DNA of 56,431 bases from positions 1-56,431 of the forward strand of contig CALVHG010000008.1 in NCBI GenBank assembly GCA_944327285.1. Reading direction: 5' to 3'. Of the stretch, positions 1-56,431 are shown one piece after another. The notes below the pieces were generated by a model that was given only the letters and a program-made list of their open reading frames with translations, was not told where the DNA came from and did not search any database. The stretch comes from an uncultured Desulfovibrio sp. GTDB taxonomy: Bacteria > Desulfobacterota > Desulfovibrionia > Desulfovibrionales > Desulfovibrionaceae. Made by a program: the position numbers and the translations under genes. Each line of letters opens with the position of its first letter. Position 1 is the first letter of the stretch.

Positions 1-74
1 AAAACCGCGTTTTTTCCGCGAAACGACAGGCCGTATGGTTTGAAATGCACAGCATTTCAAACTGAAAATGCTCT
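1..74 (+). repeat. Family A repeat, copy A1 (cut by window edge)
   Basis: This is the right half of the family A element, beginning inside the GCGGAAAAACCGCG hairpin region. It contains the conserved string CGAAACGACAGGCCGTATGG and the terminal hairpin TTTGAAATGC-ACA-GCATTTCAAA. It ends in AAAATGCTCT followed by AG. The left half lies outside the window. Confidence 0.85.
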
Positions 75-89
75 AGAGCGTTTCACCTT
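75..89 (+). repeat. Truncated left end of a second family A element
   Basis: AGAGCGTTTCACCTT follows the end of copy A1 directly and matches the left end of full copies. The match stops after 15 bases, so it is a solo end or a deletion remnant just upstream of selD. Confidence 0.5.
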
Positions 90-120
90 AACGCCGGTTC
101 GGGCAACGCTACAGAAAAAT

Positions 121-126
121 AAGGAG
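121..126 (+). promoter_or_regulatory. Ribosome binding site that fixes the selD start
   Basis: AAGGAG lies six bases before ATG 133. The later in-frame ATG at 178 has no such site. This supports initiation upstream of the in-frame TGA at 166-168. Confidence 0.8.
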
Positions 127-132
127 TGCGGC

Positions 133-1194
133 ATGCAGCTTTTGCAGAAGGCCAAAGCCGCTGGCTGAGCGGCAAAGATGGCTCCAGGGGCCCTGGAGCA
201 GCTTTTGAGCGGTTTGTCGTCCGTTATGCCTGCGGCGCTGGAAACGCGCGTGCTGGCCGGGCGGGCCCGGAACGAAGATGCCGCCGTTGTGCGCGTGCCC
301 GCAGGCAGAGCGCTGGTGCAGACGGTGGACATCCTTGCGCCTATTGTCAACGACGCCTTTCATTTTGGCCGCATTGCCGCTGCCAACGCTCTTTCCGATG
401 TGTACGCGCTGGGGGGCGAGCCGTGGTGCGCCATGAATATTGCCTGCTTTCCGCAGGAGCTGGCCGAAAACGATCCCGAAGGCGTGCTTTCCGCAATTCT
501 GCGGGGCGGGGCGGAAGCTGCCGTGGAGGCCGGAGCCGTCATCGTGGGCGGGCATACGGTGCAGGATGACGAGCTCAAGTTCGGCCTGTCCGTCACCGGG
601 CTCATTGATCCGGAGCATATTGCGGAAAATCGCAATTTGCGTCCCGGTCTTGCGCTGGTGCTGACCAAGCCGCTGGGAACGGGGATTCTTGCCACGGGCG
701 TCAAGGCCGGCTGGGAAGGCGCCGGAGAGAGCGAGGCGGCCCTGTGCCGCTGGTGCGGGCGGCTTAATCGCTTCCCCGGCGAGGCCATCCGTCGTTTCTG
801 GCTGCCTGCCGCCACGGACGTGACCGGCTTCGGTCTGGCCGGGCATGCGTTGGAAATGGCGCTTGCGTCGGGCGTCTGCGTGGCGCTGGATATGGCGGCC
901 CTGCCGCTGCTGCCGCGCGTGCTGGACTATGCCAATGACGGTCTTATTCCGGCGGGCAGTTACAATAACCGCCGTCACTGCCTCTGCTCCCTGCGCCGGA
1001 GCGAGGGCGTGGACGACGCGCTGGAAATGGTGGCCTTTGATGCCCAGACATCGGGCGGAATGCTGCTGGCGGTTCCGCGGGATCGTCTGGAGGAAGTTCG
1101 GGCCTTCCTGCGGGAAAACGGCGATCTGGATGCCGTGGTGGGCGAAGTGCTGCCCGCGCAGGCGGACGGCGCGGCCCTCTGGCTGCGAAACTGA
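133..1194 (+). CDS. selD: Selenide, water dikinase SelD (selenoprotein with in-frame UGA)
   Basis: SelD makes selenophosphate from selenide and ATP, the selenium donor for selenocysteine and selenouridine. The open frame without a stop begins at ATG 178, but an upstream ATG at 133 has an ideal AAGGAG site and reads MQLLQKAKAAG-(TGA)-AAKMAP. The TGA falls exactly at the catalytic Cys/Sec position of SelD (Cys17 in E. coli), and the essential Lys follows at +3 (K15 here). Downstream, NEDAAV, the FGRIAAANALSDVYALGG block and VGGHTVQDDELKFGLSVTG match the ATP-binding AIRS-like fold. With Sec12 the protein is 353 aa, normal for the family. A hairpin just after the TGA fits a bacterial SECIS. The Sec reading is an inference from family alignment, RBS and hairpin; the SelD identity is firm. 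Confidence 0.93.
166..199 (+). promoter_or_regulatory. Sec codon (TGA 166-168) with putative bacterial SECIS hairpin
   Basis: The TGA at 166-168 is followed by the inverted repeat GCTCCAGGG/CCCTGGAGC at 181-199. Its apical loop is about 20-25 nt after the TGA and rich in G. Bacterial SECIS elements lie inside the coding region directly downstream of UGA with a small G-containing apical loop, so distance and shape fit. No SelB binding can be shown from sequence. Confidence 0.7.
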
Positions 1195-1236
1195 AGTCTG
1201 CCGGCAAGCAGGCATGTTGACGCTACATCGTTCTTC

Positions 1237-1395
1237 CGGGGGGAAGGAAACCCCCTTATCTCTGCTGTCGATGCCCGTAGCTTCCTTCGTCGCAACGGGC
1301 ACGGCCTGCGGCCGCCTTCGGTCGCGGCTAGCGCACAAGGGGCGTTTCCTTCCCCCCGGACCCCCCATCCTTCCCCCAACGCGCTTTTTCAGAGG
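1237..1395. repeat. Family B G-rich hairpin, copy B1, with inserted cassette
   Basis: The arms CCGGGGGGAAGGAAACCCCC (1237-1256) and AAGGGGCGTTTCCTTCCCCC (from 1337) pair around a ~78-nt loop. The loop holds the cassette TCTGCTGTCGATGCCCG...TTCGGTCG, also seen near 29.45 kb and, inverted, near 23.57 kb. The flank CCCCCCATCCTTCCCCCAAC then GCGC is the reverse of the arm flanking other B copies. The gap 1195-1665 holds only this and copy A2. Confidence 0.7.
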
Positions 1396-1491
1396 GACGC
1401 GGGGAGCATACGACAGGCCTCCTCCAGAGAATTTGCAGCATGTATGCTTTAATTGTTTGAAATAGATAGTAAATTTATGTTAACGCTTTCT

Positions 1492-1637
1492 AAGGCACTT
1501 TCAGTTTGAGTGCAAAGCATTTCAAATCATACTGCCTGTTATTTCGCGGAAAAAACGCGTTTTTTCCGCTCACTTTTGGCCGGGCGGCGCAGTGCCGCCG
1601 CCGCGCCTCTTGCCTTTTGCAAAGGCAAAATGTTTTA
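1492..1637 (-). repeat. Family A repeat, copy A2 (diverged, reverse)
   Basis: This is a reverse-orientation copy with many substitutions that keeps the order of the internal hairpins. The stem that reads GTTTCACC/GGTGAAAC in other copies is TTGCC/GGCAA here, still paired. It ends just upstream of the ribosome binding site of the first symporter gene. Confidence 0.7.
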
Positions 1638-1665
1638 TCGAGGGATAACAAGGAGTCTGGCGAGC

Positions 1666-3042
1666 ATGGGGAAAACGTCGCGTGAAGTGTTGGGGACCCG
1701 TCTGGGATTTTTGCTGCTGTCGGCCGGTTGTGCCATCGGCCTCGGCAATATCTGGCGTTTTCCCTATATTACAGGTCTGTATGGCGGCGCCGCCTTTGTC
1801 ATCATTTATCTGTGCTGTCTGCTGGCCGTAACGCCCATTCTGATTATGGAAATTGCCGTGGGACGCGCGGCCCGCTGCAATATGGGGCGCGCTCTGCGCA
1901 AGCTGGAGCCGGAGGGGACCTGGTGGCATCGCTTCGGCTGGCTGGCTCTGGTGGGCAGTTATCTGCTCATGATGTTCTACACAGTGGTGACGGGCTGGCT
2001 GCTTTCCTACTGCTGGTTTGCGCTGACCGGTCAGCTTTCCAGTCTTGACCCGGAAGGGGTGAAGAACTTCTTTTTCGGCACGCTGGCGGATGTCAAAGGG
2101 CAGGTTCTCGGCATGAGCGTTGCCGTGGGCGTAGGCTGCCTTGTCTGTTCGCTGGGCGTGCAGCGGGGGATAGAGCGGATTGTCAAGCTGATGATGGCCG
2201 GTCTGTTCCTTATTCTGATTCTGCTTGTCTTTCGTTCGCTGACCCTGCCGGGAGCGGGGGAGGGCGTTGCCTTCTATCTGGCCCCGGATTTCGGGCGACT
2301 GTTTGACAAGGGCTTTTTCAGCGCCTGCAATGCGGCCCTGAATCAGGCCTTTTTCACCATTTCCGTGGGTATCGGCTCCATGACTATTTTCGGCAGCTAT
2401 CAGCCTGACAATCGCAGTCTGGCGGGGGAGGGCGCCTGGATTGTGAGCATGGACACCTTTGTGGCCATTATGGCGGGGCTGGTGATTTTTCCCGCGTGCT
2501 TTGCTTTCGGCGTCGATGCCGGCGGCGGGCCGGGGCTTATCTTTGTGACGCTGCCCAATATCTTCAATGTGATGGATGGCGGCCGCATCTGGGGCATTTT
2601 GTTCTTCGTCTTCATGGCCTTTGCCGCCCTTTCCACGGTCATTGCTGTGTTCGAGAACATCATTTCCTACAGCATCGACGTCTGGGGCATGTCGCGCCGC
2701 GCCTCGTCCGCGCTGCACTTTGTCGGCCTGTGGCTCTGTTCGCTGCCGTGCGCGCTGGGCTTTAATGTCTGGGCCGACTTCCAGCCTCTGGGCAAGGGGA
2801 CCAGCGTGCTTGATCTGGAGGACTTTCTGATCAGCAATAACCTGCTCTTTGTGGGGACGCTGATGTTTCTTTTCTTCTGCTGCACGCGCTGGGGCTGGGG
2901 GTGGAAGAATTTTCTGGCAGAGGCCAACAAGGGGGAAGGTCTGCGTTTCCCGCACTGGCTGAAAGGGTATCTGACCTATGTTCTGCCCTGTCTGATCATC
3001 CTTGTTTTTGTCATGGGTTATGTGGAGCGCCTGAGCAAGTAA
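1666..3042 (+). CDS. Na+:neurotransmitter symporter (NSS/SNF) family transporter 1
   Basis: This is a 458-aa polytopic inner-membrane protein of the LeuT fold that would import an amino acid or amine with Na+. TM1 carries the family signature GLGNIWRFPY near residues 24-33, including the Asn of the Na1 site. TM6 has the NQAFFTISVGIGSM block, and TM8 carries AALST with the Thr-Ser pair of the Na2 site. ATG 1666 is chosen because AAGGAG lies at 1650-1655 and its N-terminus aligns residue for residue with the next gene; the open frame extends further upstream but only through a repeat. The length matches short bacterial NSS proteins with about 11 TMs. The substrate cannot be read from sequence. 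A homologous gene follows after 28 bases, so the two are probably co-transcribed. Confidence 0.92.
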   Translation: MGKTSREVLGTRLGFLLLSAGCAIGLGNIWRFPYITGLYGGAAFVIIYLCCLLAVTPILIMEIAVGRAARCNMGRALRKLEPEGTWWHRFGWLALVGSYLLMMFYTVVTGWLLSYCWFALTGQLSSLDPEGVKNFFFGTLADVKGQVLGMSVAVGVGCLVCSLGVQRGIERIVKLMMAGLFLILILLVFRSLTLPGAGEGVAFYLAPDFGRLFDKGFFSACNAALNQAFFTISVGIGSMTIFGSYQPDNRSLAGEGAWIVSMDTFVAIMAGLVIFPACFAFGVDAGGGPGLIFVTLPNIFNVMDGGRIWGILFFVFMAFAALSTVIAVFENIISYSIDVWGMSRRASSALHFVGLWLCSLPCALGFNVWADFQPLGKGTSVLDLEDFLISNNLLFVGTLMFLFFCCTRWGWGWKNFLAEANKGEGLRFPHWLKGYLTYVLPCLIILVFVMGYVERLSK

Positions 3043-3070
3043 GCCGGGCCGGAGTCTGGGAGTCGTTTTT

Positions 3071-4453
3071 ATGGCAGAGAAAAAAACGCGTGAAATGTTG
3101 AGCAGCCGTCTGGGCTTTCTGCTGCTGTCGGCGGGCTGCGCCATCGGCCTTGGCAACGTCTGGCGCTTTCCGTACATCACGGGCAATTATGGCGGAGCCA
3201 TCTTTGTCGGCATTTTTCTGATTTGTCTGCTGGCTGTTGTGCCCATCATGATCATGGAATTTGCCGTGGGGCGCGCCGCCCGGCGCAATATGGGGCTGGC
3301 CTTCGGCCGGCTGGAACCTGAGGGGACCCAGTGGCATCGTTTCGGCTGGTGGGCGCTGGTGGGCAGCTATGTGCTGATGATGTTTTATACTGTGGTGACG
3401 GGCTGGATGCTCCTTTACTGCTGGTATACGGCATCTGGCGCGTTGAGCGGGCTGCAACCGGCGCAGGTGGGAGCCTTTTTCGGCGAGGTGCTTGGAAGCG
3501 CCGGAACGCAGGTGCTGGGCATGACGCTGGTGGTGCTCATTGGCTCCGGCATCTGCGCCATGGGCGTGCAGAAGGGCGTGGAGCGCGTGGTCAAGCTCAT
3601 GATGGTCGGCCTTGTGCTCATCCTGCTGGTGCTGGTGGTGCGCGCCCTGCTTTTGCCCGGCGCCATGGAAGGCGTGCGCTTCTATCTTGTGCCTGACGTG
3701 GATCGCTTCCTGGAAAAGGGCGTGTTCAACGTCATCAGCGCGGCTATGAACCAGTCCTTTTTCTGTCTGTCTGTGGGCATTGGCGCCATGACCATTTTCG
3801 GCAGCTATCAGAGCAAGGAGCGCGCCCTGACTGGCGAAGCTCTCTGGATTACGCTGTTTAATACGCTGGTGGGCATTTTCGCCGGTCTGATTATCTTTCC
3901 CGCCTGCTTCTCGTTCGGTGTGTCGCCCAATTCCGGCCCCGGTCTTGTGTTCGTGACCCTGCCTAATATTTTCAACAACATGTTCCTCGGCCGGCTGTGG
4001 GGAACGCTGTTCTTCATCCTGATGGCCTTTGCGGCGCTGTCCACCGTCATCGCCGTGTTCGAGAACATCATTTCCTACAGCGTGGACGTCTGGGGCATGC
4101 CGCGCCGCCGGGCCGTGGTGCTGCACCTGATCGGCCTCTGGGTGCTTTCCCTGCCGTGCGCGCTGGGCTTCAATATCTGGTCCGACTTCCAGCCCTTCGG
4201 GGCGGGCACGTCGGTGCTGGATCTTGAAGACTTTATCATCAGCAATCATATGCTGCCGCTGGGCGGTCTGTTCTTCCTGCTGTTCTGTTGCATTCGCTAC
4301 GGCTGGGGCTGGGACAAGTTCATTGCGGAAACGGATACCGGCGAAGGCATGAAGTTTCCGGCCTGGCTGCGGCCGTATCTGACCTATATTCTGCCTCTGG
4401 TGATTCTCTTCCTGTTTGTCATGGGCTACGTGGATCGCTTCGGCGGCAAGTAG
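3071..4453 (+). CDS. Na+:neurotransmitter symporter (NSS/SNF) family transporter 2
   Basis: This 460-aa paralogue of the preceding gene has the same TM1 signature GLGNVWRFPY, the same TM6 block (NQSFFCLSVGIGAM) and the same TM8 FAALSTVIAVFENIISYSVD stretch. Most of the chain is alignable, so the pair reflects tandem duplication. A GGGAG site sits at 3058-3062 ahead of ATG 3071. The differences concentrate in the extracellular loop after TM3 (GALSGLQPAQVGAFF here, QLSSLDPEGVKNFFF in the first). The two may differ in specificity or affinity, or could act as a pair; this is inference. Transcription probably continues from transporter 1. Confidence 0.92.
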   Translation: MAEKKTREMLSSRLGFLLLSAGCAIGLGNVWRFPYITGNYGGAIFVGIFLICLLAVVPIMIMEFAVGRAARRNMGLAFGRLEPEGTQWHRFGWWALVGSYVLMMFYTVVTGWMLLYCWYTASGALSGLQPAQVGAFFGEVLGSAGTQVLGMTLVVLIGSGICAMGVQKGVERVVKLMMVGLVLILLVLVVRALLLPGAMEGVRFYLVPDVDRFLEKGVFNVISAAMNQSFFCLSVGIGAMTIFGSYQSKERALTGEALWITLFNTLVGIFAGLIIFPACFSFGVSPNSGPGLVFVTLPNIFNNMFLGRLWGTLFFILMAFAALSTVIAVFENIISYSVDVWGMPRRRAVVLHLIGLWVLSLPCALGFNIWSDFQPFGAGTSVLDLEDFIISNHMLPLGGLFFLLFCCIRYGWGWDKFIAETDTGEGMKFPAWLRPYLTYILPLVILFLFVMGYVDRFGGK

Positions 4454-4652
4454 GCTTTCGCTTCGGAGGGTCTGCCCGGAAAGAATGTTTTCCGGGCGGA
4501 CCGGAAGTGGAAAAAGGCTGGACCGTCCCCTGGCGATCGCTCCGGCGCTGCCTGCAGAAAGGCCGTGTGCCGTCCTTGAGGCTTGCCCTTCTTACCGGCT
4601 CAAGGCATACTGGCCCTGCTTTGCGGTAAAATTCGCCTTACAAGGAGAAATC

Positions 4653-5297
4653 ATGAGCGAACTGCTGTTGAACAGCCGCCCCGTGCGCAAAAAGTCCGTG
4701 CTGCGCGAATACGCGGAAGCTCTTTTTGTTGCCCTGCTCATCGCTTTTGTCATCAGAACCTTTGTGGTGCAGGCTTTCAAAATCCCTTCCGAATCGATGG
4801 TGCCGACGCTGCTGGTGGGCGATCATCTGCTGGGCAACAAGTTTGCCTATGGCATCAAGGTTCCGTTCACAGATTTTTATATCTACAAGGGGGAAGACCC
4901 CAAGCGCGGGGATGTTGTCATCTTTGAATATCCCAACGATCCTTCCGTGGATTACATCAAGCGCGTCATCGGCGTGCCCGGCGATACCATCAAGGTGGTC
5001 AACAAGCAGCTGTACGTCAACGGCGAAGCCGTGCGCGAGCCGTATATCCAGTTCATCGACGCCGACAGCATCCGCCCCATCCGCGACAATTTCGGCGAAG
5101 TGACCGTGCCCCCCGGCAAATATTTTATGATGGGCGATAACCGGGATAACTCCGAGGATTCGCGCTTCTGGGGCTTTGTGGATCGGTCGGCCATGCGCGC
5201 CAAGGCCTGGCGCATCTACTGGTCGTGGGAAGGCTTTTCCGGCAAGGGCGTGAGCGAGAGCGTCCGCTGGGATCGCCTTGGCATGGAAGTTAAATAA
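4653..5297 (+). CDS. lepB: Signal peptidase I
   Basis: LepB removes signal peptides from secreted proteins at the outer face of the inner membrane. The 214-aa product has one N-terminal TM (about residues 21-40), then the catalytic serine in PSESMVPT (S48) and the general-base lysine in YIKRVIGVPGD (K103). The C-terminal box GDNRDNSEDSRFWGF is also present. This is the compact single-TM form. ATG 4653 has AAGGAG at 4642-4647; an in-frame extension back to 4416 overlaps the previous gene and lacks family similarity. The ~200-bp gap to the symporter suggests its own promoter, but I could not assign one. Confidence 0.95.
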   Translation: MSELLLNSRPVRKKSVLREYAEALFVALLIAFVIRTFVVQAFKIPSESMVPTLLVGDHLLGNKFAYGIKVPFTDFYIYKGEDPKRGDVVIFEYPNDPSVDYIKRVIGVPGDTIKVVNKQLYVNGEAVREPYIQFIDADSIRPIRDNFGEVTVPPGKYFMMGDNRDNSEDSRFWGFVDRSAMRAKAWRIYWSWEGFSGKGVSESVRWDRLGMEVK

Positions 5298-5408
5298 ATT
5301 CGCATGATGACGCGGGAAAAAAGTTTTCTTTTCCCGCTGTCCGCAAGAGAGGGGCAGGAGCAATGGCTTGCGCGGCTCCCGCTCTTTTGCTAATCTGCGC
5401 CACAGTCT

Positions 5409-5492
5409 GCGAGAGTGGCGGAATTGGTAGACGCACTGGACTTAGAATCCAGCGGCCTGGCCATGCGGGTTCAAGTCCCGCCTCTCGCACCA
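5409..5492 (+). tRNA. tRNA-Leu (anticodon UAG)
   Basis: Acceptor arms GCGAGAG and CTCTCGC pair and are followed by discriminator A and encoded CCA. The D arm carries GAATTGGTAGACGC. The anticodon stem is CTGGA/TCCAG with loop CTTAGAA, giving TAG at 5443-5445. There is a long variable arm typical of class II tRNAs, and the T arm is GCGGG-TTCAAGT-CCCGC. It reads CUA/CUG leucine codons. Confidence 0.97.
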
Positions 5493-5508
5493 GTCCGCAT
5501 TTGAAAGG

Positions 5509-5541
5509 GCGGTCACGTTCCCGAGAACGTGGCCGCTTTTT
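5509..5541 (+). terminator. Intrinsic terminator after tRNA-Leu
   Basis: A 12-bp stem GCGGTCACGTTC/GAACGTGGCCGC with a CCGA loop is followed by five T residues, starting 17 bases after the tRNA CCA. Confidence 0.9.
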
Positions 5542-5580
5542 GTTTTCACACAGGGGGAAGCCATTTCTTTTTTGTCGGCT

Positions 5581-5706
5581 AGAGCCTTTCACCTTTGAAA
5601 AGGGTGAAACGCGAGGCGGCGGCACAGCGCCGCCCGGCCCAAAGTGAGCGGAAAAAACCGCATTTTTTCCGCGAAACGATAGGCAGTGATATTGAAATTC
5701 ATTTTC
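5581..5706 (+). repeat. Family A repeat, copy A3
   Basis: The left end AGAGCCTTTCACC is preceded by CT, and the GC-rich hairpin and GCGGAAAAAACCGC hairpin are present. The right terminal hairpin is degraded (GATATTGAAATTCATTTTC). It lies between the tRNA terminator and chemoreceptor 1. Confidence 0.75.
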
Positions 5707-5746
5707 TATTATGGTAAGGGAAAGCATTCTTCATACAGGAGGCGGT

Positions 5747-7405
5747 ATGACAAGAATGCAGCGGGAATTCTTTTTTGGAATAGCAATTTATTTTGTTTTT
5801 CTTATTGTTTTCTGTATTTATAGTGGTTTTTTAGCTTTTAATAAGGAGATTAAAGAAATTGACACATCACTTTCACGAGCGGGAAGAAGTATTATTTCAA
5901 TAGTTTCTGATAAAGATATTCAGCGCATTATAGAATCTGAAAGAGTTCCGAATGAATGGTATGATGAACTAGTATATCGAATGAGTAATTTTTGCACGCT
6001 GTATAAGCTGGATTATGTCTATATTCTTGGTTTCGATGGTAAGAAACTTTATTTTATTGCGACCAGTGCGACAGAAGAGGATATACGGGAACAGACGTAT
6101 GAGCGCCCCTATGATGTCTACGAGGGGGAGGCGGTAAGCATCATGCTGCACGCTTTGCAAAGTGGCAAGCCTCAGTCCGATATGCTGGAGGGGATGCGCT
6201 CCCTGTATCTGCCGTATACTTTGCCGGGAGAAACGAAGATTCTGTTATGTGCCGATATGTCTAACAGCAGAGTACGGGAAGGGGTTATCGCGGCTGTCCT
6301 GTCGTCGTGCGTGACTGGCGCACTTTTTTTGCTGGCGACGATACCTTTACTGTATGTGGACTGGCGCTCTCAGAAACGACAGAAAGCTCTTATAGCTGAT
6401 GCTGCGCGCAGAGCCGCCGAGGTAGACTCCCTGAATGCTGCGCTGGAAACGCGAATCAAGGAGACAGAAGAGCAGGTACTTCTGGCCCGGCAAGCCCGGC
6501 ATGAGGCAGAGGTGGCACGCCATGAAGCAGAACGTGCCAGACATGCGGGAATGCAGGCAGCGGCGGGAGAGTTGGAAGGTAGCGTGAGCATTCTTTCTTC
6601 GGCGGCAGAAAAGCTGTCTGGACAGATGAAACAGTCGGATCGAGGGTTGGCCGAAGCCGCACAACGATTGAGTGAAGCAGAGATTGCCATGAACGAGATG
6701 ACGGCGAGTCTTGTCGAAGTCGTGCGCAATGTGCAGGAGGCGTCAGGCATGGCAGCGGAAACGCGACGGCAGGCGCATGCGGGGGCAGATATCGTTCAGC
6801 GGGCGTTACAGAGCGTACAGGCTGTGCGTCATGCGGCAGAGGCTTTGAAAGAGGATATGCGGCTACTCAGTGAGCATACATCAGTGATCAATCGGATTAT
6901 GGTCGTGATTTCTGATATTGCGGATCAGACGAACTTGTTGGCGCTCAATGCCGCCATCGAAGCCGCACGTGCCGGAGATGCCGGACGTGGTTTTGCCGTC
7001 GTAGCCGATGAGGTACGCAAACTGGCGGAGAAAACAATGGCGTCCACTGTCGAAGTCGGAGAGGCTGTCAAGAGGATTCTGCATAGCATGTCGCGGAATA
7101 CGGCGGCGGTGAATGACGCTGTAGCCGGGGTAGAGCAGACGGCAAGTCTTGCGGGAGAGGCGCAGACGGCGTTACAGGCGATTGTGAGTAATGCGGAAAA
7201 GGCTGCGGACGAGATTGGAGCGATTGCAACAGCCGGAAGGCAGCAATCAACGGTTTGTGAAACTCTTAATCAGACGCTTACGGAGATTAGCAGTGTTGCG
7301 CGGCAGACATCGGGGCTGATCGCAGACTCATCCCACGCCGTCATGGAGCTGGCGCAGCAAACGATGACTCTGGGCGGTCTTGTTGCCACGCTCAAGAATG
7401 CCTGA
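5747..7405 (+). CDS. Methyl-accepting chemotaxis protein 1
   Basis: This 552-aa transmembrane chemoreceptor would relay a periplasmic signal to CheA/CheW. TM1 spans about residues 8-30, a periplasmic part runs to about 180, and TM2 is near 185-208. No clear HAMP follows; an Ala/Glu/Arg-rich coiled coil leads into the cytoplasmic signalling domain. The conserved tip [19 protein letters not shown] starts near residue 387, with [13 protein letters not shown] after it. ATG 5747 is preferred because AGGAGG lies at 5737-5742; ATG 5711 would overlap the repeat. The first ~330 bases are clearly AT-richer than the rest, suggesting a sensor module of separate origin. The ligand is unknown. Confidence 0.9.
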
Positions 7406-7409
7406 TTAT

Positions 7410-7457
7410 AGAGCAATTTCAGTTTGAATGCTTCACATTTCAAACAGAAATTGCTCT
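7410..7457. repeat. Minimal family A derivative (48-bp near-palindrome), copy A4
   Basis: The ends AGAGCAATTTCAGTTTG and CAAACAGAAATTGCTCT are inverted repeats matching at 16 of 17 positions around a short centre. It equals the two ends of family A without the internal hairpins. It begins five bases after the chemoreceptor 1 stop and could also serve as its terminator. Confidence 0.7.
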
Positions 7458-7490
7458 AAAAAGCCGTTTGAGAAGTCCTCGCACTGCCTG

Positions 7491-7520
7491 AAAAAAGAAT
7501 CCCCGGCATGGAGCCGGGGC
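7491..7520 (-). terminator. Intrinsic terminator of the AT-rich orphan gene
   Basis: On the minus strand the stem CCCCGGC/GCCGGGG (7501-7519) is followed by ATTCTTTTTT. It lies about 35 bases past the stop at 7555. Confidence 0.8.
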
Positions 7521-7554
7521 GTATTCTGCCTTCCACAAAAGTCCCTCTTACCTG

Positions 7555-8031
7555 TCAGAAGGCGGGGGCTTTGCTACAAATATCATGGTTCAGGAAAATT
7601 CGGATAAGTTCCCTGTCATTTTTGTCCAGAAAGATAAATTCAAGATTCTCATAACCATTACGAAAATTTTTTTTGTTTACGTCACAGAGGTAACTGGAAA
7701 AGGCCTTTCTCATGAGAGATTCGGAAAAGTTCGCGTAAGCCTCTTCTCTTGTTCCATTTGTTATGGCGATGGTCTGTGTTACCTTGTTATTTTTCGGATC
7801 AAAGGAGATATCTTTAAGGAACCTTGTCTCCTCCAGCTGGAGAGGCAGTTGTTTTTTTATTTCTGCGATGCTCAATTCTTTTTTGAACGCCACATGCGTG
7901 GGCAGGTCAAACTTTTTCGTCAACATATCGTCAGAAAGAGTCGTACATGCCGCAGAACAGAGAATGAAAGCAACTGGACCTATCTTTTTACAGATTAGGC
8001 CCATAATGATATTTGTTATGAATCCGTGCAT
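7555..8031 (-). CDS. Putative lipoprotein, unrecognised
   Basis: I do not recognise a family for this 158-aa product. The N-terminus is hydrophobic (IGPVAFILCSAAC) and looks like a signal peptide with a possible lipobox, SAAC, though the -3 residue is not the usual Leu. The mature part is charged and soluble, rich in Lys, Asn and Phe. Codon usage is AT-rich, unlike the neighbours, suggesting recent acquisition. ATG 8031 has only a weak GAGAG site; an internal ATG at 8004 is an alternative with no better site. A good intrinsic terminator follows on the minus strand, which supports a real gene. It is a monocistronic unit between convergent chemoreceptor 1 and downstream repeats. Confidence 0.6.
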   Translation of the reverse strand: MHGFITNIIMGLICKKIGPVAFILCSAACTTLSDDMLTKKFDLPTHVAFKKELSIAEIKKQLPLQLEETRFLKDISFDPKNNKVTQTIAITNGTREEAYANFSESLMRKAFSSYLCDVNKKNFRNGYENLEFIFLDKNDRELIRIFLNHDICSKAPAF

Positions 8032-8050
8032 AGTTTTCTCTCGCAGCGGA

Positions 8051-8091
8051 AAGGGCGGGCATGCTGGAAAGCGTGCCCGCCCTTATTTTTT
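8051..8091 (+). terminator. Terminator-like hairpin upstream of the orphan gene
   Basis: AAGGGCGGGCA pairs with TGCCCGCCCTT around a 12-nt segment and is followed by ATTTTTT on the plus strand. No plus-strand gene ends nearby, so it may insulate the region or be a leftover of an inserted segment. Confidence 0.5.
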
Positions 8092-8156
8092 ATGCTCCGG
8101 GGGACGGCAGGCACCGGGATCGCGTCGGCGTCTCCGCAGCCTTTCATCTTCCTGAA

Positions 8157-8240
8157 TAAAGCGCGTTTGGGGAAGGGGTGGGGGGCAGGGGGAGGGGGAA
8201 CCCCTTTGCGCGCTAGCAAAAGGGGTTCCCCCTCCCCCTG
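8157..8240. repeat. Family B G-rich hairpin, copy B2
   Basis: The flank AAAGCGCGTTTGGGGAAGGG precedes a near-perfect palindrome at 8186-8240. Its arms are CAGGGGGAGGGGGAACCCC and GGGGTTCCCCCTCCCCCTG around TTTGCGCGCTAGCAAAA. Confidence 0.75.
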
Positions 8241-8266
8241 TAACCTGACCTCTCGTCTTCAAAATT

Positions 8267-8412
8267 AGAGCATTTTCAGTTTGAAATGCTTCGCATTTCA
8301 AACCATACGGCCTGTCGTTTCGCGGAAAAAACGCGGTTTTTCCGCTCACTTTGGGCCGGGCGGCGCTGTGCCGCCGCCTCGCGTTTCACCTTTTTCAAAG
8401 GTGAAACGCTCT
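8267..8412 (-). repeat. Family A repeat, copy A5 (full length, reverse)
   Basis: This is a complete 146-bp copy. The plus strand starts AGAGCATTTTCAGTTTGAAA and ends AAGGTGAAACGCTCT. The stop codon of chemoreceptor 2 (minus strand, 8411-8413) overlaps its end. Confidence 0.9.
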
Positions 8413-10502
8413 AGCCCCGGCGCATCTGTTCCACCAGGGCGCTCAGCTCCTTTGCCTGCTGCGCCAGTTCGGCAATGGCCTGAGCGGATTCGTTCAGGGT
8501 TTGCGCCATGCTGGCGGCCGTCAGATTGACCTCGTTGATGGAACGGTTGATTTCGTCGCTGGCGGCGGACTGTTCCTGACTGGCGGTGGCAATGGCGCTG
8601 ACTTCGTCGGCCGTATTGTCGGCATCCTGAACAATGGCTTCCAGCGCCGCGCCGGCCTGCGTCGAGTATTCCGTTGCCTGCTGAATTTCATTCACCGTGG
8701 TGTCAACAGCCGTCATGCTCTTGCGCATGCTGGACTGGATGGCCTGAACGGCGCCGCTGACTTCACTGGTGGAAGCCATCGTTTTTTCGGCCAGCTTGCG
8801 GACTTCGTCGGCAACGACAGCAAAGCCGCGTCCGGCCTCGCCGGCTCTTGCGGCTTCAATAGCCGCATTAAGCGCCAGCAGATTGGTCTGATCCGCAATA
8901 TCGGAGATAACGCCCATGACCTGCGTGATGGATGTCGCGTGCCGATTCAGCTCGCCCATATCCTCTTTCAGGGCCAGAGACGCGGAGTGCATGCGCCGGG
9001 TGCTTTCCAGCGAGGCGGTAACAATATCCTTGCCGGCGTTAGCCTGCTGCCGCGTTCCCGCCGAAGTCTGGGAAGCATCGGAGGCATTGCGGGCTACTTC
9101 CTGCACTGTGGCCGTCATCTCGTTCATGGCGGTAGCGGCTTCGCTCAGGCGTGTTGCCGCATCGCCGGCATTTTTGCTGACCTGATCAATCTGCGCGGAC
9201 AGGCGGCTGGAAGCGGACGACAGGGCGTTGACAATACCTTCAAGCTGTTCGGCAGCTGTCAGAATGCCGATACGTTTGGCTTCCTCCGCTTCCTTGCGGG
9301 CCTTGTCGGCAGTTTCTACGGCCTGCCGGGCAATATCGGTCTGCTTACGGGCTTCGTCTGTCTGCTGCTGCGAGGTGGAAAGCAGATCCCGCAGATGGGA
9401 AACCATGCGCGAAAGCGCGTCGTGCAGTTGCCGCAGCTCGCCATAAAGGCGCGTCGTATGGGGCCGGGCCTCCAGATCGCCGGTGGCGACATCGTCGGCA
9501 TAGCGGACAAGGGCCTTCAGGGGCGAGCTGATGGACGTTGCCAGAAGCAGGCCGAGAATGACCATAAGGGCCGTTACCGAAAGGCTGACAATGGCAATGA
9601 TGCGGATGGCGGACATGGTGGGCGCGAAGATTTCGTTTTCGTCTTCGGCGTAGAGGATTTTCCAGCCGTAGGCGGTGGTGTGCGACGTTACCTTGACGAA
9701 GTGATCGCCGTTGGGAACCGTATGCACGCCGTCCGGCTGGCGCATGACGTCTTCCAGCCCGGCATCCTTAAATTCCTTGCCGAGGAACTTCCCTTCATCA
9801 GAAGGCGAAAGGGGGGAGCAGAGAATGCGCCCTGTGTTTTCGATCAGCAGAAAACGCCCGGATCTGCCCAGCTGCATGGAGCTGATAAGCCGCGACAGAT
9901 CCTCAAGAGACAGGTCTACGCACAGGATGCCGGTTATCTTGCCTGCCGCATCCCGCAATTTGCAGGTGATGCTGGTAACATAGATGTTCTTAATATTGCG
10001 GTACACGGTGCTGAGGCCCAAATCTGAAGCGTTCTTCATGGCTTCGAGATACCAGGCGCGCTTGGACATATCCCGGTGGGCAGGCACGTTGACGGTTTCC
10101 AGCGAGGTGGCATAGCTGCCGTCCGCATAGCCTATGAATATCTGGGAATAGTCCTTGTTGACCGCAACCATGCGGACGAGATGTTCGGTAATGGCGCGCT
10201 TCGGGGGAGAGATCGGCATGCCGATAGAGGGTATCGCTGTTTTCATCCCGGAAGTTGCGGAACTTACCCAGACCGCCAATGATTTCCGGGATGCGACCAA
10301 GATCGGCGGCGTTGTTCTGCGTCATGGAGATCAGCTTGCCGATGTAAGCATCGACAAGTTTGAGCGCCTGCGTGCTCTTGGTGGTAAAATCCTCGATAGC
10401 GGTATCCCGCATTTTGAGGATGGTTATTGCGCCTGTGCAGATGCTGAGGATCAGTAGCGGACCGATGATCCCCAGTAAAATACGGGCTTTTATGCTGCCC
10501 AT
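8411..10502 (-). pseudogene. Methyl-accepting chemotaxis protein 2, single-base frameshift
   Basis: The N-terminal part (from ATG 10502, TM1 ILLGIIGPLLILSICTGAI) and the rest lie in different frames. The break is at a run of five G on the plus strand (10203-10207). Removing one base restores [14 protein letters not shown] and gives about 696 aa, close to chemoreceptor 3 (694 aa). The repaired protein has a dCache-type periplasmic domain ([40 protein letters not shown]), TM2 near [20 protein letters not shown], a HAMP region and the signalling tip [25 protein letters not shown] precedes the start. The stop TAG is formed at the boundary with repeat A5. Sequencing error, decay and phase variation are all possible. 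The intact downstream frame argues that any lesion is recent. Confidence 0.88.
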
Positions 10503-10626
10503 GTTTCCCTCCCCCGCGCGTCATAAGGCTGGGATCGGGAATGAGATCCCCGCGAGCGCGGTGTGTCTTAGTTCAGGCGCGGAGTCCGGTCTGCCCACCG
10601 GGGAACCGAGCCTTTGGAATGCAGGA

Positions 10627-10693
10627 ACAGTTTCACGCTGAAACTGTCCCGCGCACCGCCCGGCGGACATGTTTTCGGGGTAAACATGTCCGC
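10627..10693 (-). terminator. Two adjacent hairpins after the TPR gene
   Basis: ACAGTTTCA-CGC-TGAAACTGT (10627-10647) and GCGGACATGTTT/AAACATGTCCGC (10663-10693, 12 bp perfect) lie just past the minus-strand stop at 10715. There is no clear T tract, so they may be processing or weak termination structures. Confidence 0.5.
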
Positions 10694-10714
10694 AAGGGGG
10701 CTGTTTGCGTCGCG

Positions 10715-11308
10715 TTATCGTCCGAGCTCTGCGCGCCGGGCCGTGCACTTCTGCGACAGCTCCTGCAATTCGGCGTCGCCCGGCATGACGGTAAGGCCCT
10801 TTTTCAGATAGCCCAGAGCGCGGACAACCTCGTCAACTTCCATGAACGCTCTGGCAATCATGGCAAAGATGGCGTTTTCATCCTTGTAATACGTGAGCGC
10901 CTGGCTATAGAGCGCGTCCGCTTCGGAAAACCTGCCGCGTTCCAGTTCGGCGCGGGCTTCCTTCAGCGTCTTGTCCAGCGCCATTTTGCGCTGCATAGCT
11001 TCTTCATAGGGTTCTTCCTGCGTTTCCTGAGTACGCAGCGCCTTGTAGACTTTGGCAAGAATGACAAAGGCCTCCCGTTCCTTGCCGCCCTGATAGATAA
11101 TCGGGTTGGCATAATGCTCCCGGAAGGCGGCCAGACTGGTAATGCTGTTGATGGCTTCGCGGAAATCGCCGCGCAGATCCATGGGGGCCGCCTGGTTGCC
11201 GAGTTCCTTGAACGCCAGCAGGCTCAGGGCAAGAGCCCGTTCGAGTTCATTGCGGTTGGCGCTGGCCTTGGCGCGGCCGAGATCTTCACGTATTTTGCGT
11301 GTATTCAT
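10715..11308 (-). CDS. TPR-repeat protein, unknown role
   Basis: This is a 197-aa cytoplasmic protein with no signal peptide. It is helical throughout. The C-terminal part (FSEADALYSQALTYYKDEN, then IFAMIARAFMEVDEVVRALGYLKKG) fits one to two tetratricopeptide repeats, which mediate protein-protein contacts. The N-terminal part (RKIREDLGRAKASANRNELERALALSLLAFKELG) looks like a helical bundle. ATG 11308 was chosen for its GAGG site and because the extension to 11419 is low-complexity Ser/Arg with no family look. It is separated from chemoreceptor 2 by the paired hairpins, so probably transcribed alone. No function is assigned. Confidence 0.75.
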   Translation of the reverse strand: MNTRKIREDLGRAKASANRNELERALALSLLAFKELGNQAAPMDLRGDFREAINSITSLAAFREHYANPIIYQGGKEREAFVILAKVYKALRTQETQEEPYEEAMQRKMALDKTLKEARAELERGRFSEADALYSQALTYYKDENAIFAMIARAFMEVDEVVRALGYLKKGLTVMPGDAELQELSQKCTARRAELGR

Positions 11309-11571
11309 GGAAAAGCCTCGTGAAAACAAAATGGGCCCGTTACGGGCATTGCTGGAACTGTTGCTGGGGCGTGTCCCGGCTCTGGAGAGCCGTATTGGCG
11401 CGCCCTTTGGCATGGGCATAGCGTAACGCGGATACCCGCTTTATCTCATTTGAATTTTGCCAAATTTGAAGCAGGAGGGCAAGAATCCCGCGTTGACGCC
11501 TTCCCCCGGCGGCTGCTATCGTGCAAAAACCCGTGTGACGGGGAGTGTTTTTGCCGCGGGAGGTTCGCTTT

Positions 11572-12657
11572 ATGGCACGCATTCTTTACGGGGTGCATGG
11601 GACGGGGCATGGCCATGCCATGCGCGCGCTGACCATCGCCCGCCGCCTCCGTTCTCATGAGTTCCTGTTTATTGCGGCGGATGACGCTCCCAGCGTGCTG
11701 GAAGGCGAGTTCCCCGTCCGAAAGATTCCCAATCTGGGAACCGTCTTTAAAAACTACAAGGTCGATATGGCGGCAACCATCGGGCGCGCTGTCCCCTTGC
11801 TGCTGCGTTCCGGCCAGCATACGCGTTCGGTGCTGCGCATTATCGAGGAGTTCAAGCCCGACGTCTGCATGACGGACCTGGAATTCTTCGTGCCGCGCGC
11901 CGCGCGTCAGGCGGGCTTACCTTGTCTGACCTTGGATCATCAGCATGTCATTACCTGCTGCCGTCACGAGCTGCCGTCCGACATGCGCTGGGATGCCTTT
12001 GTTCAGGGGCTGACGCCGCGCTGGCTTTTCCGTCCTACGGACGAGAATCTTATTGTTTCCTTCTATGCTCCCCCGGCATTGCCGCAGTACAATGTCCGCA
12101 TTGTGCCGCCCATTCTGCGAGACAAGGTGCTGCATCTTCGTCCGCATGACGCGGGACACGTCGTCGTGTATCAGAGCAATTCCACGGATCGCCGTCTGGT
12201 GGACTTTTTGCGCACGAGCACGCGGCGTCCTTGTTATGTCTTCGGCTATAATCGTTCCGAGGGCAGCGACGGCAATGTGCACTTCATGCGTAAGAGCGAA
12301 GACGGCTTTTTGCGTCTTTTGGAGGGGTGCTCCTATGTTATCCAGGGGGGCAGCCATACCCTGATGACCGAAGCCCTGTATCTGGGCAAGCCCATTTTTT
12401 CCATTCCCCTTAAGGCAATGGTGGAGCAGCGCTTCAATGCCTTCTATCTGGAAAAGCTCGGCTACGGCATACAGTCGGACATGGCGTCCCTGTCGCCGGA
12501 GCGGCTTTTCGATTTTGAGCAGCGTCTGCCCCGCTTCCGCGCCACCATTGCCGATGCCGGGAATTTCTGCGGCAACGATGACGTATTCGGCCTTGTGGAT
12601 GCCTTTATTCGCACCGGCGCTTTGCCGCGCGGGACAATTCCCGCTGTTGTGGAGTAG
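11572..12657 (+). CDS. Glycosyltransferase-like protein (MJ1255-type, GT-B fold)
   Basis: The 361-aa protein begins MARILYGVHGTGHGHAMRAL, the glycine-rich first loop typical of the MJ1255/VC2487-like group related to GT family 1/28 enzymes. The C-terminal half holds the donor-site-like stretch VIQGGSHTLMTEALYLGKP followed by PLKAMVEQRFNAFYLEKLGYG, as in MurG-like enzymes. The expected role is transfer of an activated sugar at the cytoplasmic face of the membrane; donor and acceptor are unknown. GGGAGG at 11558-11563 supports ATG 11572. It is a single-gene unit with a strong bidirectional terminator after it, convergent with trmFO. Confidence 0.8.
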   Translation: MARILYGVHGTGHGHAMRALTIARRLRSHEFLFIAADDAPSVLEGEFPVRKIPNLGTVFKNYKVDMAATIGRAVPLLLRSGQHTRSVLRIIEEFKPDVCMTDLEFFVPRAARQAGLPCLTLDHQHVITCCRHELPSDMRWDAFVQGLTPRWLFRPTDENLIVSFYAPPALPQYNVRIVPPILRDKVLHLRPHDAGHVVVYQSNSTDRRLVDFLRTSTRRPCYVFGYNRSEGSDGNVHFMRKSEDGFLRLLEGCSYVIQGGSHTLMTEALYLGKPIFSIPLKAMVEQRFNAFYLEKLGYGIQSDMASLSPERLFDFEQRLPRFRATIADAGNFCGNDDVFGLVDAFIRTGALPRGTIPAVVE

Positions 12658-12679
12658 ATTGCTGTTTCGCTTTCTGATG

Positions 12680-12723
12680 CAAAAGCGCCGTTTGTATCTT
12701 CTTTGATACAAACGGCGCTTTTG
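12680..12723. terminator. Bidirectional terminator between the glycosyltransferase and trmFO
   Basis: An 18-bp perfect stem AAAAGCGCCGTTTGTATC/GATACAAACGGCGCTTTT with a short loop sits between two convergent genes and has A and T tracts on either side. Confidence 0.92.
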
Positions 12724-12831
12724 CGTTATTCATTATACATGAAGAAAAGATAATCCGGGGAGATTGTCTTCCTCTCTGGGCGCGTAACGCTCTGCGCGGA
12801 GATGAGGGGGCCCAAAACGTAATAAGTCCTG

Positions 12832-14184
12832 CTAATCAGTATCATCGCCGGGGAAGTTTTCCGCTTTCCACTGCGCAAAGTCTGCCTGAGCGCGCGCACT
12901 GTAGAGGGCCTTGCGATCCTGCTTTTTGGCGCGTTCGGCCAGTTCCGGCATAAGTCCGAAATGGGCGTTGGAAGGCTGGAAGCGTTTCACGGGGGTGCGC
13001 AGATGTTGCAGCAGCGCTCCCAGCGCCGTGGTAGGCGGCGGCGCGGGCAGGTTCCGGCCCTGCGCCTGCGCCTCAAGCAGAAGGGCGGCCCAGAAACCGC
13101 AGGCGGCGGATTCCACATAGCCCTCCACGCCGGTAATCTGTCCGGCCAGCAGAAAACGCGGCCGGGCAACCAGCCGTAAATCTTCTGTCAGGGCCTGCGG
13201 GGCATTGACGTAGGTATTGCGGTGCATGCTGCCGAAGCGGGCAAATTCGGCCTGCTCCAGTCCGGGAACCATGCGGAAGATTCGGGCCTGTTCCGCGTAG
13301 GTCAGCTTTGTCTGGCAGCCCACAAGATTGCAGGCGTCGGCATTGGCGTTCTCCGCCCGCAGCTGGAGAACCGCCCAGGGACGGCGGCCTGTGCGCGGGT
13401 CTTCAAATCCCACCGGCTTGAGAGGGCCGAAGGTCAGCGTCTTGGGGCCGCGTTCCGCCAGCGCTTCAATGGGCATGCAGCCCTCGAAATGCTTTTCCTT
13501 TTCAAAATCGTGCGCCGCGACCTTTTCCGCCCCTAGCAGAGCCTCGTAAAAGGCCATGTATTCGTCCTTGTTCATGGGACAATTAAGATAGTCCCCGCCT
13601 TCCTCTCCCTTTTCCTGCCCGTAGCGCGACGCCCGGAAAACGATGTCCTGATTGAGGGAATGCGTCCAGACAATGGGGGCGATGGCGTCATAGAAGTAAC
13701 AGTGACGTTCTCCCACAACGTCGGCCAGCGAGGCGGACAGGCCGTCCGAGGCCACGGGCCCGGCCGCAATGACGACGGTTTCCATGGACGCAAGTTCGGG
13801 ATCGTCCAGCGAATCAATACGCCGATGGCGCAGGCTGATGCGCGGATGTTCCAGAATGCGCCGGGTCATGGCTTCGGCAAAGGCTTCGCGATCCACGGCG
13901 AGCGCCTTGCCCGCGGGAACGCGCGTGGCGTCGGCGCAGGCCATAAAGGCGCTGCCCAGCGAGCGCAGCTCGGCTTTCAGCAGGCCGATGCCGGAGGCTA
14001 TATCGTCCGAGCGCAGAGAATTGGAGCAGACCAGTTCGGCCAGTCTGTCGCTGACATGAGCCGGCGAGCGATGTTCCGGTTTCTGTTCAAAAAGAACGAC
14101 AGACAGACCGGCATCGGCCAGCCGCAAGGCGCATTCGCAGCCGGCAAGACCGCCGCCCACGACGGCAAGAGAGGCTTCATTCAC
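12832..14184 (-). CDS. trmFO: tRNA (uracil-54-C5)-methyltransferase, folate/FAD-dependent
   Basis: TrmFO forms m5U54 (ribothymidine) in the T loop of tRNA using methylenetetrahydrofolate and FADH2. The product has an N-terminal FAD-binding loop VVGGGLAGCECALRLADAG. Further family blocks are ELVCSNSLRSD, YFYDAIAPIVW, YLNCPMNKDEY, FEGCMPIEALAERG, LTFGPLKPVG, NLVGCQTKL, FLAGQITGVEGYVESAACG and the C-terminal FQPSNAHFGLMP. GTG 14184 is chosen because AAAGGAG lies eight bases upstream; this gives 450 aa, normal for the family. It is divergent from dut. Confidence 0.95.
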   Translation of the reverse strand: MNEASLAVVGGGLAGCECALRLADAGLSVVLFEQKPEHRSPAHVSDRLAELVCSNSLRSDDIASGIGLLKAELRSLGSAFMACADATRVPAGKALAVDREAFAEAMTRRILEHPRISLRHRRIDSLDDPELASMETVVIAAGPVASDGLSASLADVVGERHCYFYDAIAPIVWTHSLNQDIVFRASRYGQEKGEEGGDYLNCPMNKDEYMAFYEALLGAEKVAAHDFEKEKHFEGCMPIEALAERGPKTLTFGPLKPVGFEDPRTGRRPWAVLQLRAENANADACNLVGCQTKLTYAEQARIFRMVPGLEQAEFARFGSMHRNTYVNAPQALTEDLRLVARPRFLLAGQITGVEGYVESAACGFWAALLLEAQAQGRNLPAPPPTTALGALLQHLRTPVKRFQPSNAHFGLMPELAERAKKQDRKALYSARAQADFAQWKAENFPGDDTD

Positions 14185-14281
14185 GCGGGATACTCCTTTT
14201 TTGCGCAGTGTGGACAAAATGCCGCGGCTTGGCAAGTCTCGCCCTCTTGCCCCTTGGGGGCTCCTGCGCTACAGAAAGGGC

Positions 14282-14770
14282 ATGACGCTTGCAACTGCTT
14301 CTTTTTCCTCTCCTGTCATGCCCGTGCGTGTGGAATTCGTCAGCGCGGAGGCCCGCGCCCTGTACGCGGACGGTCTGAGCCCGGCGACCTCTCATTCCGT
14401 CGGCACCGATCTGCGCGCCTGCTTTGACGAAGATGTCCGGGAAATCCTTCCCGGAGAACGCCTGCCTGTGCCGTCCGGTCTGCGGGTGCAGCCCCAGTCG
14501 CCGGGCATCGCCGGTTTTCTGTACTCCCGCAGCGGGCTCGGCGCGCGCGACGGCCTTGTGGTTGCTCAGGGCGTAGGCGTCATTGACCCCGATTATACCG
14601 GGGAAATTATCATCATGCTGCTTAATACCTCGACGGAACCCCGACGTATCCGACGCGGCGAGCGCGTGGCCCAGCTTGTCTTTCAGCCCGTTGTCATGCC
14701 GCAGTGGCAGGAAGGCCCCCTTTCCGCCACGGATCGCGGTTCGGGCGGCTTCGGACACACGGGCGCGTAG
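14282..14770 (+). CDS. dut: Deoxyuridine 5'-triphosphate nucleotidohydrolase (dUTPase)
   Basis: Dut hydrolyses dUTP to dUMP and pyrophosphate, keeping uracil out of DNA and feeding thymidylate synthesis. The five motifs of trimeric dUTPases are visible: motif 1 SVGTDLRA, motif 2 YSRSGLGARDGL, motif 3 GVIDPDYTGEI with the catalytic Asp, motif 4 RGERVAQLVF and motif 5 DRGSGGFGHTG. The length of 162 aa fits. ATG 14282 is preceded by a poor AAAGGG site; ATG 14318 is a possible shorter start without a site. A repeat-filled gap precedes argD. Confidence 0.95.
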   Translation: MTLATASFSSPVMPVRVEFVSAEARALYADGLSPATSHSVGTDLRACFDEDVREILPGERLPVPSGLRVQPQSPGIAGFLYSRSGLGARDGLVVAQGVGVIDPDYTGEIIIMLLNTSTEPRRIRRGERVAQLVFQPVVMPQWQEGPLSATDRGSGGFGHTGA

Positions 14771-14908
14771 CTCGCCTTCCCCGGCTCCTGTTGCGATTAT
14801 TCGCACAGGGCGGCGCGTCCCGCCGTTTCTTTCATCGTGTCTTCCCCCTGTTTCCGCTTTTTGTGCGGCAACGCACGGACAGCAAGGAATTTTTACCGCA
14901 AGCTGCTT

Positions 14909-15054
14909 AGGGCGTGTTAGCTTTGAAAAAGGTAACACGCGAGGCGGCGGCGTAGCGCCGTCCGGCCAGAAGAGAGCGGAAAAACCGCGTTTTTTCCGCG
15001 AAACGACAGGCCGTGTGGTTTGAAATACGAAGCGCTTCAAACTGAAAATGCTCT
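14909..15054 (+). repeat. Family A repeat, copy A6
   Basis: This is a full 146-bp copy whose left end reads AGGGCGTGTTAGC, resembling the family C end. The partner arm changed to GGTAACAC, so the first stem is kept by compensatory changes. It ends GAAAATGCTCT. The rest of the gap 14771-15124 shows no gene. Confidence 0.88.
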
Positions 15055-15124
15055 AAAATGCCCGCGGGGTGTTTTGTGAAATGGGTCCGGGCACTCTGTG
15101 TCCGCAGTTAAGGAGAGTGTGGCC

Positions 15125-16324
15125 ATGAGCCAAGCCTTTGATCAGGTGAAGGAGCAGGAAGAGAGCCTGCTGTGTCGTTCTTACAGCCGCTATCCCATCG
15201 CCGTTGCGCGCGGGAAAGGCTCCCGCCTGTGGGATGTTGACGGCAAGGAATACGTGGACTTGCTGGCCGGTATTGCCGTGACCGGTCTCGGACACTGCAA
15301 TGATGAAGTGACGGCCGCTCTTGTGGAGCAGGCCGGGCGTCTGTGGCATGTGAGCAATCTTTTCTATCAGGAGCCGCAGCTGGAGCTGGCTCGCCGCATT
15401 CTGGCCGAAAGCCATCACGGCAAGATCTTTTTCTGCAATTCCGGCGCGGAAGCCAACGAAGCGGCCATTAAGCTGGCGCGTCGTTATATGCGCAAGGTGC
15501 GCAAGGTGGACGCCTACGAGATCATTACCCTGTCGAGCTGTTTTCATGGCCGCACCTTCGGCGCACTGGCCGCAACAGGCCGGGAAAGTCTCAGCGACGG
15601 CTTTACGCCGCTGCCGGAAGGCTTCAGCCAGGTAGAAGCCGGGAATCTGGCCGCGCTGGAAGCGGCCATCGGGCCGAAGACGGCCGCCGTGATGCTGGAA
15701 GTGGTGCAGGGAGAAGGCGGCGTGCTTCCCCTGCCTGCCGACTACCTGCAGGGCGTGGAACGTCTGTGCCGGGCAAAGGGCATTCTGCTCATTTGCGACG
15801 AAGTGCAGGCGGGGCTTTGCCGTACCGGCAAGTTCTGGGCCTATCAGAACTTCGGTCTGACGCCGGACATCATTTCCTGCGCCAAGGCTCTGGCTAACGG
15901 TTTGCCCATGGGCGCCATGCTGGCGACGGACGAGGTGGCGCAGGGCTTTGTGGCCGGCAGTCATGCCACGACCTTCGGCGGCGGCGCGCTCGTTTCCGCA
16001 GTTGCGGCCAAGACGGTGGAAATCCTGCGACGGGATCATCTTGATGCCCGCGCCGCGGCGCTGGGCGCTGAGTTCCGCGACAAAGCCGAAGCCCTGCGCA
16101 AGCGTCTGGGCGGGGCCATTGTCGAAGTCCGCGGTCTGGGCCTCATGATCGGTATTGAACTGGCCGAAGACGGCACCGAAGTCTGGCGCGAACTCCTGCG
16201 GCGCGGCATTATCTGCAACCTGAGCCACGGCAAGACCCTGCGTCTGCTGCCCGCCCTGAATATCGACGCCGCCGATCTGGATACTTTCCTCGAAACGCTG
16301 GAAGCTATTCTGTCCGGGCGTTAG
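15125..16324 (+). CDS. argD: Acetylornithine/succinyldiaminopimelate-type aminotransferase
   Basis: This is a PLP-dependent class III aminotransferase. It would convert N-acetylglutamate semialdehyde to acetylornithine in arginine synthesis, and possibly act in lysine synthesis too. Family landmarks are WDVDGKEYVDLLAGIAV, GLGHCN, NLFYQEPQ, FFCNSGAEANEAAIKLAR (phosphate site), SCFHGRTFGALAATG, the catalytic region LLICDEVQAGLCRTGKFWAYQ, ALANGLPMGAM with the Schiff-base region just before it, and SHATTFGGGALV. The protein has 399 aa. ATG 15125 has AAGGAG at 15110-15115. GABA aminotransferase relatives are possible, but the motifs favour ArgD. Confidence 0.92.
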   Translation: MSQAFDQVKEQEESLLCRSYSRYPIAVARGKGSRLWDVDGKEYVDLLAGIAVTGLGHCNDEVTAALVEQAGRLWHVSNLFYQEPQLELARRILAESHHGKIFFCNSGAEANEAAIKLARRYMRKVRKVDAYEIITLSSCFHGRTFGALAATGRESLSDGFTPLPEGFSQVEAGNLAALEAAIGPKTAAVMLEVVQGEGGVLPLPADYLQGVERLCRAKGILLICDEVQAGLCRTGKFWAYQNFGLTPDIISCAKALANGLPMGAMLATDEVAQGFVAGSHATTFGGGALVSAVAAKTVEILRRDHLDARAAALGAEFRDKAEALRKRLGGAIVEVRGLGLMIGIELAEDGTEVWRELLRRGIICNLSHGKTLRLLPALNIDAADLDTFLETLEAILSGR

Positions 16325-16334
16325 AATCGAGACT

Positions 16335-16418
16335 GGGGGGAAGGGAAACCCCTCTGCTCGCGCGAGAGGGGTTTCCCTTCCCCCCAAGCCCCCCAACCCT
16401 TCCCCAGCGCGCTTTATT
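16335..16418. repeat. Family B G-rich hairpin, copy B3
   Basis: This is a perfect 21-bp inverted repeat, 16335-16355 with 16365-16385, around loop GCTCGCGCG. It is followed by the conserved arm CCCCCCAACCCTTCCCC and AGCGCGC. It starts 11 bases after the argD stop. Confidence 0.8.
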
Positions 16419-16511
16419 CTGGTGGATGGGCGCCGAGGTGGTGTCGTCGTTTTTCTCGTGACAGCCGTCCCCGGAGGGGGAAGATTTTTCGCTTGTAAAG
16501 AGCAAACGGTT

Positions 16512-16555
16512 AAAACGAAAGCCCGCGCGTCTTATGACGTGCGGGCTTTCGTTTT
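16512..16555. terminator. Bidirectional terminator between argD and the liv operon
   Basis: AAAACGAAAGCCCGCGCGTC pairs with GACGTGCGGGCTTTCGTTTT around TTAT. A and T tracts on each side serve both convergent units. Confidence 0.92.
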
Positions 16556-16584
16556 ATTGATGGAGATTCCCCCTATGCGCGGGT

Positions 16585-16656
16585 TTTGGGGGAGGAGGGG
16601 GGCGCAGGGGGGAGGAACCACCTTTTTGCCGCAAGCAAAAGGGGGTTCCTCCCCCC
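16585..16656. repeat. Family B G-rich hairpin, copy B4
   Basis: A G-rich arm (TTTTGGGGGAGGAGGGGGGC) precedes a near-perfect hairpin. The left arm at 16607-16629 (GGGGGGAGGAACC) pairs with 16635-16656 (GGTTCCTCCCCCC). It lies just past the livF stop. Confidence 0.75.
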
Positions 16657-16673
16657 GCACTTCCCGTACTCTC

Positions 16674-17378
16674 TTACATACCGAGATAGGCGGAGCGGAC
16701 GGCGGGGCTTTCCAACAGGACAGAGGCCTTGTCGGTCATGACGATGCGGCCGTTTTCCAGCACATAGCCGCGGTGAGCGATGCGCAGGGCCTGATTGGCG
16801 TTCTGCTCGACCAGAAAGACCGTGGTGCCGTCGGCGTTAACCTTCTGAATAATCTTGAAAATCTGCTGGATGATGATGGGCGCGAGACCCAGCGAGGGTT
16901 CGTCCAGCAGCAGGAGACGGGGGCGCCCCATGAGGGCGCGGCTGATGGCCAGCATTTGTTGCTCGCCGCCGGAGAGCGTGCCGCCCTGCTGCTTGCGGCG
17001 CTTGGCAAGAATGGGGAACAGCTCGAAAACATAGTCCATGTCGCGCTGAATGCCGCTCTTGTCCCTGCGCAGGAACGCGCCGAGATCCAGATTTTCCTGA
17101 ACTGTCATGTCCGGGAAAATCAGACGGCCTTCGGGCACCTGACTGATGCCGAGGGTAACGATCTCATGGGGAGCCCGTTCATGAATGGGCTCGCCGTTCC
17201 AGAGGATTTCTCCTCTGCGGGGGCGGTTGATGCCGCAGATGGTCATCAGCGTGGTGGACTTGCCCGCGCCGTTGGCCCCGATCAGGGTTACGATCTCGCC
17301 GTCATTGATGGTCAGCGAAATGCCGCGAAGGGCCTGAATATTGCCATAGTAGGTGTCAACATCGCGCATTTCAAGCAT
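16674..17378 (-). CDS. livF: Branched-chain amino-acid ABC transporter, ATPase LivF
   Basis: LivF is one of the two cytoplasmic ATPases that power LivHM. The 234-aa product has Walker A GANGAGKST, the Q-loop region SQVPEGRLIFPDMTV typical of LivF, signature LSGGEQQMLAISRALM, Walker B LLLLDEPSLGLAP and the H-loop region TTVFLVEQN. ATG 17378 overlaps the livG stop by eight bases, which points to translational coupling; the open frame further upstream is inside livG. It is the last gene of the livJHMGF unit. Confidence 0.95.
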   Translation of the reverse strand: MLEMRDVDTYYGNIQALRGISLTINDGEIVTLIGANGAGKSTTLMTICGINRPRRGEILWNGEPIHERAPHEIVTLGISQVPEGRLIFPDMTVQENLDLGAFLRRDKSGIQRDMDYVFELFPILAKRRKQQGGTLSGGEQQMLAISRALMGRPRLLLLDEPSLGLAPIIIQQIFKIIQKVNADGTTVFLVEQNANQALRIAHRGYVLENGRIVMTDKASVLLESPAVRSAYLGM

Positions 17379-18230
17379 CGTCGCTCTCCCCGAGATAGGC
17401 TTGGATGACCCGCGGGTTGGCGCGCACCTCTTCGGGGGTGCCGCTGGCGATGCGGGAGCCGTATTCCATGACATAGATGCGGTCGGAAAGGGACATGACC
17501 ATCCCCATGTCGTGCTCGATGAGCAGGATGGAGAGATCGCGGCTGTCGCGGAGATGACGCACCAGCTCTTCCAGTTCCTTGGTTTCCTGCGGATTCATGC
17601 CCGCGACGGGTTCGTCCAGGAGCAGCATGCGTGGATTGGTGGCCAGCGCGCGGGCGATTTCCAGACGACGCTGCGCGCCGTAGGGCAGGTTATGGGCCCG
17701 CTCGTTCCAGAATTGGGCCAGATGCACGCTCTCCAGCAGATCATAGGAAATATCTATGGTTTCCTGCTCTTCGCGGCGGGCGAAGGGCGTGCGGGTCAGC
17801 GCGCCCCAGATGCCGGTTCTGGTACGGCAGTGGCGGCCGATCATCACGTTTTCCAGCACGGTCATGTCGCCAAAAAGGCGAATGTTCTGGAAGGTGCGGG
17901 CCATGCCCATGGCGGTGATGTCATGAGGCTTGCGGCCGTTGAGCAGATGGCGGCGCTTCTGAGCGTCATGGAGATAGACGCGGCCTTCCGTGGGCGTATA
18001 AATGCCGGTGACGCAGTTGAAGAAGGTCGTCTTGCCTGCGCCGTTAGGGCCGATGAGAGCGACAATTTCGCCTTCGTTGACGGTCAGATCGAGTTCGTTC
18101 AGGGCTCGCAGGCCGCCGAAGTCCTGCGTCAGCTCTTCCACCTCCAGCACGGGCCGGGGGGCGGAAGTCGCGGCGTCTTCCGGTTTCATGGTTTCGTTCC
18201 TGCGCGCGTCGGGAGTTTCGGAATACTGGC

Positions 18231-18234
<4 letters not shown>
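17371..18234 (-). CDS. livG: Branched-chain amino-acid ABC transporter, ATPase LivG
   Basis: LivG is the second ATPase of the complex, 287 aa. Walker A is GPNGAGKTTFFNCVTGIY. The stretch MARTFQNIRLFGDMTVLENVM is LivG-type, the signature has the family-specific form LPYGAQRRLEIARALA, and Walker B is MLLLDEPVAGMNP. A final LIEHDMGMVMSLSDRI contains the H-loop. ATG 18234 forms an ATGA overlap with the livM stop, with AAAGGAA before it; a shorter start at the internal MKPEDAATS is possible. The first ~28 residues are poorly conserved linker. Confidence 0.95.
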
Positions 18235-19466
<1,232 letters not shown>

Positions 19467-19470
19467 GAGG

Positions 19471-20376
19471 CTACACCTTCTGCACTTTGGCCTTGCCCAG
19501 AATGCCGTCGGGCCGGAAAATGAGGATGAGAATCAGCAGGCCGAAGGCCAGCGAGTCTTCATAGTTGCCGGAAAGGTAGCCGGTGGTGAGGCTTTCGGCA
19601 ATGCCAAGAACAAGGCCGCCCACCATGGCGCCGGGGATGGAGCCGATGCCGCCGAGAACGGCGGCGGTAAAGGCCTTGAGTCCGGCCAGGAAGCCGATAC
19701 CGAAGTTGACCTGTCCCATGTGCGAGGCAATGAGCACGCCGCCGAGCGCCGCCAGCGCGGAACCGACGATGAAGGTCAGGGAAATGATGCGATCCGCATT
19801 AATGCCGAGCAGCAGCGCCATCTTGCGATTCTGCGCCGTGGCGCGCATGGCCTTGCCCATGCGGGTGAAGCGGATGAAGAGCGAAAGGGCGATCATGGCC
19901 AGCGTGCTGGTGACGAGGATCAGGAAGTCGCTGGGCCCCATGACGCCGATTTCGTCAAGAAATTCCATTTCGGGCAGCAGACGGGGGAAGGGAACATAGT
20001 CCGAGGTCTGCGCCAGCAGCACATAGTTTTGCAGGAAGATGGACATGCCGATGGCGGAAATGAGCGGCGATAGACGCGGGGCTCCGCGCAGGGGCTTGTA
20101 GGCCACCTTTTCAAGCGTATAGCCGTAGGCCGCGCTCCAGACCACGGCAGCCAGCGCGGCGACGACAAGAATGCCGCCGGCGGGAAAGCCCATGATGCCG
20201 AGGACGCCGGCGACCAGTAGCGCGGTAAAAGCGCCCAGCATGTAGATTTCGCCGTGGGCGAAGTTGATCAGCTCAATGATGCCGTAGACCAGCGTGTAGC
20301 CCAGCGCGATAAGCGCATAGATGCTGCCGCGGGTGAGGCCGCCGAAGAACAGTTCTATGAAGTACTGGAAGTCCAT
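19471..20376 (-). CDS. livH: Branched-chain amino-acid ABC transporter, permease LivH
   Basis: LivH is the other permease, 301 aa with about eight TMs. It opens with GGLTRGSIYALIALGYTLVYGIIELINFAHGE in which the INFAHGE motif is diagnostic, and contains the permease-ATPase interaction region FTAAVLGGIGSIPGAMVGG. It is separated from livJ by 77 bases that hold a strong hairpin, so expression relative to the binding protein is likely lowered by partial termination. Confidence 0.95.
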   Translation of the reverse strand: MDFQYFIELFFGGLTRGSIYALIALGYTLVYGIIELINFAHGEIYMLGAFTALLVAGVLGIMGFPAGGILVVAALAAVVWSAAYGYTLEKVAYKPLRGAPRLSPLISAIGMSIFLQNYVLLAQTSDYVPFPRLLPEMEFLDEIGVMGPSDFLILVTSTLAMIALSLFIRFTRMGKAMRATAQNRKMALLLGINADRIISLTFIVGSALAALGGVLIASHMGQVNFGIGFLAGLKAFTAAVLGGIGSIPGAMVGGLVLGIAESLTTGYLSGNYEDSLAFGLLILILIFRPDGILGKAKVQKV

Positions 20377-20415
20377 GCCGTTTCGTGTGCTGCTTGTATC
20401 CCGGAGAGCGCGGAA

Positions 20416-20445
20416 CAGGGTGCGGAGAAAGCTCTCCGCACCCTG
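20416..20445 (-). terminator. Hairpin between livJ and livH (likely attenuator)
   Basis: CAGGGTGCGGAGA pairs with TCTCCGCACCCTG around AAGC, 13 bp perfect, just after the livJ stop. Hairpins at this place commonly make the binding-protein mRNA more abundant than the permease mRNA. Confidence 0.75.
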
Positions 20446-20453
20446 CGCAGGAA

Positions 20454-21584
20454 CTACTTCAGGATGATATTGTGATCAGTTTCCACAAACTTGCCGCCCT
20501 GGGCCTTGTAGATGGACAGGCCGAGACCGGCGGCGTCGCCGTTCTTGTTGAAGGACAGGTTGCCCAGAGGGGTGTCAACCGTATTCTTCTTGAGCGCTTC
20601 GAGCAGCTTGTCGGTATCGGTGCTGCCGGAGGTTTCAACGGCCTTCAGGATGGCCTGCATGGCGGCATAGGCATTGTAGTAGCCGAAGCCGGGTTCGCTG
20701 CCGAAAGCCTTGATGTGGGCTTCGCGGGCATGCTTGTACATTTCCAGCGAGCTGGTGTCCTTGGGGTAGGAGGCCAGCGTGCCTTCGCTGTCCTTGCCGG
20801 TCATCTTGAGGAAGGTTTCATCCTTCACGCCGTCGGGGCCCACGAGGGTGGTCTTCACGCGGTCGCGGCGCATCTGCTGCACGAGCTTGGAGGCGGCGGG
20901 CTGGTAGCCGCCGAAAACGATGACGTCGGGCTTCACGCGGCGCAGCTTGCGGATGGTGGGCGAGAAGTCCACGGCGTCGGGCGTGATGGCTTCAAACAGC
21001 ACGGTTTCCACGCCGCCCTTTTCAAGAATGGTGCGGTTCTGGGTGGCAAAACCCTTGCCGTATTCGCCGTTGTCATGCACATAGGCGACCTTCTTCGCCT
21101 TGAGCACATTCAGAATATAGCTGCTGGTCAGTTCCGCCTGGGCAAGGTCGTTAGCCACGGTGCGGAGGAAGAGCGGATGCGCGCCTTCCAGCGTCAGAGC
21201 GGGCGTGGTGGCCGTGGGGGAGATGCTGATCAGCTTGGCGCTTTCAAACAGAGGCAGGGAGGCGTTGGTGGGACCGGAGCAGATGGGGCCCATCACCGCG
21301 ATGACCTTGTCGGAAATAAGCTTGGTCGCGGCGTTGGTAGCCAGTTCGGGCTTGCACTGGTCGTCCTGGGACACCAGTTCAACCTTGCGGCCCAGCACGC
21401 CGCCCTTGGCGTTGATTTCGTCAATGACGATCTTCGCGGCGTTGAGGCTCGGCACGCCGTACGAAGCAAGGTCGCCGGAGTGCGCGCCCTGCACGCCGAT
21501 CTTGATGGTGTCGGCAGCCAGAGCCGGGGCGCTCAGCGAAACGGAAACAAGAGCCGCAGCAATCCAGGTGATGCTTTTTTTCAT
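20454..21584 (-). CDS. livJ: Branched-chain amino-acid periplasmic binding protein
   Basis: This is the periplasmic receptor of the Liv system, 376 aa. A clear signal peptide MKKSITWIAAALVSVSLSAP ends at ALA before ADTIKIGVQ. The mature chain has the LivJ/LivK-type features GDLASYG, AAKIVIDEINAKGG, LVSQDDQCKPELATNAA and GPICSGPTNASLPLFE. ATG 21584 has the very strong site GGGAGGAG; the reading frame extends upstream to 21995 without any family signal. Leucine, isoleucine or valine binding is the family norm, but such proteins may bind other amino acids or amides. Confidence 0.94.
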   Translation of the reverse strand: MKKSITWIAAALVSVSLSAPALAADTIKIGVQGAHSGDLASYGVPSLNAAKIVIDEINAKGGVLGRKVELVSQDDQCKPELATNAATKLISDKVIAVMGPICSGPTNASLPLFESAKLISISPTATTPALTLEGAHPLFLRTVANDLAQAELTSSYILNVLKAKKVAYVHDNGEYGKGFATQNRTILEKGGVETVLFEAITPDAVDFSPTIRKLRRVKPDVIVFGGYQPAASKLVQQMRRDRVKTTLVGPDGVKDETFLKMTGKDSEGTLASYPKDTSSLEMYKHAREAHIKAFGSEPGFGYYNAYAAMQAILKAVETSGSTDTDKLLEALKKNTVDTPLGNLSFNKNGDAAGLGLSIYKAQGGKFVETDHNIILK

Positions 21585-21680
21585 AATCTCCTCCCAGAGA
21601 GATTGAAAGGGGCATGCCGTTCCGCGGGCATCTGTTTCTGCGGGGCGGCACGACGAACTCCGCGTATGGAGTAGCCAATT

Positions 21681-21710
21681 CACATGGCATGCTTTTGCGC
21701 TTTCTGTCAA
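21681..21710 (-). promoter_or_regulatory. Possible livJ promoter
   Basis: On the minus strand a perfect TTGACA (21705-21710) is followed after 18 bases by CATGTG, a poor -10. It lies about 100 bases upstream of livJ. Only the -35 is convincing. Confidence 0.3.
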
Positions 21711-21803
21711 TGCCGTTGCAGCGGAAAGCGCCTCTCCGCGGAAGGTCGCGGGCCCGGCAGGCAGCGGCAGGTAGCCCGCCGCTTCCTCATGAAGAATGCG
21801 CGC

Positions 21804-21847
21804 CGGGGGAGGGGACCCCGCCCCTGGCGGGAGGGTCCCTTCCCCCG
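21804..21847. repeat. Family B-like G-rich hairpin, copy B5
   Basis: CGGGGGAGGGGACCC pairs with GGGTCCCTTCCCCCG around CGCCCCTGGCGGGA. It sits between the livJ upstream region and the der stop and could terminate der. Confidence 0.6.
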
Positions 21848-21870
21848 AAAAAGCCTTGTCGGCTGAAAAG

Positions 21871-23238
21871 TTAGTCCTTGTCCTTCTTGTGGCTGGAGCG
21901 CAGCCGTAACCGCAGAGGCGCGTGATGAATGCCGAAAATACGGCGCAGCGCGCGTTCGAGATAACGGGCGTAGCTTTCGGGAACGCGGTCGGCATCGCTG
22001 ACGAAAAACACGAAGGTCGGCGGCTCGGTTTCCGCCTGGGTAAGATAGAAAAATTTGGCGCGGGCCCGCTTGACCACCGGCGGCTGATGGCGCGTCAGCA
22101 CTTCTTCCATGGCGCGGTTAAGCTGGCCGGTGCTGACGCGGATGCCGCATTCCTGCTTGATTTGCAGCGCCAGCGGAAGAATCTTCGCAAGATTTTTGCG
22201 GGTCAGCGCGGAAACGCAGAGCAGCGGCACATGGCCGCAGAAGGCCAGCATTTCGCCCACGGTTTTCTGCAGGGCCTTGAGCTTGTCCGGCGGGACAAGA
22301 TCGCACTTGTTGATCAGCACCATGAAGGGAATCTTGCGCGTGTCGAGCAGATCCATCAGGCGCTTGTCCTGCTGGCTGACGCGCTCGGTGGCGTCCAGCG
22401 TCAGCAGGGTGACGTCGGCCTTGCTGGCAGATTTGATGGCGGCGTTGGCCGAATATTTTTCCACCACGTCGGTGATGCGGGTCCGGCGGCGCACCCCGGC
22501 GGTGTCCACAAAGACATAATCCTGTCCGTCGCGGCTGAAACGCACGTCCACGCTGTCGCGGGTCGTCCCCGCCACATCGGAGACGATCATGCGTTCTTCG
22601 CCGGCAAGCGCGTTGATCATGGACGATTTGCCCGCGTTGGGGCGGCCCAGCATGGCCAGCCGCAGCAGGGGCGCTTCCTGTTCGGGCGCGTCCTCTTCTT
22701 CGGGCGGCAGCAGATCCGCCAGTTCGTCCATGAGGGCGCGGATATTGTGCCCGTGCTCGGCGGAAACAGCCACCAGCGGAAAGCCGAGGCTGTGGAATTC
22801 GGCCAGCATTTCTTCCTCGCGTTCCAGTCCGTCAACCTTATTGACCACGCAGATGGTGGGCAGGCCCAGACGACGGACATGCGCCGCAAGGTATTCGTCC
22901 AGCGGCAGCAGGCCGTCCCGTCCGTCTACCACAAAGGCCACGCCGCAGGCGTTTTTCATGGCCGCTTCGGCCTGGCGCAGTATGTCGGCCTCGAAACCGC
23001 GAATGCCTTCCGGGCCTTCTGTGACGGCCGCATGGGCGTCCAGCGTGATGCCGCCGGTATCCACAATGCCGAAGGAACGCTCGCCCTTGCGACGCACGAC
23101 GCCTTCCATGCGATCGCGCGTGACGCCGGGACGGTCGTGCGTGATGGCGCGGTTGCTGCGGATCAGACGATTGAACAGGGTGGATTTGCCCACATTGGGC
23201 CGTCCGACAAGGACGATGCTTGGCAGGGATGCGCTCAT
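21871..23238 (-). CDS. der: GTPase Der (EngA)
   Basis: Der is the essential double-GTPase needed for 50S ribosome assembly. Two G domains are present. The first has GRPNVGKSTLFNRL near the N-terminus, DTGGI and NKVD. The second has GRPNAGKSSMINAL, DTAG and NKCD. The C-terminal KH-like domain includes the usual TGQLNRAMEEVL and KFFYLTQAETEPPTFVFFV. The length of 455 aa is normal. ATG 23238 with AAGGAA before it was chosen over an upstream frame extension. A TATGAT-like -10 lies at 23314-23319 on the minus strand without a good -35. Confidence 0.96.
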   Translation of the reverse strand: MSASLPSIVLVGRPNVGKSTLFNRLIRSNRAITHDRPGVTRDRMEGVVRRKGERSFGIVDTGGITLDAHAAVTEGPEGIRGFEADILRQAEAAMKNACGVAFVVDGRDGLLPLDEYLAAHVRRLGLPTICVVNKVDGLEREEEMLAEFHSLGFPLVAVSAEHGHNIRALMDELADLLPPEEEDAPEQEAPLLRLAMLGRPNAGKSSMINALAGEERMIVSDVAGTTRDSVDVRFSRDGQDYVFVDTAGVRRRTRITDVVEKYSANAAIKSASKADVTLLTLDATERVSQQDKRLMDLLDTRKIPFMVLINKCDLVPPDKLKALQKTVGEMLAFCGHVPLLCVSALTRKNLAKILPLALQIKQECGIRVSTGQLNRAMEEVLTRHQPPVVKRARAKFFYLTQAETEPPTFVFFVSDADRVPESYARYLERALRRIFGIHHAPLRLRLRSSHKKDKD

Positions 23239-23436
23239 GAGTCTTCCTTTGGCGTGCGTTCTCTTGTCCCCGGAGTAGTGAAGGGGACGCGGCTTGTACG
23301 CCTTTCCTAGCGTATCATATTCTTTTTTGAAAAACAAGACTGGTTGTCGGACCGTTTACGGCGAAAAGCGCGGCGGCGCGGGCGTATGGTTTGAAATATG
23401 AAACAGGCATGCGGAATCCTCCCGATCTCTTTTGAA

Positions 23437-23634
23437 AAAGCGCGTTGGGGGAAGGATGGGGGGACTGGGGGGAAGGAAACGCCCCTTGCGCGCTAGCCAA
23501 GGGGGTTTCCTTCCCCCCAGTAACACAGCTAGCCGCGACCGAATGGCGGCCGCAGGCCGTGTCCGTTAGGCGACGCAGGAGCCTTACGGGCATCGACAGC
23601 AGAGATAAGGGGAGGCCTTCCCCCCAGACAACTT
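23437..23634. repeat. Family B G-rich hairpin, copy B6, followed by the inverted cassette
   Basis: The flank AAAGCGCGTTGGGGGAAGG leads into a hairpin at 23465-23520 (arms CTGGGGGGAAGGAAAC and GTTTCCTTCCCCCCAG). Next comes the ~70-nt cassette in inverted orientation (23537-23612, CGACCGAATGGCGGCC...CAGCAGAGATA) and a last GGAGGCCTTCCCCCCAG. The gap 23239-23644 has no gene. Confidence 0.72.
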
Positions 23635-23644
23635 ACGAAGAGTG

Positions 23645-24619
23645 TTACCTCTCCACAGAGCGCGGTGCTTCGGCCAGAGGCAGACGCAGCGGCTGCGGGC
23701 ACGGCGGGAAGGGAGGCGGAAGAGTCGCGAGAGCCCACGGCGCGGGCCAGTCGGGCAGACAGGCAAACGCGCGGCCGTCGGGCAGAGTAAGGCGCACGGC
23801 ATGAAGCAGCAGGCGTTGTCCTTGAACCGGCCTGCCATATTTGCCGTCGCCGATGAGCGGAAAGCCCGTCGCCTGCATCTGGACGCGGATCTGATGCGTG
23901 CGTCCCGTCAGCAGACGAATATGCAACAGACTGGCCCGATCGCGTACCTGAAGAGGACGGGCCAGCAGCAGGGCTTCCTTGCTGCCCGGCGGCGGCGTGC
24001 GCCAGGAATGGGCGCGCATCTTTTCCTGTCCCTCCGGGCCTTCCTTGCGCAGGGCATGGCGAAGCAGGCGGATGTCCGCCCAGGGCCAGCGGCCGTGCAC
24101 CCAGGCGATATATTCCTTGACGGCGGCGTGATCGCGCAGGGCCTCGCTAAGGGCGCGCAAGGCCGCGAAGGTGCGCCCCGCAAGGAGGACGCCGGAGGTA
24201 TCTCGATCCAGACGGTGCGCCGGGGCGGGATGAAAGGCTGAGTCGGGCTCCTGTGCCGCCAGACGCGCGGCAATGCTGTCGTCATGCCCGCTTCCGGACT
24301 GGGTAGGCAGGCCGGCGGGCTTGTTGAGCACGAGCACGTCGGGCTCGCAGGCAAGAATCGGCGGCAGGGGAAGCGCCGCGGGCGCGGGGCGGGATGGTTT
24401 GCCGGACAGATTGCGGCAGAAGGGGGGCAAACGGATGATGTCGCCTTCCTTAACAAGAGCGAAAGCTTTGACCCGGCCCCCGTTTACGCGGATTTGACCG
24501 GTTCTGATCCATTTATGCAGCTGCCCCTGCGGGACATCGAGGCGGCGCTTGAGCCACTGGAGCAGTTTCTGTCCGCTTTCGGCGCGGGTGACGGCAATGC
24601 CGGAGGGAGTGTCGTTCAT
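23645..24619 (-). CDS. RluA-family 23S rRNA pseudouridine synthase
   Basis: The enzyme converts specific uridines in rRNA (or tRNA) to pseudouridine. The 324-aa protein has an N-terminal S4 RNA-binding domain (LLQWLKRRLDVPQGQLHKWIRTGQIRVNG) and a linker. The catalytic domain includes VLNKPAGLPT and the active-site motif HRLDRDTSG with the nucleophilic Asp. The C-terminal block RLLTGRTHQIRVQMQATGFPLIGDGKYG is typical of RluC/RluD. Length and the S4 domain favour RluC- or RluD-type targets, but the site cannot be read from sequence. Start 24619 has no good ribosome site. The gene is divergent from cinA. Confidence 0.9.
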   Translation of the reverse strand: MNDTPSGIAVTRAESGQKLLQWLKRRLDVPQGQLHKWIRTGQIRVNGGRVKAFALVKEGDIIRLPPFCRNLSGKPSRPAPAALPLPPILACEPDVLVLNKPAGLPTQSGSGHDDSIAARLAAQEPDSAFHPAPAHRLDRDTSGVLLAGRTFAALRALSEALRDHAAVKEYIAWVHGRWPWADIRLLRHALRKEGPEGQEKMRAHSWRTPPPGSKEALLLARPLQVRDRASLLHIRLLTGRTHQIRVQMQATGFPLIGDGKYGRPVQGQRLLLHAVRLTLPDGRAFACLPDWPAPWALATLPPPFPPCPQPLRLPLAEAPRSVER

Positions 24620-24822
24620 GGCGGAAATGGGTGCGCGCGGGGCGCGGCAAGGAGTTGCGGGGCGGGAAAGGCTTTTCTGTGACTCTTGCGCTGGCAGGGG
24701 CTTCTCCAGATAACCAGCCGGTTGAGGGAACAGAGCCTAGGGCATATGCCGCCGCTTGGCAACGCGGCCTTCCTTGTGCTGTAATGCGCCGGAGCTTCAT
24801 CCCGAAAGAACAGGGGGAGGAA

Positions 24823-26082
24823 ATGCAGGCGGAAATTATAGCTGTGGGAACCGAGTTGCTGCTGGGGCATACCATCAATAGCGATGCCGCGCATGTGGCG
24901 CGAGCTCTGGCGGAACTCGGCATTGACGTTTTCGGTAGCTGCGTGGTGGGCGACAATGCCGAACGTCTTGAAAAGGCGCTGCGCGACGGACTGCGGGAAA
25001 ACGATATTCTTGTCACAACCGGCGGGCTTGGACCCACGGACGACGACCTGACGCGGGAAACTGTGGCGCGGGTGACGGGTGCGCCTCTGGAAGAACACGC
25101 GGACAGTCTCGCCCGGTTGCGGGAGTACTTCGGCTCGCGTCCGATGGGAGCCAACCAGCGCAAGCAGGCTCTGCTGCCCCGTGGTTGCGCGGTTTTTGCC
25201 AATGCTGTGGGGACGGCTCCGGGCTGCGCTGTGGAAACCCCGGAAGGAAAGCTCGTCGTCATGCTGCCCGGCCCGCCGTCGGAGTTGCTGCCCATGCTGC
25301 GCGATAGCGTGATGCCTTTCCTGGCGCGGCGGCAGGAAGGGGCTATTCGTTCGCATATGGTACGGACATTCGGCATCGGCGAAGGCGATGGGGCGCTGTT
25401 GCTGGGAGATCTGACGTCGCAGTCTAATCCTTCGGTTGCCACCTACGCCACGGATACGGAAATGTTTGTGCGCGTCACGGCCAAGGGCAGAAACGCGGAC
25501 GAGGCGGCGGCGCTGGCCGCGCCGGTGGTGGAGGAAGTGCGGCGGCGGTTGGGCGAATGCGTTTACGGTGTGGATGTGCCGCATTTGCAGAACGTGGTTG
25601 TGGAAGCGCTGACCCGCAGGGGGCAGACGCTGGCGACGGCGGAATCCTGCACCGGAGGTTTGCTGGCATCCATGATTACCGACGTGCCCGGAGCTTCCGC
25701 CGTGTTTCATGCGGGCGTCGTGACCTATGCCAACGAGGCCAAGACGCGCCTGCTGGGCGTGCCGCCGGAACTGCTGGCCCGCGTGGGGGCCGTCAGCCCG
25801 GAAGTGGCGCGCCGTATGGCCGAAGGCGTCCGGCAGCGGCACGGCAGCGATTGGGGCATCGGCATTACGGGCATCGCCGGACCCGGCGGCGGCACAGCCG
25901 AGAAACCCGTGGGACTGGTCTATATTGCTCTGAGCAGCACGGACGGGACGTGGCTGCGCGTCATGCGCCCGACCGGGCGCGCCATGCCTCGCGCCTGGAC
26001 GCGTGCGCGCGCCGCGGGGCATGCGCTGGATATGCTGCGCCGGGCCTTGCAGGGGCTTGCTGTGGCGGAGTCTCGGAAATAG
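24823..26082 (+). CDS. cinA: CinA-type protein (nicotinamide-nucleotide amidase / competence-damage domain)
   Basis: The full two-domain CinA is encoded, 419 aa. The N-terminal COG1058/MoCF-like domain begins MQAEIIAVGTELLLGHTINSD and includes TTGGLGPTDDDLTRE and LPGPPSE. The C-terminal PncC-type amidase domain has TAESCTGGLLASMITDVPGAS, GVVTYANEAK and GITGIAGPGGGTAEKPVGLVYIAL. The expected reactions are hydrolysis of ADP-ribose-like and nicotinamide mononucleotide compounds in pyridine-nucleotide salvage. GGGGGAGG just before ATG 24823 fixes the start over the upstream in-frame ATG 24631. Confidence 0.95.
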   Translation: MQAEIIAVGTELLLGHTINSDAAHVARALAELGIDVFGSCVVGDNAERLEKALRDGLRENDILVTTGGLGPTDDDLTRETVARVTGAPLEEHADSLARLREYFGSRPMGANQRKQALLPRGCAVFANAVGTAPGCAVETPEGKLVVMLPGPPSELLPMLRDSVMPFLARRQEGAIRSHMVRTFGIGEGDGALLLGDLTSQSNPSVATYATDTEMFVRVTAKGRNADEAAALAAPVVEEVRRRLGECVYGVDVPHLQNVVVEALTRRGQTLATAESCTGGLLASMITDVPGASAVFHAGVVTYANEAKTRLLGVPPELLARVGAVSPEVARRMAEGVRQRHGSDWGIGITGIAGPGGGTAEKPVGLVYIALSSTDGTWLRVMRPTGRAMPRAWTRARAAGHALDMLRRALQGLAVAESRK

Positions 26083-26093
26083 GTTTCAGAGCA

Positions 26094-26129
26094 CAGGCGC
26101 GCTGCGGCGATCTGCCCGCGGCGCGCCTG
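26094..26129 (+). terminator. Hairpin after cinA
   Basis: A nine-base GC stem (CAGGCGCGC/GCGCGCCTG) with an inner GCGG/CCGC pairing starts 11 bases after the stop. The lack of a T tract weakens the call. Confidence 0.5.
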
Positions 26130-26350
26130 CCGACGAAAATGTTCCCCTTGTGGCCGAAATTCCGGATGCGAAGAGGCGCTTGCCGCGCAGACCCGTATTC
26201 AGATGTTTCGGTGTGAAAAAACGTCTTTTGACAACGCAAAGCTGTGTCGTTGCGCATGCAGCGTATTTTTCATAAAAATAGGCTTTAAAAGAGGATTTTT
26301 ATGAAAAGAAAATTCTTTTCCATTTAAATAGCTTTTCTTTGTTACTATAT

Positions 26351-26356
26351 TATAAT
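26351..26356 (+). promoter_or_regulatory. Possible -10 of the chemoreceptor 3 promoter
   Basis: A perfect TATAAT stands in an AT-rich stretch 78 bases before ATG 26434. No convincing -35 is found 16-18 bases upstream. Confidence 0.35.
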
Positions 26357-26433
26357 AGTTTCAAGAGGTTATAGATTTAAGGCGAATAACGTCGATAAAT
26401 ACGACGCAACAGTCCATAGTCAGGGAGGGCACC

Positions 26434-28518
26434 ATGACGATGCTGCAAAAATTTATTCTTGGTTTTTTGACGTGCATTTTGCTGTCAATATTTTCTATTA
26501 GCGCAATATCTCTCGAAAAAATTCTTGATGTAAGCACAACCTCTGTTGAGGAGGCGTCGCTGAAGCAGTTGTCGCTGGCGGATAAGTATTTGAGGCATAT
26601 GTTCGAGGGGAATCTGAGCAAGCTGGAATATCTGGCGCATCTGCCGGAAGTGCTTGAGTGCGGCGGCGATTTCCCCACGCCGCAAATGACGCGGGAAGCG
26701 GGCCGTTACGAGGTGGATCAGCTGTCCGCTGAGGCCCGGAATCTGATCAGATCCCTTGCGCGGATGAAAGAGGTTTCGCCGCAAATCAGCAAGATTTTTA
26801 TTGGCTACAGCGACGGGCGTTTTGTCAGCAGCGCCCCGGAAACGGCCGTTCCCGGCTATGATCCTACCACGCGCGCCTGGTTCGCGGATATGCGGGGCGG
26901 AAGCGCCGCCGCGCATGTGGGCAATGCTTACACGTCCGTCAGCGGCGAAGTCATGGTTTCCGTCAGCGTGCGCGTGCCGGGAAAGACGCCGCAGGGGGCC
27001 GAAGCCGTTGTGGCGGCGGACATTAGTCTGGTTACGCTGAACGCCTTGCTGGATGAGATGAAATTCGGGCGCACCGGTCGCTACGTGCTGTTTGACGCCG
27101 ACGGCAAGGTGCTCTGTGCGCCGACCAATCCTGAATATATTGGCAAGGCGCTGGATGAGGTGGCCCCGCATTTGCGTTCCCTGTTCGGGAAGAAGAACGG
27201 CTGCGGCGTCATGGAGCATCTGGGCGTGGAGCGCCTTATTTCCATGACTGCCACGGTCAACGACTGGCGCATTGTGTCCATTGTGGACATGGACGAAGTG
27301 CGGGAGGCTTCTATGGCCGCCGTCTGGCGCATTCTGGCCGCCAGCGTGGCGTTGCTGGCGGTGCTGCTCTTCGGGGCGGTCTTGCTGGCGCGTTCGGTGT
27401 GCAAGCCGCTGTCCCGCATTATGCGCACGACGCAGGACATCGCGCAGGGCAAGGTGGATAATCTGCCGGACGAGCGTTCTTTCAGCGGGGAACTGCTGGA
27501 GCTGTACCGGAATCTTATGGACATGGTGAAGCAGCTTCTTGCTTCGCAGGAAACGGTCCGTGCCGAAGCGGCGGAAGCCCGGCGACTGGCCGAGGAGGCG
27601 GAAGAGGCGCGCGAACGCGCCGTGAAGGCCGGGCACAGAGCCGAAATGGCCCGCCATGAAGGCATGCTTGCGGCGGCAAACCGACTGGAAAAGGTTGTGG
27701 ATGTCATCATGGCTGCGTCGGGAGATCTTTCCGTAAGCGTGAAGACGTCCAGCAGCGGCGCGTCTCAGGCGGCGGCACGTCTGGCGGAATCGGCGTCGGC
27801 CATGAACGAGATGAACGCCACCGTGCAGGAAGTGGCCCGCAGCGCCGCCGAGGCCGCGCGCATGTCCGGGGAAACGAAGAACGAGGCCCTGCACGGGTCC
27901 GAAATTGTTAACAGCGCCTTGCAGAGCATCCAGAAGACGCGGGAAGGGACGCTCGCTCTTAAGAAGGATATGGAGCAGCTGCAAAAGCATTCGGAAAATG
28001 TCAGCGCCATTATGGGCGTGATTTCCGATATTGCCGATCAGACAAATCTGCTGGCTCTGAACGCGGCCATTGAGGCCGCCAGGGCAGGGGATGTGGGCCG
28101 CGGTTTTGCCGTGGTGGCCGACGAAGTGCGTAAGCTGGCCGAAAAAACCATGGCTTCTACCGGCGATGTGGCGGAAGCTGTGCAGGGTATTCAGCAGAGT
28201 GTGGCGCAGAGCATGCGGGCCGTAGAAAACGCCGTGGAGCAAACCAAACAGGCGGCCGATTTTGCCGGGGAATCCGGCGCGGCCCTGCACCGCATTGTGA
28301 CGGATACGGAGGCCACGGCCGATCAGGTGCGCGGCATTGCCACAGCCAGCGAGCAGCAGTCGGCGGCCAGCGAAGAGATCAATCAGTCCATTTGCGAAAT
28401 CAATTCGGCCGCGGGAGAGGCCGCGCAGGCTATGGAAAATGCCTCGCAGGCCATGGGGCGTCTGTCGGAACAGACCGAGGAGTTGAGCAGGCTGATTGAA
28501 GAACTTAAGCGCATGTAG
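26434..28518 (+). CDS. Methyl-accepting chemotaxis protein 3 (dCache type)
   Basis: This is an intact 694-aa chemoreceptor. TM1 is [20 protein letters not shown]. The periplasmic dCache-type domain contains [45 protein letters not shown] and [22 protein letters not shown]2 is near [20 protein letters not shown], followed by HAMP ([17 protein letters not shown]), a coiled coil and the signalling tip [19 protein letters not shown]. dCache receptors often sense amino acids or small acids; the ligand here is unknown. AGGGAGG precedes ATG 26434. It is a close relative of frameshifted chemoreceptor 2 over its whole length. Confidence 0.95.
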
Positions 28519-28533
28519 CGTTGTGTCTTTTGT

Positions 28534-28573
28534 AAGCCGCGTTTTTCCCGGAGCCGGAGAAGCGCGGCTTTTT
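28534..28573 (+). terminator. Intrinsic terminator after chemoreceptor 3
   Basis: AAGCCGCG pairs with CGCGGCTT across a 21-nt loop and is followed by TTTTT. Confidence 0.75.
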
Positions 28574-28636
28574 GCGTCCCTTCGCCGCCGTTGCACTGTT
28601 GCCGGCTCTGTGACAGCATGGCCGCAGGAGGTTGCC

Positions 28637-29260
28637 ATGAACGTACTGTTGATTAACGGAAGTCCGCATCCTCGTGGATGCACCTATACGGCATTGTCGG
28701 AAATTGCCGGACGCCTGCACGCCGCCGGTATTGAAACCACGCTGGTGCAGGTGGGACATAAGGCCGTTCGCGGCTGTATTGCCTGCGGCAAGTGCGCCGA
28801 AACCGGCCTGTGCGTTTTTCGGGATGACCCGGTGAACGAATGCATCGAGCTGCTGCGTAAGGCCGACGGTTTGATTGTCGGCTCTCCGACGTATTATGCG
28901 GGGCCTAATGCGACCTTGTGCGCTCTGCTGGACCGCGTTTTTTATATGAAGTCCGCTCCCTATGCCTTCAAGCCCGCGGCGGCGGTGGTGACCTGTCGGC
29001 GCGGCGGCGCCAGCGCCAACTTTGATCGCCTGAATAAGTATTTTACCATTGCCCGTATGCCCGTTGTCGCCTCGCAGTACTGGAATTCGCTGCATGGCAA
29101 TACGGCGGAAGAGGCCCGGCTGGATGCCGAGGGGCTGCAAATCATGCGGACGCTGGGCGATAATATGGCCTGGCTGCTTAAGTGTATCGAAGCCGGGAAG
29201 GCCGCGGGCATTCCGCTGCCCGCCGTGGAGCCGTGGACGCCTACGAACTTCATCCGCTAG
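28637..29260 (+). CDS. Iron-sulfur flavoprotein / NADPH-dependent FMN reductase family
   Basis: This is a 207-aa flavodoxin-fold protein. The N-terminal phosphate loop INGSPHPRGCTYTAL binds FMN. A compact cysteine motif C47-x2-C50-x2-C53-x5-C59 (GCIACGKCAETGLC) is characteristic of iron-sulfur flavoproteins that hold a [4Fe-4S] cluster near the flavin. GSPTYYAGPNATLCALLDRVF is the second FMN contact region. Such proteins carry out electron transfer or reduction of quinones or oxygen species in anaerobes; the partner is unknown. AGGAGG lies at 28626-28631 before ATG 28637. The stop TAG at 28 bases before 29288 lies in the CTAG where repeat A7 begins (29258-29260). Confidence 0.88.
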   Translation: MNVLLINGSPHPRGCTYTALSEIAGRLHAAGIETTLVQVGHKAVRGCIACGKCAETGLCVFRDDPVNECIELLRKADGLIVGSPTYYAGPNATLCALLDRVFYMKSAPYAFKPAAAVVTCRRGGASANFDRLNKYFTIARMPVVASQYWNSLHGNTAEEARLDAEGLQIMRTLGDNMAWLLKCIEAGKAAGIPLPAVEPWTPTNFIR

Positions 29261-29404
29261 AGCGTTTCACCTTTGAAAAAGGAGAAACGCGAGGCGGCGG
29301 CACAGCGCCGCCCGGCCCAAAGTGAGCGGAAAAACCGCGCTTTTTCCGCGAAACGACAGGCCGTATGGTTTGAAATGCGAAGCATTTCAAACTGAAAATG
29401 CTCT
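29259..29404 (+). repeat. Family A repeat, copy A7 (full length)
   Basis: A consensus-like 146-bp copy, flanked by CTAG on both sides: AGAGCGTTTCACCTTTGAAA at the left and GAAAATGCTCT at the right. The stop codon of the flavoprotein gene falls in the left flank. Confidence 0.93.
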
Positions 29405-29432
29405 AGAGCGCGCTGCAACTATTCGTAGAATG

Positions 29433-29553
29433 TCGGGGGAAGGGAAAACCCTCATCTCTGCTGTCGATGCCCGTAGCTTCCTTCGTCGCAACGGGCACGG
29501 CCTGCGGCCGCCATTCGGTCGCTGCCAGCACGAGAGGGGACCCTTCCCCCCGA
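29433..29553. repeat. Family B G-rich hairpin, copy B7, with inserted cassette
   Basis: The arms TCGGGGGAAGGGAAAACCC and GGGGACCCTTCCCCCCGA enclose the cassette ATCTCTGCTGTCGATGCCCG...CGGCCGCCATTCGGTCGC (29454-29521). It lies between two direct A copies. The whole gap 29261-29711 is repeat DNA. Confidence 0.72.
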
Positions 29554-29566
29554 AAGAATGTTTTTT

Positions 29567-29713
29567 AGAGCGTTTCAACTTTGAAAAAGATGAAACGCGA
29601 AGGCGGCGGCACAGCGCCGCCCGGCCCAAAGTGAGCGGAAAAACTGCGTTTTTTCCGCGAAACGACAGGCCGTATGGTTTGAGATGCGAAGCATTTCAAA
29701 CTGAAAATGCTCT
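29567..29713 (+). repeat. Family A repeat, copy A8 (full length)
   Basis: A full copy in the same orientation as A7, preceded by TT and followed by AG. Its right end overlaps the stop codon (29712-29714) of the minus-strand diguanylate cyclase gene. Confidence 0.93.
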
Positions 29714-31261
29714 AGACGGGGGAGGGCAGAATGGAGACGCCGTTACGGATGACGTAGCAGTTGCGTCCTTTGTTTTTGGCTTCGTAAAGAGCCTGGTCGG
29801 CAAGTTCGTAATAGCACTGGTAGCGGCATTCCCCCTGCGTTTCCACAATGACGCCGATACTGCATTCGATGTGCAGCCCGTCCGTATCGCTTGCGGCAAG
29901 ATTGCGCTGGAAAATTTTCAGACGGCGCTCCAGTTCCGCCATGCCCGGATAGTGCGGCAGGAAGAAGGCGAACTCGTCTCCGCCGAGACGCCCTACCGAA
30001 GCGGGCGAGGGAAAGCAGTCCCGCAGGATTGAGCCCAGCTTTTGAAGAATGGCATCGCCGACCAGATGGCCGCGGGTATCGTTGATTTCTTTGAAATGAT
30101 CCATGTCCACCAGCCCGAAGACGCAGGGAGGGACAGGATAGGTACGCGGACAGAGATCCGGCCTGCCGGGCATGCCTGTTTTGCCGGGGCAGCGTCCATG
30201 ATCGATGCAGTAGGACCCGCAGGCCAGTTCCACGGCTGCCTGAAAGCCGCTGCGATTCAGCGTGCCGGTCAGAGCGTCGTAAAGGGCCTTATGCTGGAGG
30301 GCGAGGCGCTCTTTTGTTTCCGTATCAATGTCGGTGATGCTGCCCACAATGCAGGCGCCGCCTTTGTCATCCACAAGATTACAGGCCTGAATGCGGCACC
30401 AGAGAGGGGTGTCGTCTCCGCGCAGCAGCCGGACTTCGATGTCCGCCTTTTCTGTTCCCTGCGTCAGTGTTTGAAACAGCTCCCGCAGTTTCTGCCTGTC
30501 CTCTTCGTGCGTTTGGGCACAGAGCGCTTCCTGCGGCGTGCTTATGGTCGCGGGCGGAGGACAGTCAAAGACCGTGCGCCAGAGTGAGGAGTAGGCGGCG
30601 CGGTTCTGGTCGATGCTGCATTCAAAAGAACGGCATTGGCCAGATTGGCCATGACTCCTGTGCGCTGCTCTTTATAGGCCAGCGTGGAGATGGTGCGGCG
30701 ATTGAGCAGAAGGCCGTAAAAGATGAGCGCGCCTACGGAGATACCGAGAGCGCCGAAAAGCAGAGCCGCCCGGATTTTTGTTTCCTGAAGGGAGGTTGAG
30801 CTGTCGAAAAGGGTGCAGTCTCCGGCAAGCAGCGTGGCCACACAGCGATTTTCGGCGTCGTCTTGCGCGGCCTTGCTGCCGGAGACAGGGATGGCGGACG
30901 CGGCTGTTTTGCCCTGGCCGGACTGCTCCATATGCGCGTCGAGCATTTGCAGCAGACATGCGGGATCGACGCGCACGAAAGAACGGCCGTCAGCGGTGGT
31001 TTCTGTGTCGCGAGGGGGCGTCAGGTGGCCGCAGGGGCGGATGCCTGTTTCCTGCGGCACCAGAATGTCGCCGAGGTTGCCGGCCCACTCATGGAGATTC
31101 CGGCAGATCTGACGCATGCTTTCGACCCGGCTTGTCTCGAAGATCGCGAGATTCCGCGTCCGCTGACTGACATAAAAGGCATACAGCAGATAGCAGAAAA
31201 TGAGCCATGCCAGCGGCAGGAGACAGACGGCACGGGATTTCAGGAGGGATCGCGCTGACAT
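29712..31261 (-). pseudogene. PAS-GGDEF diguanylate cyclase, single-base frameshift
   Basis: Two frames together encode one protein of about 516 aa. From ATG 31261 comes a TM anchor (CLLPLAWLIFCYLLYAFYV), a periplasmic part and a second TM (ALLFGALGISVGALIFYGLL). A PAS domain follows, reading DDTPLWCRIQACNLVDDKG and IVGSITDIDTETKERL. The GGDEF domain has HKALYDALTGTLNR and GRLGGDEFAFFL, so the catalytic motif is intact. The break is at an AAAA run on the plus strand (30624-30627); one additional base would join ANAVL to FECSIDQNRAAYSSLW. It would make c-di-GMP if repaired. Its start overlaps the end of the upstream EAL gene by 22 bases, so the two are co-transcribed. Error, decay or slippage cannot be told apart here. 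Confidence 0.85.
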
Positions 31262-34194
31262 GTCTTTTCGTCGGTGCCGGGATAGGCTGTCACGTAATGG
31301 GAGTACTCTTCCAGCGGCATGGGCTTGGCAATGAAATAGCCCTGTCCGAGATCGCAGCCGATGTTGCGCAGATATTCCAGCTGGTGGAGCGTTTCGATAC
31401 CTTCGCACAGCATGGTCAGTTGCAGACGCTTGCCCATGCCGACCACGGACTCGATGATGACGCGCGTGGCGTCGGTATCGCGGGTGGCGTTGTCGAGAAT
31501 GGTCTTGTCCATCTTGATGACGTCCACGTCAAAGGACTGGAGCACCGACAGCGAGGCATAGCCCTTGCCGAAGTCGTCCAGAGCAAGAAAAATGCCGTGG
31601 CGGCGCAGGGCGGCCAGACTTTCCTTGAACTGGGTTTCGTCCTGCAGAGACATGCTTTCTGTAATTTCCACTTCAATGAGCTGCGGCGGAATCTTGAATT
31701 CCTTGAGGATGCCGGTAAAGACGTCCACGTAGTTGCTGGAAAAGAACAGAGCCTTGGACTGGTTGATGCTGATGCGGGTGATGGGCTCCCCTGCGTCGAG
31801 GCGGCGTCGCAGCCAGCGGCACACGGTGCGCAGGACAAAGATATCCAGCTCCTTGATGAAGCCGTTCTTTTCAAAGAGCGGGATAAATTCGTCGGGGAAG
31901 ATGGGGTCGGACTGGGGAGGAAGCCAGCGAATCAGGGCTTCCGCGCCATAGAGCGAATTATCGGACAGGCAGACCTGCGGCTGGACATAGACGGCGAACT
32001 CGCCGTCGCGCAGCGCCTGCACCATGCGATTTTCCAGTTCGTTGTCGCGCAGCAGGCGCGCTTCCATGGCGGCGTCGTACAGGGCGTAACGGGAGAGATA
32101 ATCTTCGCCGGCGAGACTGCTCTCGGCCGTTTCGGCCAGCAGAAGGCAGTTGGCCATCTGTCCGTCGTAATGCCGGATGGCATACGCGCCGCAGGAAAAG
32201 ACAACCGCGCGATCCAGCGCGCGCCGCAGCTTGACCGCGCTGGCAAAGAAGCCCTCGATACGGCTGCGGAAGTCCTGATCGTCGTTGCACTGCCACAGCA
32301 GCAGGAATTTGCCCGCCGCGGCATGTCCCACCAGTTCCCCCGGTCCCTGGCTGTGTCGCAGCAGCTCTTCGTGACAGAGTTTGATCAGCATGTCGCCAAC
32401 AGCATGGCTGCGGGTGCGGTTGATCAGCTTAAGTCGCCGCAGGTTGACCAGAACAAGATAATACGTTTTCCGGGCGTTTTTGAGGCAGGCGTTGGCGTCC
32501 AGAAGGAACTTGGCGCGATTGTCGCCGCCGGTCAGCGGATCGCGATAGGCCGCTTCCGCAAGTTCCATCATGTGGCGGCGATTAACCTTGATGACGCGCA
32601 GGGTCAGCAGAATAAGCGCTATGGCAATGAGCAGAATGAATGCCGGAGCGTATTCCCGGACGAGACGCAGAAGCAGTTCGGGAATGGACGGAGCCGTGCG
32701 GCTCATCTGCATGGCGTCTATTTCGGACGCCGTCAGCGTGGAGATGGCCTTGTCCAGCACGGCGAGGGCAAGAGGGGAGATTTTTTCAGAAAGCCCCAGA
32801 GCCATGGAATAACGCCCGCGCGAGACAAAGGGCATGGTCTGAAGTTCGTCGGCATAGAAGGCCATGCCGGGATAGCGCGGGATATAGGCGTCAATGACCC
32901 GGCGGCGGTGGGCGTCCTCGCATTCGGCGGCTGTGGAGAAGTAGAGTATCTGATCCGCCGGATAGGCCGCCAGATAGGCTGCGCCCACGGCGAGCATTTC
33001 CCGCGTTGCGCCGACGCGGATACCGCTGCCGGGAATGGCCTTGTCGAGCCCGGCGAGCATGACGGGCGGATCGTGGTAAGGTTTGGTTGCAACCAGGTTG
33101 TTCTGGGCCAGGAAATTAGGGCCGGTGTAGACATCGGAGATAACGTCGGCCTTGCCCCTGGCCACCAGAGAGAGCGCTTCCTCATAAGAGGAAGCCGGAA
33201 CGTAGTCAAAGGTGATGCCGCTGCGGCGGGACAAAACGCCGAGAAGTTCCGAAAGAAAATTCGAGCCGCCCCGGTCGGGTTGCATCATGATTTGCTGCCG
33301 GCTGTAGGCCACGCGGAGGTGGGGCTTTGAGGCGACCCAGTCGTGCTCCTCCCGCGTAAGGCTGAAGGCTACGTTCTTGCCGCGCAGATAGGCGTCGGAA
33401 AGGTTGGCGTACAGGCGCGGCGAAGCGATTTGCAGCTGCCGCATGGCTTCGTCAAGCTGATTGAGCAACTCCGTATCGTCTTTGCGCGTGACAAAGAAAA
33501 AGGGTTCAAGCGTGATGAGGGCAATAATTTTCATGCCTTCGCCAAAGAGAGACCCGTCGGTATAGGCGTCAATCTCCTTCTTACGGAGCGCTTCCACGAA
33601 TTCCTTTTTGGAAACATACTCCCGCTTGTCGAAGGAGATCCGATGCTGCTGCGCAAAGCGATCCAGCATGACGCCGCCATAAGATCCCTTGACGATGCCC
33701 ACGCGCATCCCGTTGAACTTTTCGAGATCCATGTAATAGACGGGGGCGTCTTCCAGGGCGTGAAGCGTCACTGTTTCATACCCGGCGGGAAGACGGCTGT
33801 AATCGTAGTATTCCGTGCGGGACGGGAGATAGGAAACGCCGCAGGAGATGTCTATGGTGCCGTTTTCGAGGAGACGGGGAATGTCCTTGAAATTGACATG
33901 CACCCATTGATAGCGCCAGCCGGTATACTGGGAAAGAGCCTGCAGCAGCGCCGCGGCATAGCCCGTCATCACATTGTTCTTCTGTTCGAAAATGCCGGAT
34001 ATGTCGAACCAGCCCACGCGCACGAGCCGGCCTTCGATTTTGCGCAGGGCCAGCTGCTGGGGGGAAAATGTGCTGTCCAGAGGCGTTGTTGCCAGCGTGC
34101 TGTTGGGAGGCAGCGGGGGCGCGTCGGCGGGATCGGCGGTAACGGGAGCTGCGCAAAGCAGCAGGAGAACAAGGACAAGAGCGGTTTTTAGCAT
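31240..34194 (-). CDS. Dual SBP-domain sensor with degenerate GGDEF and EAL phosphodiesterase domain
   Basis: This 984-aa inner-membrane sensor would degrade c-di-GMP in response to a periplasmic ligand. A signal peptide (LVLVLLLLCAAPVTA) is followed by two family-3 solute-binding domains in tandem (about residues 55-290 and 300-500). One TM follows near 512-535 (FILLIAIALILLTLRVI). The GGDEF-like domain has AAAGKF in place of GGDEF, so no cyclase activity is expected. The EAL domain (about 720-965) keeps GAEALIRW, ISINQSKALFF, EVEITES, LDDFGKGYASL, IKMDK, CEGIET and GQGYFIAKPM, so catalysis looks possible. A TTGCTA-17-TATAGT promoter lies upstream and GGAG precedes ATG 34194. The ligand may be an amino acid, as usual for such domains. 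Confidence 0.92.
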   Translation of the reverse strand: MLKTALVLVLLLLCAAPVTADPADAPPLPPNSTLATTPLDSTFSPQQLALRKIEGRLVRVGWFDISGIFEQKNNVMTGYAAALLQALSQYTGWRYQWVHVNFKDIPRLLENGTIDISCGVSYLPSRTEYYDYSRLPAGYETVTLHALEDAPVYYMDLEKFNGMRVGIVKGSYGGVMLDRFAQQHRISFDKREYVSKKEFVEALRKKEIDAYTDGSLFGEGMKIIALITLEPFFFVTRKDDTELLNQLDEAMRQLQIASPRLYANLSDAYLRGKNVAFSLTREEHDWVASKPHLRVAYSRQQIMMQPDRGGSNFLSELLGVLSRRSGITFDYVPASSYEEALSLVARGKADVISDVYTGPNFLAQNNLVATKPYHDPPVMLAGLDKAIPGSGIRVGATREMLAVGAAYLAAYPADQILYFSTAAECEDAHRRRVIDAYIPRYPGMAFYADELQTMPFVSRGRYSMALGLSEKISPLALAVLDKAISTLTASEIDAMQMSRTAPSIPELLLRLVREYAPAFILLIAIALILLTLRVIKVNRRHMMELAEAAYRDPLTGGDNRAKFLLDANACLKNARKTYYLVLVNLRRLKLINRTRSHAVGDMLIKLCHEELLRHSQGPGELVGHAAAGKFLLLWQCNDDQDFRSRIEGFFASAVKLRRALDRAVVFSCGAYAIRHYDGQMANCLLLAETAESSLAGEDYLSRYALYDAAMEARLLRDNELENRMVQALRDGEFAVYVQPQVCLSDNSLYGAEALIRWLPPQSDPIFPDEFIPLFEKNGFIKELDIFVLRTVCRWLRRRLDAGEPITRISINQSKALFFSSNYVDVFTGILKEFKIPPQLIEVEITESMSLQDETQFKESLAALRRHGIFLALDDFGKGYASLSVLQSFDVDVIKMDKTILDNATRDTDATRVIIESVVGMGKRLQLTMLCEGIETLHQLEYLRNIGCDLGQGYFIAKPMPLEEYSHYVTAYPGTDEKTCQRDPS

Positions 34195-34244
34195 CAGTCT
34201 GCTCCAGAGATGGCCGGGTCTTCATAGGTGACGAGGCCACCTGT

Positions 34245-34273
34245 ACTATAGAAATTTGCCTTCCCCTTAGCAA
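34245..34273 (-). promoter_or_regulatory. Sigma-70-type promoter of the EAL/GGDEF pair
   Basis: On the minus strand TTGCTA (34268-34273) and TATAGT (34245-34250) are spaced by 17 bases, about 50 bases upstream of ATG 34194. Confidence 0.55.
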
Positions 34274-34347
34274 GGCCCGGCGGAGGGGAGCTTGCCTTTC
34301 CCCGGACAAGGGCGCACAATCCGGCACTCATACGCGTCTGATATCCT

Positions 34348-34492
34348 AAAGTGTTTTACCTTTGAAAAAGGGAAAACGCGAGGCGGCGGCCAGCGCCGCC
34401 CGGCCGGAAGTGAGCGGAAAAGCCGCGTTTTTTCCGCGAAACGACAGGCCGTATGCTTTGAAGCGCGCAGCGTTTCAGACTAGAAATGCTCT
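34348..34492 (+). repeat. Family A repeat, copy A9
   Basis: The left end is AAAGTGTTTTACCTTTG. The terminal hairpin is TGAAGCGC-GCA-GCGTTTCA, so the loop-proximal pairs changed from the AT/GC form of A7 but still pair. It ends GAAATGCTCT, 21 bases before queD. Confidence 0.85.
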
Positions 34493-34513
34493 ATCAGAAC
34501 AAGGAGCGAAACA

Positions 34514-34963
34514 ATGCCTCACAGCGGCCATGTGACCGTGACAAAAATTTATGAATTTGCTTATGCCCATCGCCTGCCCTCCTATCAGGGAAAGTGCGCG
34601 CAATTGCACGGGCACACCGGCAAACTGGAAGTGGAGGTTTGCGGCGGCGAGGCAGGAGGGGCCCCCTATCCCGGCATTGTGGTGGATTTTCATGATCTGA
34701 AAAGAATTATGGCCGCCATCGTCGAGGAGCTGGATCACGCCTTCCTTAATGATGTGCTCAATGACGCGCGCTATGCCGACTGGGCGAAAAAGCATCTTCC
34801 CGTTGTCCGGGACGAAGAGGGGCGCGACGTTTATGCGCCGACTTCGGAAAATATGGTGCTCTGGGTGGCGCACAGACTGCATGCGGCCTATCCGGGGCTG
34901 CATGTCGTCCGTATTCGCTGGTGGGAATCTTCCACGTCCTATGCCGAATGGAAGGCCTGCTGA
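34514..34963 (+). CDS. queD: 6-carboxy-5,6,7,8-tetrahydropterin synthase
   Basis: QueD converts dihydroneopterin triphosphate to 6-carboxytetrahydropterin, the second step toward the 7-deazaguanine core of queuosine. The 149-aa protein has the zinc ligands H19 (AYAHRL), H32 and H34 (LHGHTG), the catalytic Cys28 in GKCAQLHGH, and ELDHAFLN carrying the second active-site His. PTSENMVLW gives the Glu contact region. AAGGAG lies just upstream. Its TGA overlaps the queE start, forming a tightly coupled pair. PTPS-type relatives are less likely given the neighbour. Confidence 0.93.
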   Translation: MPHSGHVTVTKIYEFAYAHRLPSYQGKCAQLHGHTGKLEVEVCGGEAGGAPYPGIVVDFHDLKRIMAAIVEELDHAFLNDVLNDARYADWAKKHLPVVRDEEGRDVYAPTSENMVLWVAHRLHAAYPGLHVVRIRWWESSTSYAEWKAC

Positions 34964-35691
34964 TGTGCGTTTCGATGACGGGCAGCCCGGCATTGCAGGT
35001 GACGTCGCTTTTCCTCAGCATTGACGGCGAAGTCAATGCTCGCGGGCAGGGGACGCCTTCGTTCTTCATCCGTCTGGCGGGCTGTAATCTGCGTTGCTGG
35101 CAGCGTTTCGGCGGCTGCGACACCGTGTATTCCTTCGGGGCGGGAACGCGTATGAGCGTGGACGAGCTGCTTGGTCGGGTAGAGGCCTCCGGCTGTCCCA
35201 AGGTGACGCTGACCGGCGGAGAGCCCCTGTTGCAAAAGGGCGCCGCGCTGGCGGCCCTGCTGCGAGGGCTGCGCGAGCGCGGCGTGTTTGTCTCCGTGGA
35301 AACCAACGGCAGTATCGCCCCGGACTTTGAGGGGCGTGAATGCGTGGGCAGTCTTGTCTACGATTACAAATGTCCTTCCACTGGCTGCACGACGGCCATG
35401 CAGCCCTTTGACGCGTTGTTTCGGAGTCTCGGCCCTTCGGACTATATCAAGTTCGTCCTGCGTGATCTTGAGGATTATGCCTTTGCGCGGGCGCGCGTGC
35501 TGGAGGCGCGCGGACTGCGCGACGAACGCCCCTGTCCTGTGCTGGCCTTTTCGCCCATGCTGCCGACGGCTGCGGACGGGCTGTCGCCCGATGCCCTGGT
35601 GGCGCGTCTGCTGGCAGATCGTCTTTTTGAGGTGCAGGTCAACGTCCAGCTCCACAAGTACGTCTGGCCGGATTCGAAAACGGAAGTCTAG
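34963..35691 (+). CDS. queE: 7-carboxy-7-deazaguanine synthase (radical SAM)
   Basis: QueE rearranges carboxytetrahydropterin to 7-carboxy-7-deazaguanine, the step after QueD. The 242-aa product carries FLSIDGEVNARGQGTPSFF, the cluster-binding cysteines C41, C45 and C52 (GCNLRCWQRFGGCDT), LTGGEPLLQ, and VSVETNGS. The cluster motif is CX3CX6C, longer than the CX3CX2C of most radical SAM enzymes; insertions here are known in some QueE proteins. ATG 34963 overlaps the queD stop (TGATG). Queuosine genes queC and queF are not in the window, so the pathway is split. Confidence 0.9.
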   Translation: MCVSMTGSPALQVTSLFLSIDGEVNARGQGTPSFFIRLAGCNLRCWQRFGGCDTVYSFGAGTRMSVDELLGRVEASGCPKVTLTGGEPLLQKGAALAALLRGLRERGVFVSVETNGSIAPDFEGRECVGSLVYDYKCPSTGCTTAMQPFDALFRSLGPSDYIKFVLRDLEDYAFARARVLEARGLRDERPCPVLAFSPMLPTAADGLSPDALVARLLADRLFEVQVNVQLHKYVWPDSKTEV

Positions 35692-35699
35692 GCGCTTCT

Positions 35700-35822
35700 A
35701 GAGCATTTTTAGTTTGAAATGCTTCGCATTTCAAACCATACGGCCTGTCGTTTCGCGGAAAAAGCGCGGTTTTTCCGCTCCCTTTTGGCCGGGCGGCGCT
35801 GTGCCGCCGCCTTCGCGTTTGC
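35700..35822 (-). repeat. Family A repeat, copy A10 (reverse, one end lost)
   Basis: It starts AGAGCATTTTTAGTTTGAAA and keeps the terminal, GCGG and GC-rich hairpins. The stem with GTTTCACC is replaced by TTTGCCTGTCCTGCGG, so the left end is gone. It lies in the gap between queE and the TraT-like gene. Confidence 0.82.
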
Positions 35823-35841
35823 CTGTCCTGCGGAAGGGGCG

Positions 35842-36462
35842 TTATTCCTCTTTGCCCTGCGCGTCGGCCACTTCCAGAGGACGACAGATTTCCTGCGCCA
35901 GTCGGTCAGCCACGGAAGTTTCCACAAGGGGGCTGCGTTCGACATGCGGCAGAATGACGCCCAGGCGGAGACGGCTGTCTGCCAGCGCGTTGCGCCGGGT
36001 GATGCTGCGCATGGCGTTGGAACGCGCCCGGTTGGGGGTGGGCACAGTGCGCTCCACAAGCAGGGCGTCGGCCACGATGACAACGCTGTCCTTGCCCTGG
36101 AGCTGCACGGGGCTGTCAAATCCGGCGTTGATGGCGGCGCGGGCCGCGTCGGCGTTGCATTCGCCTGCGGCCACAATATTGACGTGCAGAATATGGCCCG
36201 CCTTGCTGGGACTTTCGATAACCTCAAAGCCTGCGCCGGTCAGGCGGCGGACAATGGCGTCGCGGAGGGCAGGGGCCGGTTTGTGCGCGTCGCGGGCGTC
36301 CACATAAACGGTTTTGGCAACGCCGGGCCCGCCCTGGGCTTCCAGCGAACCGGCCTGGACAATTTGCATGGTCGGCGGCGTGTGCGTGCGTATGCAGGCG
36401 CTGCATAGGACGCCCAGCAAAAGCACGGCCCAGCCGAGAGATGCGCGGAATGGTTTTATCAT
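35842..36462 (-). CDS. TraT-like lipoprotein 1
   Basis: This 206-aa putative outer-membrane lipoprotein has a signal peptide WAVLLLGVLCSAC with C23 as the likely lipidated residue. The region KTVYVDARD...LRDAIVRRLTGAGFEVIESPSKAGHILHVNIV resembles the N-terminal part of TraT (complement resistance and surface exclusion). The central glycine zipper of TraT is missing here. VADALLVERT matches the following part. ATG 36462 has AAGGAG; the reading frame extends upstream without similarity. It follows the second TraT-like gene after 73 bases on the same strand. The function in a chromosome without visible conjugation genes is unclear; envelope protection is a guess. Confidence 0.68.
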   Translation of the reverse strand: MIKPFRASLGWAVLLLGVLCSACIRTHTPPTMQIVQAGSLEAQGGPGVAKTVYVDARDAHKPAPALRDAIVRRLTGAGFEVIESPSKAGHILHVNIVAAGECNADAARAAINAGFDSPVQLQGKDSVVIVADALLVERTVPTPNRARSNAMRSITRRNALADSRLRLGVILPHVERSPLVETSVADRLAQEICRPLEVADAQGKEE

Positions 36463-36535
36463 GGAAAAACTCCTTGCGCGGACTGCCGGCCCTTCCTGCC
36501 GCAGGGCAGGGAGCGGCGTCCGGTGAAGGGGGGCG

Positions 36536-37189
36536 TCACTCGTGACGCGGGGAGCAGAAGGCCCGGACAATAGCCTGCGCCAGCGCGTCTTTCAGCGCCG
36601 GCAGGGCGTCTTCCTTCAGTTTCGTAGGTTGTGCCTGAACGAGAACTTCGGTAGGGATTGCGGGCTTCTTGTCTGCGGTGATTTCCACGTCGGCCTTCAT
36701 GGCCCAAATATTGTTTGAGCTGCCGGTTTCGCCGGCGGCAATGCCCAGCCCCAGGGCCGCGCCGCCCACGGCGCCCCAGAGCGCGCCGCCGCGTCCGCCG
36801 GTAAGACCGCCTACGGTCACGCCGACCATAGTGCCCACGGCGCCCCGGCTGAAGGCGGCTCCGGGTTCGGCGACACGGTGCGCAACGCCGGATATGAAAA
36901 TATCCCGGATGCGCAGGCGCACGACGGCGTCGGCGTCCTGCGGACCGTCCGCAATACGCAGACCGCATTCGCTCTGGAGGTAGGCCGAGACAAGCGAGCC
37001 CATGTCTGAAGCCGGAGGGTCCTGGCCGGTAACGGCAACGTGCACGCTGCTTCCTTCGGGCAGGCTGACGGGAGGCAGTTGGGGAATGCCAGCTCCCTGC
37101 GTTCCGGCGCATCCCGCCGACAGGATCAGAGCAAGGCAGAGGGCCAGCAGGCGTAACAGCCCGAAGCGTTTGGAAACATGGACGGGCAT
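36536..37189 (-). CDS. TraT-like lipoprotein 2
   Basis: This 217-aa protein has a signal peptide (LLALCLALILSAGC, lipid site likely C27) and a long glycine zipper, GAVGTMVGVTVGGLTGGRGG to GAALGLGIAAG. MKADVEIT follows, a layout typical of TraT. ATG 37189 was chosen because AAGGAA lies upstream and it starts right at the signal peptide; the frame opens further upstream through unrelated sequence. It is the first gene of a two-gene unit and is divergent from topA. Family resemblance is by eye, not by a search. A role in outer-membrane integrity or serum resistance is speculative. Confidence 0.68.
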   Translation of the reverse strand: MPVHVSKRFGLLRLLALCLALILSAGCAGTQGAGIPQLPPVSLPEGSSVHVAVTGQDPPASDMGSLVSAYLQSECGLRIADGPQDADAVVRLRIRDIFISGVAHRVAEPGAAFSRGAVGTMVGVTVGGLTGGRGGALWGAVGGAALGLGIAAGETGSSNNIWAMKADVEITADKKPAIPTEVLVQAQPTKLKEDALPALKDALAQAIVRAFCSPRHE

Positions 37190-37478
37190 TGCGATTTTTC
37201 CTTGAGCGGTCGGAACTGGATACACTCTTTTACCATAAGGCAGGCAAGCCGTGCTGTCCAGCGGTTCCCCTGCCGCCCCAGTCTTGACGCTGGCTTTTTT
37301 TGCCGTATGCTTCCGCCAATGGCGAATCGCGCGGCGCAGAGCGTTTCGGAGGTTCGCCGCCATTTCCGCGCATTTTTGAAGGACGCGCATTGCCTGGGGA
37401 TTCCCCGCTGCGCGCGAAGTCCGTAACGACGAGTCTTTCCGGCAGCGCCGGACCTTCAGAAATGCCAACGAGGTCAAC
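37190..37478. other. Divergent gap between TraT-like gene 2 and topA
   Basis: No gene supported here. It should hold the promoters of both divergent units; I could not pick convincing -35/-10 pairs. Confidence 0.4.
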
Positions 37479-39719
37479 ATGGGCAAACAGCTGATTATCG
37501 TCGAATCTCCGGCCAAGGTTAAAACCATTAAGAAATTCCTTGGGCCGCAATATATGGTGCAGGCCAGCGTGGGCCATGTGCGCGATCTGCCTTCCCATTC
37601 GCTGGGGGTGGACGAGGCCAACGGCTTTGCGCCGCAGTATGAGGTTATCGACAATAAGAAGAGCGTCGTCAGCGAGCTTCGGGCGGCCGCCGCCAAGGCC
37701 GACACCGTCTATCTTGCGCCGGACCCGGATCGTGAGGGCGAGGCCATTGCCTGGCATGTGGCGGAGCTTATCCGCGACAAGGCAAAGGATATCAAGCGCA
37801 TTCAGTTCAACGAAATTACCTCGCGCGCCGTCAAGGATGCGTTGGATCATCCGCGGGAGCTGAATGAAAATCTTTTTGACGCGCAGCAGGCCCGGCGAGT
37901 GCTGGATCGCCTGGTTGGTTACAAGATAAGCCCGTTGCTCTGGAAGACCGTCAAGCGCGGCATTTCCGCCGGGCGCGTGCAGTCCGTGGCTCTGCGTCTC
38001 ATCGTGGAGCGGGAAAAGGAACGCGAAGCCTTTGTTCCTGAGGAATACTGGCCGTTCCGGGCGCGGCTGTCGGCCGCGGTGCCGCCGTCTTTCAAAGCGG
38101 AGCTTGCCCGTGTGGACGGTAAAAAGGCGGTCATTGGCAATGCCGAGGCCGCGGCGGCTCTGGAGGCCTCCATTGCGGGCAAGCCCTTTGTGGTGGAAAG
38201 CGTGGAGGAAAAGGAGCGCGAGCGCGCGCCGCAACCTCCATTTATTACGTCGACGTTGCAGCAGGCCGCCAACCAGCGCCTTTCGTATACGGCCAAGCGC
38301 ACCATGAATATTGCGCAGCGTTTGTATGAAGGCGTGGATATCGACGGCACCACCACGGCGCTGATTACCTATATGCGTACGGACTCCACCCGTATTGCCG
38401 ACGAGGCGCGCAAGGCGGCGCACGATTTTATTGAGGCAACCTACGGCACGGACTACCTGCCCGCGCGCAAGCGCGTCTACAAGACCAAGGCCAACGCCCA
38501 GGATGCCCACGAAGCCATCCGGCCCGTTGACGTGAACGTGACGCCGGATATGGTCAAGACGCAGCTGCCTCCGGATCAGTATAATCTCTACCGCCTCATC
38601 TGGTCGCGCTTTGTGGCGTCGCAGATGGCGGGGGCGCGTTTTCATGACACGTCCGTGAGCATCGCCTGCGGCCCGACGCAATGGAAGGCCAAGGGGGAAC
38701 GGCTGCTGTTCCCCGGCTTCCTTGCCGTGCTGCCGCGCGGCAAGGACGAGGAAGGGGCGGAATTGCCGCCCATGAACGTGGGGCAGGAATTGCGCCTTGA
38801 CGCGCTGGAAAAGGAACAGAAGTTTACCCAGCCTCCGGCCCGCTACAGCGAAGCAAGTCTGGTCCGGGAGCTGGAAGAGCGCGGCATCGGGCGTCCGTCC
38901 ACGTATGCCAGCATTATTTCCACGCTTCAGGATCGCGAATACGTGAGCCTTGTGGAACGGCGCTTTGTTCCCACGGACCTGGGGCGCGTGGTCTGCGGGC
39001 AGCTGGTGGAGCATTTCGGCCGTCTGATGGACGTGGGCTTTACGGCGCAGATGGAAGCCTCGCTGGACAAGGTGGCCGAAGGGGAGGAGCGCTGGGGCGA
39101 GCTGATGCAGCGCTTTGCCGACGATTTCAACCCTACGCTGGATGCCGCGGCCAAAAATATGCGCAGCGTCAAGGGCGGGCTGGAAACAGGATTGACCTGT
39201 CCCGACTGCGGCAAGCCGCTGATGATTAAGTTCGGTAAGGCCGGACAGTTTCTGGCATGCAGCGGCTACCCCGAATGCCGTCACACCAGCAATTTTACAC
39301 GCGATGCGGAAGGGCATATTGTGCCTGCCGCGCCGGAAAAACGCGAGCTGGAAGTCGTGGGCACGTGCCCGCGCTGCGGCAAGGATCTTGTCATTAAGAA
39401 GTCGCGTACCGGAAGCCGTTTCATTGCCTGCACGGGGTACCCTGAGTGCAACTATGCCGCGCCGTTGTCTACGGGCGTGCACTGCCCGCGCTGCGCCGAG
39501 GGCATGCTGGTGGAAAAGAGCAGCAAGCGCGGCAAGCTCTTCTTTTCCTGCGATCAGTATCCCAAATGCGATTTTGCCCTGTGGGACAGACCGATACCGG
39601 AAACCTGCCCGCGCTGCGGTTCGCCTTATCTGGTGGAAAAGAAAAGCCGCGACGGGGGGACGCGCATACTCTGTCCCGTCAAGGGCTGTGGTTTTGTGAA
39701 GGGAGATGATGATGCGTAA
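37479..39719 (+). CDS. topA: DNA topoisomerase I (type IA)
   Basis: TopA relaxes negative supercoils. The 746-aa protein has an N-terminal TOPRIM domain (LIIVESPAKVKTIKKFLG, and DPDREGEAIAWHVAE with the acidic metal site). The active-site tyrosine is Y298 in LITYMRTDSTR. FNEITSRAVKDAL, GRVQSVALRLI and QDAHEAIRP are further landmarks. The C-terminus has four zinc-ribbon units beginning CPDCGKPL, CPRCGKDL, CPRCAEGM and CPRCGSPY, the last ending CPVKGCG. Length and domain order are usual for E. coli-like enzymes. The stop overlaps the start of the XdhC-family gene, so both are probably one transcript. Confidence 0.96.
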   Translation: MGKQLIIVESPAKVKTIKKFLGPQYMVQASVGHVRDLPSHSLGVDEANGFAPQYEVIDNKKSVVSELRAAAAKADTVYLAPDPDREGEAIAWHVAELIRDKAKDIKRIQFNEITSRAVKDALDHPRELNENLFDAQQARRVLDRLVGYKISPLLWKTVKRGISAGRVQSVALRLIVEREKEREAFVPEEYWPFRARLSAAVPPSFKAELARVDGKKAVIGNAEAAAALEASIAGKPFVVESVEEKERERAPQPPFITSTLQQAANQRLSYTAKRTMNIAQRLYEGVDIDGTTTALITYMRTDSTRIADEARKAAHDFIEATYGTDYLPARKRVYKTKANAQDAHEAIRPVDVNVTPDMVKTQLPPDQYNLYRLIWSRFVASQMAGARFHDTSVSIACGPTQWKAKGERLLFPGFLAVLPRGKDEEGAELPPMNVGQELRLDALEKEQKFTQPPARYSEASLVRELEERGIGRPSTYASIISTLQDREYVSLVERRFVPTDLGRVVCGQLVEHFGRLMDVGFTAQMEASLDKVAEGEERWGELMQRFADDFNPTLDAAAKNMRSVKGGLETGLTCPDCGKPLMIKFGKAGQFLACSGYPECRHTSNFTRDAEGHIVPAAPEKRELEVVGTCPRCGKDLVIKKSRTGSRFIACTGYPECNYAAPLSTGVHCPRCAEGMLVEKSSKRGKLFFSCDQYPKCDFALWDRPIPETCPRCGSPYLVEKKSRDGGTRILCPVKGCGFVKGDDDA

Positions 39720-40866
39720 CGATATGAAGATCCGGGATTCGATAGAAGAGCCCCAGCTGGAAGGGCGCATAGCCGCGCTGTTGCAGCAGGGCGTGATGCC
39801 CGTGCTGCTGACAGTGCTGCAGAAGGAGGGCTCCGCGCCCCGGAACGCGGGTACTCGCGCTCTGCTGACGGAAGCGGGTTTGGAAGGTTCTGTGGGAGGC
39901 GGCGTCGCGGAGGCGGCCGCGCTGGAAGCGGCGCGGGAATCTTTGCTGGACGGCCTGACTCGTTTTGTGCGCTGCCCGACTTCCGACGGCGCGAGCGGCG
40001 AGGAAGACGCCGGGCATATGGATGTGCTGTGCGAAGCGCTGCATCCCATGCAGTCGGGCATGTTCTCCGTGGCGGCGCAGGTGCTGGAAGGAGATATTCC
40101 GGGAGCATGGCTCATTGATATGAGCGACGAAAACGCGCCCCGCCGCATGCTGTGCCTTGCCTCCATGCCGGAAGGCTATGCGTCGGCGCAGGAGGCCGCG
40201 GGTGAAAGCGGCTCTCCGCTGTCGCTGGAGGAAATTCGGACTGTCGGCGTGCCCCTGCCCGAAAATGTCTATGTGGATGAAGCCGCCTGCACGGCCTATC
40301 TTGAGCAGGCGCGACGCCCCTGTCTGTTTGGGGGAGAATCGCCTCTGTACGTGGAGCCCTTGCGGCCTCGCCCCGTGCTGCTGCTGTGCGGCGGCGGGCA
40401 TGTGGCGCTGGAGACGGCCGCGCTGGCACACGATTTGGGCTTTGTAGTGGATGTGGCGGACTGCCGCGAGGACTATGTGTCGGAGGCGCGCTTTCCTCAG
40501 GCGCGCAACCGCTTTTTTGTGCCGGACTTCGAGCATCTCGTAGAGCGTTGCGGCGTGGGGCGCCGGCATTACGTCGTTATCCTCACGCACAGCCATGCGC
40601 ATGATCTTGCCGCGCTGGCGCAGGCGCTGCACAGCCATGCTTTCTATATCGGCATGCTGGGCGGCAAAGCCAAACGCAACGCTCTTTTTGCCGCGCTGCG
40701 CGAACAGGGCGTTCCGGATGCGGAGCTGGCCTGCATCCGCTGCCCGGTAGGCCTCCCCATCGGCGCGGAAAGCCCCAGAGAACTTGCCGTGTCCATTGTC
40801 GCGGAGCTGCTGGCTGCCAAAGCCGGCGTCCTGCAACGGTTGCGCGTCGAGGAGGAGCGTCCTTAG
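39712..40866 (+). CDS. XdhC/CoxI-family molybdenum-hydroxylase maturation protein
   Basis: XdhC-type proteins bind molybdenum cofactor, promote its sulfuration and insert it into xanthine-dehydrogenase-like enzymes. The 384-aa protein has the N-terminal family motif VLQKEGSAPRNAGTRALL with GSVGGGVAEAAALEAAR. The C-terminal Rossmann domain has VLLLCGGGHVALETAALAHDLGFVVDVADCR, then HYVVILTHSHAHD and GMLGGKAKRNALFAAL. Three ATGs lie close together (39706, 39709, 39712); the last has the best spacing to GGGAG. It overlaps topA by eight bases. No molybdenum hydroxylase gene is nearby. Confidence 0.88.
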   Translation: MRNDMKIRDSIEEPQLEGRIAALLQQGVMPVLLTVLQKEGSAPRNAGTRALLTEAGLEGSVGGGVAEAAALEAARESLLDGLTRFVRCPTSDGASGEEDAGHMDVLCEALHPMQSGMFSVAAQVLEGDIPGAWLIDMSDENAPRRMLCLASMPEGYASAQEAAGESGSPLSLEEIRTVGVPLPENVYVDEAACTAYLEQARRPCLFGGESPLYVEPLRPRPVLLLCGGGHVALETAALAHDLGFVVDVADCREDYVSEARFPQARNRFFVPDFEHLVERCGVGRRHYVVILTHSHAHDLAALAQALHSHAFYIGMLGGKAKRNALFAALREQGVPDAELACIRCPVGLPIGAESPRELAVSIVAELLAAKAGVLQRLRVEEERP

Positions 40867-41143
40867 GGACAGGGCGTCTGTCTGTCCAGGGCTGTCTTTG
40901 CTCGCGTGAGGCTTCATCGGGGATCGACCTCGCGGCATAAAACGGCTTCTGGCTGACGACATGCGCATGCCGTCCTGACCCGGACTGGAATCGTTTTCGG
41001 GAGCGTCTGCGCCGGGGCCCGTTCCCTGCGGAAGATGCTCCCTGTCGGAAGAGAATCTGAAGCTCTCCCCGGACAGCGGGGCGAACGTCAGCCTCCGGGC
41101 GATTCTTCCAACAGCGGGCCGCTGCCCGCGCAAGGAGTTTTCT
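40867..41143. other. Gap after the XdhC-family gene
   Basis: No coding sequence is supported. A short hairpin CCCCG-GACAG-CGGGG near 41067-41081 is the only structure noted. The end holds the AAGGAG site of the next gene. Confidence 0.4.
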
Positions 41144-41770
41144 ATGCAGTTCATTGTTTTTGGTATCCTGCTGCTGACGGTTTTCGCCATTTATTTTGAA
41201 GCGCGGCGGCGTGTCGCCAAACATCAGCAGGATATTGCCGAGGAAAAGAGCGAAATAGCCGAGGAAACCCGCATGACGGCCCAGATGGCCGTTTTCAGCG
41301 CGCCTAATGACGGCACCTATGTCGTCGCGGCCTCGGAAGAAATGGGGGCTTTCTATTATCGCCTGCTGCAACGCGGCAAGGAAACGGTCCGCGTCAAGCT
41401 GAATCTGGCTAACGTCCTGAATGCGGATCTGCTGATTAACGGCACGATTCAGACCGTGGAGGCGGAATCGGGGCAGACCTCGCTCAGCAACCGGGCCAGC
41501 GAAGTGACCGCTCTGCTCCTGAGCCATTATCCTCCCGAAATCGTGCGCGGCATCACGACCATCGGCCTGCGCGTCACGTACAACAGCGACAGCGGCGAGC
41601 AGCGCAATCTGGATATGCTGGTGATGGATGACAAGGATCAGCGCCATAAGAACGCCCGTATCCAGGTTCTGAAGAATACCATCTGGTGGTGGCAGTATTT
41701 GCGGATGGCGGCGCGTCAGGCGCGGCGCACGCAGGCCATGATCGACGGCGCAACCGACGAGAATTTGTAG
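41144..41770 (+). CDS. Membrane-anchored protein of unknown function
   Basis: This is a 208-aa protein with one N-terminal TM (FIVFGILLLTVFAIYF) followed by a short charged coiled coil (AEEKSEIAEETRMTAQ). The rest is a soluble, probably beta-rich region with GTYVVAASEEMGAFYYRLLQ and VTALLLSHYPPEIVRGITTIGLRVTY. The C-terminus is very basic and aromatic (NTIWWWQYLRMAARQARR). AAGGAG precedes ATG 41144. I recognise no family. The type of anchor suggests the bulk faces the cytoplasm or periplasm near the membrane; the orientation is not certain. It is followed by the AT-rich inverted repeat that likely ends its transcript. Confidence 0.7.
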   Translation: MQFIVFGILLLTVFAIYFEARRRVAKHQQDIAEEKSEIAEETRMTAQMAVFSAPNDGTYVVAASEEMGAFYYRLLQRGKETVRVKLNLANVLNADLLINGTIQTVEAESGQTSLSNRASEVTALLLSHYPPEIVRGITTIGLRVTYNSDSGEQRNLDMLVMDDKDQRHKNARIQVLKNTIWWWQYLRMAARQARRTQAMIDGATDENL

Positions 41771-41891
41771 GCCGGAAGATTCCCTGCGCCGATAGGGGAG
41801 GTTCGGGGCCGTCAGAAGGGGGAATTTGTGCCGGAAAGGGGGGCCTTTTCGGAGATCCGCAAGACCGCAAAATGAAAAAAATTTTTTTATT

Positions 41892-41948
41892 AATAATTCC
41901 AAGTAGTTGCAGCAAAAACATACGGTATAGCAACTACTTGGAATTATT
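41892..41948. repeat. 19-bp perfect AT-rich inverted repeat
   Basis: AATAATTCCAAGTAGTTGC (41892-41910) and its exact complement GCAACTACTTGGAATTATT (41930-41948) enclose a 19-nt loop. T tracts lie on both sides (ATTTTTTTATT before, CATTTTTTTGAA after). It could be a terminator for the preceding gene, a regulator site for the efflux operon, or an inserted palindromic element. Confidence 0.75.
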
Positions 41949-41994
41949 CATTTTTTTGAAAAGCTCCTTTTGCGGGCCCGGATTGTCGGCTTTC

Positions 41995-42025
41995 TTGACG
42001 GGCGACGAGGCTTAATGTTTATACT
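41995..42025 (+). promoter_or_regulatory. Promoter of the RND efflux operon
   Basis: TTGACG (41995-42000) is followed by TTTATA after 17 bases (42018-42023), or by TATACT after 19. It lies about 55 bases before the adaptor start. Confidence 0.5.
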
Positions 42026-42076
42026 CTGCAGCCACCCTTTCATGGACGCATGGCGTCCCGTTTGTGGAGAGAATAT

Positions 42077-43204
42077 ATGATTGGAAAAAGACATCCGTTG
42101 TTTACTGCTTTCATTTTTGTGAGCTGCCTGTCGCTGACGGCCTGTTTCGGCTTTGGCGACGATACCAAGAAACAGCAGGGCACGCCGCCCCTGCCCGTGG
42201 GGATTTTCACGGTAAAGGCGCAGGATACTCCCTGGCCCGCGGAATTTCAGGCGCAGGCTTCGGGCTCGCGTTCGGTTGAAGTGCGCGCCCGCGTGCAGGG
42301 CATCATTGAAAAGCGTCTGTACGAGGAAGGCAGCTTCGTCAAGGCCGGTCAGCTGCTGTTCCAGATCGAGCGCGATCAGTACGAAGCTCAGGTGCAGCAG
42401 GCCGAGGCGCAGCTCGACAGCGCCACCCGCGAATGGAAGCGCGTGCGCCCCCTGTACGAAAAGAACGCCGTTTCCCAGAAGGACAGGGATAATGCGCGCG
42501 CGGCCTACGACAGCGCCCGCGCGGAACTGCGGCAGGCCCGGATCAATCTGGACTACTGCCAGGTCGTGGCGCCGGTTTCGGGCTACAGCAGTAAGGAAAA
42601 TTACACGGTGGGCAACCTGGTTTCGATGAATTCGCTGTTGACCTATGTGAACCAGACTGACCCCATGAACATCGACTTTTCCATTGCCGCGCCCAATCAC
42701 ATGCGCCGCCGGCAGCTGGAACTGGCCGGCCGGTTGCGCCGCCCGGAAAACAACGTCTATACGGCGCGTCTGCGCCTGCTGGACGGCAGCATGTATGAAG
42801 GTACGGGCGAAGTGAACTTCATCGACAGTCAGGTGCAGGCCGACACCGGCGTCATCAAGGCTCGCGCCAGCTTTGCCAACAGCAAGAATGAGATTATGCC
42901 CGGTCAGTATGTCCGCATTTATATGGATGGCGACGTGCTGACGGACGCCATTCTCATTCCCCAGACCGCCGTCATGGTTACCCAGAAGGGCACGTTCGTC
43001 ATGGTGGTGGATTCCAATAACGTGGTGTCGCCCCGCGCCGTGAAGGTGAGCGACAGCATTGGTGACAGTTACCTTGTGGACGAAGGGCTGAAGGACGGCG
43101 AGCGCATCGTCAGCACCGGCCTGCTTAAGGCCCGCCCCGGTTCCAAGGTAAGCGAGCTGCCTGCCAAGTCTGGGGAGAAGCAGCCCGCACAGAAAGAAGG
43201 TTAG
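42077..43204 (+). CDS. RND efflux periplasmic adaptor lipoprotein (AcrA-like)
   Basis: This is the membrane fusion protein of a tripartite multidrug pump. The 375-aa product has a lipoprotein signal with lipobox LTAC at C23. A barrel-sandwich (lipoyl-like) half is SVEVRARVQGIIEKRLYEEGSFVKAGQLLFQIE, then an alpha-hairpin (residues about 95-165, VQQAEAQLDSATREWKRVRPLYEKNAVSQ), then the second half APVSGYSSKENYTVGNLVS. The C-terminal membrane-proximal region has the MPGQYVRIYMDG motif. GGAGAGA precedes ATG 42077; ATG 42050 is unlikely. It is the first gene of the operon. Confidence 0.94.
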   Translation: MIGKRHPLFTAFIFVSCLSLTACFGFGDDTKKQQGTPPLPVGIFTVKAQDTPWPAEFQAQASGSRSVEVRARVQGIIEKRLYEEGSFVKAGQLLFQIERDQYEAQVQQAEAQLDSATREWKRVRPLYEKNAVSQKDRDNARAAYDSARAELRQARINLDYCQVVAPVSGYSSKENYTVGNLVSMNSLLTYVNQTDPMNIDFSIAAPNHMRRRQLELAGRLRRPENNVYTARLRLLDGSMYEGTGEVNFIDSQVQADTGVIKARASFANSKNEIMPGQYVRIYMDGDVLTDAILIPQTAVMVTQKGTFVMVVDSNNVVSPRAVKVSDSIGDSYLVDEGLKDGERIVSTGLLKARPGSKVSELPAKSGEKQPAQKEG

Positions 43205-43207
43205 CCT

Positions 43208-46200
43208 ATGGCCGCATCCACAAAACCGAATTTCTTCCTCCGCCGTCCCGTCCTGTCGGCGGTCATATCCATCCTGATTACGCTGGTCGGGGCGCTGGCC
43301 ATGAAGGCCCTGCCCGTTGCCCAGTATCCCGAACTGGTTCCGCCTACGGTCAACGTGCGGGCCAGCTACCCTGGGGCGTCGGCGGAAACCATCGCCTCGA
43401 CGGTGCTTGCGCCGCTGGAAGTGAATATCAACGGCGTGGAAAACATGCTCTACATGACGTCCACGGCCTCTTCCGGCGACGGCTCCGGTTCCATTACCGT
43501 GACCTTTTCTCTGGGCACGGACCCCAACATGGCGCTGGTCAACGTCAATAACAAGGTTAACCTGGCCCAGACGCAGTTGCCGGATACCGTCCGCCAGATG
43601 GGCGTGAGCGTGGTCAAACGTTCGCCGTCCATGTTGCAGGTGTTCGGTCTGTATTCGCCCGACGGCCGCTATGACGAAGTTTTCCTGCACAACTACATGC
43701 AGGTTAACGTTGTGGACGAGCTCAAGCGCGTCGAGGGCGTGGGCGACTGCTCCATCTTCGGCAGCATGGACTATGCCATGCGCGTCTGGCTGCTGCCGGA
43801 CAAGCTGGCCAAGTACGGCGTGACCGTAAGCGAAGTGGCCGCGGCCGTGGCCGAGCAGAACAGCCAGTTTGCGCCCGGTCGTCTGGGCGACGCTCCGGCC
43901 CCGGACAGCACCAAGCTGACCTGGCAGATCGATACGCAGGGCCGCTTCTCCTCCCCTGAAGAGTTTGGAGAAATCATCATTCGCAACGGCCCGGACAGCG
44001 CCATGCTGCGTCTCAAGGACGTGGCGCGCATTGAGCTGGGCGGCAAGGACTACAGCGTCAGCTCTGAAATGAACGGCATGCGCTCCCGCATGGGGGCCGT
44101 GTACCTCCTGCCGGGCGCTAACGCCATCGCCACGGGCGACCGCGTCAAGGCGCGTCTGGAAGAACTGGCCAAAGACTTCCCCGAAGGCGTGGCCTACAAG
44201 ATCGTAGTGGATAACAACGACTTCGTTATGGAATCCATCAACGAAGTTATCCATACGCTTGTGGAAGCCATGATCCTCGTGTTCATCGTGGTCTATGTCT
44301 TCCTGCAAAGCTGGCGCGCCACCCTCATCCCCTGCATCGCCGTGCCCGTATCCATCATTGGTACCTTTGCGGGCATGTACGCGCTGGGCTACACCATCAA
44401 TACTCTGACCCTGTTCGGCATGGTGCTGGCCATCGGCATCGTGGTGGACGACGCTATCGTCGTGCTCGAAAACGTCGAGCGTATCATGTCCACGGAGCAT
44501 CTGCCGCCCAAGGAAGCCACGGCCAAGGCCATGAACGAAGTGACCGGGCCGGTTATCGCCATCGTGCTGGTGCTCTGCGCCGTGTTCATCCCCGTCTCCT
44601 TCATGGGCGGTCTGGCCGGCCAGATGTACAAACAGTTCGCCATCACCATTTCGGTGTCCGTGGTGCTGTCCGGCATTGTGGCCCTGACCCTGACTCCGGC
44701 CCTGTGCGCTTTGCTGCTTAAGCCGCACAGCCATAACCACCAGCCGGCCAAACCCTTTGTTATCTTCAACTATTTGTTCGGGAAGACGACGCACCGCTAT
44801 GTGCGCACCGTGCGCTTCATCAAGGATCACGGGCTGATGTCTCTGGCTCTGTTCGCGCTGATGCTGGGCGGCACCGCCTATCTGTTTAAGGTGGTCCCCG
44901 GCGCGCTCGTGCCGAACGAAGACCAGGGCTATTTCCTTGGTATGGCCATCCTTGACGACGGCGCGTCCCGTAACCGTACGGAGAGCGTTTCCGGTATGCT
45001 GGTGGATCATCTGAAGGATGATCCTTCCATCGATGCCGTTATGACCATTAACGGCATCGACATCACCTCCATGTCGGTCAAGAGTAACTACGCGACCTTC
45101 TTCGCGTCGCTCAAGCCGTGGAGTCAGCGTCCTCTGCCGTCGCAGTCGCCGGATGCTTTGCTGGGCAAAGCTATGGCCCTGACCATGATGCAGCCGGAAG
45201 CCGTCACCCTGGGCTTTACGCCGCCGCCCATCAGCGGCATGAGTACCACCGGCGGTTTTGAAGGCTACATTCAGCAGCGCAGCGGCGGCTCCATCCAGGA
45301 ACTGGAAGAGATGGGCAACAAGGTCGTTGCCGAGGCCACCAGCCGGGATGCCCAAGGCAATCCCAAATATCCGGCCATCGGTTCCGCCCGCAGCCTCTTC
45401 TCTACGGGCTCTCCCCAGCTCTACGCGAATCTGGATCGCGAGCGTTGCAAGGATATGGGCATTGCCGTGAGCGATGTGTTCACGGCAATGAGCGGCACGT
45501 TCGGTTCCTATTATGTGAACGACTTCAACTATCTGGGACGAACCTTCCAGGTACGTCTCCAGTCGCAGATGGACTACCGCCAGAATGTGGAGTCCCTCAA
45601 CGACGTGTTTGTGCGCAGCTCCAAGGGAGAAATGGTGCCTCTGGCGGCGCTCATGACTCTGGAGCGTCGCACCGCGCCGCAGACCGTGGAACGCTATAAC
45701 GTCTTCCCGGCGGCGCACATCATGGGCTCGCCCGCGGCAGGCTATTCTTCGGGGCAGGCGCTGGAAGCAATGGAAAAGGCCGCGGCCGCGGTGCTTGATA
45801 CCGGTTACAGCCTCGGCTGGGTCGGCTCGGCCCTGCAGGAAAAGCTGGCCAGCGCCGATACGACCATCATCTTTGTTCTGGCGCTGGTTATGGTCTTCCT
45901 GATTCTGGCCGCGCAGTATGAAAGCTGGTCGCTGCCGCTGGCCGTGCTGACGGCCGTGCCCTTCGGCGTGTTCGGCGCGCTGCTTGCCACCTGGGGGCGC
46001 GGACTCTCTAACGACGTGTACTTTCAGGTTGCCCTTGTGACGCTTGTGGGTCTGGCCGCCAAGAACGCCATTCTGATTGTGGAATTCGCGGTCGAAGCCT
46101 GGCGCGGCGGCCGCAGCCTCGACGTGGCGGCCATGCATGCGGCCCGTTTGCGTTTCCGTCCCATTGTCATGACGTCGCTTGCCTTCATTCTGGGCTGCGT

Positions 46201-46411
46201 GCCGCTGGCCATCAGCGCCGGGGCCGGCGCCAACAGCCGTCATGCCATCGGTACCGCCGTTGTGGGCGGCATGCTGGCCGCAACGTGCATTGCGACCTTG
46301 TTTGTCCCCTACTTCTTTCGTACCATCATGGCGATTTCCCTGAAGCTGCAAGGCAAGCGCGATCCCAACGAGGGGAAGCGCCGTTTTGACGATGAGGAGG
46401 ATTACATATGA
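43208..46411 (+). CDS. RND multidrug efflux pump, HAE1 type (AcrB-like)
   Basis: This proton-driven inner-membrane pump subunit has 1067 aa. TM1 opens FFLRRPVLSAVISILITLVG. Large periplasmic loops lie between TM1/TM2 and TM7/TM8. The proton-relay residues are intact: paired Asp in TM4 (GIVVDDAIVVLENVER) and the Lys in TM10 (GLAAKNAILIVEFAVEAWR). Gene context with adaptor and outer-membrane factor is complete. Substrates are not predictable; bile salts or drugs would be typical for a gut Gram-negative. It starts three bases after the adaptor stop, with AAGAAGG before it, and overlaps the next gene. Confidence 0.95.
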   Translation: MAASTKPNFFLRRPVLSAVISILITLVGALAMKALPVAQYPELVPPTVNVRASYPGASAETIASTVLAPLEVNINGVENMLYMTSTASSGDGSGSITVTFSLGTDPNMALVNVNNKVNLAQTQLPDTVRQMGVSVVKRSPSMLQVFGLYSPDGRYDEVFLHNYMQVNVVDELKRVEGVGDCSIFGSMDYAMRVWLLPDKLAKYGVTVSEVAAAVAEQNSQFAPGRLGDAPAPDSTKLTWQIDTQGRFSSPEEFGEIIIRNGPDSAMLRLKDVARIELGGKDYSVSSEMNGMRSRMGAVYLLPGANAIATGDRVKARLEELAKDFPEGVAYKIVVDNNDFVMESINEVIHTLVEAMILVFIVVYVFLQSWRATLIPCIAVPVSIIGTFAGMYALGYTINTLTLFGMVLAIGIVVDDAIVVLENVERIMSTEHLPPKEATAKAMNEVTGPVIAIVLVLCAVFIPVSFMGGLAGQMYKQFAITISVSVVLSGIVALTLTPALCALLLKPHSHNHQPAKPFVIFNYLFGKTTHRYVRTVRFIKDHGLMSLALFALMLGGTAYLFKVVPGALVPNEDQGYFLGMAILDDGASRNRTESVSGMLVDHLKDDPSIDAVMTINGIDITSMSVKSNYATFFASLKPWSQRPLPSQSPDALLGKAMALTMMQPEAVTLGFTPPPISGMSTTGGFEGYIQQRSGGSIQELEEMGNKVVAEATSRDAQGNPKYPAIGSARSLFSTGSPQLYANLDRERCKDMGIAVSDVFTAMSGTFGSYYVNDFNYLGRTFQVRLQSQMDYRQNVESLNDVFVRSSKGEMVPLAALMTLERRTAPQTVERYNVFPAAHIMGSPAAGYSSGQALEAMEKAAAAVLDTGYSLGWVGSALQEKLASADTTIIFVLALVMVFLILAAQYESWSLPLAVLTAVPFGVFGALLATWGRGLSNDVYFQVALVTLVGLAAKNAILIVEFAVEAWRGGRSLDVAAMHAARLRFRPIVMTSLAFILGCVPLAISAGAGANSRHAIGTAVVGGMLAATCIATLFVPYFFRTIMAISLKLQGKRDPNEGKRRFDDEEDYI

Positions 46412-47937
46412 GGCTGACACGTGCGACCCTGTCCGCCAAATGGCGCGGTACGGCGCTGATCGCCTCCCTGTGTCTCTTGCTGGGGGCCTGTTCCCTCGCG
46501 CCGAAGTACGAACGGCCTGAGATGGATATGCCCGCGCAGTGGCGCAAGGTGGATTTAGGCACCGTCCCTCTGCATACGGACTGGTGGAAACGTTTTAATG
46601 ATCCCGTGTTGACGGCGCTCATCGAACAGGCCCTGGAAAAGAACCAGGATCTGGCCAAGTCGCTGGCGGATATTGATTCCGCCGCCGCGCAGATGGGCGT
46701 GGCGACCGCCAATTTGGCGCCCATGATCAGCGGCAGCGGCGCTGCCGGGGCGGAGGGCGCTTCCGAGGCAACGGCCAATACCGGCTCCTTTGCGGCCAGG
46801 GGCATGTCGCGCTCTTACCTGAACTATCAGTTGCAGGCCAGCGCCAGCTGGGAGCTGGATCTCTGGGGTAAGCTGCGCAATATCCGCAGCATGCAGGCCG
46901 ATGTGCTCATGAATACCGTTCTCAGCCACGAGGCCCTGCGTCTGACCGTGGCCGGGGAAACCGCCAAGGGCTATTTCTCCCTGCTGGCGCTGGATTCTCA
47001 GCTCGATACGGCCCGCCGTACTCTGAAAAGCCGCGAATCCTCCTTTGACATCTACACGAGCCGCTATCAGCAGGGCGACATTACCGAGCTGGATTGGCAG
47101 CGCGCCCGGGCAGAAGTGGAAACGGCCCGCGCCCAGCTGCACACCAGCACCGTCGCCGTGGATCAGGCGGAGGCGGCGCTGGCCGTCCTTATCGGGCGCA
47201 GCCCGCGGGAGATCATCTCCGCGGCCATGCCGCGCGGCGCGCGCATCGAATCGTTGCCCGCTCCGCCGGTGCTGCCGTCGGGCCTGCCGTCCGAGCTGCT
47301 TATGCGGCGGCCGGACGTGCGCGCGGCCGAATTCCTGCTCATGGCCTATAATGCCAATATTGGCGTGGCGCGAGCGGAGTTCTTCCCCTCCATCTCCCTG
47401 ACCGGAGCTCTGGGGACGTTGAGCGCCGAGGCCTACAAGCTCTTTTCCGGCCCTGCCGGAGCCTGGAGTTACGGCGTCTCCGGCAGCATTCCGCTGCTGG
47501 ATTTCGGGCGCGTCTGGTACAATGTGAAGGATGCCGAGGCGCAGAAGCAGGCGGCCGTCGCCACCTATCGCAAGTCTGTCCAGACGGCGTTCGAGGATTT
47601 GCGCACCAGCCTTACCAGCCAGCGCGAAGCCAACACCATTGTGCAGAGCCAGCTGCGCCAGGTGCAGAGCCTGCGCCGGGCCGTGGAAATTGCCCGCCTG
47701 CAGTACGATAACGGTTATACCGACTATCTGACCGTTCTCGATGCCGAGCGGCAGCTGTTCAGCGCCGAGCTGGAATACGCGTCGGCCCTGCGGGATCGTC
47801 TCAATGCCGTGGTGAGCGTGTGCATGGCGCTTGGCGGCGGCTGGCAGGATCCGGACGCAAAGCCGGGTGTTTTCGGCAGTGTCGAGGAGGTCATGCAGGC
47901 CCAGCGCGACAGCGGCAGCAAGACGCCGTCGAAGTAG
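46408..47937 (+). CDS. Outer-membrane efflux lipoprotein (OprM/NodT type)
   Basis: This is the TolC-like channel of the pump, 509 aa. The signal peptide ends in lipobox LGACSLAPKYERP, with C28 lipidated. WWKRFNDPVLTALIEQALEKNQD is the family start. Two repeated alpha-hairpin/beta-barrel halves contain SASWELDLWGKLRN and GVSGSIPLLDFGRVWYNVKDAE. The C-terminal YDNGYTDYLTVLDAERQLFSAE is conserved. ATG 46408 is inside the pump's TGA (ATGA overlap), with AGGAGG upstream. Confidence 0.95.
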   Translation: MRLTRATLSAKWRGTALIASLCLLLGACSLAPKYERPEMDMPAQWRKVDLGTVPLHTDWWKRFNDPVLTALIEQALEKNQDLAKSLADIDSAAAQMGVATANLAPMISGSGAAGAEGASEATANTGSFAARGMSRSYLNYQLQASASWELDLWGKLRNIRSMQADVLMNTVLSHEALRLTVAGETAKGYFSLLALDSQLDTARRTLKSRESSFDIYTSRYQQGDITELDWQRARAEVETARAQLHTSTVAVDQAEAALAVLIGRSPREIISAAMPRGARIESLPAPPVLPSGLPSELLMRRPDVRAAEFLLMAYNANIGVARAEFFPSISLTGALGTLSAEAYKLFSGPAGAWSYGVSGSIPLLDFGRVWYNVKDAEAQKQAAVATYRKSVQTAFEDLRTSLTSQREANTIVQSQLRQVQSLRRAVEIARLQYDNGYTDYLTVLDAERQLFSAELEYASALRDRLNAVVSVCMALGGGWQDPDAKPGVFGSVEEVMQAQRDSGSKTPSK

Positions 47938-47974
47938 TCTGACTACAGCGCGTCCGTGCGCGGACGCTGTTTTG

Positions 47975-48010
47975 CCGGAGGAAAGGGGACTCCCTTTCCT
48001 CCGGTTTTTT
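47975..48010 (+). terminator. Intrinsic terminator of the efflux operon
   Basis: A 13-bp perfect stem CCGGAGGAAAGGG/CCCTTTCCTCCGG is followed by six T residues. A smaller hairpin GCGTCCGTGCGCGGACGC lies just before. Confidence 0.93.
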
Positions 48011-48052
48011 GTTGTTGCGGGTGCGTCAAGAGTCTCCTTACGATACAGATTT

Positions 48053-48198
48053 AGAGCATTTTCAGTTTGAAATGCTCCGCATTGCAAACCATACGGCCTG
48101 TCGTTTCGCGGAAAAAGCGCGGTTTTTCCGCGAAACGACAGGCCGGGGGCGCAGGGCCGCCGCCTCGCGTTTTACCTTTTTCAAAGCTAAAACGCTCT
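48053..48198 (-). repeat. Family A repeat, copy A11 (full length, reverse)
   Basis: It starts AGAGCATTTTCAGTTTGAAA and ends AAAACGCTCT. In this copy the central part is rearranged: GTCGTTTCGCGGAAAAA is followed by its own complement TTTTTCCGCGAAACGAC, giving a longer perfect hairpin. Confidence 0.88.
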
Positions 48199-48442
48199 AA
48201 ACGAGTTCAAGTAATAGTATATAATTTTTATAAAGATATTTTACGCAGTGTAGACTTTTTTATGAAATAGGCAAAAGGAATTTAAGACTGTTTTTTGTCT
48301 GTTGTAGTGAAATCAAATTCTTGCGGATTTCCCTCTGCGCCTGTCGTTCTTTTGTCCAATGCGGGCGCTCTTGTCCTTTTTGCATCGCTGCGGGCAGGCT
48401 GTCGGCCTTTACAGAGCCTTTGGGAGAGGCTATCATAAATGC

Positions 48443-49084
48443 ATGAACGGGATAGTTTTTGTGCGACAATTCCGGCATGCGACCTTATGGGCAGTGCCGG
48501 GATTTCTGTCGGCGTTGCTGGCGGCCGCCATCTGGACTGCGCCAGTCTTTTGTGCTGCCCGCTCGACGGACAAACCCGCCTTGCGGCGACCGCTTCCTGC
48601 TGCCGGAAAGACTGTGAAACCGGATGCCCCCGGTTGGGCGTTCGGGAGCGATGCTCAGGCCGCCCGCTGGCAGCGGGGCATCAGCGGCGCTGAACTGCGC
48701 CACAAGGCCGTTGTCGTCAAGGGGAAGACGGCGGCTCCCGCGGCGAAGGCGGGCGGGGAAAAGCCGGCTGGCGACAGCGGGCGCGTTCGTTCCGCCGGAG
48801 CCGGGCCGGATCAGCCTACGTCCGGCGTGGCTTTGAGTTGGGAGCGCGACATCACCACCTGGCAGCCGGAGGCGCCGACAAAAATACGGCAGGCCGGCGA
48901 AGTCTTTTCGCTGCATCAGCGGCATATTGTGCGGGCGCAGGCCAGGGCCGGGGACAAAAATGCGTCCGTCAGCGTGGGCCCGGAATTCATTCTCAAGGAT
49001 GACAGAGGAAATGCCGTGGCGAAGGACCCGCACAGCCCCGATTCGGCCGTGGGTTTCGGCATGCAGTTCATGATGGGGTTCTGA
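48443..49084 (+). CDS. Exported protein of unknown function
   Basis: This is a 213-aa protein with an N-terminal signal-like segment (ATLWAVPGFLSALLAAAIWT ending APVFCAA). A long Ala/Pro/Lys/Gly-rich, probably disordered stretch follows. The more ordered C-terminal third includes FSLHQRHIVRAQARAGD and FILKDDRGNAVAKD, ending FGMQFMMGF. The final aromatic residue is reminiscent of proteins that end at the outer membrane, but one segment is not enough to claim a barrel. ATG 48443 has GGGAG somewhat far upstream. No family is recognised. It stands alone before tig. Confidence 0.6.
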   Translation: MNGIVFVRQFRHATLWAVPGFLSALLAAAIWTAPVFCAARSTDKPALRRPLPAAGKTVKPDAPGWAFGSDAQAARWQRGISGAELRHKAVVVKGKTAAPAAKAGGEKPAGDSGRVRSAGAGPDQPTSGVALSWERDITTWQPEAPTKIRQAGEVFSLHQRHIVRAQARAGDKNASVSVGPEFILKDDRGNAVAKDPHSPDSAVGFGMQFMMGF

Positions 49085-49277
49085 AGCTCTTTCGGACTGC
49101 CTGCTCTTTTTCTGCGCCCTTTCTACGCGGGCCCTGTCTGCGGACTTGAAAGAAAATCGCATTCGGGGTAGGGGAAAGGGTTCGTATCGAGAATTTGCGA
49201 TATCCGTTCCCCGGATGTCGCCGCTTTTGCATCCAAGCGGCACCGGCCGCCGAGAAATACGCTGAAGGAGCGCTTCT

Positions 49278-50594
49278 GTGGAATACACTGTCGAAGATAT
49301 TTCCCCTGTGAAGAAAAAGGTCAATATCTCTACCGATCCCAAGGAAGTCGAGGCCGCCATCATGGGCGCCGTGGCCTTGTATAAGACGTCCGTGCAGATG
49401 GACGGTTTCCGTAAGGGCAAGGTGCCCGCTTCGGTGGTGGAGAAGCGTTTCCGCGATCAGATTTATGGCGAAGCCCGTCAGGACCTCATCAACGTCCATA
49501 TCAACGACGTGATGCAGAAGCTGGACGTGACGCCCGTGTCCGGTCTGAATCTCTCCGACGAGAGCGCCTTTGAAAAGGGCCAGCCCTTCACCTACAGCAT
49601 GGAATTTGAAGTCCTGCCGACCTTCGATCTGCCTCCTTACGAAGGGCTGGAAGTGGAGCAGGAAAAGGTCGTAATCAAGGACGAGGAAGTGGACGAAGTG
49701 CTCGCTCGCATTCGTCGCGATCATGCCAAGCTGATTCCTGTTGACGGGGACGGCCCGGCGGTGGACGGCCAGATCGCCAATATCGACTTTTCCGCCTATG
49801 AAGACGGCAAGCCCGTGGAAGGCCTCGGCGCCAACGGCTTTGATCTGGCGCTGGGCGAACATCAGGCTCTGGAAGACTTTGAAAAGCTCGTCAAGACCGT
49901 GAAGCTCAACTGCGAAGGCGAAGGCGACATCACCTTCCCCGCCGACTTCCTGGCTAAGGACCTTGCCGGCAAGACCCTGACCATGAAGGTCAAGGTGCAC
50001 GCCATCAAAGCCCGTCAGGAGCCGGAACTGAACGACGATCTTGCCAAGAAGGTGGGCGCGGAAAGCCTGGAAAAGCTGCGTGAAGGCATCATCGAAAGCT
50101 ACCGCAAGAGCCGCGAAAGCCTGAACAAGGGCGCCGCCGAAAAGAAGATGCTCGACCAGCTGCTCAAGCTGGTGGACTTCCCCCTGCCGGAAAGCCTGCT
50201 GGACGTGCAGGTGCGCAGCCTGCTGGCCGATCTGCGCGTGCGTCTGGAGCGTCAGGGCAAGAGCCTCGAATCCCTCGGCAAGAGCGAAGAGGAACTGCGC
50301 AAGGAAGTCATGCCCCAGGCCGAGGAAATTACCCGCAGCCAGGTGCTGCTGCTCGCCATCGCCAAGAAGGAAAATCTGCAGGTCAGCGAGCAGGAAGTCA
50401 ATATGCAGCTGTATCAGCTCTGCCTGCGCAGCGGCGAAGACTTCAAGCAGACCCGCGAAGCCTACGAGCGTTCCGGCATGATGTTCACGCTGCGTGATCG
50501 CATGCTGGCCGACAAGGCCATGGACGCCATCTATGCCCGCGCTAAGGTGACGGAAGTGGAACCCAAGCCCGCCGCCGAAGAAAAGAAGGACTAA
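49278..50594 (+). CDS. tig: Trigger factor (ribosome-associated chaperone and PPIase)
   Basis: Trigger factor binds nascent chains at the ribosome exit. The 438-aa product has the N-terminal ribosome-binding part with [18 protein letters not shown] (containing the FRKGK signature). A PPIase (FKBP-like) domain begins around [17 protein letters not shown] and includes [19 protein letters not shown] helical C-terminal domain has [15 protein letters not shown] and [18 protein letters not shown]. The start is GTG 49278, with AAGGAG seven bases upstream. A strong terminator separates it from clpP. Confidence 0.96.
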
Positions 50595-50615
50595 CACCCC
50601 CCTGTTTTCGTGACT

Positions 50616-50672
50616 CCGGCAGAGGACGCACGCCCCGTGCGGTGGGGCGCGTCCTCTGCCGGTTATCTTTTT
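50616..50672 (+). terminator. Intrinsic terminator of tig
   Basis: CCGGCAGAGGACGC pairs with GCGTCCTCTGCCGG, the loop carries a further GCCCC/GGGGC pairing, and CTTTTT follows. Confidence 0.92.
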
Positions 50673-50746
50673 AAGGCGCGTCGTTGTCGGTAAACGGCTT
50701 GCGCCTTTTTCAAGCAATGCGTATATTTCCCGCAGCTCGACGGGCT

Positions 50747-50887
50747 AAAGCGTTGTGCCTTTGAAAAAGGCGCGCGCGAGGCGGCGCAGCGCCGCCCGGC
50801 CAGAAGCGAGCGGAAAAACCGCGTTTTTCCGCGAAACGACAGGCCGTATGCTTTGAAACGCGCAGCGTTTCAAACTGAATATGTTCT
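50747..50887 (+). repeat. Family A repeat, copy A12
   Basis: The left end is AAAGCGTTGTGCCTTTG. The terminal hairpin TTTGAAACGC-GCA-GCGTTTCAAA shows a compensated A-T to G-C change relative to A7. It ends ATGTTCT. It lies between the tig terminator and clpP. Confidence 0.85.
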
Positions 50888-50978
50888 ACGGATCGCGCGG
50901 TTCCGCACGGAGCGGTCGCCGCATGCGCGCCGTGGGCATTCCGTCGTCGGCGTTTCTTACGCAAGGAGTGACGCTTCT

Positions 50979-51581
50979 ATGTCCCTTGTCCCTATCGTCG
51001 TCGAAACCACAGGCCGCGCCGAACGCTCCTATGACATCTATTCCCGGCTGCTCAAGGATCGTATCGTCCTGCTCGGCACCGAGGTCAACGATACTGTTGC
51101 CTCGCTCATTTGCGCGCAGCTTCTGTTCCTGGAATCTCAGGACCCGGAAAAGGAAATCAGCCTGTATATCAATTCTCCCGGCGGTTCCGTTACGGCCGGT
51201 CTGGCCATTTACGACACCATGCGCTACATCACCGCTCCCGTCACGACGGTGTGCATGGGGCGCGCGGCCAGCATGGGCGCCTTCCTGCTCGCGGCCGGAG
51301 AACCCGGCATGCGCTTTGCCCTGCCCAACAGCCAGATTATGATTCATCAGCCTTCGGGCGGCTTCCACGGGCAGGCGACGGATATCGACATCCATGCGCG
51401 CGAGGTGCTGCGCCTGAAAGAACGCCTCAACACCATTCTTTCCGAAAATACGGGAATGAGTTACGAAGATGTGGTGAAAGCCACGGAGCGCGATAACTTC
51501 CTTACTCCCGAAGAAGCCAAAGCCTGCGGCATTATTGACCGCGTGCTTGTTTCACGCCGCGATCTTGCGGAAAAGAGCTAA
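50979..51581 (+). CDS. clpP: ATP-dependent Clp protease proteolytic subunit
   Basis: ClpP forms the tetradecameric peptidase that works with ClpX or ClpA. The 200-aa product has the catalytic triad S98 ([11 protein letters not shown]), H123 (IMIHQPSGG) and D172 ([11 protein letters not shown]). It begins [20 protein letters not shown], including the short propeptide-like N-terminus. AAGGAG at 50963-50968 supports ATG 50979; the longer frame runs into the repeat. clpX follows after three bases, so the two are one operon. Confidence 0.97.
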
Positions 51582-51584
51582 ATC

Positions 51585-52850
51585 ATGCCGAAAGAGAACG
51601 CTACGCAAGCCCCTCTGCGCTGTTCCTTTTGCGGGCGCAGCGAGCGCGAGGCCCGCAATCTGATCGTGCAGGACAATGCCTGCATCTGCGATGCCTGCAT
51701 CAAGACCTGCAACGAAATCATCGCCCGCGATCAGCTGGAAAGTTCCGAGAGCCCGGAACGTCTTCTGGCCCCGCAGGAAATCAAGGAGAAGCTTGACGAG
51801 TACGTTATCGGCCAGAACGAGGCGAAGAAGATTCTCTCCGTGGCCGTTCACAATCATTACAAGCGCGTGTTTTATGCCGATGCGCTTGGCGATGATGTGG
51901 AGCTCGAAAAGAGCAATATCCTGCTGGTGGGGCCGTCGGGCAGCGGCAAGACCCTGCTTGCCAAGACGCTTGCCAAGATCCTCAAGGTGCCCTTTGCCAT
52001 CGCCGACGCCACGACGCTGACCGAGGCGGGCTATGTGGGCGAGGATGTGGAAAATATTCTCGTGCAGCTGCTGCAAAATGCCGACTACGACATTGAGGCG
52101 GCCAGCAAGGGGATTATCTACATCGACGAAATCGACAAGATTTCCCGCAAGAGCGACGGCCCCTCCATTACGCGCGATGTTTCCGGCGAAGGCGTGCAGC
52201 AGGCCCTGCTCAAGATCATCGAAGGCACCGAGGCCAACATTCCTCCCAAGGGCGGGCGCAAGCATCCGCAGCAGGAATTCATCCGCATGAACACGTCCAA
52301 TATTCTGTTCATTGTGGGTGGGGCCTTCGTGGGGCTCGACAAGATTGTGGAAGCCCGCATGAGCGGCGGCAGCATGGGCTTTGGCGCCAAGGTGCGTTCC
52401 GCCAAGGAAATGTCGCTGGCCGAGCTGCTGGAAAAGATTCATCCGCAGGACCTCGTCAAGTTCGGTCTGATTCCCGAATTCGTCGGCCGTATTCCGATCA
52501 TCACGCATGTGGACGATCTGGATGAGCCCGATCTGGTGCGTATCCTGACCGAGCCCAAGAACGCTCTTGTGCGTCAGTATCAGAAGCTGTTCGAGCTGGA
52601 GCAGGTGCAGCTGCGCTTCACTGCCGATGCGCTCAAGGCCATTGCCGCGCGCGCCATCGAGCGCAAGACCGGCGCTCGCGGGCTGCGCAACGTTATGGAA
52701 CGCACCATGCTGGATATCATGTATAAACTGCCTTCCATGCCCAATGTCCGTGAATGCCTGATCAATCAGGCCGTCATCGAGAAGGGCAAGGACCCTGTCC
52801 TGCTGTACGACGACGGCACGGAGGTCAAGCCGGAAGAACAGGCCTCCTAG
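51585..52850 (+). CDS. clpX: ATP-dependent Clp protease ATP-binding subunit ClpX
   Basis: ClpX unfolds tagged proteins and feeds ClpP. The 421-aa protein has an N-terminal C4 zinc domain (RCSFCGRSE, then [10 protein letters not shown]). Walker A is [15 protein letters not shown], with [12 protein letters not shown], Walker [11 protein letters not shown], the pore-loop and IGF-type region [11 protein letters not shown], and sensor 2 [15 protein letters not shown]. The stop TAG lies at the boundary of shortened family A copy A13. Lon is encoded downstream as a separate unit after repeats. Confidence 0.97.
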
Positions 52851-52905
52851 AGCATTTTCAGTTGAAACGCTCCGTGTTGCGCCTTTTTCAACGGTAAAAC
52901 GCTCT
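52849..52905. repeat. Shortened family A derivative, copy A13
   Basis: It starts AGAGCATTTTCAGTTGAAAC and ends GTAAAACGCTCT. The internal ~90 bases are missing. The clpX stop (52848-52850) overlaps its first bases. Confidence 0.75.
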
Positions 52906-52999
52906 AGGGCGTGTTAACACAAAATTACAATGTATCTCAGATAAATAGAGCATGCCAGCGCGCATGCCCCGGAAGAACAATTGAGTGCTAACACGCTCT
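52906..52999. repeat. Family C repeat, copy C1
   Basis: The ends AGGGCGTGTTAACAC and GTGCTAACACGCTCT are inverted repeats agreeing at 13 of 15 positions. The interior is AT-rich with ATTACAATGTATCTCAGATA. It abuts A13 directly. Confidence 0.72.
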
Positions 53000-53114
53000 G
53001 GGTGCCAGACTCGTCAGACGTTGCCGCCGTGCGCGGCGGGTATGCCGAGCTTTCCTGTCGCCCGGATTCTGCGGATATGTGTCGCACGGTTTTCTGGATC
53101 GTATGACCTTCACG

Positions 53115-53162
53115 AGGGGAGGGGGGCCTTTCCGTCAGGGAAAGAGGTTCCCTCCCCTTTTT
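53115..53162 (+). terminator. Terminator-like G/C-rich hairpin in the lon leader (B8)
   Basis: AGGGGAGGG pairs with CCCTCCCC, with an inner CTTTCC/GGGAAAG pairing, and is followed by TTTTTC. It ends 43 bases before lon. It may end readthrough from clpX or attenuate lon; sequence type resembles family B. Confidence 0.6.
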
Positions 53163-53204
53163 CAAAAACGATACGGCGGCCTCCGTCCGCCTTCGAGGAT
53201 TCTT

Positions 53205-55637
53205 ATGCCGGATATCGCCAGCACTTCCCTTGTCCCGGTCATGCCCCTGCGGGAAGTGGTCATGTTCCCGCGTTCCATCATGCCGCTCTTTGTCGGGCGC
53301 GAGGCCTCCATGAAGGCCATCGAGGCCGCGCAGGCCTGCGCCGGCAAACAGATCTATCTGGTGACACAGAAGGAACCGGAACTGGAAAAGCCCTCTCCCG
53401 AACAGCTTTTCCCCGTGGGGGTCATCTGTCGTGTCCTGCAGGTGCTGCGCCTGCCCGACGGCACCATCAAGGTGCTGTTCGAGGGCGTGCGGCGCGCCCG
53501 CTGGACGGCGCTGGAAGACGGCCCGACTTGTCTGATGGCGGCTGTCGAGGACATGTCGCAGCACGAAGGCCGCCCCGATGAACGTTCCGCGCTGGTGCGC
53601 GCCGTGCACGAGGCGCTGGAAGAATACGGTAAAATCAACAAGAAGATTTCCCAGGACGCCATGCTGTCCATGCAGGCGCTGGAAGATCCCGGCGCGCTGG
53701 CCGACGCCGTGCTGCCGCATCTGAAGGTTGACTACGTCAAAAAGCAGCAGGCGCTGGAAATGAGCGATGTTTCCGAGCGTCTGGAGCTGGTCTTCGAGCT
53801 GCTTCAGAGCGAGGTTTCGCTGGCCTCGGTGGAAAAGCGCATCAAAACGCGCGTGCGCCAGCAAATGGAGCGCAATCAGCGGGAATATTATCTGACCGAG
53901 CAGATCAAGGCCATCAACAAGGAAATGGGCCGGGACGACGATCCCCAGGCCGAGGTGGACGAGCTCGAACAGAAGCTGCGGGCGTTGAACATGCCTGAAG
54001 AGGCGCGCGAAAAGGCGCTTGCCGAGGTAAAGAAGCTGCGCACCATGCCGCCTTCCGCAGCCGAATATACGGTGGTCCGCAACTATGTGGACTGGTTCCT
54101 TGATTTGCCCTGGAACGAGCTCAAGGAAATCGACATCAACATCGAGACGGCCCGGCAGGTGCTGGACGGCGACCATTACGGCCTTGAGAAGCCCAAGGAG
54201 CGCATTCTCGAATATCTGGCCGTGCAGAAGCTCTCCAAGGGGCTCAAGGGCCCCATTCTCTGCTTTGTCGGCCCTCCCGGCGTGGGCAAAACGTCGCTGG
54301 CCAAGTCCGTGGCCAAGGCAACGGGGCGCGATTTTGTGCGTCTTTCCCTTGGCGGCGTACGTGACGAGGCCGAAATCCGCGGCCATCGCCGTACCTATGT
54401 GGGGGCCCTGCCCGGAAAGATTATCCAGTCGCTCAAGCGCGTCAAATACAACAATCCGCTTTTCTGCCTTGACGAAATCGACAAGATGACGGCCGATTAC
54501 CGTGGCGATCCGGCCGCCGCCCTGCTGGAAGTCCTCGATCCGGAGCAGAACGATACCTTCATGGATCATTATCTCGATATCGAGTATGATCTTTCGAAAA
54601 TCTTTTTCATCACCACGGCCAACTCGCTGCACAGCATTCCCATGCCGCTGCTGGACCGCATGGAAATTATCGAGCTGAACAGCTATCTGGAAACGGAGAA
54701 GCGCCATATCGCGCGTAATTTCCTGCTGCCGCGGCAGATTGAAGCCCACGGCCTCAAGCCGGAAAATATCCGTCTTTCTGAAAACGCGCTGCTGGACATC
54801 ATCCGTTCCTACACGCGGGAGGCCGGCGTGCGCAATCTGGAGCGGGAAATCGGCGCTCTGTGCCGCAAGACGGCTATCAAGCTGGTGGAAGACGAAGATC
54901 TGGACAAGTGCATCAATGTGACCTGCCAGAGCCTGCCTTCCATGCTTGGCATCAAGAAGTACCGTCATGAGGAGCGTGAGAGCGAGCCGCAGGTGGGCGT
55001 GTGCGCGGGCATGGCCTACAATCAGCGCGGCGGGGAAATTCTGCTGGTGGAAACGAGCCTCATGTCGGGTTCCGGCCATGTGGTCACCACGGGGCAGCTG
55101 GGCGAAGTCATGACCGAGTCGGCCAAGGCCGCCCTGTCCTATGTGCGTTCGCGCGCGGACGTGCTGGGGCTTGATCCCCGTTTCTACCGCAAGGTCGATA
55201 TCCATGTGCATGTGCCGTCCGGCGCGACGCCCAAGGACGGCCCCTCGGCGGGTATCACGCTGGCGACGTCCATCACGTCGGCCCTGCTCGGTATTCCTGT
55301 GCGCAACGATGTGGCCATGACCGGGGAAATCTCCCTGCGCGGGCGCGTGCTGCCCATCGGCGGCCTGCGTGAAAAACTGCTGGCCGCGCGGCGCAGCGGC
55401 ATGAAGCGCATCATCATGCCGCATGACAACGAGAAGGATCTCAAGGAAGTGCCGGACGAGGTGCTGCGCGATCTGGAAATCATCTTTGTGGATCACGTGG
55501 ACGAAGTGCTGCCGCTGGCGCTGGACGCCACGCCGGAGGAAATCTTCTCCGGGCGCGCCACGGCGACGCCGCTGTATCTTGCGCTGCGCGCCGGCAAGAG
55601 CGACAAAGGCGAAGACAGCAATCATCAGAATCAGTAA
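53205..55637 (+). CDS. lon: ATP-dependent protease Lon
   Basis: Lon degrades misfolded and regulatory proteins. The 810-aa chain has the N-terminal LON substrate domain ([20 protein letters not shown]). The AAA+ domain has Walker [21 protein letters not shown]-type region [20 protein letters not shown] and Walker [13 protein letters not shown]. The S16 protease domain holds the dyad S681 ([12 protein letters not shown]) and K724 ([12 protein letters not shown]). ATG 53205 has GAGG at 53195-53198; the open frame from 53079 is within leader sequence. It ends with a strong terminator. Confidence 0.97.
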
Positions 55638-55692
55638 GTTGCAGCCCTGAGGCTGAGCCGAAACAAATAAGAAGCGGTTTGAGATAACCGCC

Positions 55693-55746
55693 CCGCCCGC
55701 GCAGAATGGAAGTATGGTTTTCCGTCCTGCGCGGGCGGCGTCGTTT
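55693..55746 (+). terminator. Intrinsic terminator after lon
   Basis: CCGCCCGCGCAG pairs with CTGCGCGGGCGG and an inner GGAA/TTCC pairing; GTTTTT follows. Confidence 0.9.
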
Positions 55747-55750
55747 TTCG

Positions 55751-55850
55751 GGTGAAACGCGAGGCGGCGGCCCTGCGCCGCCCGGCCCGAAGCGAGCGGA
55801 AAACCGCGTTTTTTCCGTGAAACGACAGGCCGGTTTGAAGCGCGCAGCAA
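55751..55850 (+). repeat. Family A repeat, copy A14 (diverged, ends lost)
   Basis: It contains GTGAAACGCGAGGCGGCGG, the GCGGAAAACCGCG hairpin and GAAACGACAGGCCG. The right terminal hairpin is broken (GGTTTGAAGCGCGCAGCAAA). Confidence 0.72.
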
Positions 55851-55880
55851 ATGTCTGGGCTCAGGACTTATTACGCTTTT

Positions 55881-55960
55881 TTGAGGGGGAAGAAACCCCT
55901 TTTGCTCGCGGCAAAAAGGGGGTTCTTCCCCCTCAAACTCCCCCATCTTCCCCAAAACCC
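55881..55960. repeat. Family B G-rich hairpin, copy B9
   Basis: TTGAGGGGGAAGAAACCCC pairs with GGGGGTTCTTCCCCCTCAA around TTTTGCTCGCGGCAAAAA, and the arm ACTCCCCCATCTTCCCC follows. The region 55638-56431 contains no gene, only the lon terminator and repeats. Confidence 0.75.
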
Positions 55961-56072
55961 GCACATAATATACTGGCAGGTAAAGATAGATGTATCTATA
56001 GCATAAAGTTATATTTTATTTTTTGCATATTATCCCGCAGAAAAACAGCTCTTGATAATAAGTCCTGACCCT

Positions 56073-56218
56073 AGAGCGTTTCACCTTTGAAAAAGGTGAA
56101 ACGCGAGGCGACAGCACAGCGCCGCCCGGCCAAAAGTGAGCGGAAAAACCGCGTTTTTTCCGCGAAACGACAGGCCGTATGGTTTGAAGCGCGCAGCGTT
56201 TCAAACTAAAAATGCTCT
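56073..56218 (+). repeat. Family A repeat, copy A15 (full length)
   Basis: A complete 146-bp copy flanked by CTAG on both sides, starting AGAGCGTTTCACCTTTGAAA and ending AAAATGCTCT. The first stem is perfect; the terminal stem uses AAGCGC-GCA-GCGTTT. Confidence 0.93.
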
Positions 56219-56284
56219 AGGGCCTGTTAATATAAATTTTACAAATGATTTCAATAGATAAGATAAATAGGCTGTGCACGCGCC
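56219..56284. repeat. Family C repeat, copy C2 (partial)
   Basis: AGGGCCTGTTAATATAAATT is followed by an interior alignable to C1, with ATAGATAAGATAAATAGGCT against CAGATAAATAGAGC. It abuts A15 directly, as C1 abuts A13. The far end is not clear. Confidence 0.6.
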
Positions 56285-56333
56285 ACTTGTCTTTGGTGGC
56301 GGGGTCGCCTCGTATTCTTGACTTTTTCCCGAT

Positions 56334-56431
56334 AAAAGCGCGCTGGGGAAGGGATGGGGGGCTTGGGGGGAAGGGCCCAGCCTTTTCGCAGCGAAGCGAG
56401 AAAAGGCGTTCTCGTAGTCCTCTCGCGCCAG
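56334..56431. repeat. Family B G-rich element, copy B10 (cut by window end)
   Basis: The arm AAAAGCGCGCTGGGGAAGGG and GATGGGGGGCTTGGGGGG match the flank and left arm of B2 and B6. The loop CTTTTCGCAGCGAAGCGAGAAAAG is itself a hairpin. The rest is beyond the window. Confidence 0.6.

Follow-up and report, generated by a model that had tools for sequence, protein, structure and literature searches.

Family A repeats were located in the window, i.e. the whole stretch of 56,431 nt from an uncultured Desulfovibrio sp. analysed here, and throughout the genome to which it belongs (G000); genomes G022 and G020 served as sister-species comparisons. A 20-base core of the repeat was matched 10 times in the window with ≤3 mismatches (mean 0.01 in shuffled sequences), and a covariance model (R1) placed family A copies at 13 sites. 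The preliminary description, made from the letters of the window, had reported an abundant intergenic repeat with at least 12 copies and a fixed order of parts, and both statements were borne out by the window DNA.

Full copies were present at 8266..8413 (−, 188.6 bits with R1, near-consensus), 14908..15055 (+, 157.6 bits), 29258..29405 (+, 184.9 bits, common to G020 by alignment), 29566..29714 (+, 171.5 bits), 34347..34493 (+, 150.9 bits), 48052..48199 (−, 148.8 bits), 50746..50888 (+, 148.9 bits) and 56072..56219 (+, 176.7 bits). In the copy at 48052..48199 the third hairpin was lengthened into a long perfect palindrome, exact over 48098–48141. The remaining sites comprised a copy cut by the left edge of the window (1..75, +, 88.8 bits, model positions 74–148), two copies whose orthologous sites were also filled in G022 (1491..1637, −, 137.2 bits, and a shortened form at 5580..5705, +, 114.7 bits), a copy with its left end lost (35699..35844, −, 137.3 bits), which was missing from G022 and G020 with a boundary that was not clean, and a diverged copy (55737..55880, +, 68.7 bits). 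The arm changes named earlier were found in the DNA as described: GTGTTA/TAACAC at 14908–15055 (copy A6), TTGCC/GGCAA at 1491–1637 (copy A2) and ACGC/GCGT at 50746–50888.

Two of the full copies provide a gene with its stop codon. The left-end TAG of the copy at 8266..8413 forms the stop codon of the gene at 8411–10300 (−), and the TAG of the copy at 29258..29405 supplies that of the gene ending at 29260 (both by ORF ends). The 8266..8413 site was empty in G020, and G022 aligned across it without a copy; at 34347..34493 the flanks joined with one TA aligned across the site in both G022 and G020, which are therefore empty there.

Family A was not confined to the window, as 545 core matches with ≤2 mismatches were found in the 3.33 Mb genome (reversed-pattern control, 0), and the repeats made up about 3 % of the sampled DNA. 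Merging of hits per strand gave 198 and merging regardless of strand 189; the difference of about nine may reflect palindromic copies matched a second time on the other strand. Rfam 15 fitted the earlier failure to recognise a named family, tRNA alone reaching the gathering score in the window; none of its families did so at three loci from other lineages, which gave six sub-threshold matches. No paper retrieved by searches of open-licence PMC literature described, in its title or abstract opening, such a repeat in Desulfovibrio.

Target site, ends and partner element

The repeat measures 148 bp counting both TAs and 144 bp between the duplicated TAs, which is too small for a transposase gene, and carries terminal inverted repeats (TAGAGC left, GCTCTA right). 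Uninterrupted paralogous sites held one TA and the filled site two. TA was present at both ends of 68 of the 118 full copies, and YTAR fitted 50 of these 68 against a background of 8.7 %. CTAG was rejected as the target, since it accounted for only 13 of the 68, and a TG or CA duplication was rejected because neither stood at both ends in any of the 118 copies. At one relative site (L148) TG may have been duplicated, as it appears to flank the copy left and right and to stand at the empty site. A presence/absence script run on 30 sites called 14 empty, eight filled and eight unclear, with at least one of the ‘empty’ calls being wrong; clean alignments, with gaps of 144–151 bases, were obtained at eight of 14 presence/absence sites that were tried.

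The same genome contains an IS630 element of 993 bp (L031:1396–2388) with an intact DDE_3 transposase of 322 aa, the first 21 bases of which element are identical to family A. No match to this transposase was found in several MITE-rich genomes. Judged by comparison of sequences, both the mobility of family A and its target are established, and its mobiliser, acting in trans, is probably an IS630-family transposase with specificity for TAGAGC-type ends. Family A is almost certainly an IS630/Tc1-mariner-type MITE, recognisable as such together with its partner IS, which the preliminary description had missed.

Nezha of cyanobacteria is also an IS630/Tc1-mariner MITE. ISY100, of the same superfamily, is described as a cut-and-paste element that duplicates a TA target (PMC2170065), and family A resembles ISY100-type elements in its TA duplication, DDE_3 partner and short inverted ends; unlike IS630/Tc1-mariner MITEs, however, it has several covarying inner hairpins that recur across genera. 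The Correia elements of Neisseria are described as small, high-copy intergenic MITEs whose transcripts can be cut by RNase III (PMC10969869); family A is likewise a small, intergenic, high-copy MITE, but differs in host and sequence. ERIC sequences, given in the same source as intergenic with hundreds of copies and up to 711 in one genome (PMC10969869), share these two properties with family A, which occurs in other hosts. REP/BIME sequences are also high-copy intergenic palindromes, whereas family A is 148 bp long, against 20–40 bp stated for REPs (PMC3733652), and has terminal repeats and the TA duplication. A larger mobile unit was considered at a locus common to genomes G038 and G065, where L376 and L377 have common blocks of 5.7 and 1.7 kb (94–95 %), and was rejected, the element being merely at a synteny break.

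Hairpin architecture and covariation

The chain consists of the end hairpin H1, H2, H3 within an outer stem (H5/H5b) and the end hairpin H4, in an order fixed between source lineages. H1 is formed by the terminal repeat and its inverted copy, and H4 by the inverted copy and the terminal repeat; the internal-loop sides of the outer stem are mostly GA (or AA) and GAA. Of 247 genomes from the bacterial family, 37 contained relatives whose hairpins stand in the same order but whose arms are very different, although the outer stem was absent from G017/G055-type lineages. Counts of copies per genome were capped at 39, 150 or 12 in separate scans. This stem, which encloses the third hairpin, had been overlooked in the preliminary description, and the ‘conserved core’ proposed there proved to be partly paired, GGCCG with CGGCC and AC with GT, around that hairpin. 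Doubly changed cells in the outer stem exceeded shuffles in alignments A1 (12 vs 2.7 ± 1.4) and A3 (56 vs 20.0 ± 3.3), whereas the number of its pairs with double changes was not above shuffles in either alignment, nor were its pair types in A3.

Between lineages, doubly changed cells numbered 67 in A1 (19.8 ± 4.1 shuffled, 8.9 ± 4.8 tree-aware) and 304 in alignment A2 (75.9 ± 7.2 shuffled, 44.2 ± 11.1 tree-aware). The covariation was therefore not lost once phylogeny was counted, although the percentage of paired cells in A1 (91.3 %) did not go beyond that of the tree-aware null (85.0 ± 3.6, at most 93.5). It is very likely that the hairpin architecture has been conserved between lineages beyond shared descent. 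The hairpin chain was kept in sister species though most paired letters had changed, which suggests that the folded shape may matter. The earlier proposal of selection for a fold was partly supported: paired changes are real across lineages and the double changes exceed the phylogeny-aware null, whereas use of the fold, as single-stranded DNA or RNA, is a hypothesis.

The paired changes reported earlier were strong between lineages, whereas within G000 the double (Watson–Crick) changes fell mostly at three polymorphic subfamily pairs (49, 36 and 52). One-sided changes far outnumbered two-sided ones in the GC-rich hairpin (131 vs 4) and in the GCGGAAAAA hairpin (113 vs 5) of this genome. Within-genome covariation was dropped as proof of selection, since one-sided changes were mostly uncompensated and three pairs carried most of the double changes.

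Rare variants in G000 gave G-U (47) and A-C (58) mismatches equally often; among common variants the ratio was 225 : 132, and unpaired sites leaned alike (347 : 215). In A1, G-U : A-C was 58 : 42 (p = 0.13). In A3, collected with a sense-strand covariance model that is biased to G-U there, it was 103 : 57 (distant rows, 33 : 10), whereas the same loci under an opposite-strand model gave 79 : 86 as read (distant rows, 21 : 26). The wobble-pair statistics gave no confirmation of RNA. Pair loss per divergence was equal in sense and antisense copies (p = 0.89).

Orientation of copies and origin of the paired arms

Copies avoided genes (called with a hexamer script), and the TAG stop of a neighbouring gene was often supplied by the copy. 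Among 172 placed elements, 36 gene ends lay at stops; this is close to the stop share of non-genic YTAR sites (145/745), so stops appear to be tolerated, not sought, and targeting of stop codons was rejected. At tandem genes 80 of 114 copies faced in sense; the corresponding figure for other species, a partly dependent replicate that includes copies orthologous to those of G000, was 36 of 50 (together 116/164). The sense : antisense ratio was 15 : 15 in copies with <5 % divergence and 69 : 14 in older ones (p = 0.0011, with the 5 % cut set after a first look at the data); other species alone gave p = 0.14.

We moderately favour a combined explanation, in which an IS630-type MITE has a fold that acts in read-through RNA and template switching partly matches its arms. 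Insertion would take place at YTAR sites, seemingly without orientation preference. As the inward reading from either end is TA-G, a stop codon of either form, TAA or TAG, would be TAG after insertion, making gene ends harmless targets. Going by the counts, intragenic insertions would be lost and, over time, so would those opposing transcription. Read-through RNA from the upstream gene would form a stable fold at its 3′ end, by which the insertion is rendered tolerable or useful, and template switching during DNA replication would help to hold the arms matched. That RNA is the main form in which the fold acts is a tentative proposal, somewhat short of probable: a role in transcript tails, suggested earlier, fits the orientation bias, but rare G-U and A-C variants were equally frequent. 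The other role suggested earlier, folded single-stranded DNA in transposition, is not expected of a transposase type described as cutting and pasting with TA duplication (PMC2170065).

A functionless fold, with arms co-changed by mutation alone through the template switching that corrects quasi-palindromes during DNA replication, is rather unlikely as the full account. DNA template switching has been proposed as a source of RNA stems and paired changes (PMC8794818), and here Watson–Crick pairs dominate, with G-U at about 4 % of A1 cells; exact extended palindromes occur at five sites in G000 and one each in G022 and G020 (none in G041 and G044); and at the common G065/G038 locus, where the right flank is nearly identical, the two arms of H4 were substituted jointly, with concerted changes in three pairs of H3. 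Template switching alone, however, does not explain why many lineages have one hairpin order, why GA/GAA loop sides recur and why orientation depends on age, and most single changes in G000 were uncorrected.

The orientation bias could instead be caused by a promoter directed outwards from the right end (TTGAAA, 17–18 bases, RAAAAT), which would help the downstream gene, or harm in the opposite direction, with the fold irrelevant there; we consider this unlikely. Best sense scores of 9–9.5 were obtained for the G000, G002, G034, G025 and G007 forms (reached by 6–14 of 200 shuffles), but these related forms are non-independent and consensus matches are not promoters; the putative promoter was weak or absent in the G017, G055, G076, G038, g36 and g4 forms (35–126 of 200), and an antisense site in G055 scored as well (10 of 200). 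An improbable reading makes H1 and H4 duplex palindromes that double the transposase binding site, with arms co-changing with the transposase: one arm of each is the inner stretch of a terminal repeat resembling IS ends, and the form of the MITE ends changes with that of the IS ends from species to species, yet co-change also affects H2, H3 and the outer stem, none of which is part of the terminal repeats. That family A is immobile, being instead an RNA gene or regulatory repeat of the host, is very hard to credit, for although low-copy relatives without clear TAGAGC ends in G007, G065, G076 and G038 mean that an immobile form may exist, it is opposed by the duplicated TA, the preference for YTAR, the partner IS and the sites filled in one genome and empty in another.

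Under the favoured explanation of a MITE with a fold acting in read-through RNA, family A might, though this is doubtful, represent a Desulfovibrionaceae transposon family with a structured-RNA cargo (H3 in the covarying outer stem with its purine-rich internal loops, flanked by hairpins that double the terminal repeats) whose RNA is functional and of which mainly the sense-facing copies persist. The element offers one architecture with different letters in many lineages and one genome with hundreds of copies of graded age, which makes it testable whether MITE hairpins owe their persistence to selection at the RNA level, to selection at the DNA level or merely to template switching. The target and the first base of the element, by making stop codons harmless insertion sites, may provide a cheap route to several hundred copies. 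If the RNA reading is true, the RNA would be made by read-through from neighbouring genes, hundreds of copies would join host transcript ends, and their jobs would be to protect or process 3′ ends or to shield the insertion.

Copy number, ends and target sites

The covariance model of family A (R1) placed copies at 13 sites in the window, consistent with the preliminary description, which had recognized at least twelve long copies; the core CGAAACGACAGGCCGTATGG gave 10 matches there (≤3 mismatches). The repeat was not confined to the window, as 545 core matches (≤2 mismatches) were found in the source genome G000 (3.33 Mb, 179 contigs) versus none for the reversed control. A profile search of 806,326 bases (the window and 40 stretches, for the most part the largest contigs) gave 205 matches, which were merged per strand into 198 elements covering 25,050 bases (3.1 %); merging without strand gave 189 elements, or approximately 780 per genome by simple scaling. 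Median divergence from the consensus was 6.8 % (109 near-full copies). The window (1–75) and contigs C6, C12 and C15 (first 150 bases) all start in or near copies, as if the assembly had broken at the repeat.

The ends read TA-GAGCGTTTCACC on the left and TGAAAATGCTC-TA on the right. TA was present at both ends in 68 of 118 full flanked copies, of which 50 fitted the preferred target YTAR; the background share among NTAN sites of this DNA was 8.7 %. Where one copy lay inside another repeat family, two TAs were present in the filled form and one in uninterrupted copies. Presence/absence alignments of 14 sites were clean at eight (gaps 144–151 bases), unclear at four and without a partner at two; the gap at 8266–8413 was 146 bases, and the empty site in G020 had CA at the expected TA position. 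A script assessed 30 copies whose flanks could both be located in a relative and called 14 empty, eight filled and eight unclear; one of the empty calls was wrong (29258, a copy that G020 has), and some of the flanks fell within other repeats. Amongst 25 copies inspected from other lineages, 24 started with TAGAGC and 13 ended with exact CTCTA, the remainder with variants.

Other repeats were also present. A second family with G-rich hairpins (GGGGAAGG...CCTTCCCC) occurred at 8169–8244, 16588–16663, 23449–23524 and 55885–55932, and a repeat resembling its general kind was interrupted by a family A copy at locus L073 of G000. A third repeat (1239–1316 and 29435–29512) showed 95 % identity over 78 bases. 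Long direct repeats at 1671–3011 and 3079–4419, 1408 bases apart and 69–79 % identical, are probably a tandem gene duplication. A tRNA-Leu gene (5409–5492) lies near the copy at 5580.

Genes were called with a custom hexamer script (632 genes, 82 % coding). The 198 elements lay between tandem (114), convergent (44) or divergent (14) genes, with two inside genes, 20 near stretch ends and four without two neighbours. YTAR sites outside elements numbered 600 intergenic, 691 genic and 145 at stop codons, so insertions in genes were strongly missing. Elements were faced by 202 gene ends; 36 of these terminated in the first bases of the element, 35 of them by TAG. TAG was the commonest stop of script-called genes in the window and L037–L076 (251 TAG, 188 TGA, 170 TAA), at least 35 being supplied by element ends.

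Partner element and distribution among relatives

G000 encodes two DDE_3 proteins, one of them within a 993-bp element (L031:1396–2388) with ends TAGAGCGTTTCACCTTTGAAATG (left) and TAGAGCAATTCAACTTTGAGATG (right); its 322-aa product matched DDE_3 at 1.6e-33. TAGAGC-type ends were found near related transposase genes at seven of eight other loci inspected. Family A is well supported as an IS630-type MITE. A 90 % match to the partner transposase exists in Candidatus Desulfovibrio intestinigallinarum; within the genus, probably Desulfovibrio, 26 of 79 genomes yielded the protein. The same search gave no match in MITE-carrying G020, G044, G063, G072, G073 and G075, nor in G017, G054, G055, G058 and G070, which may reflect a different partner, or an IS missing from the genome or from its assembly.

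Within the genus, 13 of 61 genomes had the core pattern, at high copy in five (G000 545, G022 423, G020 350, G041 149 and G044 146), and R1 matched 37 of 79 (E ≤ 1e-5). A deeper R1 search of 19 of those 37 gave 133 matches in G002, 73 in G017, 67 in G025, 62 in G070 and 53 in G034. At E ≤ 1e-6, matches within the bacterial family came from 37 of 247 genomes, belonging to nine of 44 genera. The best copies in genus g42 (L266 and L267; G237 and G255) scored 182 bits, nearly as high as the best copy in the window (188.6), which suggests likely transfer between genera. At L356–L365 (G007, G065, G038 and G076), relatives sharing the architecture occurred in low copy and had no clear TAGAGC ends; some occupied sites orthologous between two species and had arms changed in pairs. 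A literature search of partial coverage found no description of family A. In the portion searched of a review on MITEs of prokaryotes from 2024 (PMC10969869), 'desulfo' was absent, ERIC was given up to 711 copies per genome and RNase III cleavage was reported for Correia elements.

Fold and covariation

Three sequences folded much more stably than their shuffles (z = −8.0, −8.2 and −10.5). The core region had been taken as unpaired; in the G000 and G002 forms, the predicted structure instead has an outer stem there, CGGCC/GGCCG (CGCGC/GCGCG in G007), with a 2-bp step (GT/AC, GC/GC or AT/AT). The enclosed third hairpin (H3) was flanked by GA or AA in 15 of 19 rows and by GAA in 15 of 19. Doubly changed cells support the outer stem in between-lineage alignments A1 (12 versus 2.7 ± 1.4 in shuffles) and A3 (56 versus 20.0 ± 3.3); the number of covarying pairs (A1, A3) and the pair types (A3) did not exceed shuffles. 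Forms in G017 and G055 lack the outer stem, and G017 has an additional hairpin; we infer that they are homologous to family A rather than parallel.

Arms had been proposed to change together between copies, and this held across lineages but much less within G000. There covariation was limited: changes were mostly one-sided in the GC-rich hairpin H2 (131 versus four two-sided) and in H3 (113 versus five), and double changes in end hairpins H1 and H4 fell mainly at pairs 11–27, 12–26 and 119–127. Between lineages it was strong, the H3 arms being GCGGAAAAA/TTTTTCCGC in G000, GCGTCCAGA/TCTGGACGC in G002 and GCAGGAAAG/CTTTCCTGC in G038. A1 (40 rows, aligned without structure) contained 67 doubly changed cells, compared with 19.8 ± 4.1 in shuffles and 8.9 ± 4.8 (maximum 24) in 200 tree simulations, and 11 of 40 pairs reached p ≤ 0.01; its paired-cell percentage (91.3) lay inside the tree-simulation null (maximum 93.5). 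A2 (46 distinct rows from distant lineages), whose model-fitted alignment is biased towards the model, contained 304, versus 75.9 ± 7.2 shuffled and 44.2 ± 11.1 tree-simulated. Both nulls on doubly changed cells thus support conservation of the architecture beyond descent.

RNA, template switching and orientation

Selection on sense RNA predicts more G-U than A-C. In G000, rare variants gave 47 G-U versus 58 A-C and common variants 225 versus 132, unpaired sites leaning likewise (347 versus 215); A1 gave 58 versus 42 (p = 0.13). The ratio was 103:57 with a sense-built model and 79:86 with an antisense-built model on its own strand (33:10 and 21:26, respectively, in distant rows), and a weak sense-strand excess may remain. 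The sense RNA fold was more stable than the antisense in 84 of 111 copies, a difference already present in the consensus (−75.4 versus −71.7 kcal/mol). Pairs were lost at equal rates in both orientations (p = 0.89), so post-insertion selection on the fold was not seen.

Template switching, which can make arms change together and is proposed in PMC8794818 as a source of paired changes in RNA stems, is a live alternative. It is favoured by the extended palindrome CTGTCGTTTCGCGGAAAAA...TTTTTCCGCGAAACGACAG, exact at five sites in G000 and one each in G022 and G020 (none in G041 or G044), and by a locus common to G065 and G038, almost unchanged in its right flank, where both H4 arms were replaced jointly.

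In tandem gaps, 80 of 114 copies in G000 faced with the genes (p = 2e-5), as did 36 of the 50 tandem copies from stretches of G022, G044, G020 and G041 (p = 0.0026). Where neighbours opposed the regional gene direction, 23 of 37 copies faced with the neighbours (p = 0.19), and non-tandem copies showed no agreement with regional direction (28/58). Orientation agreed with the sign of GC skew in non-tandem copies (35/51, p = 0.011) and weakly in all copies (92/152, p = 0.012), so a replication effect is still conceivable. With a 5 % divergence cut set after a first look at the data, with:against ratios in G000 were 11:12 below the cut and 42:9 in older copies (p = 0.0045); the other species alone gave 4:3 and 27:5 (p = 0.14), and all species summed 15:15 and 69:14 (p = 0.0011).

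Our preferred, unproven reading is that the fold acts as RNA. The strongest objection is the missing G-U signature and the best support the age-dependent orientation, whereby family A would insert blind to orientation and copies facing against transcription would be lost afterwards.
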